64,000 nucleotides of DNA from Novosphingobium resinovorum (lineage in GTDB: Bacteria > Pseudomonadota > Alphaproteobacteria > Sphingomonadales > Sphingomonadaceae). Position 1 is the first letter of the stretch; each line of letters starts with the position of its first letter. The position numbers were made by a program, and so were the translations under genes. Positions 1-64,000 of the stretch are shown in pieces. The notes beneath the pieces were generated by a model. That model ran no database searches. It worked only from the letters and a program-made list of their open reading frames with translations, and was not told where the DNA came from. Location of the stretch: assembly GCF_001742225.1 (NCBI RefSeq), contig NZ_CP017075.1:868001-932000 (forward strand), read 5' to 3'.

Positions 1-1
1 C

Positions 2-187
2 GAGGGCGCCCTTGCAGGCGGCGCGCTCGGCGCGGGCGTCGGCGCGATCGCTGGCGGTGACGTCGGCACGGGCGCGGCGATCGGCGCTGCAGCGGGCGCG
101 GTGGCGGGTTCGCAGGCCAAGAAGAACGACCGTGGCTGCTATCGTTACGATCGTCGCGGCGACCGTTACTGGGATCGCGATTGCTGA
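2..187 (+). CDS. Glycine-zipper protein, C-terminal fragment
   Basis: Partial gene entering from the left edge and open from base 2 to a TGA at 185-187; 61 residues are visible. The first 40 residues are a Gly/Ala repeat of glycine-zipper type (GALAGGALGAGVGAIAGG and a second similar block), which in this family forms a membrane-inserting helical hairpin, usually in an outer-membrane lipoprotein or small envelope protein. The tail is basic and aromatic (CYRYDRRGDRYWDRDC), typical of short sphingomonad YMGG-like proteins. The N-terminus, and therefore any signal peptide or lipobox, lies outside the window. Another frame is also open here but gives only a low-complexity Arg/Ala protein. Confidence 0.7.
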   Translation, partial: EGALAGGALGAGVGAIAGGDVGTGAAIGAAAGAVAGSQAKKNDRGCYRYDRRGDRYWDRDC

Positions 188-245
188 TCCTCTCAGGGAA
201 TAGAACTAAGAAAGGCGCGGACACGGCGGTGTTCGCTCCTTTCTT

Positions 246-713
246 TCAGCGGAACGGCAGAATCCCGCGATAGGCTGCCAGTTCCGGCGCTCCGGGAAAG
301 TGCAGCCCCTCACGCAGCAGAAAGACGTGCCGCACGATCTCCGCCTGCTGCTCGATGCCATAGCGATCGAGTGTCCAGCCTGGTCTCAGCACGTAGTCGT
401 AACGGCATAGCGGATGACGCATCAGGGGCAGATACCAGCGTCCCTTGCGCTGGGTTTGCCACACATGGGTCATCTCGTGGATGAACAACCCCTGCAGTCC
501 CGGCGCAGCGCGCGAGAAATCATCCAGATAGAGATCGCTACGGGGATGGAAGTGCAGGTGCCCGCAAGGCGCCATGACCGTGTTGACGGGCTGGAATGGG
601 AACCATCGGCGGCGACGGACACGCACCGGCGCGCAGTCCACCGCATTCCCGAAGATCGAGCGGACGAGATCGACCTCGCCCGCCGTCAGCGCCCGCTCGT
701 TCCCTTGATCCAC
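246..713 (-). CDS. HEMTH-motif putative zinc metalloprotease-like protein
   Basis: 155 residues from a GTG start; no in-frame ATG gives a sensible protein. The centre carries HEMTHVWQ, an HExxH zinc-binding and catalytic signature of the zincin superfamily, and a conserved-looking EQQAEIVRH segment follows about 50 residues later that could supply the third zinc ligand. No signal peptide is visible, so it is probably cytoplasmic. I recall similar short proteins annotated as vgr-related in sphingomonads; that label is not evidence of a type VI role and no secretion genes are nearby. It lies 14 bases downstream of the copper chaperone gene on the same strand and may be co-transcribed with it. 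Protease activity is inferred from the motif only. Confidence 0.6.
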   Translation of the reverse strand: MDQGNERALTAGEVDLVRSIFGNAVDCAPVRVRRRRWFPFQPVNTVMAPCGHLHFHPRSDLYLDDFSRAAPGLQGLFIHEMTHVWQTQRKGRWYLPLMRHPLCRYDYVLRPGWTLDRYGIEQQAEIVRHVFLLREGLHFPGAPELAAYRGILPFR

Positions 714-727
714 AGCCGCACCGACGA

Positions 728-1300
728 TCAGTGCTGCATTCCTTCCATGCTGCCGTGATCCATACCCTCATGGCTCATGCCACCGCCCCCCGTATCGCTC
801 CCCAGGGCCTCGACCTGCAGCGGCATCGACAACTTGTCGCCGTCCGAGAACGTCAGGGTCAGCTCCGCCTTGCCGCCGGGCTTGAGGCCGGGCGAGACGT
901 CGAAGACCATCACGTGCAGCCCGCCCGGCGCGAAGACCATCGAGGCGCCCGGGTCGATCGGCAGGCTGTCGACCTTGGCCATGCTGCCGCCGTTGCTCTG
1001 GTGCATCTCCGCCTTAGCCGCGCCGGAGACATGGACACCTGCCAGCGTAACCGGCTCGGCGCCGTCGTTGCGCACCGTAAAGTAGACTGCGCCCGGGCGT
1101 CCAGCCACGATCGGAAGCACCAGCTTGCCGTCGCTCGCCACCATGCCGGGCTTGGCGTCGGGGCCGGAAAGGGTGGCCTCATTCGATTCGGTCGGGCTGT
1201 CGGGCGTCTTGCCGCAACCGGCGACCATGGAAATCAGCGCCACGGAGCAGATCAGGGCCAGCGAGGCACGGGGGGGCAGGTTACGTTTGGTCACAGGCAT
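728..1300 (-). CDS. PCu(A)C-family periplasmic copper chaperone, lipoprotein
   Basis: 190 residues. The N-terminus is a lipoprotein signal peptide ending in the lipobox MVAGC, with Cys29 as the predicted lipidation site. The rest is a PCu(A)C (DUF461) cupredoxin-like domain with the expected copper ligands: MHQS near the middle, a downstream Met, and LHVMVFD, following the H(M)x10Mx21HxM pattern of the family. The C-terminal tail is rich in His and Met (MSHEGMDHGSMEGMQH), another likely copper site. The family delivers Cu(I) to the CuA or CuB centre of cytochrome oxidase in the periplasm. No oxidase gene is in the window. The HEMTH gene lies just downstream on the same strand. Confidence 0.88.
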   Translation of the reverse strand: MPVTKRNLPPRASLALICSVALISMVAGCGKTPDSPTESNEATLSGPDAKPGMVASDGKLVLPIVAGRPGAVYFTVRNDGAEPVTLAGVHVSGAAKAEMHQSNGGSMAKVDSLPIDPGASMVFAPGGLHVMVFDVSPGLKPGGKAELTLTFSDGDKLSMPLQVEALGSDTGGGGMSHEGMDHGSMEGMQH

Positions 1301-1355
1301 TTCCCTTTGTTATGCCCCGTTTCTGAATCGTTGCGCCTAATGCCATTCACACAGG

Positions 1356-1383
1356 CTTGTTCCAAGCGAAACGTCACCTATAT
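1356..1383 (+). promoter_or_regulatory. Probable sigma-32 heat-shock promoter of dnaKJ
   Basis: CTTG at 1356-1359 and CCTATAT at 1377-1383 are separated by 17 bases, matching the alphaproteobacterial sigma-32 pattern (CTTG-N17/18-CYTATNT). It lies 105 bases upstream of the dnaK start and on its strand. An AACGTCACC direct repeat (around 1369 and 1401) overlaps and follows it. Confidence 0.6.
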
Positions 1384-1488
1384 CCGGCCTCGACGACTTG
1401 GAACGTCACCGAGCCGTGCAAGCTGCCTTGCCTTGTGTAAGGGAGGCGATCCGCACGGTGTCACCCACTGACGTGAGGAATGGGGATA

Positions 1489-3393
<1,905 letters not shown>

Positions 3394-3474
3394 CAAGTCC
3401 TGATGAAAACCCTGGCCGCCACCTGTGCAAACCGCGCCGGTGGCGGTTAAGGTATTCCGACGGGGAAATATCAC

Positions 3475-4599
3475 GTGTCAGCGACTGAAATCGACTATTA
3501 CGAATTGCTCGAGGTAGAGCGCACTGCGGACGACAAGGTCCTCAAGTCGGCCTACCGCAAGCTCGCCATGCGCTTCCACCCGGACAAGAACCCGGGCTGC
3601 GCCGATTCCGAGGCACGCTTCAAGCAGATCAGCGAGGCTTACGACTGCCTCAAGGACCCGCAGAAGCGCGCGGCCTACGATCGCTATGGCCATGCCGCGT
3701 TCCAGCAGGGCGCAGGCGGCGGTCAGGCCAGCGGAGACTTCGGCGATATCGGCGACATCTTCGAATCCATCTTCGGCAGCGCTTTCGGTGGCGGTGCTCG
3801 TCAGCAGCAGCGGCGCGGCGCCGACTTGCGCTACGACATGGAAGTCAGCCTCGACGAAGCGTTCCGGGGCAAGAGCACCGAGATCACCATCGAAGTCTCG
3901 CAATCGTGCGAACCCTGCAACGGTTCGGGCGCACAGCCCGGCACCGGCAAGCGAGGCTGCTCGATGTGCGGCGGCCACGGCAAGGTCCGGGCGCAGCAGG
4001 GTTTCTTCGTGGTCGAGCGCACCTGCCCCACCTGCCATGGCCGGGGCGAGGTGATCGAGAAGCCCTGCCGTTCGTGCGGCGGCGAGGGCCGGGTGGACAA
4101 GCCACAGACGCTGCAGGTGGACATTCCGCCGGGCGTCGATTCGGGCACCCGCATCCGCCTCTCCGGCAAGGGCGAGGCCGGGCCGTTCGGCTCGCCTCCG
4201 GGCGATCTCTACATCTTCCTCCACGTCAAGCGCCACCGCGTGTTCGAGCGTGACGGGACGACGCTGGTGACCAAGGTGCCGATCACCTTCACCACGGCGG
4301 CGCTGGGCGGCTCGATCGAGATCCCCGGCATCGATGGCGAGGCGATCCAGCTCGACATTCCGGCAGGCATCCAGTCCGGCAAGCAACTGCGCAAGCGCGG
4401 TGAAGGCATGCCGGTGCTGCAGGGCCGGGGCCGCGGCGACCTCGTGATCGAGATCGCGGTGGAAACCCCGACCAAGCTGTCGGCGCGCCAGAAGGAAATC
4501 CTGCGCGAGCTGCAGTCGACCGAGACCGGCGATGAATGCCCGCAGTCGAAGGGCTTCTTCGACCGCATCAAGGACGCCTGGACCGACCTGACGGAGTAA
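3475..4599 (+). CDS. dnaJ: Hsp40 co-chaperone DnaJ
   Basis: 374 residues from a GTG start preceded by a GGGGAAA ribosome site. The J domain (about 1-70) carries HPDKN, which stimulates DnaK ATPase. A Gly/Phe-rich stretch follows, then four zinc-finger repeats of CxxCxGxG type (CEPCNGSG, CSMCGGHG, CPTCHGRG, CRSCGGEG) and the two beta-barrel substrate-binding domains. This is the complete type I DnaJ layout. It follows dnaK on the same strand, so the two are probably one heat-shock operon. The protein presents unfolded clients to DnaK in the cytoplasm. Confidence 0.99.
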   Translation: MSATEIDYYELLEVERTADDKVLKSAYRKLAMRFHPDKNPGCADSEARFKQISEAYDCLKDPQKRAAYDRYGHAAFQQGAGGGQASGDFGDIGDIFESIFGSAFGGGARQQQRRGADLRYDMEVSLDEAFRGKSTEITIEVSQSCEPCNGSGAQPGTGKRGCSMCGGHGKVRAQQGFFVVERTCPTCHGRGEVIEKPCRSCGGEGRVDKPQTLQVDIPPGVDSGTRIRLSGKGEAGPFGSPPGDLYIFLHVKRHRVFERDGTTLVTKVPITFTTAALGGSIEIPGIDGEAIQLDIPAGIQSGKQLRKRGEGMPVLQGRGRGDLVIEIAVETPTKLSARQKEILRELQSTETGDECPQSKGFFDRIKDAWTDLTE

Positions 4600-4605
4600 G
4601 TGGCG

Positions 4606-4636
4606 AGCGGGTAGAGCCGATTTTGGCTCACCCGCT
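4606..4636 (+). terminator. Hairpin after dnaJ
   Basis: AGCGGGT (4606-4612) pairs with ACCCGCT (4630-4636), and an inner GAGCC/GGCTC stem closes a GATTTT loop. It begins seven bases after the dnaJ stop. No strong U-tract follows, so it may stabilise the 3' end rather than terminate. Confidence 0.5.
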
Positions 4637-4652
4637 TCCCATTCCAACCTCG

Positions 4653-4680
4653 CATTGCTTCGCTACGCTCGCAATGACGA
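4653..4680. repeat. REP-like palindrome, copy 1
   Basis: CATTGC and GCAATG arms flank TTCGCTACGCTC and are followed by ACGA. The same unit recurs at 13981-14014 and, as a perfect pair, at 16474-16551. It lies between the convergent dnaJ and patatin genes, the usual position for such elements. Confidence 0.75.
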
Positions 4681-4691
4681 ACTGCGGCTTC

Positions 4692-7016
4692 CTATTTCCC
4701 TGCCAGGACCTCGCGCCTGATCCGCTGCACCAGCCCCGGGTCGGCGCGCAGTCGCTGCTTCTCCTCGTCGAGAATCGCCAGGAAGGCGCGTCGTTTGAAC
4801 CCCAGCAGTTCCGGCGCGGAAATCGCATGCTCCGCCGACAGCGTCGAGGCCATGAGGTCCATCATCCGCTCGGCGCCGTGGAGCCGTCCCCAGAGATAGT
4901 CGTTCTCCCGGTAGCTGCGGCTGAAGAACGCGCCGAAGTTGAAGAACTCCTTGCCGCGCAGCGTTTCCTCGCGAAGTCCGTCGCGGATCGCGTGGCAGTC
5001 CTCCGGCGAGATGCGATCGACCAGCACGGGATCGAACTCGGTCAGCCCCTCGCCGCGCAGCAGAGGAAGAGTGACGGTGTCGTAGAACGGGAAGCCCAGG
5101 TAGGCCAGCAGCACTCGCCGCCGCAGCGCCTGCGGCATGGCGGACAGTGCCTCGGCCAGCAGTTCGTCCACTGCGGCGTCGGTTTCCAGCAGGCTCCTTG
5201 CCTGCGCCATGTGATCGACGACGGACTGAGGATCTTCGAAGAACATGCGCGCCAGCGCCGGAAAATCCTCGCCAAGCGCAACCAGCGGTTCCCGGTCGAT
5301 GTAAAGCGCCAGCGCACGATAGATGGCCGTGCGGGCTGCGTCGCGGTCCTGATCGGTAACGCCGGGTTCGGCCTCCCACTCCTGCGTCACGCGGCGGGCG
5401 AGCAACCGCAGACGCCGCACCCGGAAGGGCAGGTCGTGCGTACGGAAGAATTCGATCATCGCCGGCGAATGTGCATCTCGCAGCCCTTGCGCCCGGTCGA
5501 GGCCGTTCGCGGCAAGATGCGCGATCAGCCGGTCACGCACCGGCTCGGGTGAATGCAGTTCGAACTCGGGCGCCGCTTCGAAGACCATGCGCGCCAGCAT
5601 CGCGGTGATGCCGCTGAACTTGACTTGCGCATAGCCGTGATAGGCGAAGCCCGCCTGCTCGAACGCCGCGAACTGCGCCTTGGTGCGCCATGCCGAAAGG
5701 CGCTTCGGTGTCGGTCGGTCGAGGAAGAAGGTTCCCCCGAACAGCTTCTCCACCGTCTCCTCGATCTCCGGGCGCAGCGCCACCACGATCTCGCGCAGCG
5801 CCGCCATCTCGCGCGAGCGTTGCTCCAGCGCCTCGAGGTTGTCGCGGATCGGTTGCTCGCGCGGGATGGCGGAAAGCGAACCGAAGATCACCGGGAAGAA
5901 CCCCGGCAACTGATCGTCCCGGCGCATCTCCGCCCCGAGATGGTCGGGAGTGGGGTCGATGTAGACGAAGCGCCGGTCCACTTCCCGCGCGGCGGGACGG
6001 TCGCGCAGGGCTTCCATGGCATCGGCGAACGGCGCGTTCACCAGCACCGAGCCGTCGATGAGCGAAACGCAGCCGAGATCGCCGCGCCGGGCATGCTCGG
6101 GCATGATCCGGGCGAGGAACGCATCGCGCGTCGGCCAGGCCTCGCCCTGTTCGTCGACAAGGCGATCGATCTCGCTGATCTGCAGAGGCGGGAAGGCGCC
6201 CGGGAAGCTCGCCGAGGCGCGCGCCGCCATCACCAGCTCGGGAATCGGCGCCAGCGCAGCACCTTGCGTGCCGACTTTCGCGCGGAAGCTGAAGGTCAGG
6301 CGATGTTCGCTTTCCAGTACCATCTGAGGGGAATGGAGGCGCAGCGTCTCCAGATGGCCCTTGAAGTCGGTCGCCGTCACGAAGAGGTCCAGCGGGTGCC
6401 CGGCCGGCAGCAAAGGCCGGCCTGCCGGAACCTTGCTCATCGCCGTCAGTGCACGGTGCAGGAGCCGCGAAAAGCCGATCCCTCCGAACGGCGGCTCGAA
6501 CCAGCGCGAGCGCACGAGGCGTGACAGCTTCTCGCGCACTTCCGCCCGTGTCTCGGGTGCTACGCTTTCGCTGACGGCGTTGCCCGGGCGGTGCAGCAGA
6601 TAAGTGACGAGCGGGGTCGCCCAGAACTTCGCGGCTTTCGACCAGGGCTTCGCCTCGGGATCGAGCAGTACGTCCACGTCGGCGGTATCGAGCCACAAGT
6701 CGGTCAGCGGCTCCAGCGACTGGCCGGAATTGATCGCCTGCGCCAGGAAGATGGAGTTGATTCCGCCCGCGCTCGCTCCCGCGACGATGTCGGTGAGTAT
6801 CCGGAGGCGCAAGTTGCCGGCAGTCTCGAGCCGTCTGAGCAGGTCGAGATAAACCGCAGCGCTGCCTTGCGGCGCCTCCTCGTCAGCCGCGTTCGCCCAC
6901 GCGGCGCGGCTCGCCTGCAGGGCCTTCCACAGCTCCTTGGTGACGCCATGCATGTAAACGGCGAGGCTGACACCCCCATAACAGACCAGAGCGATCCGCA
7001 GTTCTTTTTGCTGCAT
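4692..7016 (-). CDS. Large patatin-like phospholipase (DUF3376-type)
   Basis: 774 residues. The N-terminal half is a patatin domain: an oxyanion-type motif near the start (CYGGVSLAVYMHG), the nucleophile elbow GASAGG with Ser82, and the second member of the Ser-Asp dyad in LIDGSVLVNAPF near residue 320. Patatins of this family hydrolyse acyl esters of phospholipids. The roughly 400-residue C-terminal half is helical and not recognisable as an enzyme, as in other long bacterial patatins. No signal peptide is seen, so it is cytoplasmic or membrane-associated. It is divergent from radA (71 bases apart) and convergent with dnaJ. Its true substrate is not known from the sequence. Confidence 0.85.
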   Translation of the reverse strand: MQQKELRIALVCYGGVSLAVYMHGVTKELWKALQASRAAWANAADEEAPQGSAAVYLDLLRRLETAGNLRLRILTDIVAGASAGGINSIFLAQAINSGQSLEPLTDLWLDTADVDVLLDPEAKPWSKAAKFWATPLVTYLLHRPGNAVSESVAPETRAEVREKLSRLVRSRWFEPPFGGIGFSRLLHRALTAMSKVPAGRPLLPAGHPLDLFVTATDFKGHLETLRLHSPQMVLESEHRLTFSFRAKVGTQGAALAPIPELVMAARASASFPGAFPPLQISEIDRLVDEQGEAWPTRDAFLARIMPEHARRGDLGCVSLIDGSVLVNAPFADAMEALRDRPAAREVDRRFVYIDPTPDHLGAEMRRDDQLPGFFPVIFGSLSAIPREQPIRDNLEALEQRSREMAALREIVVALRPEIEETVEKLFGGTFFLDRPTPKRLSAWRTKAQFAAFEQAGFAYHGYAQVKFSGITAMLARMVFEAAPEFELHSPEPVRDRLIAHLAANGLDRAQGLRDAHSPAMIEFFRTHDLPFRVRRLRLLARRVTQEWEAEPGVTDQDRDAARTAIYRALALYIDREPLVALGEDFPALARMFFEDPQSVVDHMAQARSLLETDAAVDELLAEALSAMPQALRRRVLLAYLGFPFYDTVTLPLLRGEGLTEFDPVLVDRISPEDCHAIRDGLREETLRGKEFFNFGAFFSRSYRENDYLWGRLHGAERMMDLMASTLSAEHAISAPELLGFKRRAFLAILDEEKQRLRADPGLVQRIRREVLAGK

Positions 7017-7086
7017 GCGGGTTATCTTACGCAGGGTTACAGGATTGGCAATTGCGTTCTCATTCCGTTCCGTTTACGCGGGCGGC

Positions 7087-8454
7087 ATGGCGAAACCCAA
7101 ACGTCGATATGTCTGCCAGGCCTGCGGGGGCGTCTCCACCCGATGGCAGGGCCAATGCCCGGATTGCGGGGAGTGGAACACGCTTGCGGAGGACGCGCCG
7201 CAGACGGTGTTCTCGGCGAAGCATGATTTGTCCTCGGGCGGACGTCCGATCCAGTTTACCCCGCTCGACCAGCCTGGCGAAGTGCCCAGGCGGCAGACGA
7301 GCGGCATATCGGAATTCGACCGCGCGCTCGGAGGAGGGCTCGTGCCCGGCTCCGCCATTCTGATGGGCGGCGATCCCGGTATCGGCAAGTCCACGCTGCT
7401 GCTGCAGGTTTCCGCCAACGTCGCCCAAGCAGGAGGGCTGTCGGTCTACGTCAGCGGTGAGGAAGCGGCAGGGCAAGTGCGCCTTCGGGCCGAGCGCCTC
7501 GGGCTGTCCAGGGCGCCGATCCAGCTCGCGGCGGCAACGTCGGTACGGGATATTCTCACCACGCTGGGGATGATGGACAAGCCATCGTTGCTGGTGATCG
7601 ATTCGATCCAGACGATGCATTCCGACCAGATCGAAGGCGCGCCGGGCACGGTCAGTCAGGTGCGCGGCTGTGCCTTCGAACTGATCCGCTATGCCAAGGA
7701 AAACGGCGTCACCCTTGTCCTCGTCGGCCACGTCACCAAGGACGGCAGCATCGCCGGTCCCCGCGTGCTGGAACACATGGTCGACGTGGTGATGAGCTTC
7801 GAGGGAGAGCGCAGCCACCAGTACCGCATCCTGCGTTCGATCAAGAACCGTTTCGGCCCGGTGGACGAAATCGGCGTGTTCTCGATGGAAGGCTCGGGGC
7901 TGGCTGAAGTCGGCAATCCCTCGATGCTTTTCCTCTCGGGTCGTGAGGAACCGATGGCGGGCAGCGCCGTGTTCCCGGCGATGGAAGGCACCCGCCCCGT
8001 ACTGGTGGAAATCCAGGCGCTTATCGTCCGGCTGCAGAGCGGCGCCACGCCGCGCCGCGCGGTGGTGGGCTGGGATTCGGGCCGCATGGCGATGCTGCTG
8101 GCGGTGCTGGAGGCGCGCTGCGGGCTCAGTTTCTCGAATGCCGAAGTCTACCTCAACGTTGCGGGCGGATACCGGCTAGGTGATCCGGCCGCAGACCTTG
8201 CCGTGGCGGCGGCGCTGGTCTCGGCGCTCGGCGACAAGCCCTTGTCCACGGATGCCGTATGGTTCGGCGAAGTCTCGCTGGCCGGAGAGATCAGGCCGGT
8301 GGCCCATGCCTCGATCCGGCAGCGCGAATCGGCCAAGCTGGGGTTCTCGAAAGCGTTCGGTCCTGCGAACGGTCCGGTGCCGGAAAAGGGCCTGACGTTT
8401 TCCGGGCTGACGATGCTGCCCAACCTCGTTGACCGCATCCTGTCCGATGCCTAA
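7087..8454 (+). CDS. radA: DNA repair ATPase RadA
   Basis: 455 residues, starting at the ATG for MAKPKRRYVCQACGG; an upstream in-frame extension of 24 codons does not resemble the family. It has an N-terminal C4 zinc finger (Cys10, 13, 24, 27), a RecA-like ATPase core with Walker A GDPGIGKST, the RadA-specific KNRFG motif and a C-terminal Lon-protease-like domain. RadA drives branch migration and processing of recombination intermediates in the cytoplasm. It is followed 12 bases later by cvpA, so they probably share a transcript, as I recall is common in alphaproteobacteria. Confidence 0.97.
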   Translation: MAKPKRRYVCQACGGVSTRWQGQCPDCGEWNTLAEDAPQTVFSAKHDLSSGGRPIQFTPLDQPGEVPRRQTSGISEFDRALGGGLVPGSAILMGGDPGIGKSTLLLQVSANVAQAGGLSVYVSGEEAAGQVRLRAERLGLSRAPIQLAAATSVRDILTTLGMMDKPSLLVIDSIQTMHSDQIEGAPGTVSQVRGCAFELIRYAKENGVTLVLVGHVTKDGSIAGPRVLEHMVDVVMSFEGERSHQYRILRSIKNRFGPVDEIGVFSMEGSGLAEVGNPSMLFLSGREEPMAGSAVFPAMEGTRPVLVEIQALIVRLQSGATPRRAVVGWDSGRMAMLLAVLEARCGLSFSNAEVYLNVAGGYRLGDPAADLAVAAALVSALGDKPLSTDAVWFGEVSLAGEIRPVAHASIRQRESAKLGFSKAFGPANGPVPEKGLTFSGLTMLPNLVDRILSDA

Positions 8455-8466
8455 TTCAGCGAGTCT

Positions 8467-8994
8467 ATGACTGGCTTCGACATCGCCGTCCTCCTCTTCG
8501 TGGGAATTGGCGCCATTACCGGCTTCATTCGCGGCTTCGTGCAGGAAATCCTTGCACTTGCCGCGTGGATTTTCGCCATTTTCGCCATCCGGCTGTTCCA
8601 TACGCCGCTGACAGCGGCACTGGGCGATTACATCAGTTCGGATTCGGGGGCGGCGGTGCTGGCCTTCGCGCTGCTGCTGGGCATTCCGTTTCTGGCGGTC
8701 AAGCTGGTCGCCAAGTGGGCCGGTGCCAAGAGCCGCGCCTCCGTGCTCGGCCCGATCGACCGGGTGCTGGGCTTCGGGTTCGGCGCGGTGAAGGGCGTCA
8801 TCGTGATCGTGCTGGGCTTCTCGGTGCTGGTCTTGGGCTACGATACGATCTGGGGCATCGGCGGCCGTCCCGAATGGATCACGCAGGCCCGTACCTACCC
8901 CTTCATCAACGCCAGCAGCGAAGCGCTGGTCCAGCTCATCGCCGAACGCCGTGCCGAGGCCCGTGCGGCCGAAGCAGCGCACGAAGCGCAGTAA
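8467..8994 (+). CDS. cvpA: CvpA family inner-membrane protein
   Basis: 175 residues with about four transmembrane helices: residues 5-25 and 30-48 (starting with the family motif DIAVLLFVGIGAITGFIRGF), one near 65-82 (AVLAFALLLGIPFLAVK), and one around 100-125 (GAVKGVIVIVLGFSVLVLG). The C-terminus is soluble and Ala/Glu/Arg rich. CvpA proteins affect colicin V production in E. coli and envelope and bile tolerance in other bacteria; the molecular role is unsettled. It sits between radA and the IscU-like gene on the same strand with gaps of 12 and 7 bases. Confidence 0.88.
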   Translation: MTGFDIAVLLFVGIGAITGFIRGFVQEILALAAWIFAIFAIRLFHTPLTAALGDYISSDSGAAVLAFALLLGIPFLAVKLVAKWAGAKSRASVLGPIDRVLGFGFGAVKGVIVIVLGFSVLVLGYDTIWGIGGRPEWITQARTYPFINASSEALVQLIAERRAEARAAEAAHEAQ

Positions 8995-9001
8995 GACCGG
9001 C

Positions 9002-9421
9002 GTGTCCACGGCCGTACTTTATACGCCGGACGTTCTCGCACTCGCGATCGAACTGGCCCGTCATCCGCTGACCGACGACTTGCCCCTGCGCGGCGAAGCC
9101 CGTTCGCGCAGTTGCGGCAGCACGATAGCGCTGGGCCTCGCCTTCGACGATGCCGGTGCGATCGCGCGCGTCGGGCTGCGCAGCCACGCCTGCGCGATCG
9201 GGCAGGCCTCCGCCGCTATCTTCGCCCGCAATGCACCGGGCGCGTCCGTCAAGGACATCCTTGCGACGCGCGCCGCCGTGGTAGCGTGGCTGGCAGGCGA
9301 GGGCGCATTGCCGCAATGGCCCGGATTCGCCGCGATCTCCGCCGCGCGGGACTATCCTGCGCGGCACGGTGCGGTCCTGCTGCCATGGAATGCGGCGGTC
9401 GAGGCGATCTCCCACATCTGA
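9002..9421 (+). CDS. IscU/SufU-like iron-sulfur scaffold family protein
   Basis: 139 residues from a GTG start seven bases after cvpA; an upstream extension overlapping cvpA gives a basic run with no family similarity. The fold signature is IscU/NifU-N: Cys in SRSCGSTIAL and Cys in RSHACAIGQASAAIFA match the first two cluster ligands. At the third ligand position the sequence reads RHGAVLLPW, where SufU/IscU normally has Cys. It may therefore be a divergent scaffold or carrier rather than a full three-cysteine scaffold. I recall alphaproteobacterial relatives with the same replacement. No other isc or suf gene is in the window. Confidence 0.7.
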   Translation: MSTAVLYTPDVLALAIELARHPLTDDLPLRGEARSRSCGSTIALGLAFDDAGAIARVGLRSHACAIGQASAAIFARNAPGASVKDILATRAAVVAWLAGEGALPQWPGFAAISAARDYPARHGAVLLPWNAAVEAISHI

Positions 9422-9461
9422 GCGACTGCAGCCGAGTTGCCCCGGCACGACAGCTGGGTCT

Positions 9462-10523
9462 ATGGGCCATCACGTGACTTCGTATTCCGACCTGCCCGCT
9501 CCGGCGCTCCGCCTGGATCTCGACCAAGACGCGCTGCAATCCAACTGGCGCGCGCTCGACCGCATGTCCGGCGGCGCGCGGGCAGGGGCAGCGGTCAAGG
9601 CGGATGCCTACGGCCTCGGCGTGCACAAGGTCGTACCTGTGCTGCAAGCTGCTGGATGTGACGATTTCTTCGTGGCGCACTGGTCGGAAGTCCGTGCGGT
9701 GCTTGAAGTGGCGAGCCCCGGCTCGCTGTCTGTTCTCCACGGACCGCTGACGCCGCCGGACGCCGCTTATGCGCAGGCGACGGACGTGAAGCCGGTCATC
9801 AACTCGCTCGAACAGGCGCGGCGCTGGATCGACGCCGGAGGCGGGCGCTGCGACCTGATGGTCGATACCGGGATGAACCGTCTGGGCGTGACGCTGGACC
9901 AACTGGGCGAGCCGATGCTGGCACAGCTCGAGATCGACGTCCTGCTCTCGCATCTCGTGGCCGCCGAGGAAGATACGCCACTCAACGTCATCCAGTGCGA
10001 ACGCTGGAACGATGCCCGCACGCGGGTTCGCCACAAGCGGGCAAGCCTCGCCAACAGCGGCGGCATCGCGCTGGGCGAGGCCTATCACGGCGATCTGACC
10101 CGCCCCGGCATTGCCCTTTACGGCGGAGTGCCCCGGCCGGAGATGGCGCCCATGCTGCGCCAGGTCGTTCGCCCGCAGACCGCGATCCTGCAGGTCCGTC
10201 ATGTCGAAGCGGGCGAGACCATCGGCTACAACGCGACGTTCACCGCGCCTGCCGCAATGCGGGTAGGGACGATCGCCCTCGGCTATGCCGACGGCTATTT
10301 GCGGTGCTGGTCTGGCAAGGGACGCTTTTGCGCCGCAGGAACGATTCTGCCGGTACTCGGCCGGGTGAGCATGGACCTCACCGTCGTCGACCTCACCCAC
10401 GCTCCCGACGTTGCGGAGGGCGACTGGATCACGGCGGACTATGCGCTGCCTCAGGCTGCGGTAACCACGGGGCTGTCGCAATATGAGCTGCTGACGTTGC
10501 TCGGCAGGCGGTTCGGGCGCTGA
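9462..10523 (+). CDS. alr: Alanine racemase
   Basis: 353 residues from the ATG at 9462; a GTG at 9474 is an alternative start. It is a fold-type III PLP enzyme with the cofactor lysine in AAVKADAYGLG (Lys46) and the conserved GRVSMDLTVVDLTH segment. It interconverts L- and D-alanine, supplying D-alanine for peptidoglycan, and acts in the cytoplasm. The length is normal. It follows the IscU-like gene by 40 bases on the same strand. The motif around the catalytic tyrosine (AGETIGYNATF) is conserved. Whether this is the biosynthetic or a catabolic (dadX) copy cannot be told; no D-amino-acid dehydrogenase is adjacent. Confidence 0.95.
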   Translation: MGHHVTSYSDLPAPALRLDLDQDALQSNWRALDRMSGGARAGAAVKADAYGLGVHKVVPVLQAAGCDDFFVAHWSEVRAVLEVASPGSLSVLHGPLTPPDAAYAQATDVKPVINSLEQARRWIDAGGGRCDLMVDTGMNRLGVTLDQLGEPMLAQLEIDVLLSHLVAAEEDTPLNVIQCERWNDARTRVRHKRASLANSGGIALGEAYHGDLTRPGIALYGGVPRPEMAPMLRQVVRPQTAILQVRHVEAGETIGYNATFTAPAAMRVGTIALGYADGYLRCWSGKGRFCAAGTILPVLGRVSMDLTVVDLTHAPDVAEGDWITADYALPQAAVTTGLSQYELLTLLGRRFGR

Positions 10524-10553
10524 AAATCGCGGAATTTCCGCCGATTTCCTCTT

Positions 10554-10567
10554 TTGCTGCGCAGCAA
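10554..10567. promoter_or_regulatory. Candidate PhaR operator
   Basis: TTGCTGCGCAGCAA is a perfect 14-bp palindrome 63 bases upstream of phaR, followed by a related half-site TTGCAATGC (10574-10582). PhaR proteins are known to bind TGC/GCA-rich palindromes and to repress their own genes, so autoregulation is likely. Confidence 0.55.
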
Positions 10568-10629
10568 TTTGTGTTGCAATGCGATATCCCGGAATGGTAA
10601 CTTAACTATCCGGCAAATGGGGACTGGAA

Positions 10630-11190
10630 ATGACTGAAACGGCGTCTGGCGAAGACAACACCGTAATCATCAAAAAGTACGCTAACCGGCGGCTCTACAA
10701 TACCCGTTCGTCAAGCTACATCACGCTCGATCATCTCTCGAAGATGACGCGCGAAGGGGTGGACTACAAGGTTCTCGACGCCAAGACCGGCGCCGACATC
10801 ACCCACACGATCCTCACCCAGATCATCATGGAAGAGGAATCGAACGGTGAGCAGATGCTTCCCGTCAACTTCCTGCGCGAACTCATCAGCATGTACGGCA
10901 ACCAGATGCAGTCGCTGATTCCGCACTACCTGGAAGCCTCGATGGAGAACTTTCGCGCCAACCAGGCGAAGCTCGCCAAGGCGTTCGAGGACAGCCTGGG
11001 CAACAACCCGCTCGCCAAGCTGGCCGAGCAAAACATGGCGATGTTCCGCGCTGCGTCCTCCGCCTTCATGCCCGGTGCGGAAAAGCAGCCCGAAACCAAG
11101 GCGCCGCCCGCCGAGGACGCAGGCGATCTCTCCGCGTTGCGCGACCAGATGGCTGAAATCCAGAAGCGCCTCGACGCGCTGGGCAAGTAA
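10630..11190 (+). CDS. phaR: Polyhydroxyalkanoate synthesis repressor PhaR
   Basis: 186 residues with a GGGACTGGAA ribosome site. The N-terminal PHB/PHA accumulation DNA-binding domain (about residues 12-75) contains the diagnostic IKKYANRRLYNTRSSSYITL segment, followed by the second PHB_acc domain (FLRELISMYGNQMQSLIPHYLE) and an Ala/Pro linker with a short C-terminal coiled coil. PhaR senses PHA granules and represses phasin and its own gene. No phaC or phaP gene lies in the window. A TGC/GCA palindrome upstream fits autoregulation. The Nudix gene follows on the same strand after 21 bases. Confidence 0.95.
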   Translation: MTETASGEDNTVIIKKYANRRLYNTRSSSYITLDHLSKMTREGVDYKVLDAKTGADITHTILTQIIMEEESNGEQMLPVNFLRELISMYGNQMQSLIPHYLEASMENFRANQAKLAKAFEDSLGNNPLAKLAEQNMAMFRAASSAFMPGAEKQPETKAPPAEDAGDLSALRDQMAEIQKRLDALGK

Positions 11191-11211
11191 GCAAGCCGAA
11201 GGGGCGAAGTG

Positions 11212-11649
11212 ATGACCTCCCGCGTCGCTCGCCCTGCCGCGCGCATCATTCTGCTCGATCCGGCTGAGCGCGTACTGCTGTTCCGGTTCGACCCGCCCGA
11301 CCGTCCGCCGTTCTGGTGTACGCCGGGCGGGGCGGTCGATCCCGGCGAAAGCTACGAGGACGCGGCAAGGCGCGAACTGCTGGAGGAAACCGGCTTCGTT
11401 GCCGAGCCGGGACCGCAAATGGCGCAGCGGATCGCCGATTTCATCACCATCGAAGGCGTGCCGGTGACGGCCGACGAGCGCTATTTCCGCATACGCACTC
11501 CTGCGGGCACCGATCCCGAGGCGATCGACACCGGCGGCCACACCGAACTGGAACGCTCGGTGATGCGCAGTTGGCGCTGGTTCGACCGCGCGGCATTGGC
11601 CGCGCTGGAGGAACCGTATTTTCCAGAAGATCTGGCCGAGATGTTCTAA
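11212..11649 (+). CDS. Nudix hydrolase
   Basis: 145 residues from the ATG at 11212 with AGGGGCG upstream; a GTG one codon earlier is an alternative. The Nudix box is complete: GGAVDPGESYEDAARRELL followed by EETGF matches Gx5Ex7REUxEExGU and supplies the Mg2+-binding glutamates. The enzyme hydrolyses a nucleoside diphosphate linked to another group; the substrate cannot be predicted. It is cytoplasmic. The WF motif and DTGGHTELERS segment near the C-terminus recall proteins that clean up oxidised nucleotides, but that is a guess. It lies between phaR and proS. Confidence 0.9.
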   Translation: MTSRVARPAARIILLDPAERVLLFRFDPPDRPPFWCTPGGAVDPGESYEDAARRELLEETGFVAEPGPQMAQRIADFITIEGVPVTADERYFRIRTPAGTDPEAIDTGGHTELERSVMRSWRWFDRAALAALEEPYFPEDLAEMF

Positions 11650-11670
11650 GGTCGCGCGGGCTTTCGGGGG

Positions 11671-11741
11671 CTTCGACAAGCTCAGCCTGAGCGGGTTTGG
11701 GAGGTTTGCACTACCCCCCGCTCACCCTGACCTTGTCGAAG
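11671..11741. repeat. Imperfect 25-bp inverted repeat
   Basis: The left arm (11671-11695, beginning CTTCGACAAGCTCAGC) pairs with the right arm (11717-11741) at 22 of 25 positions around a 21-base loop. The CTTCGACAAGCTCAG unit is a dispersed intergenic repeat type seen in many proteobacteria. It probably folds as a transcript-end hairpin between the Nudix gene and proS. Confidence 0.65.
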
Positions 11742-11804
11742 GGTCGTGCAGAGCGCGTCGCCATTCATTTGAACCTTGCGCCAAGTCTCGCTAACAGGCG
11801 CGCC

Positions 11805-13352
11805 ATGAATCAGAAGACCGCGATCCGCCACGCCCTCTCCACCAAGCGCGAAGATGATTTCGCCCAGTGGTATCAGGAAGTCATCTCCGAAGCCGAAATG
11901 GCCGAGGAATCGGGCGTGCGCGGCTGCATGGTCATCAAGCCATGGGGCTACGGCGTGTGGGAACGCATCCAGCGCCTGATGGACGACCGCATCAAGGCGG
12001 CGGGCGTGCAGAACTGCTACTTCCCGCTGTTCATCCCGCTCTCCTACTTCGCCAAGGAAGCCGAGCACGTCGAGGGCTTCGCCAAGGAGATGGCGGTCGT
12101 CACCCATCACCGCCTCGTCGGTGACGGCAAGGGCGGCCTCGTGCCCGATCCCGAGGCGAAGCTGGAAGAGCCGCTGATCGTGCGCCCCACCTCCGAAACC
12201 GTGATCGGCCAGGCGATGGCGCGCTGGGTGCAGTCGTGGCGCGACCTGCCGCTGATGGTCAACCAGTGGGCCAACGTGGTGCGCTGGGAAATGCGCACCC
12301 GCATGTTCCTGCGCACCAGCGAATTCCTCTGGCAGGAAGGCCACACCGCTCACGCCGACCGGGACGATGCGATGGCCGAGACGCTGCGCGCGCTCGAAAT
12401 GTACCGCGACTTCGCCGAGACCGAGCTGGCGATGCCCGTCATCGCCGGTGAAAAGCCAGAGAACGAGCGCTTCCCTGGCGCCGTCGCCACCTATTCGATC
12501 GAGGCGATGATGCAGGACGGCAAGGCGCTGCAGGCGGGCACTTCGCACTACCTCGGCACCGGCTTCGCCCATGCGGCGGGGATCACCTTCCAGGATCGCG
12601 AGGGCACGCAGCAGTATGCCCACACGACCAGTTGGGGCACCTCGACCCGCATGATCGGCGGCCTCATCATGACGCACGGCGACGACGACGGCCTGCGCGT
12701 GCCGCCCGCCGTGGCGCCGCACCAGATCGTCATCCTGCCGATGCTGCGCGACACGCCCGAGGACGACGCGCTGCTCGCCTACTGCGAGGAACTGCGCAAG
12801 GCCCTCGTCGGCCAGTCGGCCCTTGGCGAAAGCGTGCGCGTGCTGCTCGACAAGCGCCCCGGCAAGGCCACGCAGAAGCGCTGGGCCTGGGTCAAGAAGG
12901 GCGTGCCGCTGATCCTCGAGATCGGTGGGCGCGATGCGGCGGGCGGTCAGGTCTCGATGCTGCGCCGCGACAAGCTGTGGACCGAGGCGGGCAAGGCGAA
13001 CTTCGTCGGCCTCGCCAAGGACGAATTCTTGGCCCGCGCTTCGGCCGAGATCGAGGACATCCAGGCCTCGCTCCACGCCGAAGCCAAGGCCAGGCGCGAC
13101 GCGAACATCTCGAAGGCATCCAGCTTCGAGGAACTCGCGGCGTTCTTCGCCGAGGACAAGCGCTATCCGGGCTGGGTCGAAGTCGAGTGGGCGCGCCCGA
13201 CCGGTGATGAACTCGAAGCGGTGGTGCAGAAGCTCAAGGGCCTTAAGCTCACCATGCGCAATACGCCGCTGGGCGCCGAACCCGCGACCGGTAACTGCAT
13301 TTTCACGGGACGTGGCGCCGTGGAGAAGATATACGTCGCCCGATCCTACTGA
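11805..13352 (+). CDS. proS: Prolyl-tRNA synthetase, archaeal/eukaryotic-type
   Basis: 515 residues; the start is the ATG of MNQKTAIRHALSTKREDDF. This is the short ProRS class: a class II catalytic core with KPWGYGVWERIQ (motif 1 region) and RPTSETVIG, no YbaK-like editing insertion, an anticodon-binding domain (VAPHQIVILPM), and a C-terminal domain ending in ...KIYVARSY. The terminal Tyr is a hallmark of the archaeal/eukaryotic-type enzymes, whose carboxyl end reaches toward the active site. It charges tRNA-Pro in the cytoplasm. It lies alone between a palindromic repeat and a DUF805 gene on the same strand. Confidence 0.95.
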   Translation: MNQKTAIRHALSTKREDDFAQWYQEVISEAEMAEESGVRGCMVIKPWGYGVWERIQRLMDDRIKAAGVQNCYFPLFIPLSYFAKEAEHVEGFAKEMAVVTHHRLVGDGKGGLVPDPEAKLEEPLIVRPTSETVIGQAMARWVQSWRDLPLMVNQWANVVRWEMRTRMFLRTSEFLWQEGHTAHADRDDAMAETLRALEMYRDFAETELAMPVIAGEKPENERFPGAVATYSIEAMMQDGKALQAGTSHYLGTGFAHAAGITFQDREGTQQYAHTTSWGTSTRMIGGLIMTHGDDDGLRVPPAVAPHQIVILPMLRDTPEDDALLAYCEELRKALVGQSALGESVRVLLDKRPGKATQKRWAWVKKGVPLILEIGGRDAAGGQVSMLRRDKLWTEAGKANFVGLAKDEFLARASAEIEDIQASLHAEAKARRDANISKASSFEELAAFFAEDKRYPGWVEVEWARPTGDELEAVVQKLKGLKLTMRNTPLGAEPATGNCIFTGRGAVEKIYVARSY

Positions 13353-13386
13353 ATGGGGTCTTACTGATTTCACACGGGGGCTCCGG

Positions 13387-13971
13387 ATGATCGCAGCGAT
13401 TAAATACAACCTCGCGAACCTGACCAACTTCAAGGGACGCGAGGGTCGCTCGGCCTTCTGGTTCTATTTCCTGTTCCTGGCGATCATCCAGATCGTGATT
13501 TCCATCGTGATCTCGATGGTGATGACGGCACCGATGATGGCAGACGTGTTCGAGGCTGCGAAGCAGGGGCTGAGCGAAGCCGAGATGCAGAAGCGCATGT
13601 TCAGCCGCCTTTCGGGGATGATGCGCACTTCGGTCTGGGCTTCCGTCGCCAGCACACTCGTACTGACCGGTCTGCTGGTTGCCTCGTTCACACGGCGGCT
13701 GCACGATTCCGACAAGCCGGGCTGGATCGCCGGGCTGACGGCGCTGATCCAGTTCGCGGCGCTAGGCATGGCGGTCGCTTCGGTTGACAAGGTCGCCGAG
13801 ATGATGATCATCGCCCAGAGCGGCGACATGGTGAAGCTGCAGGAGGCGCAGGCCAGCGTGATGATGAACGGCATGCTCGGCTATGTGCCCCTGCTGCTCA
13901 TCATCGTGTTCGGCGTCTGGCCCTCAAGCGACGGCGCCAACCGTTATGGTGCGGAGCCCGATCACATCTAA
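13387..13971 (+). CDS. DUF805 family membrane protein
   Basis: 194 residues starting MIAAIKYNLANLTNFKGREG; the in-frame extension upstream is a shadow of proS. The FKGREGRSAFWFYFLF opening is typical of DUF805 (YhaH-like) proteins. Four hydrophobic segments are visible: about 25-47, 78-95, 112-128 and 165-182. A conserved RRLHDSDKPGW turn sits between helices 2 and 3. The family is found in bacterial inner membranes and has no established function. The gap to proS is 34 bases, so co-transcription is possible. A REP-like palindrome follows the stop. Confidence 0.85.
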   Translation: MIAAIKYNLANLTNFKGREGRSAFWFYFLFLAIIQIVISIVISMVMTAPMMADVFEAAKQGLSEAEMQKRMFSRLSGMMRTSVWASVASTLVLTGLLVASFTRRLHDSDKPGWIAGLTALIQFAALGMAVASVDKVAEMMIIAQSGDMVKLQEAQASVMMNGMLGYVPLLLIIVFGVWPSSDGANRYGAEPDHI

Positions 13972-13980
13972 GGCCCACTT

Positions 13981-14014
13981 TTCGTCATTGCGAGCGAAGC
14001 GAAGCAATGACGAA
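13981..14014. repeat. REP-like palindrome, copy 2
   Basis: Perfect 11-bp arms TTCGTCATTGC and GCAATGACGAA surround GAGCGAAGCGAA. It follows the DUF805 stop by nine bases and belongs to the same family as the elements at 4653 and 16474. Confidence 0.8.
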
Positions 14015-14116
14015 ATAGGGGGATGAGACGAGCGATCACACAAGGCGGCCTGGCTTCCGGGGGCAATTCGCGCCTGCGAGATTGCATTGCACGGCTGCAG
14101 GGGGCATCTGCGTGGG

Positions 14117-16447
14117 ATGCCCGCAAACAACCGCCCCGCCAATAACCGAACCTCAGGCAATCGGCTCACCGTCAACCGTCCGGTCAAGGATCGTTCGGCG
14201 AAGGATCGCCCCGCTCCGGGATTGCCCACCCGCAAGCAGATCCTCGACTTCATCCAGAACGCGACGGAGCCTGCGGGCAAGCGCGAGATCTCGCGCCACT
14301 TCGGCCTCAAGGGCAATGAGAAGATCCAGCTCAAGGCGCTGCTCAAGGACATGGCCGAAGAGGGCCTGATCGACGGCAAGCGCACCGCCTTCCACAAGAT
14401 GGGCGGGTTGCCTAAGGTCACCGTCCTGCGCGTGATCGACATCGACGAGGGAGAGGCGATCGCCGTCCCCGATACCTGGCAGCCCGATGACGCCACCCCG
14501 CCGCCGCGCATCCGCCTGATCGAGAAGGGGCGCAACTCGGCGCTGCGCAAGGGCGACCGCGTGCTGTCGCGCACCGAGGAAAGCGCTACCGGCTGGCGCG
14601 CCTTCCCGATGAAGAAGCTGGAACTGCGCGCCGACCAGATCCTCGGCGTCGTCGAGATCGACGGCGGCGGCAAGCCCTGGCTGGCCCCGGTTGACAAGCG
14701 CATCCGCAATTCCTCGCCGATCTCGGACCTTGGCGAGGCGAAAGCGGGCGAACTGGTGCTGGGCGTGCCGATCGGCCGTTCGGCGCGGCCTTCGGTGAAG
14801 GTGACCGAAGTGCTCGGCGAACCGCTGGCGCCCAAGGCGTTCAGCCTGATCGCCATCCACAAGCACGGCATTCCCAACCACTTCATCGAGGAAGTGCTGG
14901 AAGAGGCGCAGGTTTCCGCCAAGCTGCCGCTCAGCGCCGAGCACCGCGAAGACCTGCGGCACCTGCCGATCGTCGCCATCGATCCCTCCGACGCGCGCGA
15001 CCATGACGACGCGATCTGGGCGGCGCCGGACGGGGAGGGCGGCTTCGACGCGCTCGTCGCCATCGCCGACGTCTCGTTCTACGTCCGCCCCGGCGGCCAG
15101 ATCGACCGCGAGGCGCGTCGGCGCGGCAACTCGGTCTATTTCCCCGACCGCGTCGTGCCGATGCTGCCCGAAGTGCTCAGCGCCGACGTGTGTTCGCTCC
15201 GCTCCGGAGAAGACCGCGCGGCGATGGCCTGCCACATGAAGATCGACGCCGAGGGCAAGATCACCGACTGGCGCTTCACCCGCGCGATCGTGCGCATCGA
15301 CGAGGTCATCGCCTATGAAGAAGCGCAGGCGCGCATCGACGAGGGCCGCGCGCAGGATCATCTGACTAATCTTTGGGCCGCGTGGAAGGCGCTCGCTACC
15401 GCGCGCAGCAATCGCGATCCGCTCGAACTCGAACTGCCCGAGCGCCGCGTGAAGCTGGACGAGAAGGGCCGCATCACCGAGATCGCGATCCGCGAACGGC
15501 TCGACGCGCACCGCGTCGTCGAGGACTTTATGATCGCCGCCAACGTCGCCGCCGCCAAGGCGCTGGAGGCGAAGACCGCGCCCGTCGTCTACCGCATTCA
15601 CGAGACGCCGAGCCGCGAGAAGCTGATGGCGCTCAAGGACTATCTCGCGACGTTCGGCAAGAAGTTGGCGATGGGACAGGTCATCACGCCCAGCCTGTTC
15701 AACCGCATGCTCAAGGACGTGACCGACGAGACCGAGAAAGCGCTCATCATGGAAGCGGTCCTGCGCAGCCAGACGCAGGCCTATTACGGCCCCGCCAATG
15801 CCGGCCACTTTGGGCTGGCGCTGGCGTCCTACGCGCACTTCACCTCGCCGATCCGGCGCTATGCGGACCTTCTGGTGCACCGCGCGCTGGTCGATGCCTA
15901 TGGGCTGGAGCAGCCGAAGCCAAAAGCCGACATTCCGGCGCTGTCAGGCCTGTCGGAGCGTGACCGCGAAGACCTCGGCCGCGTCAGCGACGCGATCAGC
16001 CAGGCCGAGCGCCGCGCCATGGAGGCCGAGCGCGAGACGATCGACCGCTACGTCGCCGCCTGGCTGGCGAGCCGTGTGGGCGAAGTGTTCGACACGCGCA
16101 TCACCGGCGTCCAGAAGTTCGGCTTCTTCGCCACCATCGTCGGCCTCGGCGGTGACGGTCTGGTCCCGGTCTCGACGCTGGGGGACGAGCGATTCACGTT
16201 CGATGAGAAAGCCAAAGTGCTGGTCGGCGACGAGACGGGCACGGTCTTCTCGATCGGCCAGATCCTCAAGCTGCGACTGGCGGAGGCCAATGCGCTGACC
16301 GGCGCTCTCAAGTACGAGCTTCCCGACGGCGGCGGCCGGATCGAGCCGCGCGGGAATGCTCCGGCGCTCAAGCACAAGGGCAAGCACTTCGTCGGCCAGC
16401 GCGGGCGGCCGAAGAACATCCGGCATCAGGGGCGGGGCAAGCGGTAA
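14117..16447 (+). CDS. rnr: Ribonuclease R
   Basis: 776 residues from the ATG of MPANNRPANNR; a TTG ten codons upstream is possible. Order of parts: a basic leader, a winged-helix domain (KQILDFIQNATEPAGKREIS), cold-shock-like domains, the RNB catalytic domain with acidic metal ligands in IDPSDARDHDDAIW and the RRYADLLVHRAL segment, then an S1 domain (VFDTRITGVQKFGFFATIV) and a basic, Gly-rich tail. RNase R is a processive 3'-to-5' exoribonuclease that degrades structured RNA and takes part in rRNA and tmRNA quality control. It is flanked on both sides by REP-like palindromes. Confidence 0.96.
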   Translation: MPANNRPANNRTSGNRLTVNRPVKDRSAKDRPAPGLPTRKQILDFIQNATEPAGKREISRHFGLKGNEKIQLKALLKDMAEEGLIDGKRTAFHKMGGLPKVTVLRVIDIDEGEAIAVPDTWQPDDATPPPRIRLIEKGRNSALRKGDRVLSRTEESATGWRAFPMKKLELRADQILGVVEIDGGGKPWLAPVDKRIRNSSPISDLGEAKAGELVLGVPIGRSARPSVKVTEVLGEPLAPKAFSLIAIHKHGIPNHFIEEVLEEAQVSAKLPLSAEHREDLRHLPIVAIDPSDARDHDDAIWAAPDGEGGFDALVAIADVSFYVRPGGQIDREARRRGNSVYFPDRVVPMLPEVLSADVCSLRSGEDRAAMACHMKIDAEGKITDWRFTRAIVRIDEVIAYEEAQARIDEGRAQDHLTNLWAAWKALATARSNRDPLELELPERRVKLDEKGRITEIAIRERLDAHRVVEDFMIAANVAAAKALEAKTAPVVYRIHETPSREKLMALKDYLATFGKKLAMGQVITPSLFNRMLKDVTDETEKALIMEAVLRSQTQAYYGPANAGHFGLALASYAHFTSPIRRYADLLVHRALVDAYGLEQPKPKADIPALSGLSERDREDLGRVSDAISQAERRAMEAERETIDRYVAAWLASRVGEVFDTRITGVQKFGFFATIVGLGGDGLVPVSTLGDERFTFDEKAKVLVGDETGTVFSIGQILKLRLAEANALTGALKYELPDGGGRIEPRGNAPALKHKGKHFVGQRGRPKNIRHQGRGKR

Positions 16448-16473
16448 CGCCCCTCACTCGATCCCCCCCCTTA

Positions 16474-16551
16474 TCGTCATTGCGAGCGTAGCGAAGCAAT
16501 CCAGGGCAGAGCAAACCGCCCTGGATTGCTTCGCTACGCTCGCAATGACGA
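16474..16551. repeat. Perfect 34-bp inverted repeat of REP-like type
   Basis: Bases 16474-16507 are the exact reverse complement of 16518-16551, with a ten-base loop (AGAGCAAACC). Each arm is one unit of the CGTCATTGCGAGCG family extended by CCAGGGC. It sits between the convergent rnr and uspA genes and would form a very stable hairpin in RNA of either strand. Confidence 0.9.
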
Positions 16552-16616
16552 GGTTATGTGGGGCAATGGACCGATTGTGGCACCCTTGAGTGCCGTTAGG
16601 TGCCGCCCCGTGCCGC

Positions 16617-17072
16617 TCAGCTCAACCGTTCGATCGCCTCGGCATCGAGCCCGCCGGGGACCACGAACACCGGACAGGTCATATGCGCCATGCCCGGCCC
16701 GGTGAAGTGCGCGACCAGAGCGCCGGGGCCGCCTTCTTTCGCCGCGCCCAGCACCAGCGCCGAAACCTCGGGATGCTCCTCCAGATATTTCCGCACAATC
16801 TTGATGTCTTCTCCCATGTGAACGGAGATGACCGGCATCTTTGCGCCTTGCGACAAAAGGTTTCCGGCCGCCGCCGTCACCAGCGTCTCGGCGCGGGCGC
16901 GGGCCTCTTCCTCGATGGTCGCCTGGACCCCGGCGAAGGCGTTGAAGGGCTGCGGCGGAACGAGCGCCAGAAGGTGCAGCGCACCGTCGGTCTTGGCCGC
17001 GCGGCGGGCCGCGAACTGCAGGGCGACGAGCGCTTCCTCGCTCTCGTCGACGATCACCAGGTAGATGCGCAT
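16617..17072 (-). CDS. Universal stress protein, UspA family
   Basis: 151 residues from the ATG of MRIYLVIVDESEEA, with GGAGAGGGAA upstream. A longer in-frame extension crosses pdhC antisense and is rejected. The fold is the single UspA domain: an initial beta strand and Asp (VIVDES) and a C-terminal GAAKEGGPGALVAHFTGPGM segment in place of the G-2x-G-9x-G(S/T) ATP loop. The loop keeps its glycines in part, so nucleotide binding is uncertain. Such proteins are induced by starvation and stress. It is divergent from pdhC. Confidence 0.87.
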   Translation of the reverse strand: MRIYLVIVDESEEALVALQFAARRAAKTDGALHLLALVPPQPFNAFAGVQATIEEEARARAETLVTAAAGNLLSQGAKMPVISVHMGEDIKIVRKYLEEHPEVSALVLGAAKEGGPGALVAHFTGPGMAHMTCPVFVVPGGLDAEAIERLS

Positions 17073-17244
17073 GGGTGGTTCCCTCTCCAACCGGCTTATC
17101 GATACGCGAAGCCTGCAAGACAAGCCACCACTGTTGCGAAAAAAGAAACTGCAAGGTTCTTGAACGCAACGCTCAAGCCGTCCAAGGAGGGGGCCAGCGC
17201 CCGAAAGCGGCCTCCCTACGGACAATAAGGAACGTACAGTTTCC

Positions 17245-18513
17245 ATGCCCATCGAGATCAAGATGCCCGCCCTGTCCCCCACCATGGAAGAGGGCAAACT
17301 GGCCAAATGGCTGGTCAAGGAAGGCGACACCGTCTCCTCCGGCGACATCATGGCCGAGATCGAGACCGACAAGGCGACCATGGAATTCGAAGCCGTCGAT
17401 GAAGGCGTGATCGGCAAGATCAGCGTCGCCGAGGGCACCGAAGGCGTCAAGGTCGGCACCGTCATCGCCGTGCTGGTCGAAGAGGGCGAGGACGCCTCTG
17501 CGATCGAAGCGCCCAAGGCTGAAGCCCCGGAGGCCGCCGCCAAGGAAGAGGCTCCGAAGGCCGCAGCTTCGGGTGATCGCGTCGTCGCCACCCCGCTCGC
17601 CAAGCGCATCGCCGATGCCAAGGGCGTGGACCTCTCGGGCGTCGCTGGCTCCGGCCCGAACGGCCGCATCGTCAAGGCCGACGTCGAGGCCGCGCAGGGT
17701 GGCACCGCCAAGAAGGCCGCTCCGGCACCCGCGGCCCCGGCCCCGGCCGCTGCTCCCGCCGCCGCCGCGACGTCTTCGGTCGAGATGGCCGACGAGACCC
17801 GCGCCCTGCTCGATGCCCGCGTCCCGCATACGGTCGAGAAGCTTTCGGGCATGCGCAAGACGATCGCGCGCCGCCTTACGCAGTCGATGCAGGAAGCGCC
17901 GCACATCTACCTGACTGTGGACGTGCAGCTCGACAAGCTGATGGCGCTGCGTTCGCAGATCAACGCCACGCTGGAAAAGCAGGGCGTCAAGGTTTCGGTC
18001 AACGACATGCTGGTCAAGGCGCTGGGCGCCGCACTGATCGCGGTGCCGGAATGCAACGTGACTTTCGCCGGCAACGAGCTGATCAAGTACGAGCGCGCCG
18101 ACGTTTCGGTGGCGGTCTCGATCCCCGGCGGGCTCATCACCCCGATCGTCCAGGGTGCCAACGAGAAGTCGTTCTCGGCGATCGCCAAGGCGAGCAAGGA
18201 CCTTGCCACCCGCGCCAAGGAAGGCAAGCTCAAGCCCGAGGAATATCAGGGTGGCACCGCTTCGATCTCCAACATGGGCATGATGGGCATCAAGCAGTTC
18301 ACTGCCGTCATCAACCCGCCGCAGTCGACCATCCTCGCCATTGGTGCAGGTGACAAGCGTCCGTGGGTGATGCCAGACGGATCGCTGGGAGTGGCAACGA
18401 TCATGACGGCAACTGGCAGCTTCGATCACCGCGCCATCGATGGCGCCGACGGCGCGCGCCTGATGGCCGCGTTCCGCGAGTTCGTCGAGAACCCGCTGAG
18501 CATGATCGCCTGA
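17245..18513 (+). CDS. pdhC: Pyruvate dehydrogenase E2, dihydrolipoamide acetyltransferase
   Basis: 422 residues. The N-terminal lipoyl domain has the lipoylated lysine in [15 protein letters not shown] (Lys43). An Ala/Pro linker leads to the peripheral E3/E1-binding domain ([20 protein letters not shown]), a second Ala/Pro linker, and the catalytic acetyltransferase domain ending in [15 protein letters not shown], which holds the active-site His and Asp. It transfers the acetyl group from lipoamide to CoA at the core of the complex. E1 genes are not in this window. Two hotdog proteins and the E3 gene follow on the same strand with gaps of one or two bases, so this is one tight operon. Confidence 0.97.
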
Positions 18514-18514
18514 T

Positions 18515-18904
18515 ATGGAGCACGAGGCCGGAGAGCTGGTCATCCGCGTCACAGCGATGCCCACCGACCTCAACCCCTATGGCGGCGTTTTCGGGGGCTG
18601 GCTGATGAGCCAGCTTGCTCTTGGCGCCGCCTCGCTGGTCACCCGCCGCACCGGCCACAAGGCCGTGGTGGTGGGAGCGACCGACTTCACCTTTCCCGGC
18701 GTCATGCTCGTGGGCGACGAACTCAACGTCTATGCAAGCGTGCAGCGGACGGGGCGCACTTCGATGACGATCGCCACGCGCGGCTTTGGCCGGGCGCGGG
18801 CGAGCGAGCATCAGGTCGAAGTCGCCACCGGGCTGTTCACGTTCGTGACGCTCGACGAGAACGACCGCCCCAGGGCCATTGCCGCGACTTCGGAGATCGT
18901 CTGA
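18515..18904 (+). CDS. YciA-like hotdog protein lacking the catalytic aspartate
   Basis: 129 residues, starting one base after the pdhC stop. It aligns along its length with the next gene and shares GWLMSQ-type, VGDEL and FTFVTLDE motifs of YciA acyl-CoA thioesterases. Where YciA-type enzymes have an aspartate in the central helix (MSLMDMGA in the neighbour), this protein has MSQLALGA, so the Asp is Ala. The ANAYGDIFGG loop is also changed to LNPYGGVFGG. It may be a non-catalytic partner subunit for the next protein, or bind acyl-CoA without hydrolysing it. The sequence is otherwise intact, arguing against a decaying gene. Confidence 0.75.
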   Translation: MEHEAGELVIRVTAMPTDLNPYGGVFGGWLMSQLALGAASLVTRRTGHKAVVVGATDFTFPGVMLVGDELNVYASVQRTGRTSMTIATRGFGRARASEHQVEVATGLFTFVTLDENDRPRAIAATSEIV

Positions 18905-18905
18905 A

Positions 18906-19286
18906 ATGGCGGAAGAATATCGCGAACCCGTCATCCGCATCACCGCGATGCCCGCCGATGCCAATGCTTATGGCGACATCTTCGGTGGCTGGCTGATGAG
19001 CCTGATGGACATGGGCGCAGGGCTGATCGCCGCGCGCCACTCGCATGGCCGCGCCGTCACCATCGCGATGGACGGCATGCAGTTCCACAAGCCGGTCAAG
19101 GTGGGCGACGAAGTCAGCGTCTACGGTGAACTCAGGAAAGTGGGCCGCTCCTCGATGACCATCGGCATCGAGGCCTGGCGGCGCCACCGGCATGAAGAAG
19201 AACAGGTGAAGGTGACCGAAGCGGTCTTCACCTTCGTCGCAATCGACGACGCGGGCCGCCCCCGCGCGATCGAACAGGAGAGTTAA
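18906..19286 (+). CDS. YciA-like acyl-CoA thioesterase
   Basis: 126 residues from ATG one base after the preceding stop. It is a single hotdog-fold domain with the full YciA pattern: MPADANAYGDIFGGWLMSLM, the catalytic-position Asp in MDMGAG, the VGDEVSVYGEL strand and a FVAIDDAGRPRAI C-terminus. YciA-type enzymes hydrolyse short and medium acyl-CoAs in the cytoplasm as hexamers of hotdog subunits. Its position between the E2 and E3 genes of pyruvate dehydrogenase suggests control of acetyl-CoA or free CoA near the complex, which is inference. It was probably generated with its neighbour by tandem duplication. Confidence 0.85.
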   Translation: MAEEYREPVIRITAMPADANAYGDIFGGWLMSLMDMGAGLIAARHSHGRAVTIAMDGMQFHKPVKVGDEVSVYGELRKVGRSSMTIGIEAWRRHRHEEEQVKVTEAVFTFVAIDDAGRPRAIEQES

Positions 19287-19288
19287 GA

Positions 19289-20704
19289 GTGGCTGATTCT
19301 TACGACGTCATCGTTCTCGGTTCCGGCCCCGGCGGCTATGTCGCGGCGATCCGCAGCGCGCAGCTTGGCCTCAAGACCGCCATCGTCGAGCGCGAACTGC
19401 TCGGCGGCATCTGCCTCAACTGGGGCTGCATCCCGACCAAGGCGCTGCTGCGCTCGGCCGAGATCCTGCACCACATGAAGCACGCCAAGGACTATGGCCT
19501 CGCGGCGGAGAACATCACCGCCGACCTCGACGCCATCGTCAAGCGTTCGCGCGGCGTGGCCAAGCAGCTCAATCAGGGCGTCACGCACCTGATGAAGAAG
19601 AACAAGATCACCGTCCACATGGGCACCGGCAAGCTCGTCGCTCCGGGCAAGCTGGAAGTGACCGGCGAGAAGGGTTCGGAAACCCTCTCGGCCAAGCACA
19701 TCATCATCGCCACCGGCGCCCGTGCGCGGGAACTGCCCGGCGCCAAGTCGGACGGCAACCGCATCTGGACCTATCGCCATGCGATGACGCCCAAGGAAAT
19801 GCCGACGAAGCTGCTGGTCCTCGGCTCGGGCGCGATCGGCATCGAGTTCGCCAGCTTCTACAACGACATGGGCGTCGACGTGACGGTCGTGGAGATGATG
19901 GACCGCATCGTGCCGGTCGAGGACAAGGATGTGTCCGCGTTCCTCGAAAAGGCGCTGGTCAAGCAGGGGATGAAGATCCTCACCGGCGCCAAGGCGAGCG
20001 ACGTCAAGGCTTCGGACAAGAGCGTCTCGGTCAAGATCACCCCGAAGGGCGGCAAGGAAGAGACGCAGGAATTCAGCCACGTCATCGTCGCCATCGGCAT
20101 CGTCCCGAACGTCGAGAACATCGGCCTGGAAGAACTCAAGATCGAGCCGGACGAGAAGTTCTTCGTCAAGGTGGACGACTATGGCCGCACCAACGTCCCC
20201 GGCGTCTGGGCGATCGGCGACTGCGTGAAGGGCCCTTGGCTTGCCCACAAGGCCAGCCATGAAGGCGTCACCACCGCCGAATCGATCGCCAAGGAACTGG
20301 GCAACAAGGAGGTGCATCCGCACGCTCTGGACCGCCGCAACATCCCGGGCTGCACCTATTGCCACCCGCAGATCGCCTCGGTTGGCCTGACGGAAGCCAA
20401 GGCCAAGGAAGAAGGCTACGAGGTCAAGGCCGGCACTTTCCCGTTCATCGGCAACGGCAAGGCGATCGCGCTGGGCGAGCCCGAGGGCTTCGTGAAGACC
20501 GTGTTCGACGCCAAGACCGGCGAACTGCTCGGTGCCCACATGATCGGCGCCGAAGTGACCGAGATGATCCAGGGCTACGTCGTCGGCAAGACGCTGGAGA
20601 CCACCGAGGCGGAACTGATGAACACCGTGTTCCCGCACCCGACGATCTCGGAGACGATGCACGAGGCGACCCTCGCCGCCTACGGCCGCGCGATCCACAT
20701 CTGA
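19289..20704 (+). CDS. lpdA: Dihydrolipoamide dehydrogenase (E3)
   Basis: 471 residues from a GTG start (MADSYDVIVLGSGPGG) two bases after the thioesterase, with GGAG upstream. It has an FAD-binding GxGxxG, the redox disulfide CLNWGC (Cys42 and Cys47), an NAD-binding GSGAIGIEFASFYNDMG, and the C-terminal active-site His-Glu pair in FPHPTISETMHEA. It reoxidises dihydrolipoamide of the E2 component with NAD+. Being last in the pdhC-thioesterases-lpdA operon, it is followed by a strong terminator. It is likely the PDH-dedicated E3; whether it also serves the 2-oxoglutarate complex is unknown. Confidence 0.97.
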   Translation: MADSYDVIVLGSGPGGYVAAIRSAQLGLKTAIVERELLGGICLNWGCIPTKALLRSAEILHHMKHAKDYGLAAENITADLDAIVKRSRGVAKQLNQGVTHLMKKNKITVHMGTGKLVAPGKLEVTGEKGSETLSAKHIIIATGARARELPGAKSDGNRIWTYRHAMTPKEMPTKLLVLGSGAIGIEFASFYNDMGVDVTVVEMMDRIVPVEDKDVSAFLEKALVKQGMKILTGAKASDVKASDKSVSVKITPKGGKEETQEFSHVIVAIGIVPNVENIGLEELKIEPDEKFFVKVDDYGRTNVPGVWAIGDCVKGPWLAHKASHEGVTTAESIAKELGNKEVHPHALDRRNIPGCTYCHPQIASVGLTEAKAKEEGYEVKAGTFPFIGNGKAIALGEPEGFVKTVFDAKTGELLGAHMIGAEVTEMIQGYVVGKTLETTEAELMNTVFPHPTISETMHEATLAAYGRAIHI

Positions 20705-20733
20705 TCGCGCCGCAAGGTCTGGAAAAACGAGGA

Positions 20734-20760
20734 GGGCGGGCCGCAAGGTCCGCCCTTTTT
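20734..20760 (+). terminator. Rho-independent terminator after lpdA
   Basis: GGGCGGGCC (20734-20742) and GGTCCGCCC (20747-20755) form a 9-bp stem with one G-U pair around GCAA, followed by TTTTT. An AAAAA run just left of the hairpin means it could also work for the opposing PilZ gene. Confidence 0.9.
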
Positions 20761-20764
20761 CGTA

Positions 20765-21082
20765 TCAGCCGGCGGCGCGCACGATATGCTCGAACACGGC
20801 CACGTGCAGGGGCTCGGCGAATTCGCAACCGACGGCGCCTTCGCGCACCCAGCAGATGCGTGCGCTTAGCAACTGCAGGCCGGGGATGCGGATACGCAGC
20901 GGCACTTCCATCCGGGCATCGGGCAACAGGCCGATGCGGAAGCCTCCGGGCGACAAGTCCTCCAGTCGCGCCGGTTTCCACGGACGGGTTCCCTGACGCA
21001 CCTCGCACAGGATCGACACGCCGACGCGTGCGGAACGAGGGGTCCGACTGTCGGCCGGGCCGGGCTTGAGGGAATCGCGCAT
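20765..21082 (-). CDS. PilZ domain protein
   Basis: 105 residues from the ATG of [11 protein letters not shown], preceded by AAGGAGA at ideal spacing; this is favoured over an ATG nine codons upstream. The single PilZ domain shows RQGTR, corresponding to RxxxR, and DLSPGG, corresponding to the (D/N)xSxxG motif, both of which bind cyclic-di-GMP in the family. There is no signal peptide or second domain, so it is a stand-alone receptor or adaptor protein. It lies convergent to lpdA and next to a GNAT gene on the same strand. The controlled process is unknown. Confidence 0.85.
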
Positions 21083-21166
21083 GGGGTCTCCTTGGGGGGA
21101 GAACCCCATGCCGTAAAACAGGTTACCAGCGCGTTAGCATTCGGCGCGCGTACGCTGCCACCCTAT

Positions 21167-21670
21167 TCAGCGGAAGGTCTTTTCCAGTACGACCAGCCCG
21201 GGATCGCCGTCGAACGGCTCAGGCCTGAAGCCCCTTTCGCGTTCGAGGTCGATGGCGGCGCGATTGTCACGGCTCTCGATGGAAATGGCGCGGCGACAGC
21301 CACGGACCTTGGCCTGGGCCGAGAGGTAATCGAGCATGGCCCAGCCGATCCCTTTGCCGCGGTGATTGCCGCAGACCGAAATGGCGATCTCGCCGGTATC
21401 CAGCGGTCCGTCACAAGCCAACAGCCCCGACGCGACGATCTGCCCGCTGGCCTGGTTGATCCCGACCCACGATTCGGTCCGGAAGTGGTCGGCGTGGACC
21501 AGCGGCTCCAGCAATACCGGCCCGACGTGCTCGGTCGCCGACAGGAAACGGAAGCGGCGATCCTCGTCCGTCACGCGGGTGAAGAAATCGGTCAGCGCGG
21601 GTGCATCCGCCTCGGTTGCCGGGCGCACGTCGAGGTCAATGCCCGAACGGGTGGGGAGGGTGACGATCAT
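21167..21670 (-). CDS. GNAT family acetyltransferase
   Basis: 167 residues. The GNAT fold is seen from [19 protein letters not shown] (beta 1) to the acetyl-CoA pyrophosphate loop [14 protein letters not shown] (motif A, Q/RxxGxG/A). It transfers an acyl group from acyl-CoA to an amine; the acceptor cannot be predicted. The N-terminal part resembles the acetyltransferase domain of protein acetyltransferases that modify acetyl-CoA synthetase, and the gene is divergent from acsA, so AcsA is a plausible target. That link rests on position and is inference. It is cytoplasmic. The gap to acsA is 216 bases and holds a palindrome. Confidence 0.8.
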
Positions 21671-21794
21671 GACGGCGTTACCTTTCGATTGAATGCCGAA
21701 TCTCTAGACCGCGATCATGCGATGCACCTTGATCGAGATCAGATCGCCCGCCATCGTCGTCGAAACGGCACGAGATTCCGCCCGGCCCGTTCTA

Positions 21795-21808
21795 CCATTG
21801 TCCAATGG
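21795..21808. promoter_or_regulatory. Palindrome upstream of acsA
   Basis: CCATTG-TC-CAATGG is a perfect 6-bp inverted repeat 78 bases before the acsA ATG, and a TCCATTGT half-site recurs at 21821-21828. It is a candidate operator for the divergent acsA/GNAT promoters. Confidence 0.4.
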
Positions 21809-21886
21809 GAACGGCCCGGGTCCATTGTGCTATGCAACATGCAAGGCCGGGAGAGCCCGACCCTACGATATGAGAGGAGAATCCGC

Positions 21887-23836
<1,950 letters not shown>

Positions 23837-23855
23837 CCCTCGACCGAAATGCCAG

Positions 23856-23883
23856 GAGCCCGCGCCAGAGATGATGCGGGCTC
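23856..23883 (+). terminator. Hairpin after acsA
   Basis: GAGCCCGC (23856-23863) pairs with GCGGGCTC (23876-23883), followed by a weak TTGCC tail. It begins 20 bases after the acsA stop. Confidence 0.6.
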
Positions 23884-24320
23884 TTGCCGCCGGCTGCAGC
23901 GCAGCGGAGAGAAAATAGGACGGGTTTGTTTCGTTGAGCTTCGATGGCGTGCTCAATTATCCCGTCCGAGATTTTCGCATCAACGGGGGGGCAAGAGTGG
24001 CTTTCGGGCGCTTTCTTTGTTTGTTCAATCGTCATCGCCCTCGGCGCGCGGTCGAATGGGATGGCTCGCACTATCGCAGCGATTGCCGACGCTGCTCACG
24101 GCCGATCACACGGCTGGCTCGACGCAAGTGGCGTATCGAGAGTTAGAAACCGGGCGGCGATGACGGGTGAGAAACGCAGGCACGCAAGAACACCATGTGT
24201 ATCGTCCCGAGACGGGAATGATGGCGGACAGGGTGTCCGCAATACTATCATCCGGTGGCGTGCGAACATGTGAAGAACACTGGCTGATTTGGTCGAGTTT
24301 ATTCTCCTCTCTATGTATAA
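23884..24320. other. Intergenic stretch without a supported gene
   Basis: Several short open frames exist on both strands but none shows a recognisable domain, a good ribosome site or consistent codon use. Base composition is lower in G+C than the flanking core genes. I see no RNA gene. Confidence 0.5.
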
Positions 24321-24388
24321 GTGTCCAATGCTGTCCAATTGCGCTCCCATAAAACCGCGCTACTATTATGGGAACGGTTTTGGGAACG
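24321..24388. repeat. Integrase-associated repeats upstream of the broken integrase
   Basis: Two TGTCCAAT units (24322-24329 and 24332-24339), an inverted pair CCCATAA/TTATGGG (24346-24352 and 24366-24372) and two GGGAACG units (24370-24376, 24382-24388) are packed just before the integrase start. Such clusters are typical of arm-type integrase sites. CTATTATGGGAAC (24363-24375) recurs at 57304-57316. Confidence 0.5.
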
Positions 24389-24398
24389 ATGGACCGGT

Positions 24399-25388
24399 AT
24401 GCCTCGTAAGCTTTCAAATGCTCTGACGCCTCTGACGGTCAAGAACGCCAAGCCGGGCAGGCATTCGGATGGAGGCGACTTGCACCTTTTGGTTAAAGCG
24501 AGCGGCTCCCGTTCTTGGGTATTCCGCTTCATGCTGAACGGGAATTCGCGCGATGTAGGACTTGGCGCTGCCGCTGGTCTTGGTGCCCTGTCGCTGGCAA
24601 ATGCCAGAGTCGAAGCGACCAAGCTGCGCCTCAAGGTCCAGTCCGGGATCGCCCCCATCGAGGAGCGCGATCGCGAGGAGGCCGAAAAGCTCGCGGCAGC
24701 CCAAGCAGCCCTGATCGCCGAGACCACTTTCAAGGAAGTTGCCGAAGCCCACATCGATGCGAACGAGGAAAGCTGGCGCAACCCGAAGCACCGGCAGCAG
24801 TGGCGCAAGACTATGGCTGACTATGTCTATCCGAAGATCGGCGATCAATCGGTGGCCGACGTGGACACACCCCATGTGCTGTCGATTTTGGAGTCGATTT
24901 GGTGAGAGAAGCCCGAGACGGCGAGCCGGGTGAGGGGGCGGATCGAAACCATTCTCGATGCCGCCAAGGCCCGTGGGTACCGTAAGGGCGAGAACCCGGC
25001 GCGTTGGCGCGGGCACCTAGCCCAGATCCTCCCCAAAGTGTCCAAGACCAAGGAAGCCCGCAATCGCAAGCTCGGCCGAGACGGTCATCACAAGGCGCTA
25101 CCCTACGAGGAGGTGCCGACCTTCATCGCCGCGTTGCGCAAGCGACAGGCAGTCACGGCCATGGCGCTTGAATTCATCATCCTTACCGCAGCCCGAACCT
25201 CCGAAGCGCTCAAGGCGACGTGGGAAGAGATCGACTTCTCGAAAGCGGTATGGACGGTGCCCCCGGATCGCATGAAGGCCTGTAAAGAGCACCGCGTGCC
25301 GCTATCGCCTCGAGCTCTGGAACTGCTCAAGACCGCTCAGGGGCTTGGCGGTAAGCATCTCTTTCCGGCACCGAGGGCGGCAAGCTGA
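24399..25388 (+). pseudogene. Tyrosine-recombinase integrase, broken and truncated
   Basis: The frame starts MPRKLSNALTPLTVKNAKPG, the DUF4102 arm-binding domain of prophage and island integrases, and is interrupted by an in-frame TGA at 24903-24905 within LESIW-stop-EKPETASRVRG. Reading continues in the same frame through the core-binding and first catalytic segment (TAARTSEALKATWEEIDF, with the first catalytic Arg). It then stops at HLFPAPRAAS, before the conserved HxxR and the nucleophilic Tyr. Two lesions make it inactive. A TonB-receptor fragment is joined directly to its end. The rest of the element is gone, so this is a scar of an old insertion. Confidence 0.85.
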
Positions 25389-26228
25389 AGCTGCGCCTAG
25401 GCCTGCGCTACGATCATGAGACGCAGAACCGTGATCGAGCCGGTACGCAACATCAGCTACGACGCCTGGCTGCCCAAGGCGGGCCTGACTTATGACTTCA
25501 CCGACGACCTCGCGCTCAGCGCCACGGCGCAGCGCGGCTACCGTGCGGGCGGCGCGGGCCTCAACCAGCAGCGCGGCGAGGCGTATTCATTTGGCCCGGA
25601 ATATACCTGGAACTAAGAAGTCGCGCTAAGGTCGCGGTGGCTGGACAAGCGGCTGACGGTGAACGCCAATGCCTACTGGATCGACTGGACCGACCAGCAG
25701 GTCGCCGTGCGCCTCAGCCCCGGCGCGGTGTTCGACACGCAGACCGTCAACGCGGGCAAGTCACGCCTCTACGGTTTCGAGCTGGAACTGAGCGGACGGC
25801 CGACCAATACGCTTAACCTCTATGCCGGGGCGGGCTACAGTAATACGAAGTTCACCGATTTCGACGTGACCGTGGGCGAGCTTTCCGCCAGCGCGCAGGG
25901 TAACGAGTTCGCCAATGCGCCGCGCTGGACGCTCTCGGGCGGGGCGACATGGCGCCATCCGGGCGGGATCACCGCCAACGTCAATGCCAACTATCGCAGC
26001 GCCGTCTATCAGGACACCGTCGATCAGGCGTTCCGCGATCTGCCCGGGCGCACGATCGTCAATGCCAAGCTGGGCTGGCAGGGCGAGAATTTCGGGGCGT
26101 ACCTGATCGTCTCGAACCTGTTCGACGTCCAGAAGCCCTCGGTCTTCTTCCTCGACTCCGACGGGCGCACGCGCGGTCTACTGACCGATCCACGCACCTT
26201 CGGCCTCAGCTTCGAAGGCAGGTTCTAG
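25382..26228 (+). pseudogene. TonB-dependent receptor, decayed C-terminal fragment
   Basis: About 280 codons of the outer-membrane beta barrel remain, with no plug domain or signal peptide. It begins LKLRLGLRYDHETQNRD in one frame, shifts frame around 25425-25440, continues as ISYDAWLPKAGLTYDF and SATAQRGYRAGGAGLN, meets a TAA at 25614-25616 (TWN-stop-EVALRSRW), and finishes intact with the typical terminal strand RTFGLSFEGRF. The frameshift, nonsense codon and missing 5' half all indicate a dead gene. Such receptors import siderophores or other large substrates. Its direct fusion to the integrase remnant suggests a recombination junction. Confidence 0.85.
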
Positions 26229-26631
26229 CGGCGTCGCAGGGAGTGAACCCAATCATGCAATCGCCCATTCGGAAAGGGGCTTTCAACGAGGACAAGAGCA
26301 GAATCATCATACGGGCCGCTATTGTGCGGACATTGCCTTAAAGCCCAATATTAGACCTCATCGCATGCGAAATGTTCCACCTCTGAGATTTGGTTGGGAG
26401 AGGTTTTTGGTCGTCACCTGCCGGAAAGGCAGACCGTCAGCACCTGGATCAAAAATCGGATGTTGAGCTTCCACTAAGGGTTGGACCTGAATCCCACCCG
26501 AAATTTTCGCGTGCGTCTAATCCCCTGCTGTCCCTTCAGATGTGCGTCGCGGGACGTGGGGTGTTCGCTGGGAAAGTCGGGCATTTAGGTGTTTACAACA
26601 GAACGGCGAAGGCGAAGCTTGGGAGAAGGCG
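26229..26631. other. Intergenic stretch without a supported gene
   Basis: About 400 bases between the receptor fragment and the small lipoprotein gene. I see no coding frame with a domain, no tRNA and no clear repeat. Confidence 0.5.
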
Positions 26632-27057
26632 ATGAGGACGCGGAATGGTCTGGCAGCCGCTAGAGCCGGCGCGCTGCTAATGGCGGGTACACTGTCTGCG
26701 TGCAGCCCAGATGCAGCACAGCCTGAACCGACACCTACTACTTATGATATTGGAGCGGCAGACCTCACTGCGACCGAGCCCAATGATATTTGCCGAACCC
26801 GCCACCCCGCCTTCCTGCGCGACTTGCTGCTGCGGATTAGCGCCGGTCTGCCACCCGGCAGCAGTGGCTTCGAGTTCATACATTTCACGGTTGATAAGCC
26901 GAAACTCAACGGGGAGTGGGCCGCTATGGTCAGGTTCCGCGCCGCTTTGCCCGGTGAACCCGTTCAAACTATGCGCACCGTCGCTCCTTTCAATCCGGAA
27001 GACTGCACGACCGGGGCGTGGTCGCTGTATCGGAGGGAAGGCGCATACGAAAAATAG
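26632..27057 (+). CDS. Small predicted lipoprotein of unknown function
   Basis: 141 residues from the ATG of MRTRNGLAAARAGALL with GGGAGAAGG upstream. An n-region with arginines, a hydrophobic core and the lipobox LSAC predict lipoprotein processing near residue 24. The mature part has a pair of cysteines (NDICRTRHPAF and PEDCTTGAW) that could form a disulfide, and no recognised domain. It lies between the decayed mobile-element scar and the ClC gene, whose 3' end faces it. I do not recognise the family. Confidence 0.6.
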   Translation: MRTRNGLAAARAGALLMAGTLSACSPDAAQPEPTPTTYDIGAADLTATEPNDICRTRHPAFLRDLLLRISAGLPPGSSGFEFIHFTVDKPKLNGEWAAMVRFRAALPGEPVQTMRTVAPFNPEDCTTGAWSLYRREGAYEK

Positions 27058-27162
27058 ATATCTTCTGAAATTTTCAGATCGCATCCCATATACCGCAAAG
27101 AAAAGCGGTTAATCTGTTTCCGGCCCCACGAACTCAGCCGATGAACGACCAAGAAGGTTCGG

Positions 27163-28908
27163 TCAGCGTCTCTTCCATTCGGATGCGCGGTGGACATGGC
27201 GAACCTTTAGCAGGTCCTGACGGCTCAATATGCCCACGAGCCGGGAGGTTGCCGGATCTACGACCGGGATACGGCCGATGCCGCTGTCGACCATCATGTC
27301 CGCAATCTGGCTGACGGGTTTTTGTGGCGTGGCAACGGGGAGGGAGACGTCCGACAGAACCTCCGCCAGCGATGCCTTGAGCGGGGCGTTATCCTCCATC
27401 TGCCACCGTAGCGCGTCGGAGCGGGACACGAGGCCTATCAGGCGTCCCTCCGCATCGACCACCGGATAGCTACGATGCTTTGCCGTCGCGAAGAAGTTGA
27501 TCGCCTCGGCCAGGGACAGGCCGCCCGGCAGCGTCTCCGGATCGGGTGACATCACCTGGCCGGCTAGAAGGAAGTCGAGCGGATCGACGCTATACTCTTG
27601 CAACACATGCCGTCCGCGCCGCGCGATCTTCTCGGTCAGGATGGAGCGGCGGATCAGCAGCACGCTGACCGCATAGGCGCCCACTGATCCCGCAATGGTC
27701 AGAGGCAGCATCGCAAAATCGCCGGTCAGTTCCGCCGCGAAGAGCGCCGCCGTCAGAGGCGCGCGCATCGCTCCGCTCATCGTCCCGGCCATGCCCACCA
27801 GCGCCCATAATGCACTGCCGCCCGGCAGGAAATGGCCGATCACGAAACCTAATGCTCCTCCCAGCATCAGGAGCGGGGCGAGCACACCGCCTGATGTTCC
27901 GGACCCCAGGGCGATGAGCCACACCGCCGCTTTTACCACCAGCAGAATAAGCGCGACCCGCAGCGCCATTGACCCGTCGAGCAGCGCACGGATGCTCTCA
28001 TAACCCGCGCCGAGCACATGGGCGTCGATCAGCCCGCCAATCCCCACCGCCACTGCGCCGATGGCCGGCCACCACATCCAGTGAAGCGGCAGGCGGCCGA
28101 ACATGTCCTCCACCCGGTAGAGCAGGATGGACAGGAGCGACGCCTGACACCCCGCCAGAGCCCCCATAGCCAAAGCGATGGCGATGGTCGCGGGACCGAG
28201 CAGCGCGTGGTGCATGACGGGGAACAGCGGCCCGCTGTCGATAAGGAGCGGACGCCAGAGAAAGGCGGAAAGGGTTGCGACGACGACCGGAACGAAGCTG
28301 CGCGGCTTCCACTCGAACAGCAACACTTCGATGGCGAGGAGCAGGGCGGCGACCGGCGTGCCAAAGATTGCCGTCATCCCTGCCGCCGCACCGGCGACGA
28401 GCAGGGTCTTTCGCTCCGCCGCGCTCAGGTCGAACTGCTGGGCGAACAGCGATCCGATGGCGCCCCCGGTCATGATGATCGGCCCCTCTGCGCCAAAGGG
28501 GCCGCCACTGCCGATCGATATGGCGGAGGACAGAGGCTTCAGTAGTGCGACCTTGGGCGATAGGCGGCTCTCGCCATAGAGAATGGCCTCGATCGCCTCG
28601 GGGATGCCATGGCCCCGGATCTTGTCCGACCCATAGCGCGCCATCAGGCCGACGATCAGGCTGCCAATGATGGGGATCGCGACCAGCCAGAGGCCCAGCC
28701 CATTGTCGCTTATCTCCGACGGCCCGGCAGAGAAGCGGCCGAACCAGAACAGGTTGGTGGCGATGGCGATGGCCCGCAGCAGCAGCCATGCCCCCATCGC
28801 GCTACCCGTTCCCACGATCACGGCCGCCGCGGCCAGCATTAGCATACGCAGATCGGCACTATGGTCGGCGAGGCGACGGTGCGTGGGAGGGGTAGCGAAA
28901 TTTTTCAT
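27163..28908 (-). CDS. ClC-family chloride channel/transporter with CBS domains
   Basis: 581 residues. About 10 to 12 membrane helices cover residues 20-430. ClC signatures are present: GHGIPEA (a variant of GSGIP), GAEGP with the gating glutamate, and GSGTSGGVLAPLLMLGG. Two CBS domains occupy the C-terminal 140 residues (VMSPDPETLPGG and ISDMMVDSGIG-like segments), which in the family bind adenine nucleotides and regulate transport. It sits in the inner membrane and moves chloride or another anion, possibly in exchange for protons. The gene is divergent from a marR-type regulator, with a palindrome between, suggesting control by that regulator. Confidence 0.9.
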   Translation of the reverse strand: MKNFATPPTHRRLADHSADLRMLMLAAAAVIVGTGSAMGAWLLLRAIAIATNLFWFGRFSAGPSEISDNGLGLWLVAIPIIGSLIVGLMARYGSDKIRGHGIPEAIEAILYGESRLSPKVALLKPLSSAISIGSGGPFGAEGPIIMTGGAIGSLFAQQFDLSAAERKTLLVAGAAAGMTAIFGTPVAALLLAIEVLLFEWKPRSFVPVVVATLSAFLWRPLLIDSGPLFPVMHHALLGPATIAIALAMGALAGCQASLLSILLYRVEDMFGRLPLHWMWWPAIGAVAVGIGGLIDAHVLGAGYESIRALLDGSMALRVALILLVVKAAVWLIALGSGTSGGVLAPLLMLGGALGFVIGHFLPGGSALWALVGMAGTMSGAMRAPLTAALFAAELTGDFAMLPLTIAGSVGAYAVSVLLIRRSILTEKIARRGRHVLQEYSVDPLDFLLAGQVMSPDPETLPGGLSLAEAINFFATAKHRSYPVVDAEGRLIGLVSRSDALRWQMEDNAPLKASLAEVLSDVSLPVATPQKPVSQIADMMVDSGIGRIPVVDPATSRLVGILSRQDLLKVRHVHRASEWKRR

Positions 28909-28948
28909 GGCGAGACCGATCGACAGAGAGAAGCGATGTCAGGCAAAT

Positions 28949-28965
28949 ATATCGCAATACGATAT
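28949..28965. promoter_or_regulatory. Candidate MarR operator
   Basis: ATATCG-CAATA-CGATAT is a perfect inverted repeat of 6-bp arms with a five-base spacer, lying between the divergent ClC and MarR genes (35 bases before the marR start). The size fits a MarR dimer site. Confidence 0.6.
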
Positions 28966-28999
28966 TTATCAATGGGGCCTGCCGCGTTAGGTATGCGCG

Positions 29000-29407
29000 A
29001 TGGCAGCAGAGCTTTCCGACGCCGATTACGCCACGCTGGCGGAGTTCCGATTTTCCCTGCGGCAGTTTCTGGCCTTCAGTGAGAGTCGCGCGGCCGAATG
29101 TGGCCTGACCCCGCAACAGCATCAGGCGCTGCTTGCGATCCGGGCCGCTCCGGCGGATGGGGCGACGGTGGGTTACGTTGCGGATCGGCTGATCCTCAAG
29201 CCGCATAGCGCGACGGGACTGGTCGATCGGCTGGTGGTGCTGAACCTGGTCGAACGCAGGGCGTCGGCGTGGGACAAGCGCCGGGCGCTGCTGGCCCTGA
29301 CTCAGGAAGCGCACGCCAAGCTGGCGCGACTGAGCGCCGTGCATCGGGAAGAAATCCTGCGTCTCAAGCCCCTGCTCACGGGTCTCTTGAGCACGATGAT
29401 GGATTGA
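29000..29407 (+). CDS. MarR-family transcriptional regulator
   Basis: 135 residues. A winged-helix MarR domain spans about 25-120: LTPQQHQALLAIRAAP, a recognition helix in VADRLILKPHSATGLVDRLV and the wing AWDKRRALLALT. The N- and C-terminal helices that form the dimer are present. It should repress its own gene and the divergent ClC gene through the palindrome at 28949. The ligand is not predictable. There is only a weak ribosome site (TTAGG). Confidence 0.9.
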   Translation: MAAELSDADYATLAEFRFSLRQFLAFSESRAAECGLTPQQHQALLAIRAAPADGATVGYVADRLILKPHSATGLVDRLVVLNLVERRASAWDKRRALLALTQEAHAKLARLSAVHREEILRLKPLLTGLLSTMMD

Positions 29408-29614
29408 CAGACCTTGGGACAAGATTGCAAGATAAGGACCGCGCCTTATTGGCGGGCAGTCTGACAACAGATCGGGCTCGCTTCCTCGGGGTTCGCAAGC
29501 CGGCTCTAAAGAGAGCCGCTGTCATCTGCGGCACGACCAAGTTTCTGGCACCCATTCCTGCCTCTGTTCTGACGCGAGCCCACTTCCGAAGACAAGCACA
29601 GAGTGAGCCCAACA

Positions 29615-30457
29615 CTAAGGAAGATATCCGGCACCATGCAACTTGAAGATCTCTTGCGACCCGTGCCCTTTGAACTCCGCGACCGTCGCCTTCAGTCCGA
29701 TGGTCGCAAGCTGCGCGCGGATACGCCGGACTTCGGGTTCGAGATGCAGGATCGCGTCGCTTTCGGCGATGGCGGAAAGCGCCTGGTCCCATCCGGCCGC
29801 CTCCATCGCGCGGTTGATCGAGCGCTTCTTCATCGCCAGCACGCCGGGCGGGACAAGCGCGATGCGTGACGCCAGCTCCTCGACGCAGGCGATCAGGTTC
29901 TCGGCAGGGACCGCGGCGTTGGCCCAGCCCCATTCCACCGCGGTCCGGCCGTCGATGCTGTTACCCGGCAGGAAGGCGAATTCCTTGGCCCGCCGCCCGC
30001 CGACCTGATGAACCCAAGTCGGCGCGATGAAGCCGCCGCCGATGGGGATGGTCGGCTCGGTGATCGCGGCATCCTGCGCCACGACGAGGATGTCGGCGAA
30101 GCTTGCCATCTGGGCGGCGACGCCGATGCAGTAGCCGTGCACGGCGACGATCACCGGCTTGGGATGGCGCCAGATGTCGCGCCACAGATCGACGTAGCCC
30201 GACAACCGCGTCACGTCTTCCATCGGGCTGCCCTCGGCGTTGTACTGGCCCAGGTCCATCCCCGCGCCAAAGCCCTTGCCGGCACCGCGAATCCCGATCA
30301 CCGGCGCGCCGTCCGCCTTGAGATCGCGCAGCACCGTGCCGAACCGGGCGAGCATCCCGCGCGAGAACGCATTGGCCGCTTCGGGCCGGTCGAGCACGAT
30401 CCAGTCGATCGCGTTCCCGCGCTCCAGCCGGATTCCATCAATCGTACCGTCCGTCAT
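29615..30457 (-). CDS. Enoyl-CoA hydratase/isomerase family protein
   Basis: 280 residues from the ATG of MTDGTIDGIRLERGNAI, with GGGAGCGAAG upstream; a longer frame overlaps the TetR gene and is not favoured. It is a crotonase-fold protein: the oxyanion segment GFGAGMDLGQYN, the HGYCIGVAAQMASFADI helix (HG and G motifs), and the IPIGGGF region. The catalytic glutamates of classic hydratases are not obvious, so the reaction (hydration, isomerisation or ring opening of a CoA ester) is uncertain. It lies at the left edge of the terpenoid-type catabolic island, downstream of a tetR gene on the same strand. Confidence 0.8.
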   Translation of the reverse strand: MTDGTIDGIRLERGNAIDWIVLDRPEAANAFSRGMLARFGTVLRDLKADGAPVIGIRGAGKGFGAGMDLGQYNAEGSPMEDVTRLSGYVDLWRDIWRHPKPVIVAVHGYCIGVAAQMASFADILVVAQDAAITEPTIPIGGGFIAPTWVHQVGGRRAKEFAFLPGNSIDGRTAVEWGWANAAVPAENLIACVEELASRIALVPPGVLAMKKRSINRAMEAAGWDQALSAIAESDAILHLEPEVRRIRAQLATIGLKATVAEFKGHGSQEIFKLHGAGYLP

Positions 30458-30507
30458 CTTCGCTCCCGTCCTCGTTCTTGTCTTCGTGTCCGCCGCCCCG
30501 GTCGCCG

Positions 30508-31158
30508 TCAGCGCTGCAGCCGGAGGGGCAGGCACATGGCCATGACGATCTGTTCCATCGTGTCCTCCAGCGCGTGCTCGAAGGTCTCGGGAAATTCGTG
30601 CGTTTCCATGCGGCTGTGGCGGACCAGCAGGTTTAAGAACATCAGGCTGACGTTCACCAGCCGGCGCTGTGCGACGGCGGCGGGAAGGTAATCGACGCGC
30701 TGGCGCAGCAGGTCGAGCGCCCGGTTGAGCTGGGGCGGGGCCTCGCCGCCGAAGTGTCCGTATTCGTCCCAGTCGCCATGCAGCAGGTACTGCGACAGGA
30801 ACGTGCCGTAGGAGCGATTGGTCCCGCCGTCGAGATGGAGCTGCGGCAGCAGGATGACCTCCAAGATCGAACGGGCATCCCGCGTGCGTCCGGCCGCCTC
30901 CAGCGCGGCGATCATCGCGCCGCGTCCGGGCTCCATCTGGTTCATCCGGAAGTCGAAGATCGCCTGAACCAGACCCTCGCGAGACCCGAAGTGATACTGC
31001 ACCGCGAAATGGTTTCCCTGCCCCGCCTTCGACGCGATTTCGCGCATCGAAACGCCCTGGATGCCGACTTCGGCGAACAGCCGTTCGCCCGTCAGGATGA
31101 GCCGCGTCTTGGGGTCGGCTTCGTCGATATCGGGCGAGATCTGCGGGGTTTCAGCCAT
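30508..31158 (-). CDS. TetR-family transcriptional regulator
   Basis: 216 residues from the ATG of MAETPQISPDIDEADP; an upstream extension runs through the operator and is rejected. The N-terminal helix-turn-helix is typical (ERLFAEVGIQGVSMREIASKAGQGNHFAVQYHFGSREGL). The rest is a helical ligand-binding domain. A 16-bp perfect palindrome lies 26 bases before the start, so it probably represses itself and the enoyl-CoA hydratase downstream, and perhaps the divergent diketocamphane-monooxygenase-like gene. It belongs with the two other regulators of the catabolic island in position. The ligand, probably a CoA ester or terpenoid, is inferred. Confidence 0.88.
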   Translation of the reverse strand: MAETPQISPDIDEADPKTRLILTGERLFAEVGIQGVSMREIASKAGQGNHFAVQYHFGSREGLVQAIFDFRMNQMEPGRGAMIAALEAAGRTRDARSILEVILLPQLHLDGGTNRSYGTFLSQYLLHGDWDEYGHFGGEAPPQLNRALDLLRQRVDYLPAAVAQRRLVNVSLMFLNLLVRHSRMETHEFPETFEHALEDTMEQIVMAMCLPLRLQR

Positions 31159-31183
31159 TGTGCATGCTCTTCGGAATAAGTCA

Positions 31184-31199
31184 TCTGTTTGCAAACAGA
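31184..31199. promoter_or_regulatory. TetR operator, 16-bp palindrome
   Basis: TCTGTTTGCAAACAGA is a perfect palindrome 26 bases upstream of the TetR start on its promoter side. Size and position are typical of autoregulated TetR sites. Confidence 0.65.
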
Positions 31200-31419
31200 C
31201 ATGCTTATGAGGCAGGAATGGCAAGGATGCCAAGCGTTTTAAGCTGACGCCGCGACTTTTCGGTGCGCTGCATCGTTACTGGCCGTGCTGACCTGATGAC
31301 GGTAGATCATTGGATAACGTACCTGAAACAGCCGGTTTATGTTGCAGATGCTAAGAGAATGCGGCCGATGTGCCGCATCGTGCCTGCTCGCCGCCGGCGT
31401 CGATCGCTCTTCCGAATTT

Positions 31420-31465
31420 CACTTTACAAGTGTTTTAAATTCCGTAGCCTATCACTCGTTAGGCT
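31420..31465. promoter_or_regulatory. Inverted repeats upstream of the DKCMO-like gene
   Basis: CACTT-TAC-AAGTG (31420-31432) and AGCCTA/TAGGCT with an eight-base loop (31446-31465) lie 56-100 bases before the monooxygenase start. Either could be a regulator site or a leader hairpin. Confidence 0.35.
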
Positions 31466-31520
31466 GCTTCGCCGGATTCGCGGGTGGCCACCAGGACAGA
31501 AACGAAGAAGGAGAGCGCTG

Positions 31521-32657
31521 ATGGTCATGCAGACCGGCCTTATTTTCCACCCGTACATGCGACCGGGCCGCACGGCCCGCCAGACCTTCGACTGGGGCGT
31601 GCAAAGCTCCATCGCCTGCGACAAGGCGGGTTTCGACACGATGATGATCTCCGAGCATGCCTCGCAGATCTGGGAGAACATCCCCAATCCCGAACTCATC
31701 ATCGCCGCCGCCGCGCTGCAAACCGAAAACATCAGCTTCGCGCCGATGGCTCACATCCTGCCGCACCAGCACCCGACCAAGCTGGCGGTGATGGTTGGCT
31801 GGCTGTCGCAGATCCTGGAGGGTCGCTTCTTCATGGGCATCGGCGCAGGCGCCTATCCCCAGGCATCCTACATGCATGGCATCAAGGATGCCGAGCCCAA
31901 GATGCTCAACGACATGGTGCGTGAATCGCTCTCGATCATGGAGAAGATCTGGGCGCGCGAGCCGTTCTTCTTCGAGGGCAAGTACTGGAACGCCGGCTTC
32001 CCGCAGGAAGATGCGCCCGAGACCGAGGAAGACGAGCAGCACATGCTGGCCGATTTTGCGCCGTGGAACGGGGCATTCCCGGAAATCGCGGTGACCGGCT
32101 TCAGTTCCAATTCCCCGTCGATGAAGCTGGCCGGCGAGCGCAACTTCAAGCCGGTCTCGATCTACTCGGGCATCGATGCGCTGAAGCGTCACTGGGAGAT
32201 CTATTCCGAAGCGAACATCGCCGCCGGCTTCACGCCCGACCGCGCGCGCCATGCGGTCTCGCACACCATCTTCTGCGCCGATACCGATGCAGAGGCCAAG
32301 CGCGAGGTGATGGAAGGCCCGATCGGCTATTGCTTCGAACGCTACCTGATCCCGATCTGGAAGCGTTTCGGCATGATGGACGGGTTCGCCAAGGACCACG
32401 GCATCGACCCGAACGACGCCGATCTGGAATTCCTGGTCGATAAGGTCTTCGTGGTCGGCTCGCCGGATACGGTCGTCGACAAGCTCAACGTGCTGTTCGA
32501 GCAGTGCGGCGGCTGGGGCACGCTGCAGGTGGAATCGCACGACTATTACGACAACCCGGAGCCCTGGTTCCATTCGCTGAACCTGCTGGCCAAGGAAGTG
32601 GCACCGCGCGTCAAGTTGCCCGAGGGCAGCAAGGCACCCGCGACCGCAGACGCCTGA
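31521..32657 (+). CDS. Diketocamphane monooxygenase-like flavin-dependent monooxygenase
   Basis: 378 residues from the ATG of MVMQTGLIFHPYMRPG, with GAAGGAGAG upstream. It is a luciferase-like (LLM) FMN/flavin-diffusible enzyme. From memory its sequence follows 3,6-diketocamphane monooxygenase of the Pseudomonas camphor pathway almost residue for residue: GLIFHPYMRPGR, ISEHASQIWENIPNPEL, MAHILPHQHPTKLA and GIGAGAYPQASYMHG. That enzyme is a type II Baeyer-Villiger monooxygenase that uses reduced FMN from a separate reductase to turn a bicyclic diketone into a lactone. The flavin reductase and P450 genes nearby fit. Substrate specificity is inferred and needs database comparison. Confidence 0.82.
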   Translation: MVMQTGLIFHPYMRPGRTARQTFDWGVQSSIACDKAGFDTMMISEHASQIWENIPNPELIIAAAALQTENISFAPMAHILPHQHPTKLAVMVGWLSQILEGRFFMGIGAGAYPQASYMHGIKDAEPKMLNDMVRESLSIMEKIWAREPFFFEGKYWNAGFPQEDAPETEEDEQHMLADFAPWNGAFPEIAVTGFSSNSPSMKLAGERNFKPVSIYSGIDALKRHWEIYSEANIAAGFTPDRARHAVSHTIFCADTDAEAKREVMEGPIGYCFERYLIPIWKRFGMMDGFAKDHGIDPNDADLEFLVDKVFVVGSPDTVVDKLNVLFEQCGGWGTLQVESHDYYDNPEPWFHSLNLLAKEVAPRVKLPEGSKAPATADA

Positions 32658-32686
32658 TTATCCGCCCGGACTCTCTCCGGCTACCT

Positions 32687-32716
32687 GAGGCGCCGTGGCA
32701 ACGCGGCGCCTCTTTT
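32687..32716 (+). terminator. Terminator after the DKCMO-like gene
   Basis: GAGGCGCCG (32687-32695) and CGGCGCCTC (32704-32712) form a 9-bp stem followed by TTTT. It isolates this gene from the convergent tetR gene to the right. Confidence 0.85.
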
Positions 32717-32774
32717 CGTGTTTGGGGGGGACGGGGCGAATAACGCTCCAGGGCGCGATGGTGCCCCGGAGGCG

Positions 32775-33350
32775 TCAGGGCGCGAAGCCGCCGAGGAAGA
32801 GGTCGGCCGCCTGGTTCGCGATCTGGGTGGGGCCGAGGCGTCCGGCGCGATACCAGCTCGGGCAGGAGTCGAGCATGGCGATCAGGAACTTGCGTGCCAC
32901 GGTGGTCTGCGCATCGTTGCCGGAAGGGCTGGCGGCGACGAGCAGGTCGCGCCAGTAGCTGTCGAACGTCGCATAGGCGGCGAGGACACGCTGCTTCATC
33001 TCGCTGGGAAGATCGCCGAACGACCGCGCTACGGCGGAGGAATAGTCGTCGCCGGACAGCAAGAACTCGACATGGGCGACGATCGCGGCGCGCAGGCGAT
33101 CGACCGGCGCGGTCTCGGGACCGAGCACTTCCACTTTCGCGACGATATGGCGCGTATTGCGGTATATGCCGGAGAGCATCACCTCTTCGACCACTTCGTC
33201 CTTGGACTTGAAATGGTGATAGATGCTGGGCGCCAGCATGCCCGCGCCCTGAGCGATCTCGCTCAACCGGGCGGCGCCGAAGCCCTTGGTCCGCAGAATG
33301 AAGGCTGCGGAATCGAGAATGCGTTTCCTGCCGGAGTCACCGTCGCTCAT
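32775..33350 (-). CDS. TetR-family transcriptional regulator
   Basis: 191 residues. The helix-turn-helix is clear (RILDSAAFILRTKGFGAARL and the recognition segment MLAPSIYHHFKSKDEV). The C-terminal domain is the TetR ligand-binding bundle. It is the last gene of a minus-strand operon: luciferase-like monooxygenase, SMP-30 protein, TetR, with gaps of 54 to 55 bases. It is the best candidate to bind CTAAT-N4-ATTAG upstream of its own operon and upstream of the TonB receptor operon. The assignment is inference from position and a repeated palindrome. Confidence 0.87.
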   Translation of the reverse strand: MSDGDSGRKRILDSAAFILRTKGFGAARLSEIAQGAGMLAPSIYHHFKSKDEVVEEVMLSGIYRNTRHIVAKVEVLGPETAPVDRLRAAIVAHVEFLLSGDDYSSAVARSFGDLPSEMKQRVLAAYATFDSYWRDLLVAASPSGNDAQTTVARKFLIAMLDSCPSWYRAGRLGPTQIANQAADLFLGGFAP

Positions 33351-33404
33351 ATCTGCCGAATAGCCGTTCGGGAGCCTAATGGAAGCCCCGATTGCGCGGA
33401 AGGG

Positions 33405-34340
33405 TCATCCGGCAAAGGGAATTGTCGGCAGGCCTGCGACGGGGGGCGAGAGAATTTCGAACAGTCCGCCGGCCAGCGGCTCCTGGGCAAAGCGCGCATC
33501 GGAATACCCCTGCGATCCGGTGACGAGGAACAGGCGGTCGTGGTTCGCACCGCCGAAGGCCGGGCGCAGGCCCCGCATCACCGGTAGCTGGCGTTCTTCC
33601 AGCAAGGTGGCGTCCGGCGCGAAGCGGCGCAGCTTCCAGCTTTCGTAGAAGGCCATCCAGATGCAGCCTTCGACATCGACCGCCATGCCGTCGGGATAGC
33701 CGTCCTCGGGCGTGAAGTTGAGGAAGTCGCGGCGGTTGGACAATTCGCCGTTGTCGTCGAGGTCATAGGCCCAGGTGACCAGCGGCATGGAATCGTTGAC
33801 GTAGGCGGTGCGCCCGTCCGGGCTGAACGCCGGGCCGTTGGCAGTGACGATGCCGCGCTCTTGCGTCGAGACCGAGCCGTCCGCATCCAGGCGATAGAGT
33901 TCGCCGGTACTGCGCACGTCGAAGTCCTTGAGCGAGCTTTCCTTGTCGTCGGCGGTGGTGCTGTCGTCCCACTGCGCGGTGTCGCACGATCCGGTCCAGT
34001 AGCGGCCCTTGCGGTCGGTCACGCCGTCGTTGAGGCGCGCCTTGCCGGGGTCGGGGATCGGGTGGAGGATCGGCTTGTAAAGCTGCCGGGCGGGGTCGAG
34101 ATGCACCAGCCCGTCGGCGCTGGAGGCGATGAAGCCGCCGCTTGCGCGCGGGGCCAGCGCGCTGACCCACGCGGGCGTGGACCAGCTTTGCTTGCGGCCG
34201 GTTTCAAGCGCGTACCAGTGGACGGCGGGCGCCTCGATATCGACCCAGTAGATGCAACCGTCGCGGGCATCCCATACCGTGCTTTCGCCCAGGATCGCCT
34301 TGGCGTCCCACAGGCAGCGCCAGCCATCACCTTCCATCAT
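33405..34340 (-). CDS. SMP-30/gluconolactonase/LRE-family lactonase-like protein
   Basis: 311 residues, a six-bladed beta-propeller enzyme of the SMP-30 family. The metal-binding residues are recognisable: Glu in LGESTVWD, Asn in RLNDGVTD, Asn in ANGPAFSPDG and Asp in YPDGMAVDVEG. Family members hydrolyse lactones with a divalent metal. In this island a natural role would be opening lactones made by the Baeyer-Villiger-type monooxygenases; this is inference. There is no signal peptide, so it is cytoplasmic. It lies between the second luciferase-like gene and a tetR gene, all on the same strand. Confidence 0.85.
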   Translation of the reverse strand: MMEGDGWRCLWDAKAILGESTVWDARDGCIYWVDIEAPAVHWYALETGRKQSWSTPAWVSALAPRASGGFIASSADGLVHLDPARQLYKPILHPIPDPGKARLNDGVTDRKGRYWTGSCDTAQWDDSTTADDKESSLKDFDVRSTGELYRLDADGSVSTQERGIVTANGPAFSPDGRTAYVNDSMPLVTWAYDLDDNGELSNRRDFLNFTPEDGYPDGMAVDVEGCIWMAFYESWKLRRFAPDATLLEERQLPVMRGLRPAFGGANHDRLFLVTGSQGYSDARFAQEPLAGGLFEILSPPVAGLPTIPFAG

Positions 34341-34395
34341 CGCGCATTCTCTCCGGTCTTCGCCGTGTGCCCGGCGTGTCAGGTCTGGTCGGGGA

Positions 34396-35508
34396 TCAGC
34401 CGGCCGTTTGCAAGCCCGCCGCGCTTTCCACCGGATCGATCGAAACGTTGATGTCCTTGAGCGCGGGGAGTACCTTGCGGGCGATCAGCTCGTAGTTTTC
34501 GAGGCCGACGTCGAAGGGCATGTCGCCGAACTGGGTATAGATGATGAACTTGCCCACGTCGAAGCGCTCCTTCATCACCTTGAGCTTCTCGACCACTTCC
34601 TCGGGCCGGCCCCAGATCTGCAGGTCGGCGAGGAATTCGTTGAACTTCTCGATCCCGTGCTTCTCGACGCTGCGGGCGAGGGCGCCGTAGTATTCGTAGC
34701 CCTCGATGTTGGCGAATTCCTTGTTGCCGAACTGGTAGAACGACGAGGTCGAGCGGGCATATTCGACAAGGTACTTGTCGCGCATCTCCTTGGCCTTGGC
34801 GGCGTCCTCGTTCGCGGCGATGAAGCATACGACGACGGGCTTTGGCGCATTGCGGCCGTTCACCGCCTTGAACCGGTCGCGATAGGTGGCGAGATCCTCG
34901 TCCACCTTGTCCCACGGCTTCTGGGCGATGATCATCAGGCCGACGTCGAGGTTGGCCATCAGCTTCACGGACTCCGGCGAGACGGCCGAGGCGAAGACGC
35001 GGCCGCGATAGCTGGAATAGGGGCGCGGGCGCAGTTCGACGCGGGGCTGCTTCAGATAGTCGCCGTCGTATTCCATCACGCCGGTTTCGAGGCCCTGCAG
35101 CAGCGCCTCCGCATATTCGCGGAACCGTTTGCGCGCCTCGCCCATGGGGACGCCGAAGCCGTCGAACTCTTCCTTGCCGAGACCGCGCCCCATGCCGAGC
35201 ACCGCGCGGCCTTCGGAGAACTGGTCGAGCAGCAGGAAGCTCTCGGCGATGCGCACCGGGTTCTGCCAGGGCAGCACGGTGACGGTGGTGCCCAGCTTGA
35301 TGCGCTTGGTCTGGCCCGCGACCCATGAAAGGAACTGCGGCACGTTGGGGGTCATCATGTAGCCGGTGAAGTGGTGCTCCGGCGTCCAAACGGAATCGAA
35401 GCCCTGGTCTTCCGCGCGCGCCGCGAGCGAAAGTTCGTGCCGGAACACGTCAACGTCCGACACCTGATCGTGCAGGTTCTGAAACGTCAGCCCCAACCCA
35501 ACTTCCAT
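34396..35508 (-). CDS. Luciferase-like flavin-dependent monooxygenase
   Basis: 370 residues from ATG with GGAGATC upstream. It is an LLM-class TIM barrel: EDQGFDSVWTPEHHFTGY, TVTVLPWQNPVRIAESFLLLDQ and VLGMGRGLGKEEFDGFG match the bacterial-luciferase superfamily. It is clearly different from the diketocamphane-type enzyme 2.9 kb away and has the EHHF type of active-site segment. Such enzymes use reduced FMN from a partner reductase to oxygenate ketones, aldehydes or hydrocarbons. It might perform the second ring-oxygenation that OTEMO carries out in Pseudomonas; that is a guess. It leads an operon with SMP-30 and tetR. Confidence 0.8.
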   Translation of the reverse strand: MEVGLGLTFQNLHDQVSDVDVFRHELSLAARAEDQGFDSVWTPEHHFTGYMMTPNVPQFLSWVAGQTKRIKLGTTVTVLPWQNPVRIAESFLLLDQFSEGRAVLGMGRGLGKEEFDGFGVPMGEARKRFREYAEALLQGLETGVMEYDGDYLKQPRVELRPRPYSSYRGRVFASAVSPESVKLMANLDVGLMIIAQKPWDKVDEDLATYRDRFKAVNGRNAPKPVVVCFIAANEDAAKAKEMRDKYLVEYARSTSSFYQFGNKEFANIEGYEYYGALARSVEKHGIEKFNEFLADLQIWGRPEEVVEKLKVMKERFDVGKFIIYTQFGDMPFDVGLENYELIARKVLPALKDINVSIDPVESAAGLQTAG

Positions 35509-35543
35509 GACTCGATCTCCAATCCTTGATTCGTTGCGCTCAA

Positions 35544-35559
35544 CCTAATATGTATTAGG
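35544..35559. promoter_or_regulatory. Operator CTAAT-N4-ATTAG, copy 1
   Basis: CCTAATA-TG-TATTAGG is a perfect 7-bp inverted repeat with a two-base spacer, 36 bases upstream of the luciferase-like start. Its core CTAAT-N4-ATTAG also occurs at 43987-44002 before the TonB receptor. Confidence 0.7.
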
Positions 35560-35630
35560 CAGTCAATGCAAGGCTGTTTTTGCGGGTGAGGCGGGCTGGC
35601 GGGCCTGCGGGCAATTCCGGAAAAGGCGCG

Positions 35631-35659
35631 TATTCTTGCAGAATATCCCTGTAAACAGG
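35631..35659. promoter_or_regulatory. Inverted repeats before the acyl-CoA synthetase operon
   Basis: TATTC-TTGCA-GAATA (35631-35645) and CCTGT-AA-ACAGG (35648-35659) lie about 115-145 bases upstream of the ligase start. They are different from the CTAAT-type site, so this operon may answer to another regulator. Confidence 0.35.
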
Positions 35660-35773
35660 CCGTCATTCCATTCAAAGTGTACGAATTACGGCGCTCCGGA
35701 AGCGATCGCACGGACTGGCTTGACCGCAGCACCTGTCGTGGAATAATTTAACGAGAGTTAGGGAGAAGTTGTG

Positions 35774-37477
35774 ATGACGAGCATGGGCAGCGTGACGAGC
35801 CGCAGGCGGGCGATGGCCGACCGGCATCCCGAATGGCTGTCGTGGACGCTGCACGCCTATCTCGACTGGACGCAGGCGGATTTTGCCGCACGTCCGCTGG
35901 TCGTCACGGACGGCGAAGTGCTCGATTACGGATCGGTCGCGGCGCTGTCGCGCAAGCTGGCCTCGGGGCTGGCGGCGCGCGGCATTGCGGCCGGGGACCG
36001 CGTGGGCCTCGTCATGGCGAACGACCCGATGACGGTGCCGCTGCTTTTCGCGATCTGGCGCGCAGGCGCGGTGGCGGTGCCGATCAACACGCTCTATCGG
36101 CCCGATGAACTGGCGTATGCCGTGCGTGAGGCCGGGTGCGCGCTGCTCGTGGTGATGCGCAGTTTCGGCTCGCGCGATTTTCCGGCGATGCTCGATGCTG
36201 TCCTGCCCGGCTGGCTGGGCGGCGCCTGCGCCGACGCGCCCGAACTCAAGGGCGGGCTGGTGTTCGATCGCGACGCTCCGGCCGATTTCGTGCAGGCGCT
36301 TGCCGGCGATGGCGATGCCGGAGAGATCGCCGTGCCCGTCTCGGCGGACGACCTTGCGGTAATCATGTTCACCTCCGGCACGACCGGATCGCCCAAGGGC
36401 GTCGCCATCACGCACGACAACCTCATGCGCGCGGCCTATGCGGGCGCCTATCATCAGGCGTTCGAGGAGGGGCGCCGGGCGGTGTTCTCCTTGCCGCTCT
36501 ACCATGGGTTCGGCCTGGTGGTCGGGCTGCTTTCGGGCATGGTGGTGGGCGGGGCGATCATTCCCCTGCTGAAGTTCGATCCGCACGCGATCCTCACCGC
36601 GATCGGGCGGCACCGCGCGACGTACCTGATGGGCGTGCCGACGATGACGATCGCGCTGCTGGAACAGGCGGAAAAGGAAAGCTACGATTTCTCCTCGCTC
36701 ACCGCGATCCACAGCGCGGCCGCGCCGACGCCGAGCTGGGTCTGGAAACGGATCCAGGCGACCTTCGGGTGCGAGGACATCATCACCAGCTACGGCCAGA
36801 CCGAAGTGACGGCGACGGTGGTGTGTACAAGCCCCGGCGATCCGATCGACGTGGTATCCGAAACGCAGGGGTGCATCGTCGAGGCGGGCATTGCGGGCAT
36901 GCCCGATCAGGGCGGCCGCATCGCTGAATTCAAGACGATCGACCCGGAAACCGGCGCCGACCTGCCCTGGGGCAGCCCCGGCGAACTGTGCTGCCGCAGT
37001 CCGATGAACAGCAAGGGCTACTTCCGCCGTCCCGACGCCACCGCCGAACTGTTACTGCCCGGCGGGTGGATACGGATGGGCGACCTCGGCCAGTTCCGCG
37101 CGGACGGCAACCTGTTCCTGACCGGCCGTTCCAAGGAACTCTACAAGAGCCGGGGCGAACTGGTCTCGCCCAAGGAACTGGAGCAGTTGCTGACCCGCCA
37201 TCCGGACATTTCGCAAGCGTTCTTCATCGGCATGCCCGACGATCGCTATGGCGAGTGCGGTTGTGCATGGGTCGTGCGGGCGCAGGGGAGCGCGATCTCC
37301 GCGCGCGAAATCGAGGCGTTCATGGCCGGGCAGGTGGCCGCGTACAAGCTGCCGCGCGACATCTGGTTCATCACCGACGAGGAACTGCCCAAGACCGGCA
37401 CCGGCAAGGTCCAGAAGGCGCAGCTCAAGGAAAAGGCGCTGAAGCTGGTCTGGGACATGTCCGTCAGCAGAGCGTGA
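35774..37477 (+). CDS. Acyl-CoA synthetase (AMP-forming, ANL superfamily)
   Basis: 567 residues from an ATG with AGGGAGAA upstream; a GTG one codon earlier is possible. ANL motifs are complete: MFTSGTTGSPKGVAITHDNL (P-loop), SYGQTEVTA (adenylate-binding), MGDLGQFRADGNLFLTGRSK (Asp and hinge) and the catalytic lysine in TGTGKVQKAQLKEKA. It activates a carboxylic acid to its CoA thioester. In the camphor pathway a CoA ligase acts on the cyclopentenyl acetic acid formed after ring opening, and this gene could fill that step; the substrate is inferred. The RibBA-like gene follows 26 bases later on the same strand, so they are one operon. Confidence 0.9.
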   Translation: MTSMGSVTSRRRAMADRHPEWLSWTLHAYLDWTQADFAARPLVVTDGEVLDYGSVAALSRKLASGLAARGIAAGDRVGLVMANDPMTVPLLFAIWRAGAVAVPINTLYRPDELAYAVREAGCALLVVMRSFGSRDFPAMLDAVLPGWLGGACADAPELKGGLVFDRDAPADFVQALAGDGDAGEIAVPVSADDLAVIMFTSGTTGSPKGVAITHDNLMRAAYAGAYHQAFEEGRRAVFSLPLYHGFGLVVGLLSGMVVGGAIIPLLKFDPHAILTAIGRHRATYLMGVPTMTIALLEQAEKESYDFSSLTAIHSAAAPTPSWVWKRIQATFGCEDIITSYGQTEVTATVVCTSPGDPIDVVSETQGCIVEAGIAGMPDQGGRIAEFKTIDPETGADLPWGSPGELCCRSPMNSKGYFRRPDATAELLLPGGWIRMGDLGQFRADGNLFLTGRSKELYKSRGELVSPKELEQLLTRHPDISQAFFIGMPDDRYGECGCAWVVRAQGSAISAREIEAFMAGQVAAYKLPRDIWFITDEELPKTGTGKVQKAQLKEKALKLVWDMSVSRA

Positions 37478-37503
37478 AGACACACAACACAAGGATGAGA
37501 GGA

Positions 37504-38646
37504 ATGCCCGAGGTTCAAGTTTCTCCGATCGAGGAAATCATCCGGGAGGCGGTCGAGGGCCGCCCCTACATACTCGTCGATGCGGACAACCGGGAGAACG
37601 AGGGTGATGTCATCATCCCCGCCCAGTTCGCCACGCCCGCGCAGATCAACTTCATGGCCACCCATGCGCGCGGCCTGATCTGCCTGGCGATGACCAGGGC
37701 CCGCGCGGATGAGCTGCAGCTCAAGCCCATGGCGCGCCGCAACGAGTCCGGTTACGGCACCGCCTTCACCGTCTCCATCGAGGCGCGGGAGGGGGTGACG
37801 ACGGGAATTTCCGCGGGCGATCGCTCCCATACGATCTTCGTTGCCGTGAACCCCAACTCCGGCGCGGCCGATCTGGTATCGCCGGGGCATGTATTTCCGC
37901 TGACGGCGCGCGACGGCGGGGTGCTGGTGCGCGCCGGCCATACCGAGGCGGCGGTCGATATCTCGCGCCTTGCGGGCCTCACCCCGGCCGGCGTGATCTG
38001 CGAGGTGATGAACGAAGACGGGACGATGGCCCGCCTGCCCGAACTTCTCGAATTCGCGGGGAAGCACGGGCTCAAGGTCGGGACGATCGCCGACCTGATC
38101 TCCTATCGCCGCCGTTCGGAGAAGCAGGTCGAGCGTGTCGTGAGCGCGCCGTTCGAGAGCCATTACTGTGAAGGGCCGCTGACCATTCACGTCTATCGCT
38201 GCCTGCTGGACGGCGGCGAGCATGTCGCCATCGTGAAGGGGCAGGTGCGGCCGAACGTCGATACGCTGGTGCGGGTGCATCAGGTCGACATCACCGCGGA
38301 CATGTTCGGCTGGACCGCCGCGCACCGCGATTACGTGCCGCGCGCCCTGAGCGCGATATCGAGCCATTCCGGCCCGGCGGTGGCGGTGTTCGTCCGCGAT
38401 CCCGATCCGACCTCGATCTCCCGCCGCGTCGCCGGTGGGCGCAAGACCTATCACGAGACGCATGCGACCCGCGACTATGGCATCGGTGCGCAGATCCTGC
38501 GCGATCTGGGGGTGGGGCAGATGACGTTGCTGACGTCGAGCCAGGCCAAGCTCGTGGCGCTCGAAGGGTTCGGTCTGACGGTGACCGCGCGCGCCGCGCT
38601 GCGCGGTGAAGAACCGGTGGCGGCGCTGCGGCTTGCCGACGGATAG
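37504..38646 (+). CDS. RibBA-like protein: DHBP synthase with a degenerate GTP-cyclohydrolase II domain
   Basis: 380 residues from the ATG of [11 protein letters not shown] (an ATG three codons earlier is also possible). The N-terminal 205 residues are a 3,4-dihydroxy-2-butanone 4-phosphate synthase with its key segments [25 protein letters not shown] and [20 protein letters not shown]. The C-terminal half aligns with GTP cyclohydrolase II, but where the zinc site should read HSECLTGDxxxSLRCDC it reads [19 protein letters not shown], so all three zinc Cys are missing. It probably supplies only the butanone phosphate branch of riboflavin. Standing in a catabolic operon, it may boost flavin for the monooxygenases. 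Confidence 0.88.
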
Positions 38647-38658
38647 GACGCAGCAAAA

Positions 38659-38686
38659 GGGGGAAGCGGCAGGCGCCGGTTCCCCC
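38659..38686. terminator. Bidirectional hairpin between convergent operons
   Basis: GGGGGAA (38659-38665) and TTCCCCC (38680-38686) close a further GC-rich inner stem. It lies between the RibBA-like stop and the flavin reductase stop (convergent genes), is preceded by AAAA and followed by TCTTTC, and so could act in both directions. Confidence 0.7.
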
Positions 38687-38700
38687 TCTTTCTCGAACTT

Positions 38701-39183
38701 TCAGAGCGGTAGTATCTTGCCGTAACCACCCTTGTGGAAGATCAGCGGGCTGCCTTCATGGTGCACGTCGAGCCCGCGCACCCGCCCGAGCACGATGTAG
38801 TGGTCGCCCGCCTCGTGCACGGTGTCCAGTTCGCAGTCGATCCAGGCCAGGGCGCCGTGGATGATCGGTGATCCGAGCGCCGACAGCGCGAAATCGAGCC
38901 CTGCGAACTTGTCCTCGCCCTTGGCCGAAAGGGCGCTGCACACGGCCTGCTGGCTATCGGCCAGAACGTTGACGCAGAAGCGACCGGCAGCCTCCACCCT
39001 GGGCCATGTCGTCGAGGACTTGTCGGGAAAGAACGCGACCAGCATCGGGTCGAGCGAAACCGAAGTGAACGATCCGACGACGAGCCCCACCGGCCTGCCA
39101 TCCTCGCCTATGGCGGTGATGGCGCAGACGCCGGTGGGGTAGTGGCCGAGGATACGGCGAAATTCCCTGGGCTCGGCGGTCAT
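38701..39183 (-). CDS. Flavin reductase-like protein
   Basis: 160 residues from the ATG that overlaps the P450 stop by four bases (ATGA). The flavin-reductase-like (HpaC/DszD-type) FMN-binding split-barrel is recognisable in [37 protein letters not shown] and [20 protein letters not shown]. It reduces free FMN or FAD with NAD(P)H. In two-component systems such a reductase feeds reduced flavin to luciferase-like monooxygenases, so it is the obvious partner for the two LLM genes of this island. It is the last gene of the minus-strand TonB receptor-ADH-P450-reductase operon. Cofactor and NAD(P)H preference cannot be read from sequence. Confidence 0.88.
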
Positions 39184-40424
39184 GCGCGGTCCCAGACCAG
39201 CGGCACGCCTTCGACGGTGCCGATGATGCCCGAATGGAACACCGGCTTCGCATCGGGAGCGAGCGTGAACTGCGGGATGCGCTTCAGCCACTCCTGCAAG
39301 GTCACGATCACTTCGAGGCGGGCGAGGTGCATGCCCGCGCAGCGGTGCGGCCCTTGCGCGAAGGTGGAATGGGCGATGCCGGTGCGGCCGGGCCTGAGCG
39401 TCCAGGCATCATCGTTGGCGCGCGCATCGAGCCCGTGCAGCGCGGTCGGCAGCAGGATCATGTCGCCCTTCTTCAGCTCGACGCCGCGATAGGTCATGTC
39501 GTAGGCCACCATGCGCGCGTCGGAGACGACCCCGAAGCGGCGGAACATCTCCTCGGCGCTGCGTTGGAGTTTCAACGGGTCTTCGCGCAGTTCCGCCACC
39601 GTCTCGGGGTTGCTCGCGAGATGCAGCATCATGAAGCTCAGGAAATTGACGACCGTGTCCAGCCCGCCCAGCAGCAGCAGCGAGATCAGCCCCAGCGCCT
39701 TGTCGTCGGGCATCGGCGCGCCGTTGATCTCGGAATTGAGCATCGTCGTGATGAGATCGGTGCCGGTGCCTCCGCGCCGCGCCGCGATGATCGGCTCGAC
39801 GTAGCGGAAGAAGCCCTGGTTCGCCTTGTCGAGCGCGGCGGCCTGTTCGCCGGGCGTGCGACCGGGCGGGCGCGTCATGTCGTTGGCGAGTTCGCCCAGC
39901 ATCGGCGCGTCGCTTTCGGGCAGGTCGCACAAGGCGAGGAACACGCGAACGGGGAAGATCCCGGCATATTGCTTGCCGAAATCGCAGCGACCATCGGCGA
40001 CGAAGCCGTCGATCAGCTCGGCGGCGGTCTGGCGGACCTGCTCCTCGGTGCGGCGGATGGCGGTGTGGTTGAGGCCCTTGTCGAGCACCTTGCGGTACGG
40101 CGTGTGCTCGGGCGGGTCCATGCGGGTGGGGACCATGGCGTACTTCTCGCCCGCTTCCTTGGGCAGGAAGATGATCTCGCTGGAGAAGCGCGAGGGGTCG
40201 CGGTAGATTTCGTCGATCAGTTCGCCGCGTGTCGCGATCCAGTGCCCGCCGGTCAGCGGCGTGTAGATCAGGTCGGGCATGCCGTCCTGTTGCAGCCGGC
40301 CCCAGGCTTCGTGGAAGCCGCCCTCGATGCCGTCGGGCGCGAACATGTCGACGTCGTGGACGAGGTGGGCGGGTACGTGACCCGGAACGATGCTGCGGTG
40401 CTTTTCAAGCTGCGCTGTGCTCAT
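39180..40424 (-). CDS. Cytochrome P450, CYP101 (P450cam) family
   Basis: 414 residues. It aligns from memory with P450cam throughout: [47 protein letters not shown], the I-helix [15 protein letters not shown] (with the Asp-Thr proton relay), and the heme loop [17 protein letters not shown] with the ligand Cys near residue 355. Positions corresponding to camphor-contacting Phe87, Tyr96 and Thr101 are Phe, Tyr and Thr; Phe98 is Met. It should hydroxylate camphor or a similar cyclic ketone. No ferredoxin or reductase gene is nearby. It lies between ADH and flavin reductase genes in one operon. Confidence 0.93.
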
Positions 40425-40433
40425 GACATGTCC

Positions 40434-41516
40434 TCAGGCGATGGAAGGGTCGATGACGGCCTTGGTCGCGATGCCGGTGCGGGTGGCTTCGAGCGCCTTG
40501 CCCGCATCGGCGATGGAGAAGCGGTGGCTGATGAGGTCCGCCAGCGGCACCTTGTCCTGCAGCCGCACGGCGAGATGCATCGCGTGATAGTAGTTGCGCG
40601 GCGCCGGGAAGGCCGCGCCGCCGATCGTCAGGTTCTTCACCGTCAGGTCGCGCGGCGAAATCGGCTGGGTGCCGATCGCGCCCCACAGGCCCAGCACGAT
40701 GTAGCGGCCGTGCGGGCCGGTCAGGTCAACACCCTCGGGGAAGGCGGGCAGCACGCCGGCGGCTTCGACCACCACGTCCGGGCCGCCCGGGCCGGTGAGA
40801 TCGTAGACGGCGCGGCGGCGTTCCTCCACCGGCAGGTCGAGCGAGACGGTGGCGGTCGCGCCCAGCTTCATCGCGGCGGCGAGACGGGCGGGGGCCTTGT
40901 CGATGACCACGATGCAGCGCGCGCCCATCTGCGCGGCGACCAGCACGGCGGACAGCCCGACCGGCCCCGCTCCCTGCACCACCACCGCGTCGTTCAGCGC
41001 GATCGGGCCGCAGCGGTCGAACCCGCGCAGCACCGTGGGTAGTGCGCATCCCAATGCCGCGACCGCCAGCGGATCGGCATGGTCGGGCAGGCGGTAGAAC
41101 GACATGCCGCTCGGCAGCCAGGCAAAGTCGGAATAGCTGCCCCAGTTGGGCTTGTTCGCATGCTCGAAGTACTGGGTGTTCTCGCAAGGGGTCTGCTGCA
41201 GCACGGAGCACGAATAGCAGCGCCCGCACAGCGGGATCGGCGACCAGACGACGAGGTCGCCCACCTTCACGTCGACGCCTGCGTAGTCCTTGGCGACGCC
41301 CGCGCCCAGCTTCTCGATGCGGCCGACACCTTCGTGGCCAAGGATGATGGGGAAGGGCATCTCGCCCGCCTCGCCCGAGGCGATGTGGACGTCGCTGCCG
41401 CATACCCCGCCCACCACCGTGCGCACAAGGATGCCGCCCGCCTGGGGATCGGCGATGGGCAAGTCCCAGGTTTCCAGGCGGTTTTTCTCGACCAGTACGG
41501 TGGCCCTGCCGCGCAT
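40434..41516 (-). CDS. Zinc-dependent alcohol dehydrogenase
   Basis: 360 residues, the size of the 5-exo-hydroxycamphor dehydrogenase of Pseudomonas. MDR-family features: catalytic zinc ligands in GVCGSDVHIASGEAG and GHEGVGRIEKLG, a structural zinc loop with four cysteines (CGRCYSCSVLQQTPC), and a Rossmann NAD-binding segment VVVQGAGPVGLSAVL. It oxidises a secondary alcohol to a ketone with NAD(P)+. Next to a CYP101 gene, oxidation of the hydroxylated product is the obvious role; this is inference. It is ten bases upstream of the P450 gene and 63 bases downstream of the TonB receptor gene. Confidence 0.9.
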   Translation of the reverse strand: MRGRATVLVEKNRLETWDLPIADPQAGGILVRTVVGGVCGSDVHIASGEAGEMPFPIILGHEGVGRIEKLGAGVAKDYAGVDVKVGDLVVWSPIPLCGRCYSCSVLQQTPCENTQYFEHANKPNWGSYSDFAWLPSGMSFYRLPDHADPLAVAALGCALPTVLRGFDRCGPIALNDAVVVQGAGPVGLSAVLVAAQMGARCIVVIDKAPARLAAAMKLGATATVSLDLPVEERRRAVYDLTGPGGPDVVVEAAGVLPAFPEGVDLTGPHGRYIVLGLWGAIGTQPISPRDLTVKNLTIGGAAFPAPRNYYHAMHLAVRLQDKVPLADLISHRFSIADAGKALEATRTGIATKAVIDPSIA

Positions 41517-41579
41517 GACGTTTATCCTCTCTTTGCGTCTACCCCGCCCGCACAGGCGGACGGGGCGGATCGCATCCTA

Positions 41580-43934
41580 TCAGAAGCGGTAGGTAACTTC
41601 GGCACCGAAGGTCTGCGGCGCGCCCCAGATCGCGGTGTTGAAGCCGCCGCTGGCGCCTTCGACGTAACCCGAGTTGTAGTAGAGCTTGTCGAACAGGTTC
41701 TTCACGTAACCGGCGACGGTCACGTTGCTGCCCATGACGTTGTTCCAGCTCAGGCGCATGTCCACGGTGACGTAGCCCGGCAACTGCGTGCGCGGCGTGA
41801 TCGAGCCTTCGTTGTTCGAGAAGTACGTCATCTTCTGCCCGAACACGTCGGTGCGGAACTTCACCTCACCGGCGCTTTCCGGCACAGGCAGTCCCACTTC
41901 GGCATAGACCGAGCCCGCCCACTTCGGTGCATCGGTATAGGTGTCGAAGGGAATGGTCAGTCCGGCCACGCCGGTGGCGGCGGACAAGTCGACGATGTTC
42001 CTGGTGAACTTGGCGTCGGTGTAGGCGCCGGAGAACCCGACTTCCAGCCATTCGCTCAGGCGGAAGTTGCCGTCGAATTCCACGCCCTGGATGCGCTTCT
42101 TGGGAACGTTGACGGTGAACGCGGCCGGGTTGCCGTTCACCAGCGCGTAGATCGAATGCTGGGCGTCGGTCACGATCTGGCGATAGGCGGCGATGTTGAC
42201 CCGCGATGCCACGCCGCCGATGTAGCCGTTGAACTTGTAGCCAAGTTCGAAGTCGTAGGTGTTCTCGTTCTTAAAGAAGTTCGTGTTGTTGTAAGGCACG
42301 ACCGCGCCGTTGAAGCCGCCGGCCCGGAAAGAACCGCGCTGCGCGAAGTAGACCATGTTCTGCGGGTTGATCTGGTACTGGATGTTGAACGTCCAGCTCG
42401 GATCCTTGAGGTTGGCCTTCTGCTTGAGCGGGGTATCGCCATCGAGGTTGAACAGGCTGCCCGGGTTCTGGCGCAGGCGCATCTGCTCCCAGGTGTAGCG
42501 TCCGCCCGCAGTGACCGTCAGCTTGTCGGTCAGTTCGTAGCTGAGCTGGGCGAACAGGGCCTTGGATTCATCGTCGTTGGTATAATAATAGGCGATGTCG
42601 GCCAGCGGCGTCGCCAGTTCCGATCCGACGATGACCGGGATGTATTCCTTCTTGCGGGACCACGAGTAGTACGCGCCGACGATGTATTCGAGGCGTCCGC
42701 TCTTGCCCTGAAGCTGCAGTTCGTTGGAAATGCGCTTGGTCGAGAATTCCTCGCCGCCCGGAGGTCCGTTGCCGAGACCGCTGTTGTTGTAGAGGTTCAG
42801 CGAGCCGAAGGGCGATCCGGAAAGGATGCCGGGCGTGCGGGCGAAGGCATCGGCATAGCTGAAGATGTTCTTCAGCATCACGTCGTCGCCCAGTTCCATC
42901 TCCGTGGTGTTGGTGACGAAGGCGGTGTGCGCCTTGTGCGGCAGGTCGTAGCTCAGCCAGACCTTGTAGGGGTTGGCCTGCTGCCAGGCGAGATAGCCGG
43001 CGACCGCGCCGGGCCAGGTGCCGTCGCCCATCGGCCCGTCGCCCAGCGTCGGCGCGAAGGGGCTGTTCATGCCGTAGACGCAGTCCAGCGTCGCGGTGAG
43101 CTGGTAGCCGTTGTTGGTCTCGCCGCAGGCATGGTAGGAATAGAGGCCGCCGGCACCCTCGGTCCCGCCGAAGTCGCTGTACTGCGCAACGGTGGTCATC
43201 TTGAACCCGGAAGACGGCTCGATCACCAGGGTGACGCGGCCGGACTTGGCATCGGTGTCGCCCAGCGTGCTGCCGGTGTTGACGTTGCGGATGTAGCCGT
43301 CCTGCTTGTTGTAGTCTCCCGCAAGGCGCAGCTTGATGACGTCCGAGATCGGCAGGTCGATGGCGCCCTGGGCCTGGATGTAGTTGCGCTCGCCACCCTT
43401 GATCGTGAGGTAGCCGCCGAACACGTCGCCGGGCTTGGTCGTCTCGTAGAGGATCGCGCCGCCGGTCGCGTTGCGGCCGAACAGGGTGCCCTGCGGGCCT
43501 TTCAGCACCTGCACGGAACTGAAGTCGAAGAAGGCGGTCGAGGTGTTGCCCTCGGTCATCGGGGCGTCGTTGATGTAGGTCAGCACTGCCGGGCTGGAGC
43601 CGGAGAACGGATCGAGCGTCTGTCCGCGCAAGGTGAAGCTGAGCTGGTTGGAGTTCTGCCCGCTCTTGACGACAAGGCCTGGGACAAGCGCCGCAAGGCC
43701 CTGTTCGCTGGTGACGTTGCGGTCCTGAAGCACGTCGGCGTTGAATGCAGAGACCGATACCGGAACCTTGGAAAGCGACTGTTCGCGGCGCTGCGCGGTG
43801 ACCACGATTTCCTCGATCTCGGGCTTGGCATCCTTGGCCTGGGCGGCCTCCGCGCCGCTCTGGGCATGAGCCGGCATCGCCAGCATCGCAGTGGCGATGG
43901 CCATCGTAGAGGTCGCGCCGAAACGGAACGTCAT
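41580..43934 (-). CDS. TonB-dependent receptor
   Basis: 784 residues from the ATG with GGGAGAAA upstream. A signal peptide ends at AHAQ near residue 25, and the TonB box-like EIEEIVVTAQRREQ and plug domain (VPGLVV...LRGQTLDPF, VEVLKGPQGTLFGRNATGG-like) follow. The remaining 600 residues are a beta barrel ending in the outer-membrane signature AEVTYRF. It imports a substrate across the outer membrane using TonB energy. As first gene of the operon with ADH, P450 and flavin reductase, it probably imports the terpenoid-type substrate. A CTAAT-N4-ATTAG operator lies 53 bases upstream of its start. Confidence 0.95.
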   Translation of the reverse strand: MTFRFGATSTMAIATAMLAMPAHAQSGAEAAQAKDAKPEIEEIVVTAQRREQSLSKVPVSVSAFNADVLQDRNVTSEQGLAALVPGLVVKSGQNSNQLSFTLRGQTLDPFSGSSPAVLTYINDAPMTEGNTSTAFFDFSSVQVLKGPQGTLFGRNATGGAILYETTKPGDVFGGYLTIKGGERNYIQAQGAIDLPISDVIKLRLAGDYNKQDGYIRNVNTGSTLGDTDAKSGRVTLVIEPSSGFKMTTVAQYSDFGGTEGAGGLYSYHACGETNNGYQLTATLDCVYGMNSPFAPTLGDGPMGDGTWPGAVAGYLAWQQANPYKVWLSYDLPHKAHTAFVTNTTEMELGDDVMLKNIFSYADAFARTPGILSGSPFGSLNLYNNSGLGNGPPGGEEFSTKRISNELQLQGKSGRLEYIVGAYYSWSRKKEYIPVIVGSELATPLADIAYYYTNDDESKALFAQLSYELTDKLTVTAGGRYTWEQMRLRQNPGSLFNLDGDTPLKQKANLKDPSWTFNIQYQINPQNMVYFAQRGSFRAGGFNGAVVPYNNTNFFKNENTYDFELGYKFNGYIGGVASRVNIAAYRQIVTDAQHSIYALVNGNPAAFTVNVPKKRIQGVEFDGNFRLSEWLEVGFSGAYTDAKFTRNIVDLSAATGVAGLTIPFDTYTDAPKWAGSVYAEVGLPVPESAGEVKFRTDVFGQKMTYFSNNEGSITPRTQLPGYVTVDMRLSWNNVMGSNVTVAGYVKNLFDKLYYNSGYVEGASGGFNTAIWGAPQTFGAEVTYRF

Positions 43935-43986
43935 TGCAGTTTCTCCCTTTCCCGGACCCTCGTAGGCCCCGTGGTCTTCGCTCTAA

Positions 43987-44002
43987 ACTAATAACCATTA
44001 GT
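43987..44002. promoter_or_regulatory. Operator CTAAT-N4-ATTAG, copy 2
   Basis: ACTAAT-AACC-ATTAGT has perfect 6-bp arms with a four-base spacer upstream of the TonB receptor operon. It shares the core CTAAT-N4-ATTAG with the site at 35544. Confidence 0.7.
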
Positions 44003-44148
44003 CTTCGGTCAAGCGGAAATTTGGAAAGGCTTTTGCGCGGACGAATTTGTCAGTATTTTGCGAAGCGAACGTGAAAATCACCGGTAAATCGCTGATTTTT
44101 GGCGGACAGGATTTCCGCCATCCGCGAGCGACCATGATTGCCATGGGC

Positions 44149-44164
44149 TTGACAACCTGTTGTC
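44149..44164 (+). promoter_or_regulatory. Promoter -35 with overlapping palindrome, SDR operon
   Basis: TTGACA (44149-44154) lies about 62 bases before the SDR start and overlaps GACAAC-CT-GTTGTC (44151-44164), a perfect 6-bp inverted repeat. An AT-rich CAATAATAG follows at -10 distance. A repressor bound here would block RNA polymerase. Confidence 0.5.
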
Positions 44165-44215
44165 TGCCAAATCAATAATAGGCTGATATTCGACAACTCG
44201 CATGGGAGAATGCAA

Positions 44216-44962
44216 ATGGCGCGACTCGCTGGCAAAGTGGCCATCATCACGGGCGCAGGACGGGGCATGGGCGCCTCACATGCCCGGCTTTTCGCCGAGC
44301 AGGGGGCCAAGGTGGTGCTCACCGACCTGAACGCAGCGGCGGGACAGGCACTGGCGGACGAGATCGGCGCCGCTGCCGTCTTCGTGAAGCACGACGTGAC
44401 CAGGCTGGCCGAATGGCCGGCGGTGGTGGACGCGGCCGTCACGAACTTCGGCGGCGTCGATATCCTGGTCAACAACGCCGGTATCCTCGGCCCGCTCGCC
44501 GATACCAGGGACTTGACCGAGGAAGACTATCACCTCGTCTGCGCGGTGAACCAGCATTCGGTGTTCCTGGGCATGAAGTCGGTGCTGCCGGCGATGCTCA
44601 AGCGGGGCGGCGGCTCGATCGTGAACATTTCCTCGATCGCGGGAATGGCGGCCAACTACGGTTTCCCCAGCCTTGCCTACGTAGCCAGCAAGTTCGCGGT
44701 ACGGGGCATGACCAAGGCGACCGCGATGGAGTTCGGCAAGCACAACATCCGCGTGAACTCGGTCCATCCCGGCTTCATCCAGACCCCGATGATGGTCGAG
44801 GCGACGGACGAAGTGGGCGGCGAGGCGCTGGCGCAGATTCCGCTGGGCCGTATCGCCGACCCGCGGGAGGTTTCGAACCTGGTGCTGTTCCTGGCCTCGG
44901 ACGAATCTTCCTACATCACCGGCGCCGAACATCTCGTCGATGCCGGCATGCTCGCGCACTGA
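44216..44962 (+). CDS. Short-chain dehydrogenase/reductase
   Basis: 248 residues from the second of two ATGs, which gives GGGAGA the better spacing. Classical SDR signatures: IITGAGRGMGASHA (NAD(P)-binding TGxxxGxG), VNNAGILG, the catalytic Ser in NISSIAGMA and the Tyr-Lys pair in YVASK. The Asp after beta 2 (LTDLN) favours NAD+. It oxidises or reduces an alcohol/ketone pair, plausibly a later step of the island. The enoyl-CoA hydratase-like gene follows after 33 bases on the same strand, forming a two-gene operon with its own palindrome-controlled promoter. Confidence 0.92.
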   Translation: MARLAGKVAIITGAGRGMGASHARLFAEQGAKVVLTDLNAAAGQALADEIGAAAVFVKHDVTRLAEWPAVVDAAVTNFGGVDILVNNAGILGPLADTRDLTEEDYHLVCAVNQHSVFLGMKSVLPAMLKRGGGSIVNISSIAGMAANYGFPSLAYVASKFAVRGMTKATAMEFGKHNIRVNSVHPGFIQTPMMVEATDEVGGEALAQIPLGRIADPREVSNLVLFLASDESSYITGAEHLVDAGMLAH

Positions 44963-44995
44963 GCGTCATGACCGGGAGCGGGAGAGGGGGCGGCG

Positions 44996-45766
44996 ATGGC
45001 GCAAGTCGAACTGTTCATTGAAGGCCGCACGGCGCGCGTCCATCTCAATCGCCCCGAAGCCCGCAACGCGCTGACGTTCGGGATGGATGTCCTGCTCTCG
45101 CAGTTCTGGCGGCAGGTGGACGAGGATCCGGAGATCTGGACGGTCGTGCTGACGGCGCAAGGCGACGAGGCGTTCTGCATCGGCGCGGACATGTCCGAAG
45201 CCAGACCGGCGGCGCCGCGCCTGGCCGTTGGCGGCGGCCTGACCGGCATCGGCGGGCCGCTCGTCCCCCTGAGCAAGCCGCTGGTCGCGGCCGCACAGGG
45301 TTTCTGCATCGGCGCGGGGTTCGAACTGGCGATGTGCGCCGACGTCATAGTCGCTGCGGAGAATGCGCAGTTCGGCCTGCCGGAAACCCGCCGGGGCATC
45401 ATCGGCGAATGCGGCGTGGTGCATCGGGCTGTGCGCAGGTTGCCGCATCATGTGGCGATGGCGATGATCCTCACCGGGGAGCGGATCGATGCCAGGGCGG
45501 CAGAACGCTTCGGGCTCGTCAATCAACTGGTTCCGCTTGCCGGGTTGTCCGAGGCGGCAATGGATTGGGCCGCGAGGATCAACAAGGCCTCTCCGCTGGC
45601 GAACCGGGCCGCCAAGGCCGCCGTCGCGCGAGGGTTGGCGCTCCCGCTCGAGGCGGCGCTGAGCAGCCGCTTCGAGGAGATCGAGCGTTACGCGGGCAGC
45701 GACGATGCGCGCGAGCGCGACGCCGCTATCGTGCAAGGGCGAAGACCTGTTTGGACTGGCCGTTGA
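44996..45766 (+). CDS. Enoyl-CoA hydratase/isomerase family protein
   Basis: 256 residues with GGGAGAGGGGG upstream. It has the crotonase fold: LNRPEARNALTFGMD, FCIGADMSEA (oxyanion hole), AQGFCIGAGFELAMCADV and FGLPETRRGIIGECGV. The last segment supplies catalytic carboxylates in many hydratases, although the exact pair is not certain. It likely processes a CoA ester in the degradation of the ring-cleaved intermediate. It is the right-most gene of the catabolic island and co-transcribed with the SDR gene. Confidence 0.85.
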   Translation: MAQVELFIEGRTARVHLNRPEARNALTFGMDVLLSQFWRQVDEDPEIWTVVLTAQGDEAFCIGADMSEARPAAPRLAVGGGLTGIGGPLVPLSKPLVAAAQGFCIGAGFELAMCADVIVAAENAQFGLPETRRGIIGECGVVHRAVRRLPHHVAMAMILTGERIDARAAERFGLVNQLVPLAGLSEAAMDWAARINKASPLANRAAKAAVARGLALPLEAALSSRFEEIERYAGSDDARERDAAIVQGRRPVWTGR

Positions 45767-46353
45767 TCGGTTAGAACAAGAGAGAAATTCCGGATTGGCG
45801 GTTCACCGAAGGTACCTGATCAGAAAGCACGTTAGCAACAGGGGAAAATGTTCGAGCAAGTGACACTTGAACGAATGTACAGTGTCGGGAACATCACTTC
45901 TACTTGCGCGAACGAATAGTCTAAAGTGCTTCACCGCTCAGCAGTGGCCAAGCAAACTATTGACTGACTATAGTATGGGCCGCCGTTCATGGTTGTGCGC
46001 TATAAAGGCTTCATTTGGACGGCAGCCGACGCGGCGTGAATGTCAGTTATTCCCACGACCCAACCTCGAACCGGACTTTCGCCTCGGCCCGTCTTGAGTG
46101 TCCAAGAAGTGAAAGCGGACCGGCCGCAGGTTGGAACGATAATTTCGACGCTGAACGGCCGGCATGGGTCGGTTCGGGCAAGGGCGAGCGCCGGATCGAG
46201 CGCCATTTTGAGCAGTCGGCTTTGTATTAATAATTCGAGAGGTTGCACCGTTTGGCCGCCTTTATCCTCTATAGGCTTCGAGAAATTCATGAGAGCGCAG
46301 GGCTTTGGCTGCTGGCGGGTTATTGGGGCAATATGCGAATGCCCCCATCATCG
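45767..46353. other. Intergenic stretch without a supported gene
   Basis: About 590 bases of lower G+C between the catabolic island and the SDR/AraC pair. Short frames on both strands have no recognisable domain; a minus-strand frame (46000-46290) looks like a decayed repeat-type sequence. I see no tRNA or clear insertion-sequence end. Confidence 0.45.
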
Positions 46354-47085
46354 TCAGATTGTTGAGCGGACCGGCCGGACGATCAGCGTATTAACGTCCA
46401 CATCCGCCGGCTGCTCCACCGCATAGGCGATGGCGCGCGCGATCGCGTCCGGGGTGAGCGCGATGGAGCGGAAATCGACCATGGCCTGCGCCGCGACCGG
46501 ATCGGTGATCGTGTGGGCCAGTTCCGATTCCACGACGCCCGGCGCGATGATGGTGACGCGAATGTCGTCATGCTCCATGCGCAGCGCCTCCGAGATGGCG
46601 CGCACTGCATATTTTGTCGCGCTGTAGACGCCGCAGGTCGGCCACACGGCATAGCCGCCGATAGAAGAAACGTTGACGAACTGGCCGCTGCCCTGGCCCT
46701 TGAAGCGAGGGAGGGCGGCGGCAATGCCGTGCAGGACACCGCGGATGTTGACGTCGATCATACGGTCCCATTCATCAACCTTCAGGCTGTCGAAGCGCGA
46801 CAGCGGCATCAGCCCCGCATTGTTGACCAGCACATCAACGCGGCCGTATTCGGCCTCGGTCGCGGCGATGAACGCCTCGAAATCGCTGCGGTCCGTGACG
46901 TCGAGCGACCGGAAGGCGATTGTGCCTCCCGCTGCGTTCAGTTCCTCCGCCAGCGCTGCGAGCCGGTCGGTGCGGCGTGCGCCCAGCATCAGCTTCGCGC
47001 CGCGCGCCGCCAGGAGCCGCGCCGTGCCTTCGCCGATGCCGCTGCTGGCGCCGGTAATCGCGATGACCTTGTCCTCTATAGCCAT
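46354..47085 (-). CDS. Short-chain dehydrogenase/reductase, YdfG-like
   Basis: 243 residues. Classical SDR: ITGASSGIGEGTARLLA, VNNAGLMP, NVSSIGGYAV with the catalytic Ser, and YSATKYAVRAISE with Tyr and Lys. The LGARR after beta 2 suggests NADP(H) preference. It is divergent from an araC-type gene, a common pair in which the regulator controls the SDR. The substrate is unknown and the pair seems separate from the terpenoid-type island. Confidence 0.92.
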   Translation of the reverse strand: MAIEDKVIAITGASSGIGEGTARLLAARGAKLMLGARRTDRLAALAEELNAAGGTIAFRSLDVTDRSDFEAFIAATEAEYGRVDVLVNNAGLMPLSRFDSLKVDEWDRMIDVNIRGVLHGIAAALPRFKGQGSGQFVNVSSIGGYAVWPTCGVYSATKYAVRAISEALRMEHDDIRVTIIAPGVVESELAHTITDPVAAQAMVDFRSIALTPDAIARAIAYAVEQPADVDVNTLIVRPVRSTI

Positions 47086-47228
47086 GTATAGTCACTCCTG
47101 TTCAGACGGACCGAACCATAGATCCGATGCCCCTTAGATGGCGCTATCTGGTCGTGAGGAGGTAGAACGGTCATCCGGGATGATTGCACGATATTCCAGA
47201 TTTATAGCGCTGCGCTGGATCGGTCTCT

Positions 47229-47247
47229 ATCAGCCGTGTAGGCTGAT
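47229..47247. promoter_or_regulatory. Inverted repeat upstream of araC-type gene
   Basis: ATCAGCC-GTGTA-GGCTGAT, perfect 7-bp arms and a five-base loop, ends 28 bases before the AraC start. It is a candidate autoregulatory site or leader hairpin. Confidence 0.4.
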
Positions 47248-47275
47248 CATACCGATTGCTTTGAGAGAGACGCTG

Positions 47276-48172
47276 ATGGCGCATCAAGAACTGGCTCAGC
47301 AGATTGCCCGATACGCCGAGCGAGACGGCATCATCGAGACGCCCATCGCTCGGCTCACGCTGGTCCGCTCGGGCCGGGGTGGCGAGCCGGTGCATATGGT
47401 GCAGCGTCCGGCGCTGTGCATCATCGCGCAGGGCAGCAAGCGCGTGCTGCTGGGCGATGCGGTGATCGACTATGGCCCTGCCAGCTATCTCGTCGCCTCA
47501 CTCGATCTGCCCATCACAGGCGCTGTGACGCAGGCGAGCGCGGACGCGCCTTATCTCTGCTTCTGCCTCTATCTCGACCCCGCCCTGTTGTCGGAGATCG
47601 CGTTAACCCTGCCGCCTCTGCCGGCGGGCACGGAGGAGAGGGGTGGGATGACGCTGCACCCGATGACACCTGAACTGATTGACGCGGCGACGCGGTTGAC
47701 GGCGCTGCTCGGCGATCCGGCGAACGCGCCGCTGCTCGCGCCGCTCATCGAGCGGGAATTGCTGGTGCGGCTGATGACCGGGCCGGGCGCGGGCATCCTG
47801 CGCGCGATAGCTAGCGGCGAAAGCCGCACCAGCCAGCTGGCCAAAGCGATCGCCTGGCTCAAGACCCATTTCCGCGAACCATTCAGCGGACCACACCTTG
47901 CCGCCCTTGCCGGCATGAGCCTGTCGAGCTTCCATGATCATTTTCGCCGGGCCACCGCCATGACTCCGCTGCAATATCAAAAACGGTTGCGGTTGCAGGA
48001 AGCGCGGGCGCTGATGTTGGCCGACCGCCTTGATGCGGCAGAGGCGGGCTTCCGAGTTGGCTATGACAGTCCCTCCCAGTTCAGCCGCGAATATCGTCGC
48101 CTCTTCGGCGCCCCACCTGTCCGCGACGTGGGGCGGTTAAGGGCAATGCCGCAGAGGGCCATGGCGATTTGA
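47276..48172 (+). CDS. AraC-family transcriptional regulator with AraC_N domain
   Basis: 298 residues from the ATG of MAHQELAQQIARYAERD with GAGAGA upstream. The N-terminal domain (AraC_N type, with HMVQRPALCIIAQGSKRVLLG and YGPASYLVASLDLPITG) is a cupin-like effector-binding region. The C-terminal 100 residues have two helix-turn-helix units (LAALAGMSLSSFHDHFRRAT and the AGFRVGYDSPSQFSREYRRLFG signature). It should activate the divergent SDR gene in response to a small molecule that is not predictable. The intergenic gap is 190 bases. Confidence 0.92.
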   Translation: MAHQELAQQIARYAERDGIIETPIARLTLVRSGRGGEPVHMVQRPALCIIAQGSKRVLLGDAVIDYGPASYLVASLDLPITGAVTQASADAPYLCFCLYLDPALLSEIALTLPPLPAGTEERGGMTLHPMTPELIDAATRLTALLGDPANAPLLAPLIERELLVRLMTGPGAGILRAIASGESRTSQLAKAIAWLKTHFREPFSGPHLAALAGMSLSSFHDHFRRATAMTPLQYQKRLRLQEARALMLADRLDAAEAGFRVGYDSPSQFSREYRRLFGAPPVRDVGRLRAMPQRAMAI

Positions 48173-48431
48173 GGGCGAGGCGTAGTTCGGTCCGATGCGG
48201 GGCGACGATACTTGCCCAGCTGTGATCCGCTTCGTTACAGGGGCAATGACGCGGTTGGAGAGCGCCAAAGACTGGATCGACAGCACTCGCTGCTCGTCGT
48301 CGCCTGCAACATAGGGTTCGCTCTCCGATATGCGCCCCCCTCGGGCGAACGTAACGGACCACTTCACCGTGAGATGCCCATCGCTCAAGGTAAAACTGCG
48401 GGAGGTAGTGGTGGTTGCGGGGGATGCTCAT
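48173..48431 (-). pseudogene. DUF4238-like protein, N-terminal fragment
   Basis: The minus-strand reading starts MSIPRNHHYLPQFYLERWASHG, which matches the N-terminal NHHYLPQFYL signature of DUF4238 proteins. After about 30 codons the similarity ends and the frame becomes a run of Arg-rich sequence, while another frame is open alongside, so a frameshift is likely. The family normally has more than 250 residues. Its 3' end runs into the end of the araC gene. I treat it as a decayed fragment. Confidence 0.45.
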
Positions 48432-48533
48432 GGAAGCCCGGTCGTAAAATACTCTGACCTGAAAGAAGCAATTCTGTCGCCCACATTCCTAGCGCAGAGC
48501 GCCGTCGAGTCAGTTTCATCAACGGCAAACGGC

Positions 48534-48749
48534 TCAAACATCCCCCGGGATAGGCCGCCCAAGATATGAGGTCTCGCCCCGCCTGCGAGCCTCCCAAGCG
48601 TTCGTGCGCTCGCGAGCATAAGCCTTCTGCACCCGGACCTTGCTGATGCCGTACCTGGCCGCCAATTCGCCGAACGTCGCGCCATCGACCACAGCGACAT
48701 AGATCGCAGCATTCCGTTCGTGCTCAGGGCTCAAGTTTCCGGCGGTCAT
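48534..48749 (-). CDS. Small helix-turn-helix protein
   Basis: 71 residues from the ATG with GGAGA upstream. The segment IYVAVVDGATFGELAARYGISKVRVQKAYARERTNAWEA reads as a helix-turn-helix of resolvase/sigma-region-4 type; the N-terminus MTAGNLSPEHERN is polar. It may be a small DNA-binding protein left from a mobile element, because the neighbours are fragments and small unknowns. There is no other functional clue and the family is not recognised with certainty. Confidence 0.5.
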   Translation of the reverse strand: MTAGNLSPEHERNAAIYVAVVDGATFGELAARYGISKVRVQKAYARERTNAWEARRRGETSYLGRPIPGDV

Positions 48750-48940
48750 CAACGTTCTCCAATGGATGGGGCGAATCGAACCCGAGCCCGACTCGGCTAT
48801 CTAATCGACGCCGCTCCTCAATGAGACTCCGCTCTTGTCGCCCAGCTATCGCTAATCCCCCGCCGCCGAAGCGATGGAGCGTCACTTCTACGAAATCGTC
48901 TCGACCGCACCGTTGCCGGTCAGATGTCGGGGACCGATGC

Positions 48941-48965
48941 GGGAGCCGGGCTGGGGCCGGCTCCC
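48941..48965 (-). terminator. Hairpin after the flotillin gene
   Basis: GGGAGCCGG (48941-48949) and CCGGCTCCC (48957-48965) form a perfect 9-bp stem starting nine bases after the flotillin stop on the minus strand. No U-tract follows on the minus strand. Confidence 0.5.
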
Positions 48966-48973
48966 TGTAAGAT

Positions 48974-50713
48974 TCAGGCTACGTCCGGCTCGGGATTGGC
49001 AGGCGCCGGAGTGGGGCCGGCGCCAGGCGCAGCAACAGCGGGGGCGTGCGCCGCTTCCGCTACGCCGCTGGCGGCCAACATACCGTTCAGCGAACCGCCG
49101 TTCATGCCCAGCTCGGTCATGAGGCTATCAATCAGCGGGCCGCCCACGCGATAGCGCATGGCGGCGGAGACGGCCGCGTCGGCAAGGTTCTCGTTCGCGG
49201 CAGGGCCACCACGCTCCCCGGTGGCGGCATCGCCGTGCAGGCCCCGGGCATCGAGGATGCTGATCCTGTCGATGTTTTCCATCGGCTTGCTGGCCGCCGC
49301 GATGATCGCGGGCAGGGCTTCCAGCACGGCCTTGCGGACGAGCAGCGCGGTCTGCGCTTCGTTGAGCAGGTTGGTCGCCTCGTTGATCGCAGCCTGGCCG
49401 GCGGCATCGACGGCGAAGGCGGCTTCGCGGCCCTGAGCACGGACCTTCTCGGCGTCGGCCTCGGCGGTAGCTTCGGTGCGCAGGGCGCTGGCGCGGGCTT
49501 CGGCGGCTTCCTTTTCGGCCGTGGCGGCGACGGTGATGCCCACCGCCTCTTCCTGCGCGCGCTGGGTGGCGGCGATGACCGCCACGTTCTTATTACGGTT
49601 GGCGATTTCGGTGGCCTTGGCCGTCGCCACGCTTTCCTCGGCCCGGACGGCGAGCGCGCGCGCCTCGTTGGCGGCGGCAGTCGCGGTCGATTCCTCCTCG
49701 GACTTCTGCGCGGTCTGCACCGCAGTAGTGATGCGGGCGATCTCGATGGTACGGTCCCGCTCGATGGTAGCGGTCTGGATCGCGCCGTCGCGCGCGATCG
49801 TGGCGGTCTGGATGATCTTGTCCGCCTCGGTCTGGGCCACTGTCTGCGCCTGGCTGGCGGTAATCCGCGCGATCTCGGCAAGGCGCGTCTGCTCGGCTTC
49901 GGCGGTGGCAATCGCGGTCGCCTGCTCGGCACGGCGGGCGGAAAGCGTCTGCTCCTGCGTCAGCCGCGCCTGCTCGGCCGCCTGGGCGATCTCCAGCGAT
50001 TGGTTGTTCGCCTCCAGGTTGCGCTGCTCGATCTCGACACGGTTGGTGGCGACGATGTCGTTGCGGATCTTCTTGCGTTCCTCGATCGTGCGGGTGAGCA
50101 CGGTCAGGCCCTCAGCATCGAAGGCATTGTTTTCGTTGAAGTGTTCGAACGCAGTCTGGTCGAAATGCGTGATGCTGACCGATTCGAGCTGGAAGCCGTT
50201 CATGTCCAGGTCGGTCATCAGCGCTTCCTGCACCTTCTGGATGAAGTCGGCGCGGTTGGCGTGCAGGTGCTCCATGGTCATCGTAGCGGCGACCGAGCGG
50301 AGAGCGGAGACCAGCTTTCCATCGAGCAGCGACTTCACCGCATCGGGGCTGTTCACCGAATCGCCCAGCGTTTGCGCGGCGGCGGCAATCGACTGGGCAT
50401 CGGGCTTCACCTTGATATGGAACAGGCCGATCACATCGACGCGCAGCTTGTCGAGCGTGATGAGCGCGTCCTTGTTGAGACGCGAGACTTCCAGCTTCAC
50501 TGTGGTCAGGCGCACCTGCATCAGTTCGTGCAGCACCGGGATCACCATGATGCCGCCGTTCAGCACCACCTTTTCCCCGCCGAAACCGGTGCGGATCAGC
50601 GCCACGTCCTTGGTCGCGCGGCGATAGAGGCGTGTCAGGATGATGCCGATCACGATGAGCGCCAGCAGCACGATGCCGGCATAGATCAGGACGTTGAGTA
50701 GCGAATCAGGCAC
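48974..50713 (-). CDS. Flotillin/YqiK-like SPFH membrane protein
   Basis: 579 residues. A single N-terminal membrane helix (about 8-28) is followed by an SPFH/band-7 domain (VLNGGIMVIPVLHELMQVRLTT). A long Glu/Ala-rich coiled coil (about 215-480) precedes a Gly/Pro/Ala tail. This is the layout of bacterial flotillins (YqiK, FloT), which organise lipid-ordered membrane areas and oligomerise on the membrane. It is immediately downstream of a YqiJ-like gene, the standard yqiJ-yqiK pair. A hairpin follows its stop. Confidence 0.92.
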   Translation of the reverse strand: MPDSLLNVLIYAGIVLLALIVIGIILTRLYRRATKDVALIRTGFGGEKVVLNGGIMVIPVLHELMQVRLTTVKLEVSRLNKDALITLDKLRVDVIGLFHIKVKPDAQSIAAAAQTLGDSVNSPDAVKSLLDGKLVSALRSVAATMTMEHLHANRADFIQKVQEALMTDLDMNGFQLESVSITHFDQTAFEHFNENNAFDAEGLTVLTRTIEERKKIRNDIVATNRVEIEQRNLEANNQSLEIAQAAEQARLTQEQTLSARRAEQATAIATAEAEQTRLAEIARITASQAQTVAQTEADKIIQTATIARDGAIQTATIERDRTIEIARITTAVQTAQKSEEESTATAAANEARALAVRAEESVATAKATEIANRNKNVAVIAATQRAQEEAVGITVAATAEKEAAEARASALRTEATAEADAEKVRAQGREAAFAVDAAGQAAINEATNLLNEAQTALLVRKAVLEALPAIIAAASKPMENIDRISILDARGLHGDAATGERGGPAANENLADAAVSAAMRYRVGGPLIDSLMTELGMNGGSLNGMLAASGVAEAAHAPAVAAPGAGPTPAPANPEPDVA

Positions 50714-50752
50714 GTTGGACCCTTCCCCAGTTTGCTGCGCGACCGCCGTGCA

Positions 50753-51406
50753 TCAGGGCAGTCGCAAGGACGCAGGCCGATCGGGCACTGCGAAGAAAAC
50801 TTGCCCCTCGCGCCGGACCAGCAGCGCAGTTTCACCCGAGGAGATGGCATCAGCATCGTCGTGCGGCTCCACCATCACGAAGTGGGCTTGGCCGTGGCGG
50901 TCCACCACCTTGGCGCGAGCCGGGGCGCCGCGACGGGCGGTGCCTTCGAGGATGGTGCCGCGCTGCCGCAGCAAATCGTCGGTGGAGATCACCGTCGTCT
51001 CGAAACCTGGCAGGATGCGCGCCAGGCCGTTGGCGGCGAAGGTGTTGAGCGCGGCGCCGGCAACCAGAGCGCCGCCTGAGGCCCCCAGCCAGGGCAGCGG
51101 GGCGCCGCCGATCGCGGTCATGCCCTGTTGCAGCGCGATGCCGGCCAGCGTGAAGCAGCCGAGCAGCGAGGTGAGCCAGATCAGGATCGGCAACTCGCCG
51201 CCCAGGCCCAGCCAGCTGAGCATCCCGCCATCGCCGTCCCCGCTGAAATCGCCGTCGAGATCGAACTGGCCAAGGCCCAGTCCGATGGCTTCGATCAGAC
51301 CGATACCGATCATCAGCACGAAGGAGAACGCGAAAGGGAGGTAGGCTGGCGTCAGCATCTGCGAGAACATCACGCGCAGGCTATCATGAGGAAATGCGCC
51401 TGTCAT
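50753..51406 (-). CDS. YqiJ-like/OB-fold NfeD-related membrane protein
   Basis: 217 residues. Two to three membrane helices lie in the first 120 residues (YLPFAFSFVLMIGIGLIEAIGL and LPILIWLTSLLGCFTLAGIAL), followed by a soluble OB-fold-like domain (LRQRGTILEGTARRGAPARAKVVD...). The sequence and its position 39 bases upstream of the flotillin gene match YqiJ-family NfeD-like partners. Such proteins support flotillin assembly at the inner membrane. An in-frame ATG 12 codons later is an alternative start. Confidence 0.85.
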   Translation of the reverse strand: MTGAFPHDSLRVMFSQMLTPAYLPFAFSFVLMIGIGLIEAIGLGLGQFDLDGDFSGDGDGGMLSWLGLGGELPILIWLTSLLGCFTLAGIALQQGMTAIGGAPLPWLGASGGALVAGAALNTFAANGLARILPGFETTVISTDDLLRQRGTILEGTARRGAPARAKVVDRHGQAHFVMVEPHDDADAISSGETALLVRREGQVFFAVPDRPASLRLP

Positions 51407-51724
51407 GTTGAACAGGCAGGAAAAAGTACGATAATCGCGAGGTGATGGCAGCCTATTTCCATGTCACGCCGATGAAATTGTTGCGCAGAACATGGTTTCC
51501 TGCACGTTGAGCCTATTTCTTGCCAGACTGGTACGCGAAGACTTGGTGCTCGGCCGTTTAACGGTCCGCCCCGCTTGGGGACGGCGTGCGGCGGTTGTGC
51601 CAGCGCTGGGCAGGTTTCGAGGCCGTAGTAGAGCGCTACCGATGCCAGCCAGCCCAGTGCAGCAAGGTGTCCACGACGTGCTCTAGTTGTTCGGGCGGAT
51701 CCAGCCCAAGCATCATGCAGCTAC
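51407..51724. other. Intergenic stretch without a supported gene
   Basis: A 318-base gap. Short frames on both strands show no family signature; no RNA gene or repeat is evident. Confidence 0.45.
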
Positions 51725-51982
51725 CTAATCACAGCCGCCACCGTCACCCCCTCCGTCGGAGCCGTCGCAGGAAGAACCACCGTCAGACCATGCCAAGTCG
51801 CCTCCATCACCGGAGGAGCCAGCCCCATCGCCTCGATGCGCCCCTCTAAATAAACGGGATTTGGCGATTGCCGAGCCGAAAGCACCGCCGAGAACGGCGA
51901 AGGTCAAGGCCGCAAGGGCCGAATGGAACATCTTGAAGCCAAACCATCCGCCGATCGCACCGCCGAGTATACATGGAAGCAT
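51725..51982 (-). CDS. Small membrane protein with Gly/Asp-rich tail
   Basis: 85 residues with a strong ribosome site (AGGAGGACAGAG). Two short hydrophobic helices (about 3-16 and 22-40: LGGAIGGWFGFKMF and ALAALTFAVLGGAFG) are followed by a repetitive Gly/Ser/Asp tail ending in DGGGDGGGCD. Such tails occur in small inner-membrane or secreted proteins of unknown function. It is 21 bases downstream of the next gene on the minus strand and may be co-transcribed with it. No function is assigned. Confidence 0.6.
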   Translation of the reverse strand: MLPCILGGAIGGWFGFKMFHSALAALTFAVLGGAFGSAIAKSRLFRGAHRGDGAGSSGDGGDLAWSDGGSSCDGSDGGGDGGGCD

Positions 51983-52003
51983 CTCTGTCCTCCTCGTGAC
52001 GCG

Positions 52004-52486
52004 TCAGAACGCTCGGCGCTCGGTGGCTGGATCATACTTCTGGCATCGCCCGGTAAAGTCCCCGGCCTTGCCTGAGATGCTTATCATCCCGGAGTAGCGA
52101 TCCACGCGCAACTTGGGGTTGTTGAGGGCGTTCACTGCCACCGACGCTGTGATCTCCCGATCGCTGATCTCAATATCCTTCAATTTGAACCAGCCATTCT
52201 CGCCGCCCCGGATGGGAGGCAGCATCGATCGGGGCATTCGAACACGACCTTCAGCGCCTTCAATCCAGAGGTTCACCTGATCTTCGAAGCCGACAGACCG
52301 GGTGCCCAGGACATTCGCGCCAGCTGAGTTGCCGTGATTATCCCATGCATTGACGGTAGCCTGATCGACCTTGTTCGCGGCGCCACCTCCCATGCAGGCA
52401 AGTTCCAGGCGGTTGCCGGAAGCTTCTTGTGCAAGCGATGGCATGGACGCCGTCAAGGCAAGCGCGAATGCAAGAATGCGAATCAT
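52004..52486 (-). CDS. Secreted protein of unknown function
   Basis: 160 residues with a GGGGGA ribosome site. A signal peptide (MIRILAFALALTASMPSLAQ) is cleaved near residue 20. The mature part has a Gly-rich turn with Cys (LACMGGGAANK), an ISDREITASVAVNALNNPKLRVDR segment and a second Cys near the end. No domain is recognised. It is likely periplasmic. It is upstream of the small membrane protein on the same strand. Confidence 0.65.
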   Translation of the reverse strand: MIRILAFALALTASMPSLAQEASGNRLELACMGGGAANKVDQATVNAWDNHGNSAGANVLGTRSVGFEDQVNLWIEGAEGRVRMPRSMLPPIRGGENGWFKLKDIEISDREITASVAVNALNNPKLRVDRYSGMISISGKAGDFTGRCQKYDPATERRAF

Positions 52487-52645
52487 AAGTCCCCCCGGAT
52501 CGGTGTCCCATCAATGCACGAGAAGCACTTCTAAATAGTTCGCCTCGATTGTCTGCGGTCCTCAGAGGTCCGCCTTGCAAGCTTTTAACTGGCCCGGGAT
52601 TCTTACGAGCGCATGGTCTTCGTCACCATCAGGAGGAGAGGCCAG

Positions 52646-52849
52646 ATGAAGAACCAGTCGTTCCGGGAAATTACCGAAGACGACATCGCGGCAGCGCTTG
52701 ACGGAGCCTCTTTCAAAGGCTGGCCTGCTGATGAAAGCGAACTGCTCGAATTGGTCAACATCGTCATGGACAGCGCGCAGGCAGCAGAGCTTGGCCAGTT
52801 GATCGGCGCCGCCCATGAGCCTTACCGCTTCCTCGCACGGGCCAGGTAG
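52646..52849 (+). CDS. Small protein of unknown function
   Basis: 67 residues starting MKNQSFREITEDDIAAALDG, with an excellent ribosome site (AGGAGGAG). It is acidic, has no membrane segment and shows no domain I recognise. It lies alone between divergent and unrelated small genes in the accessory region. Function is unknown. Confidence 0.6.
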   Translation: MKNQSFREITEDDIAAALDGASFKGWPADESELLELVNIVMDSAQAAELGQLIGAAHEPYRFLARAR

Positions 52850-53138
52850 GCGCGGCGATCCCCTGCAAGTCGCCACGCCGTGCGCGCTAATGGTCGATCT
52901 CATCCGAATGACTACGCACTTATGCACATTGTGAGCCCGTTTGCGGCGAGCGGAGCCAGAGCACTCGATTGCGGGCCTGCTTAGGGCTTGTGGCGTTGGA
53001 AGCCCTTGCCGGGGTGCGATTGCATATGGTTCAATATCCCCGCGTCCGTTGCGGGGCGGAGGCAAGGTGAAAGGTAAAGCGACATGACGGGTGACTTGCC
53101 GAAGTTTCAGAAGCACTGACTGAGCCGCTCAGCCGACG

Positions 53139-53786
53139 ATGATCGCCTATGAGAAGCGGTTCTGGGTGTTGGCGGCAATGCTCGCGGCCTTGGCTGGCTT
53201 CGTTGACGCAATCGGGTTCATCAGCCTCGGCGGCTTTTTCGTATCCTTCATGAGCGGCAATTCCACTCGCGTCGCGGTCGGGCTGGTTCGGGATATACCG
53301 GCAGCATTCATTGCCGGATCTTTGGTCTTGTCGTTCGTCTTCGGCGTGATCGCAGGAACGTGCGTCGCTTCCCGCGCCACCCGGCACCGAAAACCCGCAG
53401 TGCTGGCGCTCGTGACAGTGCTTCTCACCGCAGCAGCATCGTTGAGCGAAGTGACTTCCCACCTGCCGGCCGCGATGGTTCTCGCGGCGGCTATGGGCGC
53501 GGAGAATGCCGTCTTCCAGCGCAACGGCGAAGTTTCGATCGGGGTGACCTACATGACTGGTGCCTTGGTCAAGCTGGGGCAGCATATCGCTGCGGCTCTC
53601 ATGGGCGGCCCGAAGTGGAATTGGGCACCTTACCTGATCTTGTGGGCATCCTTGGTTTGCGGGGCTTGCTTGGGCGCCTCCACCTTCATCCGGGCCGGTA
53701 ACGTCGCGATCTGGATGGCCGTGGTCGCAGCCGCATCAATGACCGCATATGCTGCTATGGCAGGCCCATCGAAGCGCGCACCATAG
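53139..53786 (+). CDS. DUF1275 (YoaK) family membrane protein
   Basis: 215 residues with about six membrane helices. The family signature is visible at the start (AGFVDAIGFISLGGFFVSFMSGNST) and again in the second half (NAVFQRNGEVSIGVTYMTGALVKLG). YoaK-family proteins are inner-membrane proteins with no settled function. The gene lies alone on the plus strand, convergent with the secreted unknown at 53824. There is no evident operon. Confidence 0.88.
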   Translation: MIAYEKRFWVLAAMLAALAGFVDAIGFISLGGFFVSFMSGNSTRVAVGLVRDIPAAFIAGSLVLSFVFGVIAGTCVASRATRHRKPAVLALVTVLLTAAASLSEVTSHLPAAMVLAAAMGAENAVFQRNGEVSIGVTYMTGALVKLGQHIAAALMGGPKWNWAPYLILWASLVCGACLGASTFIRAGNVAIWMAVVAAASMTAYAAMAGPSKRAP

Positions 53787-53823
53787 GGTTGCCGGGCAGG
53801 TGCGCGCGATCATCCCGGAATCC

Positions 53824-54309
53824 TCAATAGGCATCCTCGGGGACTTTAAGGCATTCCGCTACCCGCTCGACGATGGGGGCGTACTTGGCTGCGAGGCTTT
53901 CAGGATAGCGGAACCGGAGCGCTATCAACCGATCGCCCACTCGGACGGCCTTCGTGTAGAGGGCTTGGTCAACCCGCGTCCCGGAAACGACAAACCAGTT
54001 CTCACCCCGTGCAATCAGGGCGACATGGGTCAGCCTTTCCTGCTCGATCCGTAACGGTTCGGCCAACGTTTCGCGGGTGTAGTCGATGCTCCCGGCGATC
54101 AACTGTGCGCTGTCTCTCGATTCCAATGCGATCGCGTGACCCGTGTCCGATACCCTACGCTGCTGGAACACGTCGGCCGGGTAGCAGATCGAGAAAGGGA
54201 AAGGTTCGCTTTGCCAGACCGCCCATTCGGCAGCTTTGGCTAAGGCCGGGAGCTGACCTGCAGTCAGCGCCAGAAAGAGCGGCGACATCGCTTGAAACAG
54301 GTTCTTCAC
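53824..54309 (-). CDS. Secreted protein of unknown function
   Basis: 161 residues from a GTG start with GGAGA upstream. The N-terminus is a signal peptide (MKNLFQAMSPLFLALTAGQLPALAKA). The mature part contains a Trp/Phe-rich SEPFPFSICYPADVFQ segment and a RYPESLAAKYAPIVERVAECLKV tail; two Cys could pair. It looks like a small periplasmic protein and I do not recognise the family. It converges with the DUF1275 gene. Confidence 0.6.
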   Translation of the reverse strand: MKNLFQAMSPLFLALTAGQLPALAKAAEWAVWQSEPFPFSICYPADVFQQRRVSDTGHAIALESRDSAQLIAGSIDYTRETLAEPLRIEQERLTHVALIARGENWFVVSGTRVDQALYTKAVRVGDRLIALRFRYPESLAAKYAPIVERVAECLKVPEDAY

Positions 54310-54336
54310 TCATCGATCTCCAGTATCCGGACATAG

Positions 54337-54729
54337 CGCTCGAGCAGTCGCGCCCGGTCGGGCACGCCCGCAATCGGTGAGATCACTGAAGTGCGCAACA
54401 AGGGCATGTGGGGCAAGTCTGGTTACATCGGCGCGCGTGTCGTCTCGCTCAACCTCAACGGTCGCAATGTGCGCCTGTCCGGCACGTTCGATGACAAGGG
54501 CGTCACCGGCACGGGCGGCGTCGTGGCACCCATCGCGCTCGTTCCGATCGCAGGCTTTCTCACCACCGGCACCAGCGCGTTCATCGCCAGTGGATCGTCC
54601 GTAAAGGGCTTCCTGGATGAGGATCTCGCGTTTCAGGCCGTCCAGCCTCAGGTGATTTCGGTGCCCACAGCGGTTCCGGCCGTGGCGCCTGCCCCTGCGG
54701 TGCTGACGACGGCCTCGGTCACTAAGTAA
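54337..54729 (+). pseudogene. C-terminal fragment of a secreted or envelope protein
   Basis: The open frame has no good start and resumes after a stop at 54334-54336. Its sequence GTPAIGEITEVRNKGMWGKSGYIGARVVSLN, with LDDKGVTGT-like and FIASGSSVKGFLDEDL segments, resembles the C-terminal half of a conserved sphingomonad family as I recall it. Only about 125 residues remain and the N-terminal half is missing. It is most likely a truncated gene; a translated short product cannot be excluded. Confidence 0.5.
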
Positions 54730-54851
54730 GGCCGCAGGTTTCGCTTCCCTCGCAGTTTACGGCTGCGGGGGACAGTTGCTGCTTCTGTCTCGATCGAGGC
54801 CGCCCGGCCAAGCCTTCTCACTGGAACGTGCGTCAAGCCTAACTTGACACG

Positions 54852-54864
54852 TGAAGTTGCTTCA
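54852..54864. promoter_or_regulatory. Candidate HigA operator
   Basis: TGAAG-TTG-CTTCA is a perfect 5-bp inverted repeat 15 bases upstream of the higB start. HigA-type antitoxins bind palindromes in their own promoter, so this is a likely site. Confidence 0.45.
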
Positions 54865-54879
54865 ACCATATCGTGAAGC

Positions 54880-55169
54880 GTGGAGATCGAGAGCATCACC
54901 GATAAGGCGCTGCGCCGTTTCGTGGAAACGGGTTCGACCAAAGGCCTTATCGGAGACGCCAATCGGCTCCGCAAGATGATTGCCTTCATCGACGCGGCCG
55001 GATCTCTGGATGAGCTTGCGATACCGCCGAACTATGGCCTGCACAGGCTGACGGGGGATCGCGACGGAACCTGGTCGATGGCCGTGACGAAGAACTGGCG
55101 CCTGAACCTTCCAGATCACGGGAGGGGGCGCTGACCGATATGGATTTGGAGGACTATCATGGCGATTAA
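54880..55169 (+). pseudogene. higB: HigB-like toxin, frameshifted near its C-terminus
   Basis: The GTG-started frame reads ALRRFVETGSTKGLIGDANRLRKMIAF, HRLTGDRDGTWSMAVTKNWRLN, matching the RelE/HigB endoribonuclease fold. It then runs to DHGRGR-stop instead of the family end. In another frame the expected end EGALTDMDLEDYHGD-stop follows and overlaps the antitoxin ATG, so an indel lies near 55110-55125. The last strand, important in RelE-type toxins, would be lost, so the toxin is probably inactive. The order toxin then antitoxin is that of higBA. Confidence 0.7.
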
Positions 55170-55467
55170 GCTGCATCCGTCGATCCACGTCCATGCCGGG
55201 GAGTGGCTCAAGTCCGAGATCGTGCAGCCTTACGGCCTGACGGTTAAGGCTCTGGCCGAACATTTCGGCGTCTCGCGTCAAGCATTGAGCACGTTGTTCA
55301 ACGGGCATTCCGCTCTGACGGCAGAGATGGCTATCCGTTTCGAGAAGGCGTTTGGGGTGAAGGCCGATACCCTGATGCGCATGCAGACTGCTTTCGATCT
55401 GGCGCAAGCTCGTGCGCACGAGGGTGACATCGCAGTCGGCAAGCTGGAACTGACTCGCGCGGCTTGA
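55159..55467 (+). CDS. higA: HigA-type antitoxin
   Basis: 102 residues. The helix-turn-helix is typical of HigA/Xre proteins: YGLTVKALAEHFGVSRQALSTLFNGHSALTAEMAIRFEKAFG. The ATG overlaps the original end of the toxin gene, as in intact higBA. The antitoxin frame is intact although the toxin is damaged. It binds its own promoter and, in intact pairs, neutralises HigB. Here it may remain as a lone regulator. Confidence 0.85.
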   Translation: MAIKLHPSIHVHAGEWLKSEIVQPYGLTVKALAEHFGVSRQALSTLFNGHSALTAEMAIRFEKAFGVKADTLMRMQTAFDLAQARAHEGDIAVGKLELTRAA

Positions 55468-55975
55468 GAGGCCGATACAGCCTGCGTTCCGGCATCTAAG
55501 GTATATGAAGCGCTGGCCTAATGCTGAGCCCACATGCAAGGTCGTTCGCATCCGTCCCGGTTTCGGCAGCGCTCACGCATGAATCCAGTAGACAGAAGCA
55601 TGAAAGCGCCGAATAGCCGGGCAGGAGGGAGAGTAAGCGACGGCGTCTACCTCGGCGCCGAACGTTTTATTTCCCTGTCTTTATGCGCCGAAGTGAAGTA
55701 GATGCCTGCCATCAAGAGAAGGCGTAGTCCGTGTCTTCCCAGGTACAGCGTTTAACGCGCCCGCCCTTGGGGTGAAGCAGACCTCAACGGGCACCAATCA
55801 CATCAGCGCAACTTGATCTATGTTGTGCACACCCTCGCGTTTCGGTGCGATCTTCTGTCGTCCTCCCGAGGGACTAGGCATCGTCGATCTCCAGAAGCAC
55901 GACGATGACGTGGGCGCGATGCTCGATTCCATCGCGCCCATAATCCCTCGGATGTGACGGGGATCGGGGGTGAGC
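55468..55975. other. Intergenic stretch without a supported gene
   Basis: About 510 bases after higA. Short frames on both strands lack recognisable domains; I see no RNA gene or clear repeat. Confidence 0.45.
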
Positions 55976-56176
55976 ATGCCGCGTTACACCATATTGTCCG
56001 TACACCCGGCACGCGATCCTTTGGAGATCGACACGAATGACGTGATTGTCGCGTTGAGCGCTGTTCAGGCCGGCTGGGTCGGCGTCGTCGATATTCTTGA
56101 GGACGGTTGCTACATGTTCTCGTGCGATATGACACTGGATCCCGATTGGAAAATCTTCCGGCGGCGTTGGGTGTGA
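55976..56176 (+). CDS. Small protein of unknown function
   Basis: 66 residues starting MPRYTILSVHPARDPL; a GTG two codons earlier is an alternative start. The sequence is balanced, with an ALSAVQAGWVGVVDILEDGCYMF hydrophobic part that may form a small alpha/beta fold. I do not recognise a domain. It lies in the accessory stretch with other short genes. Coding status is moderate. Confidence 0.5.
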   Translation: MPRYTILSVHPARDPLEIDTNDVIVALSAVQAGWVGVVDILEDGCYMFSCDMTLDPDWKIFRRRWV

Positions 56177-56237
56177 GGTCAGATCAGCCACCTGATTTGC
56201 AACTTCATCGGCCTCACCAGCATCTCGGGGACAACCC

Positions 56238-56570
56238 TTGACGCCGATAAACGATGCCTTCTTGTGGGGCCGAAAAGCGGCACGCGATGGCCTGTCATCG
56301 GCCTGCAATCCTTACCGGGGCACTGCCGCACGCGCAGAGTGGGCACGAGGTCATGCTACGGAACGCCATCACGAATGGTGGCTGCGTATGCAGGGGTGGC
56401 CCGGCCCACACCGAAGGCCCACTGGGCAGGATGACCCGATTTACGATGAACCGTTTTTTTCTAGCGATGGATCGAAAATGGGGATGATGCGTTTCTCATG
56501 TGAAACCTATCGAGGTAACCATGAACGCATTCAGCAACATCCATGCCTTTCCGGACACTGCTGGGTATAG
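56238..56570 (+). CDS. RMF/CrpP-like small protein
   Basis: Up to 110 residues from a TTG start. The core DAFLWGRKAARDGLSSACNPYRGTAARAEWARGHA follows the pattern of ribosome modulation factor and CrpP-type proteins, with G...A..G....NPY....W..G spacing. RMF binds ribosomes and forms inactive dimers in stationary phase; CrpP-like proteins occur on mobile elements. The reading frame overlaps the start of the next gene by about 50 bases, so the real C-terminus may differ. Function is inferred from the short motif only. Confidence 0.5.
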   Translation: MTPINDAFLWGRKAARDGLSSACNPYRGTAARAEWARGHATERHHEWWLRMQGWPGPHRRPTGQDDPIYDEPFFSSDGSKMGMMRFSCETYRGNHERIQQHPCLSGHCWV

Positions 56571-56820
56571 CCGCTCGCTCTGTGCGGAGATTGAAGCTCT
56601 CCATTCCTTGGTGCATGCGGCTTGCCCGCCATCAGCTGTGGTCAGCATCTGCTTTGATGGGCACTTCAACCTGTTCGTGGATGTTCGATCCCTCGAAGAA
56701 GCTGCCACGGTAGAGGCAATCCTGCCTGATCTGGCTGGCGGCGCCTTCCGTGACCTTCGCAGATCCGGAACCCCGCACCAGCCTTTTCGCCACCGGGTGA
56801 CTGCGACCATCGTAGGCTAA
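56521..56820 (+). CDS. Small protein of unknown function
   Basis: 99 residues from the ATG of MNAFSNIHAFPDT with a good GAGG ribosome site; a GTG seven codons earlier is possible. It is a compact soluble protein with segments VVSICFDGHFNLFVDVRSLEEAATVEAILPDL. No family is recognised. It follows the RMF-like gene and overlaps its 3' end, so they may be co-transcribed. Confidence 0.55.
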   Translation: MNAFSNIHAFPDTAGYSRSLCAEIEALHSLVHAACPPSAVVSICFDGHFNLFVDVRSLEEAATVEAILPDLAGGAFRDLRRSGTPHQPFRHRVTATIVG

Positions 56821-57032
56821 CTACTCGCCGCCAAGGATTCTCGGAACTTGTTCGACGATTCCCCAGTTCCTTCGGCAAAATATAAAAGCATGCGATCCTG
56901 GGCCCGGCCGCGCTTCCACCATCGATTGCCGGTTGGGCCAACCTCTTCCAGACATCCTTGTAAATAATACGGGGCTGGCATTGCCTAGCCTGTGCAACAA
57001 CCCACCGTTTTACGGGCGCGACACGGTCTGCA

Positions 57033-57215
57033 TCAGACGTCGCGACTGGCTATCTGCCTCTCCATAAAGGCCAGAATGCTGGCAACCGTGATCCGGGTCG
57101 AACGGCCGATCTTGAACACTTCAAGTTCGCGAGCCGCAATCAGCTCATACCCCTTTGTACGGCCGATGCTGAGCATGGCGAAGGCTTCCTTAGGTGGCAG
57201 TGCGATTGGTTGCAT
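57033..57215 (-). CDS. AlpA/excisionase-type DNA-binding protein
   Basis: 60 residues. The MerR-like/AlpA helix-turn-helix is complete in one unit: LPPKEAFAMLSIGRTKGYELIAARELEVFKIGRSTRITVASILAFM. AlpA-type proteins regulate excision or integrase expression in prophages and genomic islands. It lies 144 bases from the 3' end of tRNA-Ser, the classic insertion site of such elements, but no intact integrase is next to it. The ATG has AAGG upstream. It is the clearest mobile-element gene in this part of the window. Confidence 0.75.
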   Translation of the reverse strand: MQPIALPPKEAFAMLSIGRTKGYELIAARELEVFKIGRSTRITVASILAFMERQIASRDV

Positions 57216-57303
57216 GAATGCCTTGGATCAATGGGAAGAACGACCGCTCCACAGCCGACGAGAATCGGCTGCAAGCAGAGGTAGCAGTTGAGCTATCGGG
57301 GAG

Positions 57304-57316
57304 CTATTATGGGAAC
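57304..57316. repeat. CTATTATGGGAAC, shared with the integrase upstream region
   Basis: The 13 bases match 24363-24375, in the repeat cluster before the broken integrase. It lies 44 bases from the tRNA-Ser 3' end. It may be an integrase arm-type site left behind, though 13 bases could also match by chance. Confidence 0.35.
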
Positions 57317-57359
57317 AGGCGCATAATCGCCAAATTTTCCCTTATTTATCAATATTTCT

Positions 57360-57449
57360 TGGCGGACAGGGTGGGATTCGAACCCACGGTGAGCTTGCAC
57401 CCACGGCGGTTTTCAAGACCGCTGCCTTAAACCACTCGGCCACCTGTCC
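57360..57449 (-). tRNA. tRNA-Ser (anticodon TGA)
   Basis: Read on the minus strand, the sequence begins GGACAGG and ends CCTGTCC-G-CCA with the CCA encoded. The D arm is GCCGAG-TGG, the anticodon loop CTTGAAA reads UGA (serine UCA family), and a variable arm with its own stem (GTGGGTGCAAGCTCAC) marks a class II tRNA. The T arm TGGGTTCGAATCCCA is perfect. The 90-base length is normal for tRNA-Ser. The 3' end faces the accessory region. Confidence 0.96.
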
Positions 57450-57622
57450 GCTCAATTGCTGCGCATAGCCCAAAGTGGCGCGGGCGCAAGGGGTTGATGC
57501 TCGGTGAAGGGCATCGGGCTTGCGGCGACTGTCCACGACGAGAGGCGGCAGGCCATTTGCAACCGGTTCGCTTTGTGCGAAGTTTCCTCGCGATGACCCC
57601 TGTAATAACCCTTGCGGCATTC

Positions 57623-58630
57623 ATGCGATCGCTGCGTCTTCCCGTCTTCGCCGTCGTGCTTGCGCTTCCCGCCGCGCAGGCCTGCGCGCAACCGGAGTCC
57701 TTTCCCGATTACTTGCGCACGGTCGCCTCGCATGCCCGATCCCAAAGTGTGAGCGAAGCCGCCATCACCAGCGTGCTGACCGGCCTCACGCCCAACGAGA
57801 GGGTCATCGCGCTCGATACCTCGCAGCCCGGCAGCCGCGGGGCGCCGCCGCCACTGGCGCCTTATATCGCGCAGCACGTGGGCAGTTCGATCGTGGCGCG
57901 CGGCAAGTCGCGCTATACTTCACTTGCCTCGATCCTGCCGCAGATCGAGCGGCGATATGGCGTGCCCGCGCCGATTCTCTTCGCGATCTGGGGGCATGAG
58001 ACCAATTTCGGCAGCTACACTGGCGACTTCGACCTCGCACGCTCGCTGGCGACGCTGGCCTGGGAAGGGCGCCGCCGCGAGCTGTTCGAGAGCGAGCTTA
58101 TCGCCCTGATGAAGATGGTCGACCGGGGCGTGCCGCGGTCGCAGCTCAAGGGCAGCTGGGCAGGGGCCTTCGGGTATCCCCAGTTCCTGCCGAGCGTCTA
58201 CTTGCGCCTTGCCGTCGATGGCGACGGGGACGGGCGGGCGGATATCTTCTCCAGTTCGGCCGACACGCTGGCCTCGATCGCGAACTATTTCCGCGACGCG
58301 GGTTGGCGCACCGGTGAGCCCTGGGGCGTGCGGGCCAGCCTGCCGTCCGGGTTCAACGTAAACGCCTATGCGACGAAGTTGTCGTCGCCGTCATGCGCCG
58401 CAGTTCATGCGCGCCATTCGCAGTGGAAGCCGGTTTCGCAATGGCGCGCCCTTGGCGTGGCGCCGCAGGGCGCGATCGGCGGCGATGTCCTCGCCTCGCT
58501 GTTCCAGCCCGACGGTCCGGGCACTCCGGCTTATCTGTTAACCGGTAATTATCGGGTGATCCTCCAGTACAACTGCTCGAACTACTACGCCATGTCCGTG
58601 GGGTTGCTTGCAGATGAGATTGCCCGTTAA
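57623..58630 (+). CDS. Lytic murein transglycosylase, MltB-type
   Basis: 335 residues from the ATG that gives a good signal peptide (MRSLRLPVFAVVLALPAAQACA); an ATG ten codons earlier is an alternative. The catalytic Glu sits in AIWGHETNFGSYTGDFD, and GSWAGAFGYPQFLPSVYLRLAVDGDGDG is the family core with the Asp/Gly loop. MltB-family enzymes cleave peptidoglycan between MurNAc and GlcNAc with anhydro-ring formation. It acts in the periplasm. The RlpA/SPOR gene overlaps its end by 17 bases, so the two are translationally linked, and dac, tmk, holB and metG follow. Confidence 0.9.
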   Translation: MRSLRLPVFAVVLALPAAQACAQPESFPDYLRTVASHARSQSVSEAAITSVLTGLTPNERVIALDTSQPGSRGAPPPLAPYIAQHVGSSIVARGKSRYTSLASILPQIERRYGVPAPILFAIWGHETNFGSYTGDFDLARSLATLAWEGRRRELFESELIALMKMVDRGVPRSQLKGSWAGAFGYPQFLPSVYLRLAVDGDGDGRADIFSSSADTLASIANYFRDAGWRTGEPWGVRASLPSGFNVNAYATKLSSPSCAAVHARHSQWKPVSQWRALGVAPQGAIGGDVLASLFQPDGPGTPAYLLTGNYRVILQYNCSNYYAMSVGLLADEIAR

Positions 58631-59615
58631 CCATGCCCTGCCGCTTGCGGCGCTGATCCTGCTCGGTTCGGGAGGGGCCTTGGCCGCTTCCCGCACTCCG
58701 CAGGTCGCTGCTCCTGCTACGGGGCCTGCCGCCGATTATCCGGTCGTCGTCGGCGAACCTTTCACCATCGGCAGCACCGTCTGGACGCCGACCGACCAGC
58801 TCAACTACGACGCGGTCGGCGGTGTCATCACCGGCGAAGGCACCGGCGTGACTGCCGCGCACAAGACTTTGCCATTGCCCAGCTATGCGGAGGTGACAGC
58901 GCTCGACACCGGCCGCACCATCCTCGTACGGATCGAGAGGCGCGGCCCGATGGTAAACGATGCACTCATCGAACTGTCGGCCGATGCTTCGGCGCAGATC
59001 GGTCTCGCTCCCGGCTCCAGGGCGCAAGTGCGGGTACGCCGCGTCAATCCGCCGGAGCAGGAGCGCGCGCTCCTTCGGGCCGGCGGCCGGGCGCCGGAGC
59101 GCATGGAAACGCCCGAAGGACTGCTCAAGGTCCTGCGCCGCAAACTGGCGGATCAGTCGCCGCTGGTCCCGCCGCCTTCCACGCCGCCGGCAATGCCTGC
59201 GGGAGAACCGCCTGCGATGGTCAAGGCTCCGGCCGCGAAGCCGGTGGCAGCACCGAAGGTGGCCAGGCCCGCATCCGTCGCCCCGACCGTACCGCCCGCC
59301 GCCCGCCCGTCGCAAACGGTGCCCCCTTCGCCGCCCAAGGCCCCCGCTCCGAAGCCCGCCGCTCCGGCGGCGAAGCCCAAACCGGAAGCGGCCAAGCCTG
59401 CCGAGAAGGGCTCGACTTACGTACAGGTAGCCGCGTTTTCCTCCGAATCCTCGGCTCGCAAGGTCGCCGCGCAACTCGGTGGCAGCGTGTCCCCGGCAGG
59501 CAAGTTCTGGCGCGTGCGGCTCGGTCCTTACGCGAACCGTGCAAAAGCCGCGCCGGCGCTGGAGAAGGCGAAAGGCGCGGGCTATAGGGATGCCCGAATC
59601 CTCGGCGCGGACTGA
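58614..59615 (+). CDS. rlpA: RlpA-like protein with SPOR domain
   Basis: 333 residues from the ATG of MRLPVNHALPLAALILL; a TTG two codons earlier is possible. A signal peptide is followed by a double-psi beta-barrel (NYDAVGGVITGEGTGVTAAHKT... RTILVRIERRGP) of RlpA type, a long Pro/Ala/Lys linker, and a C-terminal SPOR domain (YVQVAAFSSESSARKVAAQL, KFWRVRLGPYANR). RlpA proteins are lytic transglycosylases of denuded glycan strands and SPOR binds those strands at the septum. No lipobox is obvious. The gene overlaps the transglycosylase and precedes a carboxypeptidase, a compact wall-remodelling cluster. Confidence 0.88.
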   Translation: MRLPVNHALPLAALILLGSGGALAASRTPQVAAPATGPAADYPVVVGEPFTIGSTVWTPTDQLNYDAVGGVITGEGTGVTAAHKTLPLPSYAEVTALDTGRTILVRIERRGPMVNDALIELSADASAQIGLAPGSRAQVRVRRVNPPEQERALLRAGGRAPERMETPEGLLKVLRRKLADQSPLVPPPSTPPAMPAGEPPAMVKAPAAKPVAAPKVARPASVAPTVPPAARPSQTVPPSPPKAPAPKPAAPAAKPKPEAAKPAEKGSTYVQVAAFSSESSARKVAAQLGGSVSPAGKFWRVRLGPYANRAKAAPALEKAKGAGYRDARILGAD

Positions 59616-59674
59616 ACCTGAAACGTCTCCCGCGCGCAGCCAGACGCCGACAGGCGCGCGGGAGAAGTCGGGTC

Positions 59675-60832
59675 TTGAAGTCGTTTTCCAATATCGTGAA
59701 GCTGGCCCTGGCCGTAACCATACCGGCGAGTGCCTCGGCCGCCTCCATCCCGGCCCCGCCGCCGCAGGTTGCGCCGATACCGGTAAGTCTGCTGGTCGAT
59801 CTCGGCTCCGGCCAGGTGTTGGCGCAGAAACATCCCGATACGCCCTTCCTGCCCGCCTCGGTGACCAAGGTGATGACCGCCTACGTCGCCTTCGAGGAAA
59901 TCGGCGCGGGCCGTCTCCGCATGGACCGCCAGTTCCAGGAGCGCCCCGAGACCGAGAAGGAATGGTTCGCCAAGGGCACCAACATGTACATCACGACCAA
60001 GGACAGGCCGACCACGCGCGACCTGCTCCATGGCATCATGACCGCTTCGGCGAACGATGCCGCCGTCGTGCTGGGCGAGGGCTATGCGGGCAGCGTGCAG
60101 GGCTGGGCGGCGAAGATGAACGACGCCGCGCGGCGACTCGGCATGACGCGCAGTCACTATAACACTCCCAACGGCTGGATGGACGAGGGCAACACCTACG
60201 TCACCGCCAGCGATCTCGTGCGCCTCGCCGACGCCATGATCACGCGCTATCCCGACCTCTACCGCGAGTTCTCGGGCCACAAGCACTGGATCTGGCGCGA
60301 CGTCCACATGCGCAGCCACGACCCGACGGTGGGCGTCGTGCCCGGCGCGGACGGCATCAAGACTGGATATACCCGCGAGGCTGGCTACAACTTCCTCGGC
60401 ACGGCCGAGCGTGGGGGGCGCCGCCTCGTCATGGTGCTGGCGGGATCGCCGCTGCCCAAGGTGCGCGACGATGCGGCAAAGGCGCTGCTCGAATGGGGCT
60501 TTGCCGCGTGGGACACCCGCCACCTCTTCGACCAGGGCCAGACGATCGCGCAGGCCAAGGTTCAAGGCGGCGACGCCCGCTCGCTGCCGCTCGTCGCCAA
60601 CCGCGAGGTTCACGCCACCATCCCGCGCGGCACTCAGCCGGGCATCACGCTTGCCGTCCACTACAGCGGACCGATCAAGGCGCCGATCCGCAAGGGCGAG
60701 CAGGTCGGCGAACTGGAGATCCGCGTCGCCGGGCTCGCACCGGGCCGCGTGCCGCTCTACGCGGGGCGTGACGTGGGGACTGCCGGATGGCTGGACAGGC
60801 TGCTGAACGGGCTTATCAACCTGTTCACATGA
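59675..60832 (+). CDS. D-alanyl-D-alanine carboxypeptidase (DacC/PBP5-like)
   Basis: 385 residues from a TTG start with GGGAGAAG upstream. A signal peptide (ending around SASAA) precedes the peptidase domain with all three motifs: SxxK in PASVTKVM (Ser62), SxN in TASANDAAV, and KTG in GIKTGYTREAG. The C-terminal PBP5-like beta domain and a short amphipathic end follow, which would anchor it to the inner membrane from the periplasm. It removes terminal D-Ala from pentapeptides. Its stop overlaps the tmk start by four bases. Confidence 0.94.
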   Translation: MKSFSNIVKLALAVTIPASASAASIPAPPPQVAPIPVSLLVDLGSGQVLAQKHPDTPFLPASVTKVMTAYVAFEEIGAGRLRMDRQFQERPETEKEWFAKGTNMYITTKDRPTTRDLLHGIMTASANDAAVVLGEGYAGSVQGWAAKMNDAARRLGMTRSHYNTPNGWMDEGNTYVTASDLVRLADAMITRYPDLYREFSGHKHWIWRDVHMRSHDPTVGVVPGADGIKTGYTREAGYNFLGTAERGGRRLVMVLAGSPLPKVRDDAAKALLEWGFAAWDTRHLFDQGQTIAQAKVQGGDARSLPLVANREVHATIPRGTQPGITLAVHYSGPIKAPIRKGEQVGELEIRVAGLAPGRVPLYAGRDVGTAGWLDRLLNGLINLFT

Positions 60833-61470
60833 TGCAGGGTCGATTCATCGCGCTCGAGGGGGGGGAAGGGGCGGGCAAGTCCACGCAGGCCCGCCTGCTG
60901 GCCGAAGCCTTGCGTGGGCTTGGCCTGAAGGTGGTCACCACCCGCGAGCCGGGCGGCACTCCGGGGGCAGAGGCGATCCGTGCCCTGCTCCTCGATGGCG
61001 TCGAGGGGGACGGCGGCGAAAGCTGGAACCCGCGCGCCGAGGCGCTTTTGTTCGCCGCCGCACGATCCGACCATGTCCACCGCCTGATCCGCCCGGCGCT
61101 TGCGCGCGGGGCATGGGTGATCTGCGACCGCTATCTCGATTCGAGCCGCGCTTATCAGGGCGGCGGCGGTGGTCTGTCCGACGCCGACATCGCCTCCCTC
61201 CACGCCATCGGCAGCGAGGGGCTACTGCCCGACCTGACGCTGCTGGTGGAAGTCACGCCTGCGGTGGCCGTGCACAGGCTTGCCCTGCGCGACACCGATG
61301 GCAGCGACCGCATCGGCGGGCGGGACGCCGCCTATCACGCCCGCGTGGCCAGCGCGTTCTCGGTCTTCGCCGAGGCGGAGCCCGCCCGCTTCGCCCGGAT
61401 CGACGGCGACGGCGATGCGCAGGCCACCCATGCCCTCGTAATGACGGCGCTGGCACCGCTACTGTCATGA
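60829..61470 (+). CDS. tmk: Thymidylate kinase
   Basis: 213 residues from the ATG that overlaps the dac stop (ATGA); an ATG one codon later is equally possible. The P-loop is FIALEGGEGAGKSTQARLLA, the dTMP-binding motif is TTREPGGTPGAEAIR, and the DRY-type motif CDRYLDSSRAYQGGG is complete. It phosphorylates dTMP to dTDP in the cytoplasm for DNA synthesis. It overlaps the next gene holB by four bases, a classic coupling of these two in alphaproteobacteria. Confidence 0.97.
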   Translation: MMQGRFIALEGGEGAGKSTQARLLAEALRGLGLKVVTTREPGGTPGAEAIRALLLDGVEGDGGESWNPRAEALLFAAARSDHVHRLIRPALARGAWVICDRYLDSSRAYQGGGGGLSDADIASLHAIGSEGLLPDLTLLVEVTPAVAVHRLALRDTDGSDRIGGRDAAYHARVASAFSVFAEAEPARFARIDGDGDAQATHALVMTALAPLLS

Positions 61471-62441
61471 CCATGGACAAGCCCTTCATCGGTCAGGACG
61501 CCGCGTGGCAGGAATGGCTGGCCGCCATCGCATCCGAGCGCATGCACCATGCTTGGCTACTGAGCGGCGGCAAGGGCCTGGGCAAGCGCGCTTTCGCGCG
61601 CGCTGCGGCCGCCGAACTGGTCCGTCAGCCGGGCCACCCGATGCCTGACGTGGAAACGCATCCCGACATCCATATCCTCGACCACCTTCCCGCCAATGAC
61701 GACGAGGTGAAGAAGAAGGCCGAGGGCAAGCCTTACCAGACCAAGCGCAACATCACCGTCGATCAGGTGCGCGGCATGATCCGCCGCCTCGCGATCAAGC
61801 CCACGCTTGGCGATCGCCGCGCCATCGTGATCGACCCGGCCGACGACATGGAGAAGGGCGCCGTCAACGCGCTTCTCAAAGCGTTGGAAGAGCCGCCCGC
61901 CGGTACGTATTTCCTTCTCGTCACGCATCAGCCCGGCCGCCTGCTGCCCACCATCCGTTCGCGCTGCCGCGTCCTCCGCTTCGCCGCACTCGGGCCGGAA
62001 CAACTCGACTCTGTCATCCGCCGCGATGCGCCCCAGGCCGATGCCGCCGCGCGCGCGGCCGCGATCGCTGCCGCGCAAGGGTCGCCCGGCGTGGCGCTCG
62101 ATATCGTCGAGCACGATCTCGGCGGCATTCACGCGCTGATGATGCGCATCCTGCAGCGCGGCGACCCTGACTTCGCCTTACGCGGTGCACTGGCCGAAGA
62201 GATGGGCGGCAGACCGGCACGCGACCGTCAGTTGGCAGCGCTTGAGCTTGCCCGCGCCGTCCTCGTCCAGCAGCTTCGCGATGCCCCGCGTCGACGCCAG
62301 CTCGGAATTATCGAAGCCTATGGCGCCTTGACGACGCTGGCGACGCAGGCTCCGACCTACAATTTCGATGCCGGGCTCCTCATAATGGAAATTGGCGGGT
62401 TGCTGGCCTCGGCCGCGATGCCTAGAGAAGCGGCACGTTAG
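61467..62441 (+). CDS. holB: DNA polymerase III subunit delta'
   Basis: 324 residues from the ATG within the tmk stop (ATGA). It is a clamp-loader AAA+ subunit: a degenerate phosphate loop GGKGLGKRAFARA, the switch segment ITVDQVRGMIRRLA and a conserved EEPPAGTYFLLVTHQPGRLLPTIRSRC with the SRC motif. It has no zinc-finger cysteines in the region seen in E. coli delta prime. It loads the sliding clamp together with delta and tau/gamma. metG follows after 83 bases on the same strand. Confidence 0.95.
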   Translation: MTMDKPFIGQDAAWQEWLAAIASERMHHAWLLSGGKGLGKRAFARAAAAELVRQPGHPMPDVETHPDIHILDHLPANDDEVKKKAEGKPYQTKRNITVDQVRGMIRRLAIKPTLGDRRAIVIDPADDMEKGAVNALLKALEEPPAGTYFLLVTHQPGRLLPTIRSRCRVLRFAALGPEQLDSVIRRDAPQADAAARAAAIAAAQGSPGVALDIVEHDLGGIHALMMRILQRGDPDFALRGALAEEMGGRPARDRQLAALELARAVLVQQLRDAPRRRQLGIIEAYGALTTLATQAPTYNFDAGLLIMEIGGLLASAAMPREAAR

Positions 62442-62524
62442 CGCGTTCGCAGGACTCCTGAGTGAAGTTCAGAACGCACTTGAAGATCGATCTGTAAACT
62501 CCAGTCAGGAAAGCGCGACGCCGC

Positions 62525-64000
62525 ATGGGCGAGCCCTATTACATCACCACCGCCATCAGCTACCCCAACGGGCGGCCCCACATCGGCCATGCTTACGAGG
62601 CCATCGCCGCCGATGTGATCGCCCGTTTCAAGAAGGCGGAAGGCTTCGACGTCCGGTTCCAGACCGGCACGGACGAACACGGCCTGAAGATGGCCCAGAA
62701 GGCGCGCGACCTCGACACCACGCCGGCGGCGCTCGCGGATGAAATGTCGTCCTACTTCAAGGAGATGTGCGACGCTCTGAACATCGGTTACGATGTCTTC
62801 ATCCGCACCACCGAACCGCGCCATCACGCCGCGACGCAGGAACTGTGGCGCCGCATGGAAGCGAATGGCGACCTTTATCTCGACCGCTACGAAGGCTGGT
62901 ATTCGGTACGCGACGAGGCGTATTACGACGAAAGCGAACTGCAGGCGGGTGAGGATGGCGGCAAGCTGTCTCCGCAAGGTACGCCGGTGGAATGGACCGT
63001 CGAGGAATCGTGGTTCTTCCGCTTGTCCAAATATCAGGACAAGCTGCTGGAACTCTATGCCGCAGGCGAGTTCATCCGCCCGGAAAACCGCCGCAACGAA
63101 ATCCAGCGCTTCGTCGAAGGCGGGCTTCGCGACTTGTCGGTCTCTCGCACCAGCTTCGACTGGGGCATCAAGGTTCCGGGCAGCGACAACCATGTGATGT
63201 ACGTCTGGGTCGATGCCCTGACGAACTACATCACCGGCCTCGGCTTCCCCGAGGAAGAGGGCGATTTCGCGAAGTTCTGGCCCGCCGATGTCCACCTCAT
63301 CGGCAAGGACATCGTCCGCTTCCACACCGTCTACTGGCCTGCCTTCCTGATGAGCGCCGGCCTGGAATTGCCCAGGCAGGTCTTCGGCCACGGCTTCCTG
63401 CTTAATCGCGGCCAGAAGGAATCGAAGTCACTCGGCAACGTCACCGACCCGATCGGTCTGGCCGAGACGTACGGCGTCGATACCCTGCGCTACTTCTTCC
63501 TGCGCGAAGTCGCCTTCGGGCAGGACGGTTCGTGGTCGCACGAAGCCATCGTGACGCGTGCCAACGCCGAACTCGCCAACAGCTTCGGCAATCTAGCCCA
63601 GCGCAGCCTGTCCATGATTTTCAAGAACATGGATGGTGAACTGAAAGCTGGACTTGAAGAAAGCGAAGCCGACACCGCGCTGTTCGCAGCCGTGGCTGAG
63701 GCCGTCTCCGGACTGCGCTCGGCGTTCGACGCGCTAGATTTCAGCACCGGCCTTGAAGCCTGGATGCGCGGCGTCTTCGCCTGCAACCAGTACGTAGATG
63801 AACAGGCCCCATGGGCGCTGCGCAAGAGCGACCCCGCTCGCATGGAAGCCGTATTGATGACGCTTTTCCGCGTCGTACGCGATCTCGCCATCGCCGTTCG
63901 TCCTGTCGTGCCGACCGCGATCGACGCCTTGCTCGACCAGATGGGACAGACGATCGACGCGCGTGACTACGCCGCGCTTGCCGATACCGGCTGGTTCGAC
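62525..64000 (+). CDS. metG: Methionyl-tRNA synthetase, N-terminal 492 residues
   Basis: The gene runs off the right edge with no stop, so only 492 residues are visible. The class I signature HIGH is at 19-22 (GRPHIGHAYEA) and the KMSKS-type loop reads KESKSLGN. Connective peptide positions where zinc Cys would lie in E. coli-type MetRS are without cysteine (RDEAYYDESEL), so it is the zinc-free MetG2-type enzyme. It charges tRNA-Met and initiator tRNA in the cytoplasm. It is downstream of holB in the tmk-holB-metG row. Confidence 0.95.
   Translation, partial: MGEPYYITTAISYPNGRPHIGHAYEAIAADVIARFKKAEGFDVRFQTGTDEHGLKMAQKARDLDTTPAALADEMSSYFKEMCDALNIGYDVFIRTTEPRHHAATQELWRRMEANGDLYLDRYEGWYSVRDEAYYDESELQAGEDGGKLSPQGTPVEWTVEESWFFRLSKYQDKLLELYAAGEFIRPENRRNEIQRFVEGGLRDLSVSRTSFDWGIKVPGSDNHVMYVWVDALTNYITGLGFPEEEGDFAKFWPADVHLIGKDIVRFHTVYWPAFLMSAGLELPRQVFGHGFLLNRGQKESKSLGNVTDPIGLAETYGVDTLRYFFLREVAFGQDGSWSHEAIVTRANAELANSFGNLAQRSLSMIFKNMDGELKAGLEESEADTALFAAVAEAVSGLRSAFDALDFSTGLEAWMRGVFACNQYVDEQAPWALRKSDPARMEAVLMTLFRVVRDLAIAVRPVVPTAIDALLDQMGQTIDARDYAALADTGWFD

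Follow-up and report, generated by a model that had tools for sequence, protein, structure and literature searches.

To our knowledge, what is known of camphor breakdown at the gene level comes mainly from one Pseudomonas plasmid. The CAM plasmid of Pseudomonas putida ATCC 17453 is described as carrying camRDCAB, camE25-1, camE25-2, camE36, camF1/F2 and camG (PMC8706424, PMC4097962), and CamR is described as a distant homologue of the Tet repressor (PMC4592980). The account in PMC8706424 presents the source of reduced FMN for the diketocamphane monooxygenases (DKCMOs) of this plasmid as disputed. The pdc cluster of Caenibius tardaugens is reported to encode a type I Baeyer–Villiger monooxygenase (BVMO) and a luciferase-like BVMO that can replace each other (PMC12239570). 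Two other described types of protein are relevant here: CYP101D5 of Sphingomonas echinoides, which reportedly accepts ionones but not camphor (PMC9655578), and RibBX proteins, described as a RibB domain with a GTP-cyclohydrolase domain that has no zinc-binding residues (PMC10012899).

We analysed a 64,000-nucleotide stretch of the Novosphingobium resinovorum genome (hereafter the window). The initial annotation had placed 14 genes of a catabolic island at 29615–45766. Indeed, every gene named there was found and, once starts were corrected, all 14 were free of internal stops (ORF check of the window). The revised starts are those of ECH1, TetR1, DKCMO, LIG, RibBX and the flavin reductase, and the coordinates below include them. 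The flavin reductase and P450 genes overlap by 4 bases.

29615–30457, minus strand: ECH1, crotonase-fold protein (PF00378, 111 bits; 69% to the orthologue on the ES2-1 plasmid)
30508–31158, minus strand: TetR1, TetR regulator divergent from DKCMO (PF00440, 34.5 bits; similarity to PsrA is weak, at 50.8 bits where the cut-off is 300)
31521–32657, plus strand: 3,6-diketocamphane 1,6-monooxygenase orthologue, type II Baeyer–Villiger, luciferase-like monooxygenase (LLM) family (PDB 4UWM, 683 bits)
32775–33350, minus strand: TetR2, likely island regulator (TetR_N and TetR_C_24; its presence tracks that of the operator)
33405–34340, minus strand: SMP-30/gluconolactonase family protein, probable lactone hydrolase (PF08450, 231 bits; PDB 7plb, 162 bits)
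34396–35508, minus strand: LLM2, the second LLM-family protein, which falls outside the DKCMO clade (PF00296, 216.5 bits; tree)
35774–37477, plus strand: acyl-CoA ligase (LIG), candidate OTE-CoA ligase (PF00501, 264.8 bits; FadD3-type model, 321 bits, below the cut-off of 657)
37504–38646, plus strand: RibBX, DHBP synthase fused to a degenerate GTP cyclohydrolase II domain and probably supplying FMN (PF00926, 271 bits)
38701–39183, minus strand: flavin reductase, HsaB-like (PF01613, 139.5 bits; HsaB model, 198.7 bits against a cut-off of 230)
39180–40424, minus strand: cytochrome P450, CYP101D type (CYP101D1, 617 bits)
40434–41516, minus strand: zinc alcohol dehydrogenase (Zn-ADH), candidate hydroxycamphor dehydrogenase (PF00107 and PF08240)
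41580–43934, minus strand: TonB-dependent receptor (PF00593 and PF07715)
44210–44962, plus strand: SDR dehydrogenase (PF13561, 225.6 bits)
44996–45766, plus strand: ECH2, enoyl-CoA hydratase family (PF00378, 168 bits)

The first LLM enzyme is an orthologue of 3,6-diketocamphane monooxygenase (3,6-DKCMO) and is predicted to oxidise 3,6-diketocamphane with FMNH2. It is 79.2% identical to the characterised 3,6-DKCMO (PDB 4UWM) over 365 columns. In the tree, the two proteins share one 50-row clade with a support of 100/100, apart from the 2,5-type enzymes. The enzyme, initially described as 3,6-diketocamphane-monooxygenase-like, thus groups with the diketocamphane monooxygenases and not away from them.

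Like the P. putida CAM genes, the island encodes a CYP101 P450, a dehydrogenase, a 3,6-DKCMO (the orthologue, at 79%), a CoA ligase and TetR-type regulators; 4UWM and OTEMO were the cam sequences compared directly, and Zn-ADH and the ligase are candidates for camD and camF by family. In contrast to CAM, the island has no ferredoxin gene, and it adds the flavin reductase, RibBX, SMP-30, LLM2, the TonB receptor and a promoter palindrome; orthologues of 2,5-DKCMO and OTEMO were not found in its genome.

A similar gene set, in varied order, is present in further sphingomonads and in certain bacteria outside this group. In N. resinovorum VKM B-1172, the genes agree with those of the window from ECH1 as far as at least part of the TonB gene. 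We compared 47 genome loci with a DKCMO of at least 73% identity, two of them matched only partly, which together with plasmid p2 of ES2-1 (NZ_CP063447.1) make 48 loci. The ES2-1 plasmid carries the same operator and partners at 49–82% identity for 13 of the 14 genes, all except LLM2, so the gene set is not a chance assembly. Its island differs from that of the window in holding OTEMO and a 2Fe-2S ferredoxin, in lacking LLM2 as far as the plasmid goes and in having no operator site before DKCMO. Islands of the ES2-1 kind were also found in N. subterraneum (L043) and Sphingomonas sp. Root710 (L046), with OTEMO 100% and 95% identical, respectively. SDR matches (66–83%, some partial) were present in 19 of the 48 loci. 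Several sister islands carry an orthologue of OTEMO, the second ring-opening enzyme of Pseudomonas (945 bits to PDB 3uov for a sister-island orthologue), and this links the island to camphor degradation.

A palindrome with the core CTAA-N6-TTAG marks the divergent promoters of the island. The palindromic sites of the window, none assigned to a strand, are as follows.

31184–31199: perfect palindrome of 16 bases, TCTGTTTGCAAACAGA, immediately upstream of TetR1 (palindrome scan)
31449–31462: operator-like site CTATCACTCGTTAG, upstream of DKCMO (loose form, three changes from the full form)
35545–35558: operator CTAATATGTATTAG, LLM2–LIG divergent promoter (motif scan)
43988–44001: operator CTAATAACCATTAG, TonB–SDR divergent promoter (motif scan)

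The operator was first seen in the window and afterwards tested on other loci. All 18 fetched sister loci holding TetR2 contained CTAAN6TTAG, with 52 copies in total (Markov control mean, 0.7), and none was found in 28 loci (499,824 bases) whose fetched stretch holds no TetR2. Because the presence of TetR2 matches that of the operator, TetR2 is likely to be the regulator that acts on the island through this palindrome, as predicted from sequence. The full form, CTAAT-N4-ATTAG, occurs twice in the 6.9-Mb genome, both times in the island, and the loose form matches three times in the window (0.34 expected). A loose-form site lies 37–47 bases before LLM2 in 15 of 15 fetched LLM2 loci. A site at a similar distance precedes DKCMO in 14 of the 18 TetR2 loci; in the other four (L015, L043, L046 and L047), none was found within 300 bases before DKCMO. 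OTEMO is closely preceded by operator sites in ES2-1 (80 bases upstream) and in locus L220. Six stretches hold OTEMO alongside LLM2, and a site immediately precedes the apparent operon of OTEMO in just one of them, L217. Outside the island, genome positions with at most one mismatch from the full form fall either within an ORF of 464 aa that has no Pfam match or next to two ORFs, one lacking a Pfam match and the other carrying PAS domains. The palindrome TCTGTTTGCAAACAGA, with one match in the window (0.05 expected), is a possible TetR1 operator. Among the related loci scanned, N. resinovorum L032 alone has a similar palindrome; two Pseudomonas loci show looser matches. We rejected TCTGTTTGCAAACAGA as an island-wide operator, since it has a single copy in the window and is not common to other islands.

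Searches of the genome of the window found no orthologue of OTEMO (camG), the best relative reaching 32% and 192 bits, and none of 2,5-DKCMO, for which the sole match at E ≤ 1e-80 was the 3,6-type enzyme itself (47%). The initial annotation had proposed the same logic as in Pseudomonas camphor degradation. DKCMO orthology and OTEMO in the sister islands support this proposal; as the two orthologues were not found here, it requires that the gap be closed by some other enzyme, possibly LLM2. A decayed island, which would have lost OTEMO and ferredoxin and now transform its substrate only partly through an unfinished pathway, appears improbable to us. Both genes are present in related islands and missing here, but the 14 genes are intact and the full-form operators are kept. 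Moreover, five of the nine LLM2 genomes without OTEMO (that of the window and G396, of the same species, together with G400, G403 and G411) are not labelled as MAGs, which argues that the absence of OTEMO does not just reflect poor assembly.

LLM2, whose reaction is predicted, is the strongest candidate for the oxygenation that is missing. Its gene adjoins that of the SMP-30 lactonase-like protein and lies under an operator. The tree rejected LLM2 as a DKCMO: it groups with neither the 3,6- nor the 2,5-type and falls on the far side (33.6 bits to 4UWM). Matches to LLM2 of at least 70% were present in 18 of 49 genomes or records, and LLM2, SMP-30 and TetR2 occur together in 15 of the 48 DKCMO loci. 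An exclusive replacement of OTEMO by LLM2 was rejected as a strict rule, as OTEMO is also carried by 9 of the 18 LLM2 genomes; neither is present in 21 of the 49 DKCMO genomes or records. We tentatively suggest, at somewhat less than an even chance, that LLM2 is an FMNH2-dependent type II Baeyer–Villiger enzyme that would open the second ring of camphor instead of the type I OTEMO, with SMP-30 hydrolysing its lactone. The whole pathway would then run on two luciferase-fold oxygenases that draw on the same flavin reductase and on an FMN supply of their own within the TetR2/CTAAT-N4-ATTAG regulon. The pdc cluster, as described, similarly combines a luciferase-like BVMO, to which LLM2 is likened by description, with one of type I, but its substrate is progesterone (PMC12239570).

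Nine alphaproteobacterial loci (11.8–17.5 kb each) with LLM2 relatives at 48–56% were uninformative as to context: no match to SMP-30, the flavin reductase or RibBX of the window was found there at E 1e-8. The annotated neighbours in five actinobacterial plasmid loci include SMP-30 in one, an alpha/beta hydrolase in three, a flavin reductase in two, and RibB or RibBA in three. The SMP-30 protein of the window gave no match to that of Pseudonocardia at E 1e-5.

A variant of the island reading, differing in the step of LLM2, would make this enzyme an enantiocomplementary ketolactonase that stands in for 2,5-DKCMO without being its orthologue. Together with 3,6-DKCMO it would cover both camphor enantiomers, and the second ring would be opened by OTEMO where present or otherwise. 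We regard this as doubtful. Consistent with it, LLM2 and 2,5-type matches tend to avoid one another, the 2,5-type being present in 5 of the 18 LLM2 genomes and in 24 of the 30 others (Fisher p 0.0006, kinship ignored); in the five genomes with both, the 2,5-type lies on another contig or ~100 kb away, and half of the LLM2 genomes (9/18) also carry OTEMO. Yet this avoidance may merely reflect two island lineages, LLM2 is distant from both DKCMO types in the tree, and the TetR2-type records G407, G410 and ES2-1 (of whose genome the plasmid was searched) lack both LLM2 and the 2,5-type.

With CYP101D1, a camphor hydroxylase, the P450 shares 64.5% identity over 408 columns, in agreement with its first assignment as CYP101-type. 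By the CYP naming convention, identity above 55% is taken as the same CYP101D-type group, and the nearest characterised relative is indeed a CYP101D above that value. Its B/C loop has Phe, Tyr and Met at three camphor-pocket positions, a triad kept in 26 of 26 P450 rows covering the loop. The ionone enzyme CYP101D5 is among these rows with the identical three residues, so the loop does not discriminate, and the triad was dropped as proof of camphor specificity. The island may instead serve another terpenoid (ionone, fenchone, borneol or a 1,8-cineole derivative, for example), with DKCMO acting on a related bicyclic or cyclic ketone. We consider this unlikely. CYP101D5 is encoded in a DKCMO locus (L055), and both it and the window P450 have Ala in place of Asp99 of CYP101D1. 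For one N. subterraneum strain, conversion of 1,8-cineole has been reported (PMC4097962); a strain of that species has the ES2-1-type island L043, which nothing links to that conversion. The lack of an OTEMO orthologue in the genome of the window also fits this alternative. By contrast, the high DKCMO identity to the characterised enzyme (79%) and the OTEMO orthologues of sister islands, preceded in ES2-1 and L220 by operator sites, speak for camphor.

No ferredoxin is clustered with the P450 in the window. The genome has six ferredoxin matches, none of them in the window; the best two (57% and 53%) lie on C3 and, 1.2 Mb away, on C1. Among the few ORFs scanned beside these two there was no reductase, and the first of the two ferredoxin ORFs had no Pfam match. 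The near-operator places in the genome held no ferredoxin either.

The gene initially called RibBA-like is present and has the RibB domain, but it is of the RibBX type: the fused GTP-cyclohydrolase domain has lost its zinc cysteines. None of 27 homologues from the DKCMO loci has two cysteines in the zinc motif stretch. The domain make-up is like that of the described RibBX proteins, whereas in the species studied there the gene belongs to a riboflavin operon (PMC10012899) and that of the window lies in a catabolic island.

For substrate, reactions and repression, we infer that the island probably spread horizontally and serves the catabolism of camphor or a close bicyclic ketone, forming a single regulon under TetR2. 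The substrate would enter through the TonB receptor and be hydroxylated by the CYP101D P450, with redox partners encoded elsewhere in the genome, and Zn-ADH would yield the diketone. 3,6-DKCMO would insert oxygen using FMNH2 from the island flavin reductase, with extra FMN from RibBX. The resulting lactone would open to OTE, which the ligase would convert to OTE-CoA. LLM2 may then carry out the second Baeyer–Villiger oxidation, the most tentative step of the route, and SMP-30 may open the lactone formed; ECH1, ECH2 and SDR would lead into beta-oxidation. TetR2 would repress at CTAAT-N4-ATTAG-like sites of the divergent promoters until released by a pathway compound.

The operator distribution, the failure of the searches to retrieve an OTEMO or 2,5-DKCMO orthologue and the candidacy of LLM2 are new here. 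In Pseudomonas the supplier of reduced FMN is disputed; in this island a flavin reductase and a RibBX are encoded alongside the other pathway genes. With its short conserved operator, the proposed regulon can be tested directly, and the motif can be used to look for additional genes of the pathway. As a candidate for the missing ring-opening step, LLM2 may also be a new biocatalyst.

All fourteen genes claimed for the island (29615–45766) in the initial annotation are present and intact in the window (bases 868001–932000 of contig 1; genome 6.92 Mb, 5 contigs), and its reading as a camphor-type catabolic island is upheld as well-supported. Strand and spacing suggest the following probable units:

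ECH1 (crotonase-fold protein) and TetR1 (regulator), minus strand, 50 bases apart
DKCMO (3,6-diketocamphane monooxygenase orthologue, 31521–32657), plus strand, on its own
LLM2 (second luciferase-like monooxygenase, 34396–35508), SMP30 (lactonase-like) and TetR2 (regulator), minus strand, gaps of 55 and 54 bases
LIG (CoA ligase) and RibBX, plus strand, gap of 26 bases
TonB receptor, ADH, P450 and flavin reductase, minus strand, gaps of 63, 9 and −4 bases
SDR and ECH2 (crotonase-fold protein), plus strand, gap of 33 bases

Next to the island lie a ClC channel at one end and, at the other, an SDR, an AraC regulator and a flotillin; we found no reason to include them.

DKCMO, a luciferase-like monooxygenase (LLM), matched 3,6-diketocamphane 1,6-monooxygenase (PDB 4UWM) at 683 bits, with 79.2% identity over 365 columns. 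Its proposed grouping with diketocamphane monooxygenases was confirmed by an IQ-TREE analysis (123 rows, 100 different), which placed it with 4UWM in one 50-row clade (support 100/100); 24 further rows, about 42–47% identical to DKCMO, fell outside this clade. A 2,5-DKCMO orthologue was not found in this genome, the sole match at E 1e-80 or better being the 3,6-type. According to the accessible part of PMC3222318, cloning primers for the P. putida 2,5-DKCMO translate to MKCGFFHT, and rows from Pseudomonas, Pseudoduganella and Sphingobium xenophagum have the N-termini MQ/KCGFFHTPY or MKTGFFHTPY. Our 2,5-type query (L062) starts differently (MQCGIFMTPY) and is 66–67% identical to the Pseudomonas ones, so calling the sphingomonad proteins 2,5-type is itself inferred. 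Unlike this genome, N. resinovorum VKM B-1172 carries two 2,5-DKCMO-type genes (87% and 63% identical to the query) on a 28-kb contig (L168, L086; G396/G383 contig 32). Another cluster, on S. xenophagum plasmid pSH1 (L016), comprises a 2,5-type LLM, a P450, a 2Fe-2S ferredoxin, FAD oxidoreductases, a CoA transferase and a riboflavin kinase. The six Pseudomonas-group genomes of loci L063, L065, L066, L068, L069 and L077 hold both 3,6- and 2,5-type DKCMOs, with no match at E 1e-100 to OTEMO, the second ring-opening (type I) enzyme of the Pseudomonas camphor pathway.

The firmest new result is an operator regulon. Comparison of the divergent intergenic regions by eye first suggested the palindrome CTAAT-N4-ATTAG. 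Its loose form, CTAWN6WTAG, occurs three times in the 64 kb, once per divergent intergenic region (0.34 expected; 0/100 shuffles reach three), a count made after the motif was seen there. Loci that had played no part in spotting the operator then served as the test. The core, CTAAN6TTAG, was found 52 times across 18/18 TetR2 loci (371,103 bases; 20 Markov control runs gave a mean of 0.7 and a maximum of 2) but not once in 28 loci (499,824 bases; four under 12 kb) without TetR2 in the fetched stretch. One of the 18, L032, belongs to the window's own species. The full form was present in 15/18 versus 0/28, the latter set holding three stray loose-form matches. L050 and L067 (4 sites in all, no TetR2 in the fetched stretch) were set aside from this test; TetR2 was later found in both genomes: in that of L067 just beyond the locus, in that of L050 on a different contig. 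Loose-form sites lie 37–47 bases before LLM2 in 15/15 fetched LLM2 loci, before DKCMO in 14 of the 18 TetR2 loci (63–91 bases; one more at 157) and before ADH in eight (77–117 bases); a site also lies 80 bases before OTEMO on plasmid p2 of Novosphingobium sp. ES2-1. No site was found before DKCMO in L015, L043, L046 and L047, or near OTEMO in 5/6 stretches with both LLM2 and OTEMO. The only two full-form sites of this genome both lie in the island, and allowing one mismatch adds two places elsewhere. Because TetR2 and the operator co-occur, and because TetR2 sits in an operon preceded by the central site, we infer that TetR2 binds the CTAAT-N4-ATTAG sites. Upstream of TetR1 lies a perfect palindrome, TCTGTTTGCAAACAGA (window 31184–31199), possibly TetR1's own operator.

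The window P450 is 64.5% identical to CYP101D1, whose camphor pocket is lined by Trp89, Tyr98 and Met100, and CYP101D5 is reported to be an ionone enzyme (pocket residues and CYP101D5 substrate from the accessible part of PMC9655578). The window P450 has Phe, Tyr and Met at those positions, and Phe or Trp, Tyr and Met recur in 26/26 P450 rows covering the loop (three further matches are partial). This triad was rejected as proof of camphor use because CYP101D5 itself is among the 26 rows (locus L055) and because the window P450 has Ala where CYP101D1 has Asp99. The Sphingomonas echinoides DKCMO locus (L055:15444–18887) has two CYP101D genes close together, one a full match to crystallised CYP101D5, whose natural role may therefore lie in this pathway. 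Six ferredoxin matches were found in the genome, all outside the window, the top two being 57% identical, on contig 3, and 53% identical, on contig 1 at a distance of about 1.2 Mb. The P450 would need to borrow its redox partners from elsewhere, with flavin supply local.

The protein initially called RibBA-like has the RibB domain, but its GTP cyclohydrolase II domain lacks the zinc cysteines. Judged by the GTP cyclohydrolase II cysteine motif, none of the 27 homologues from DKCMO loci carries two cysteines there, and a separate RibA-like protein of this genome (C1:2196372) retains the motif. Such a zinc-less fusion is termed RibBX in the accessible part of PMC10012899. A second RibBX-type gene, 53–54% identical and also without zinc cysteines, lies at C1:800982–802064 (G000; L206). 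On Rhodococcus plasmids (L201, L202), LLM2 relatives (38–40%) have a flavin reductase gene and one for RibBA next to them, which may represent a recurrent module for flavin supply. For the P. putida DKCMOs, as far as the accessible part of PMC8706424 goes, Fred, a chromosomal flavin reductase, was the only one that Iwaki et al. named, and later work assigned roles to Frp1, Frp2 and plasmid-coded putidaredoxin reductase.

DKCMO of VKM B-1172 is 100% identical to that of the window, and ten further island proteins are 97–100% identical over their length (TonB is cut off at the locus edge; SDR and ECH2 lie outside the fetched locus), which places the host within N. resinovorum or close to it. At 81% identity or more, DKCMO occurs in 4/396 Sphingomonadales genomes, including this one, and 44–48% relatives alone in four more. 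Forty-seven DKCMO loci were fetched from a species-level collection via two peptide patterns, a non-exhaustive set. Plasmid p2 of ES2-1, which PLSDB typing classes as conjugative, has partners of 13/14 island genes (49–82% identity), a 2Fe-2S ferredoxin and a protein matching PDB OTEMO at 945 bits. In the Sphingobium stretches compared, the order is TetR1, DKCMO, TetR2, SMP30, an ECH, LLM2, LIG, RibBX, (ferredoxin in some), flavin reductase, P450, ADH, SDR, ECH2, followed by OTEMO and TonB. That such islands are carried by a plasmid and by MAGs labelled Hirschia, Hydrocarboniphaga and Azoarcus argues for horizontal transfer.

An island for camphor or a closely related bicyclic ketone, under one TetR2 regulon, is the best explanation and a probable one. 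We stop short of greater confidence because the DKCMO-promoter site is weak and absent in four sister loci, and because a cineole-converting strain is on record for a species carrying such an island; on the same grounds, the unlikely alternative that the island serves another terpenoid deserves some weight. The island is a variant, new in this form, of known camphor-type systems. No description of it or of the operator was found among the open-access papers covered, which for most of the wider searches were the top entries of longer lists. A Sphingobium strain that degrades anthraquinone has a different type II BVMO (PMC9836352, accessible part).

LLM2 falls in the other half of the LLM tree from DKCMO (33.6 bits with 4UWM). 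With the ES2-1 OTEMO as query, nothing above 32% identity was found in this genome. Across a set of 49 (47 genomes plus the present one, and the ES2-1 plasmid alone as a further record), at cut-offs set after the rows were seen, LLM2 (at least 70%) occurred in 18, OTEMO (at least 69%) in 19 and the 2,5-type (at least 61%) in 29, the last two each including two from partial matches. Leaving out the ES2-1 plasmid, the 2,5-type was present in 5/18 LLM2 genomes versus 24/30 others (Fisher p 0.0006) and OTEMO in 9/18 versus 9/30 (p 0.22), p values that ignore kinship, two of the 48 genomes being the same species. All 21 records with TetR2 (18 with LLM2, plus ES2-1, G407 and G410) have LLM2, OTEMO or both, weak evidence for interchange because 18/21 have LLM2. 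A precedent is progesterone degradation in Caenibius tardaugens, in which an LLM enzyme can stand in for a type I BVMO and vice versa (PMC12239570, accessible part). LLM2 may be a second-ring enzyme, an enantiocomplementary first-ring enzyme or something else. We lean slightly towards the second-ring over the first-ring role because LLM2 adjoins the lactonase and the ligase, and because the first lactone of the camphor pathway reportedly opens spontaneously (PMC4097962, accessible part). The role of LLM2 is the most interesting question that the island raises.
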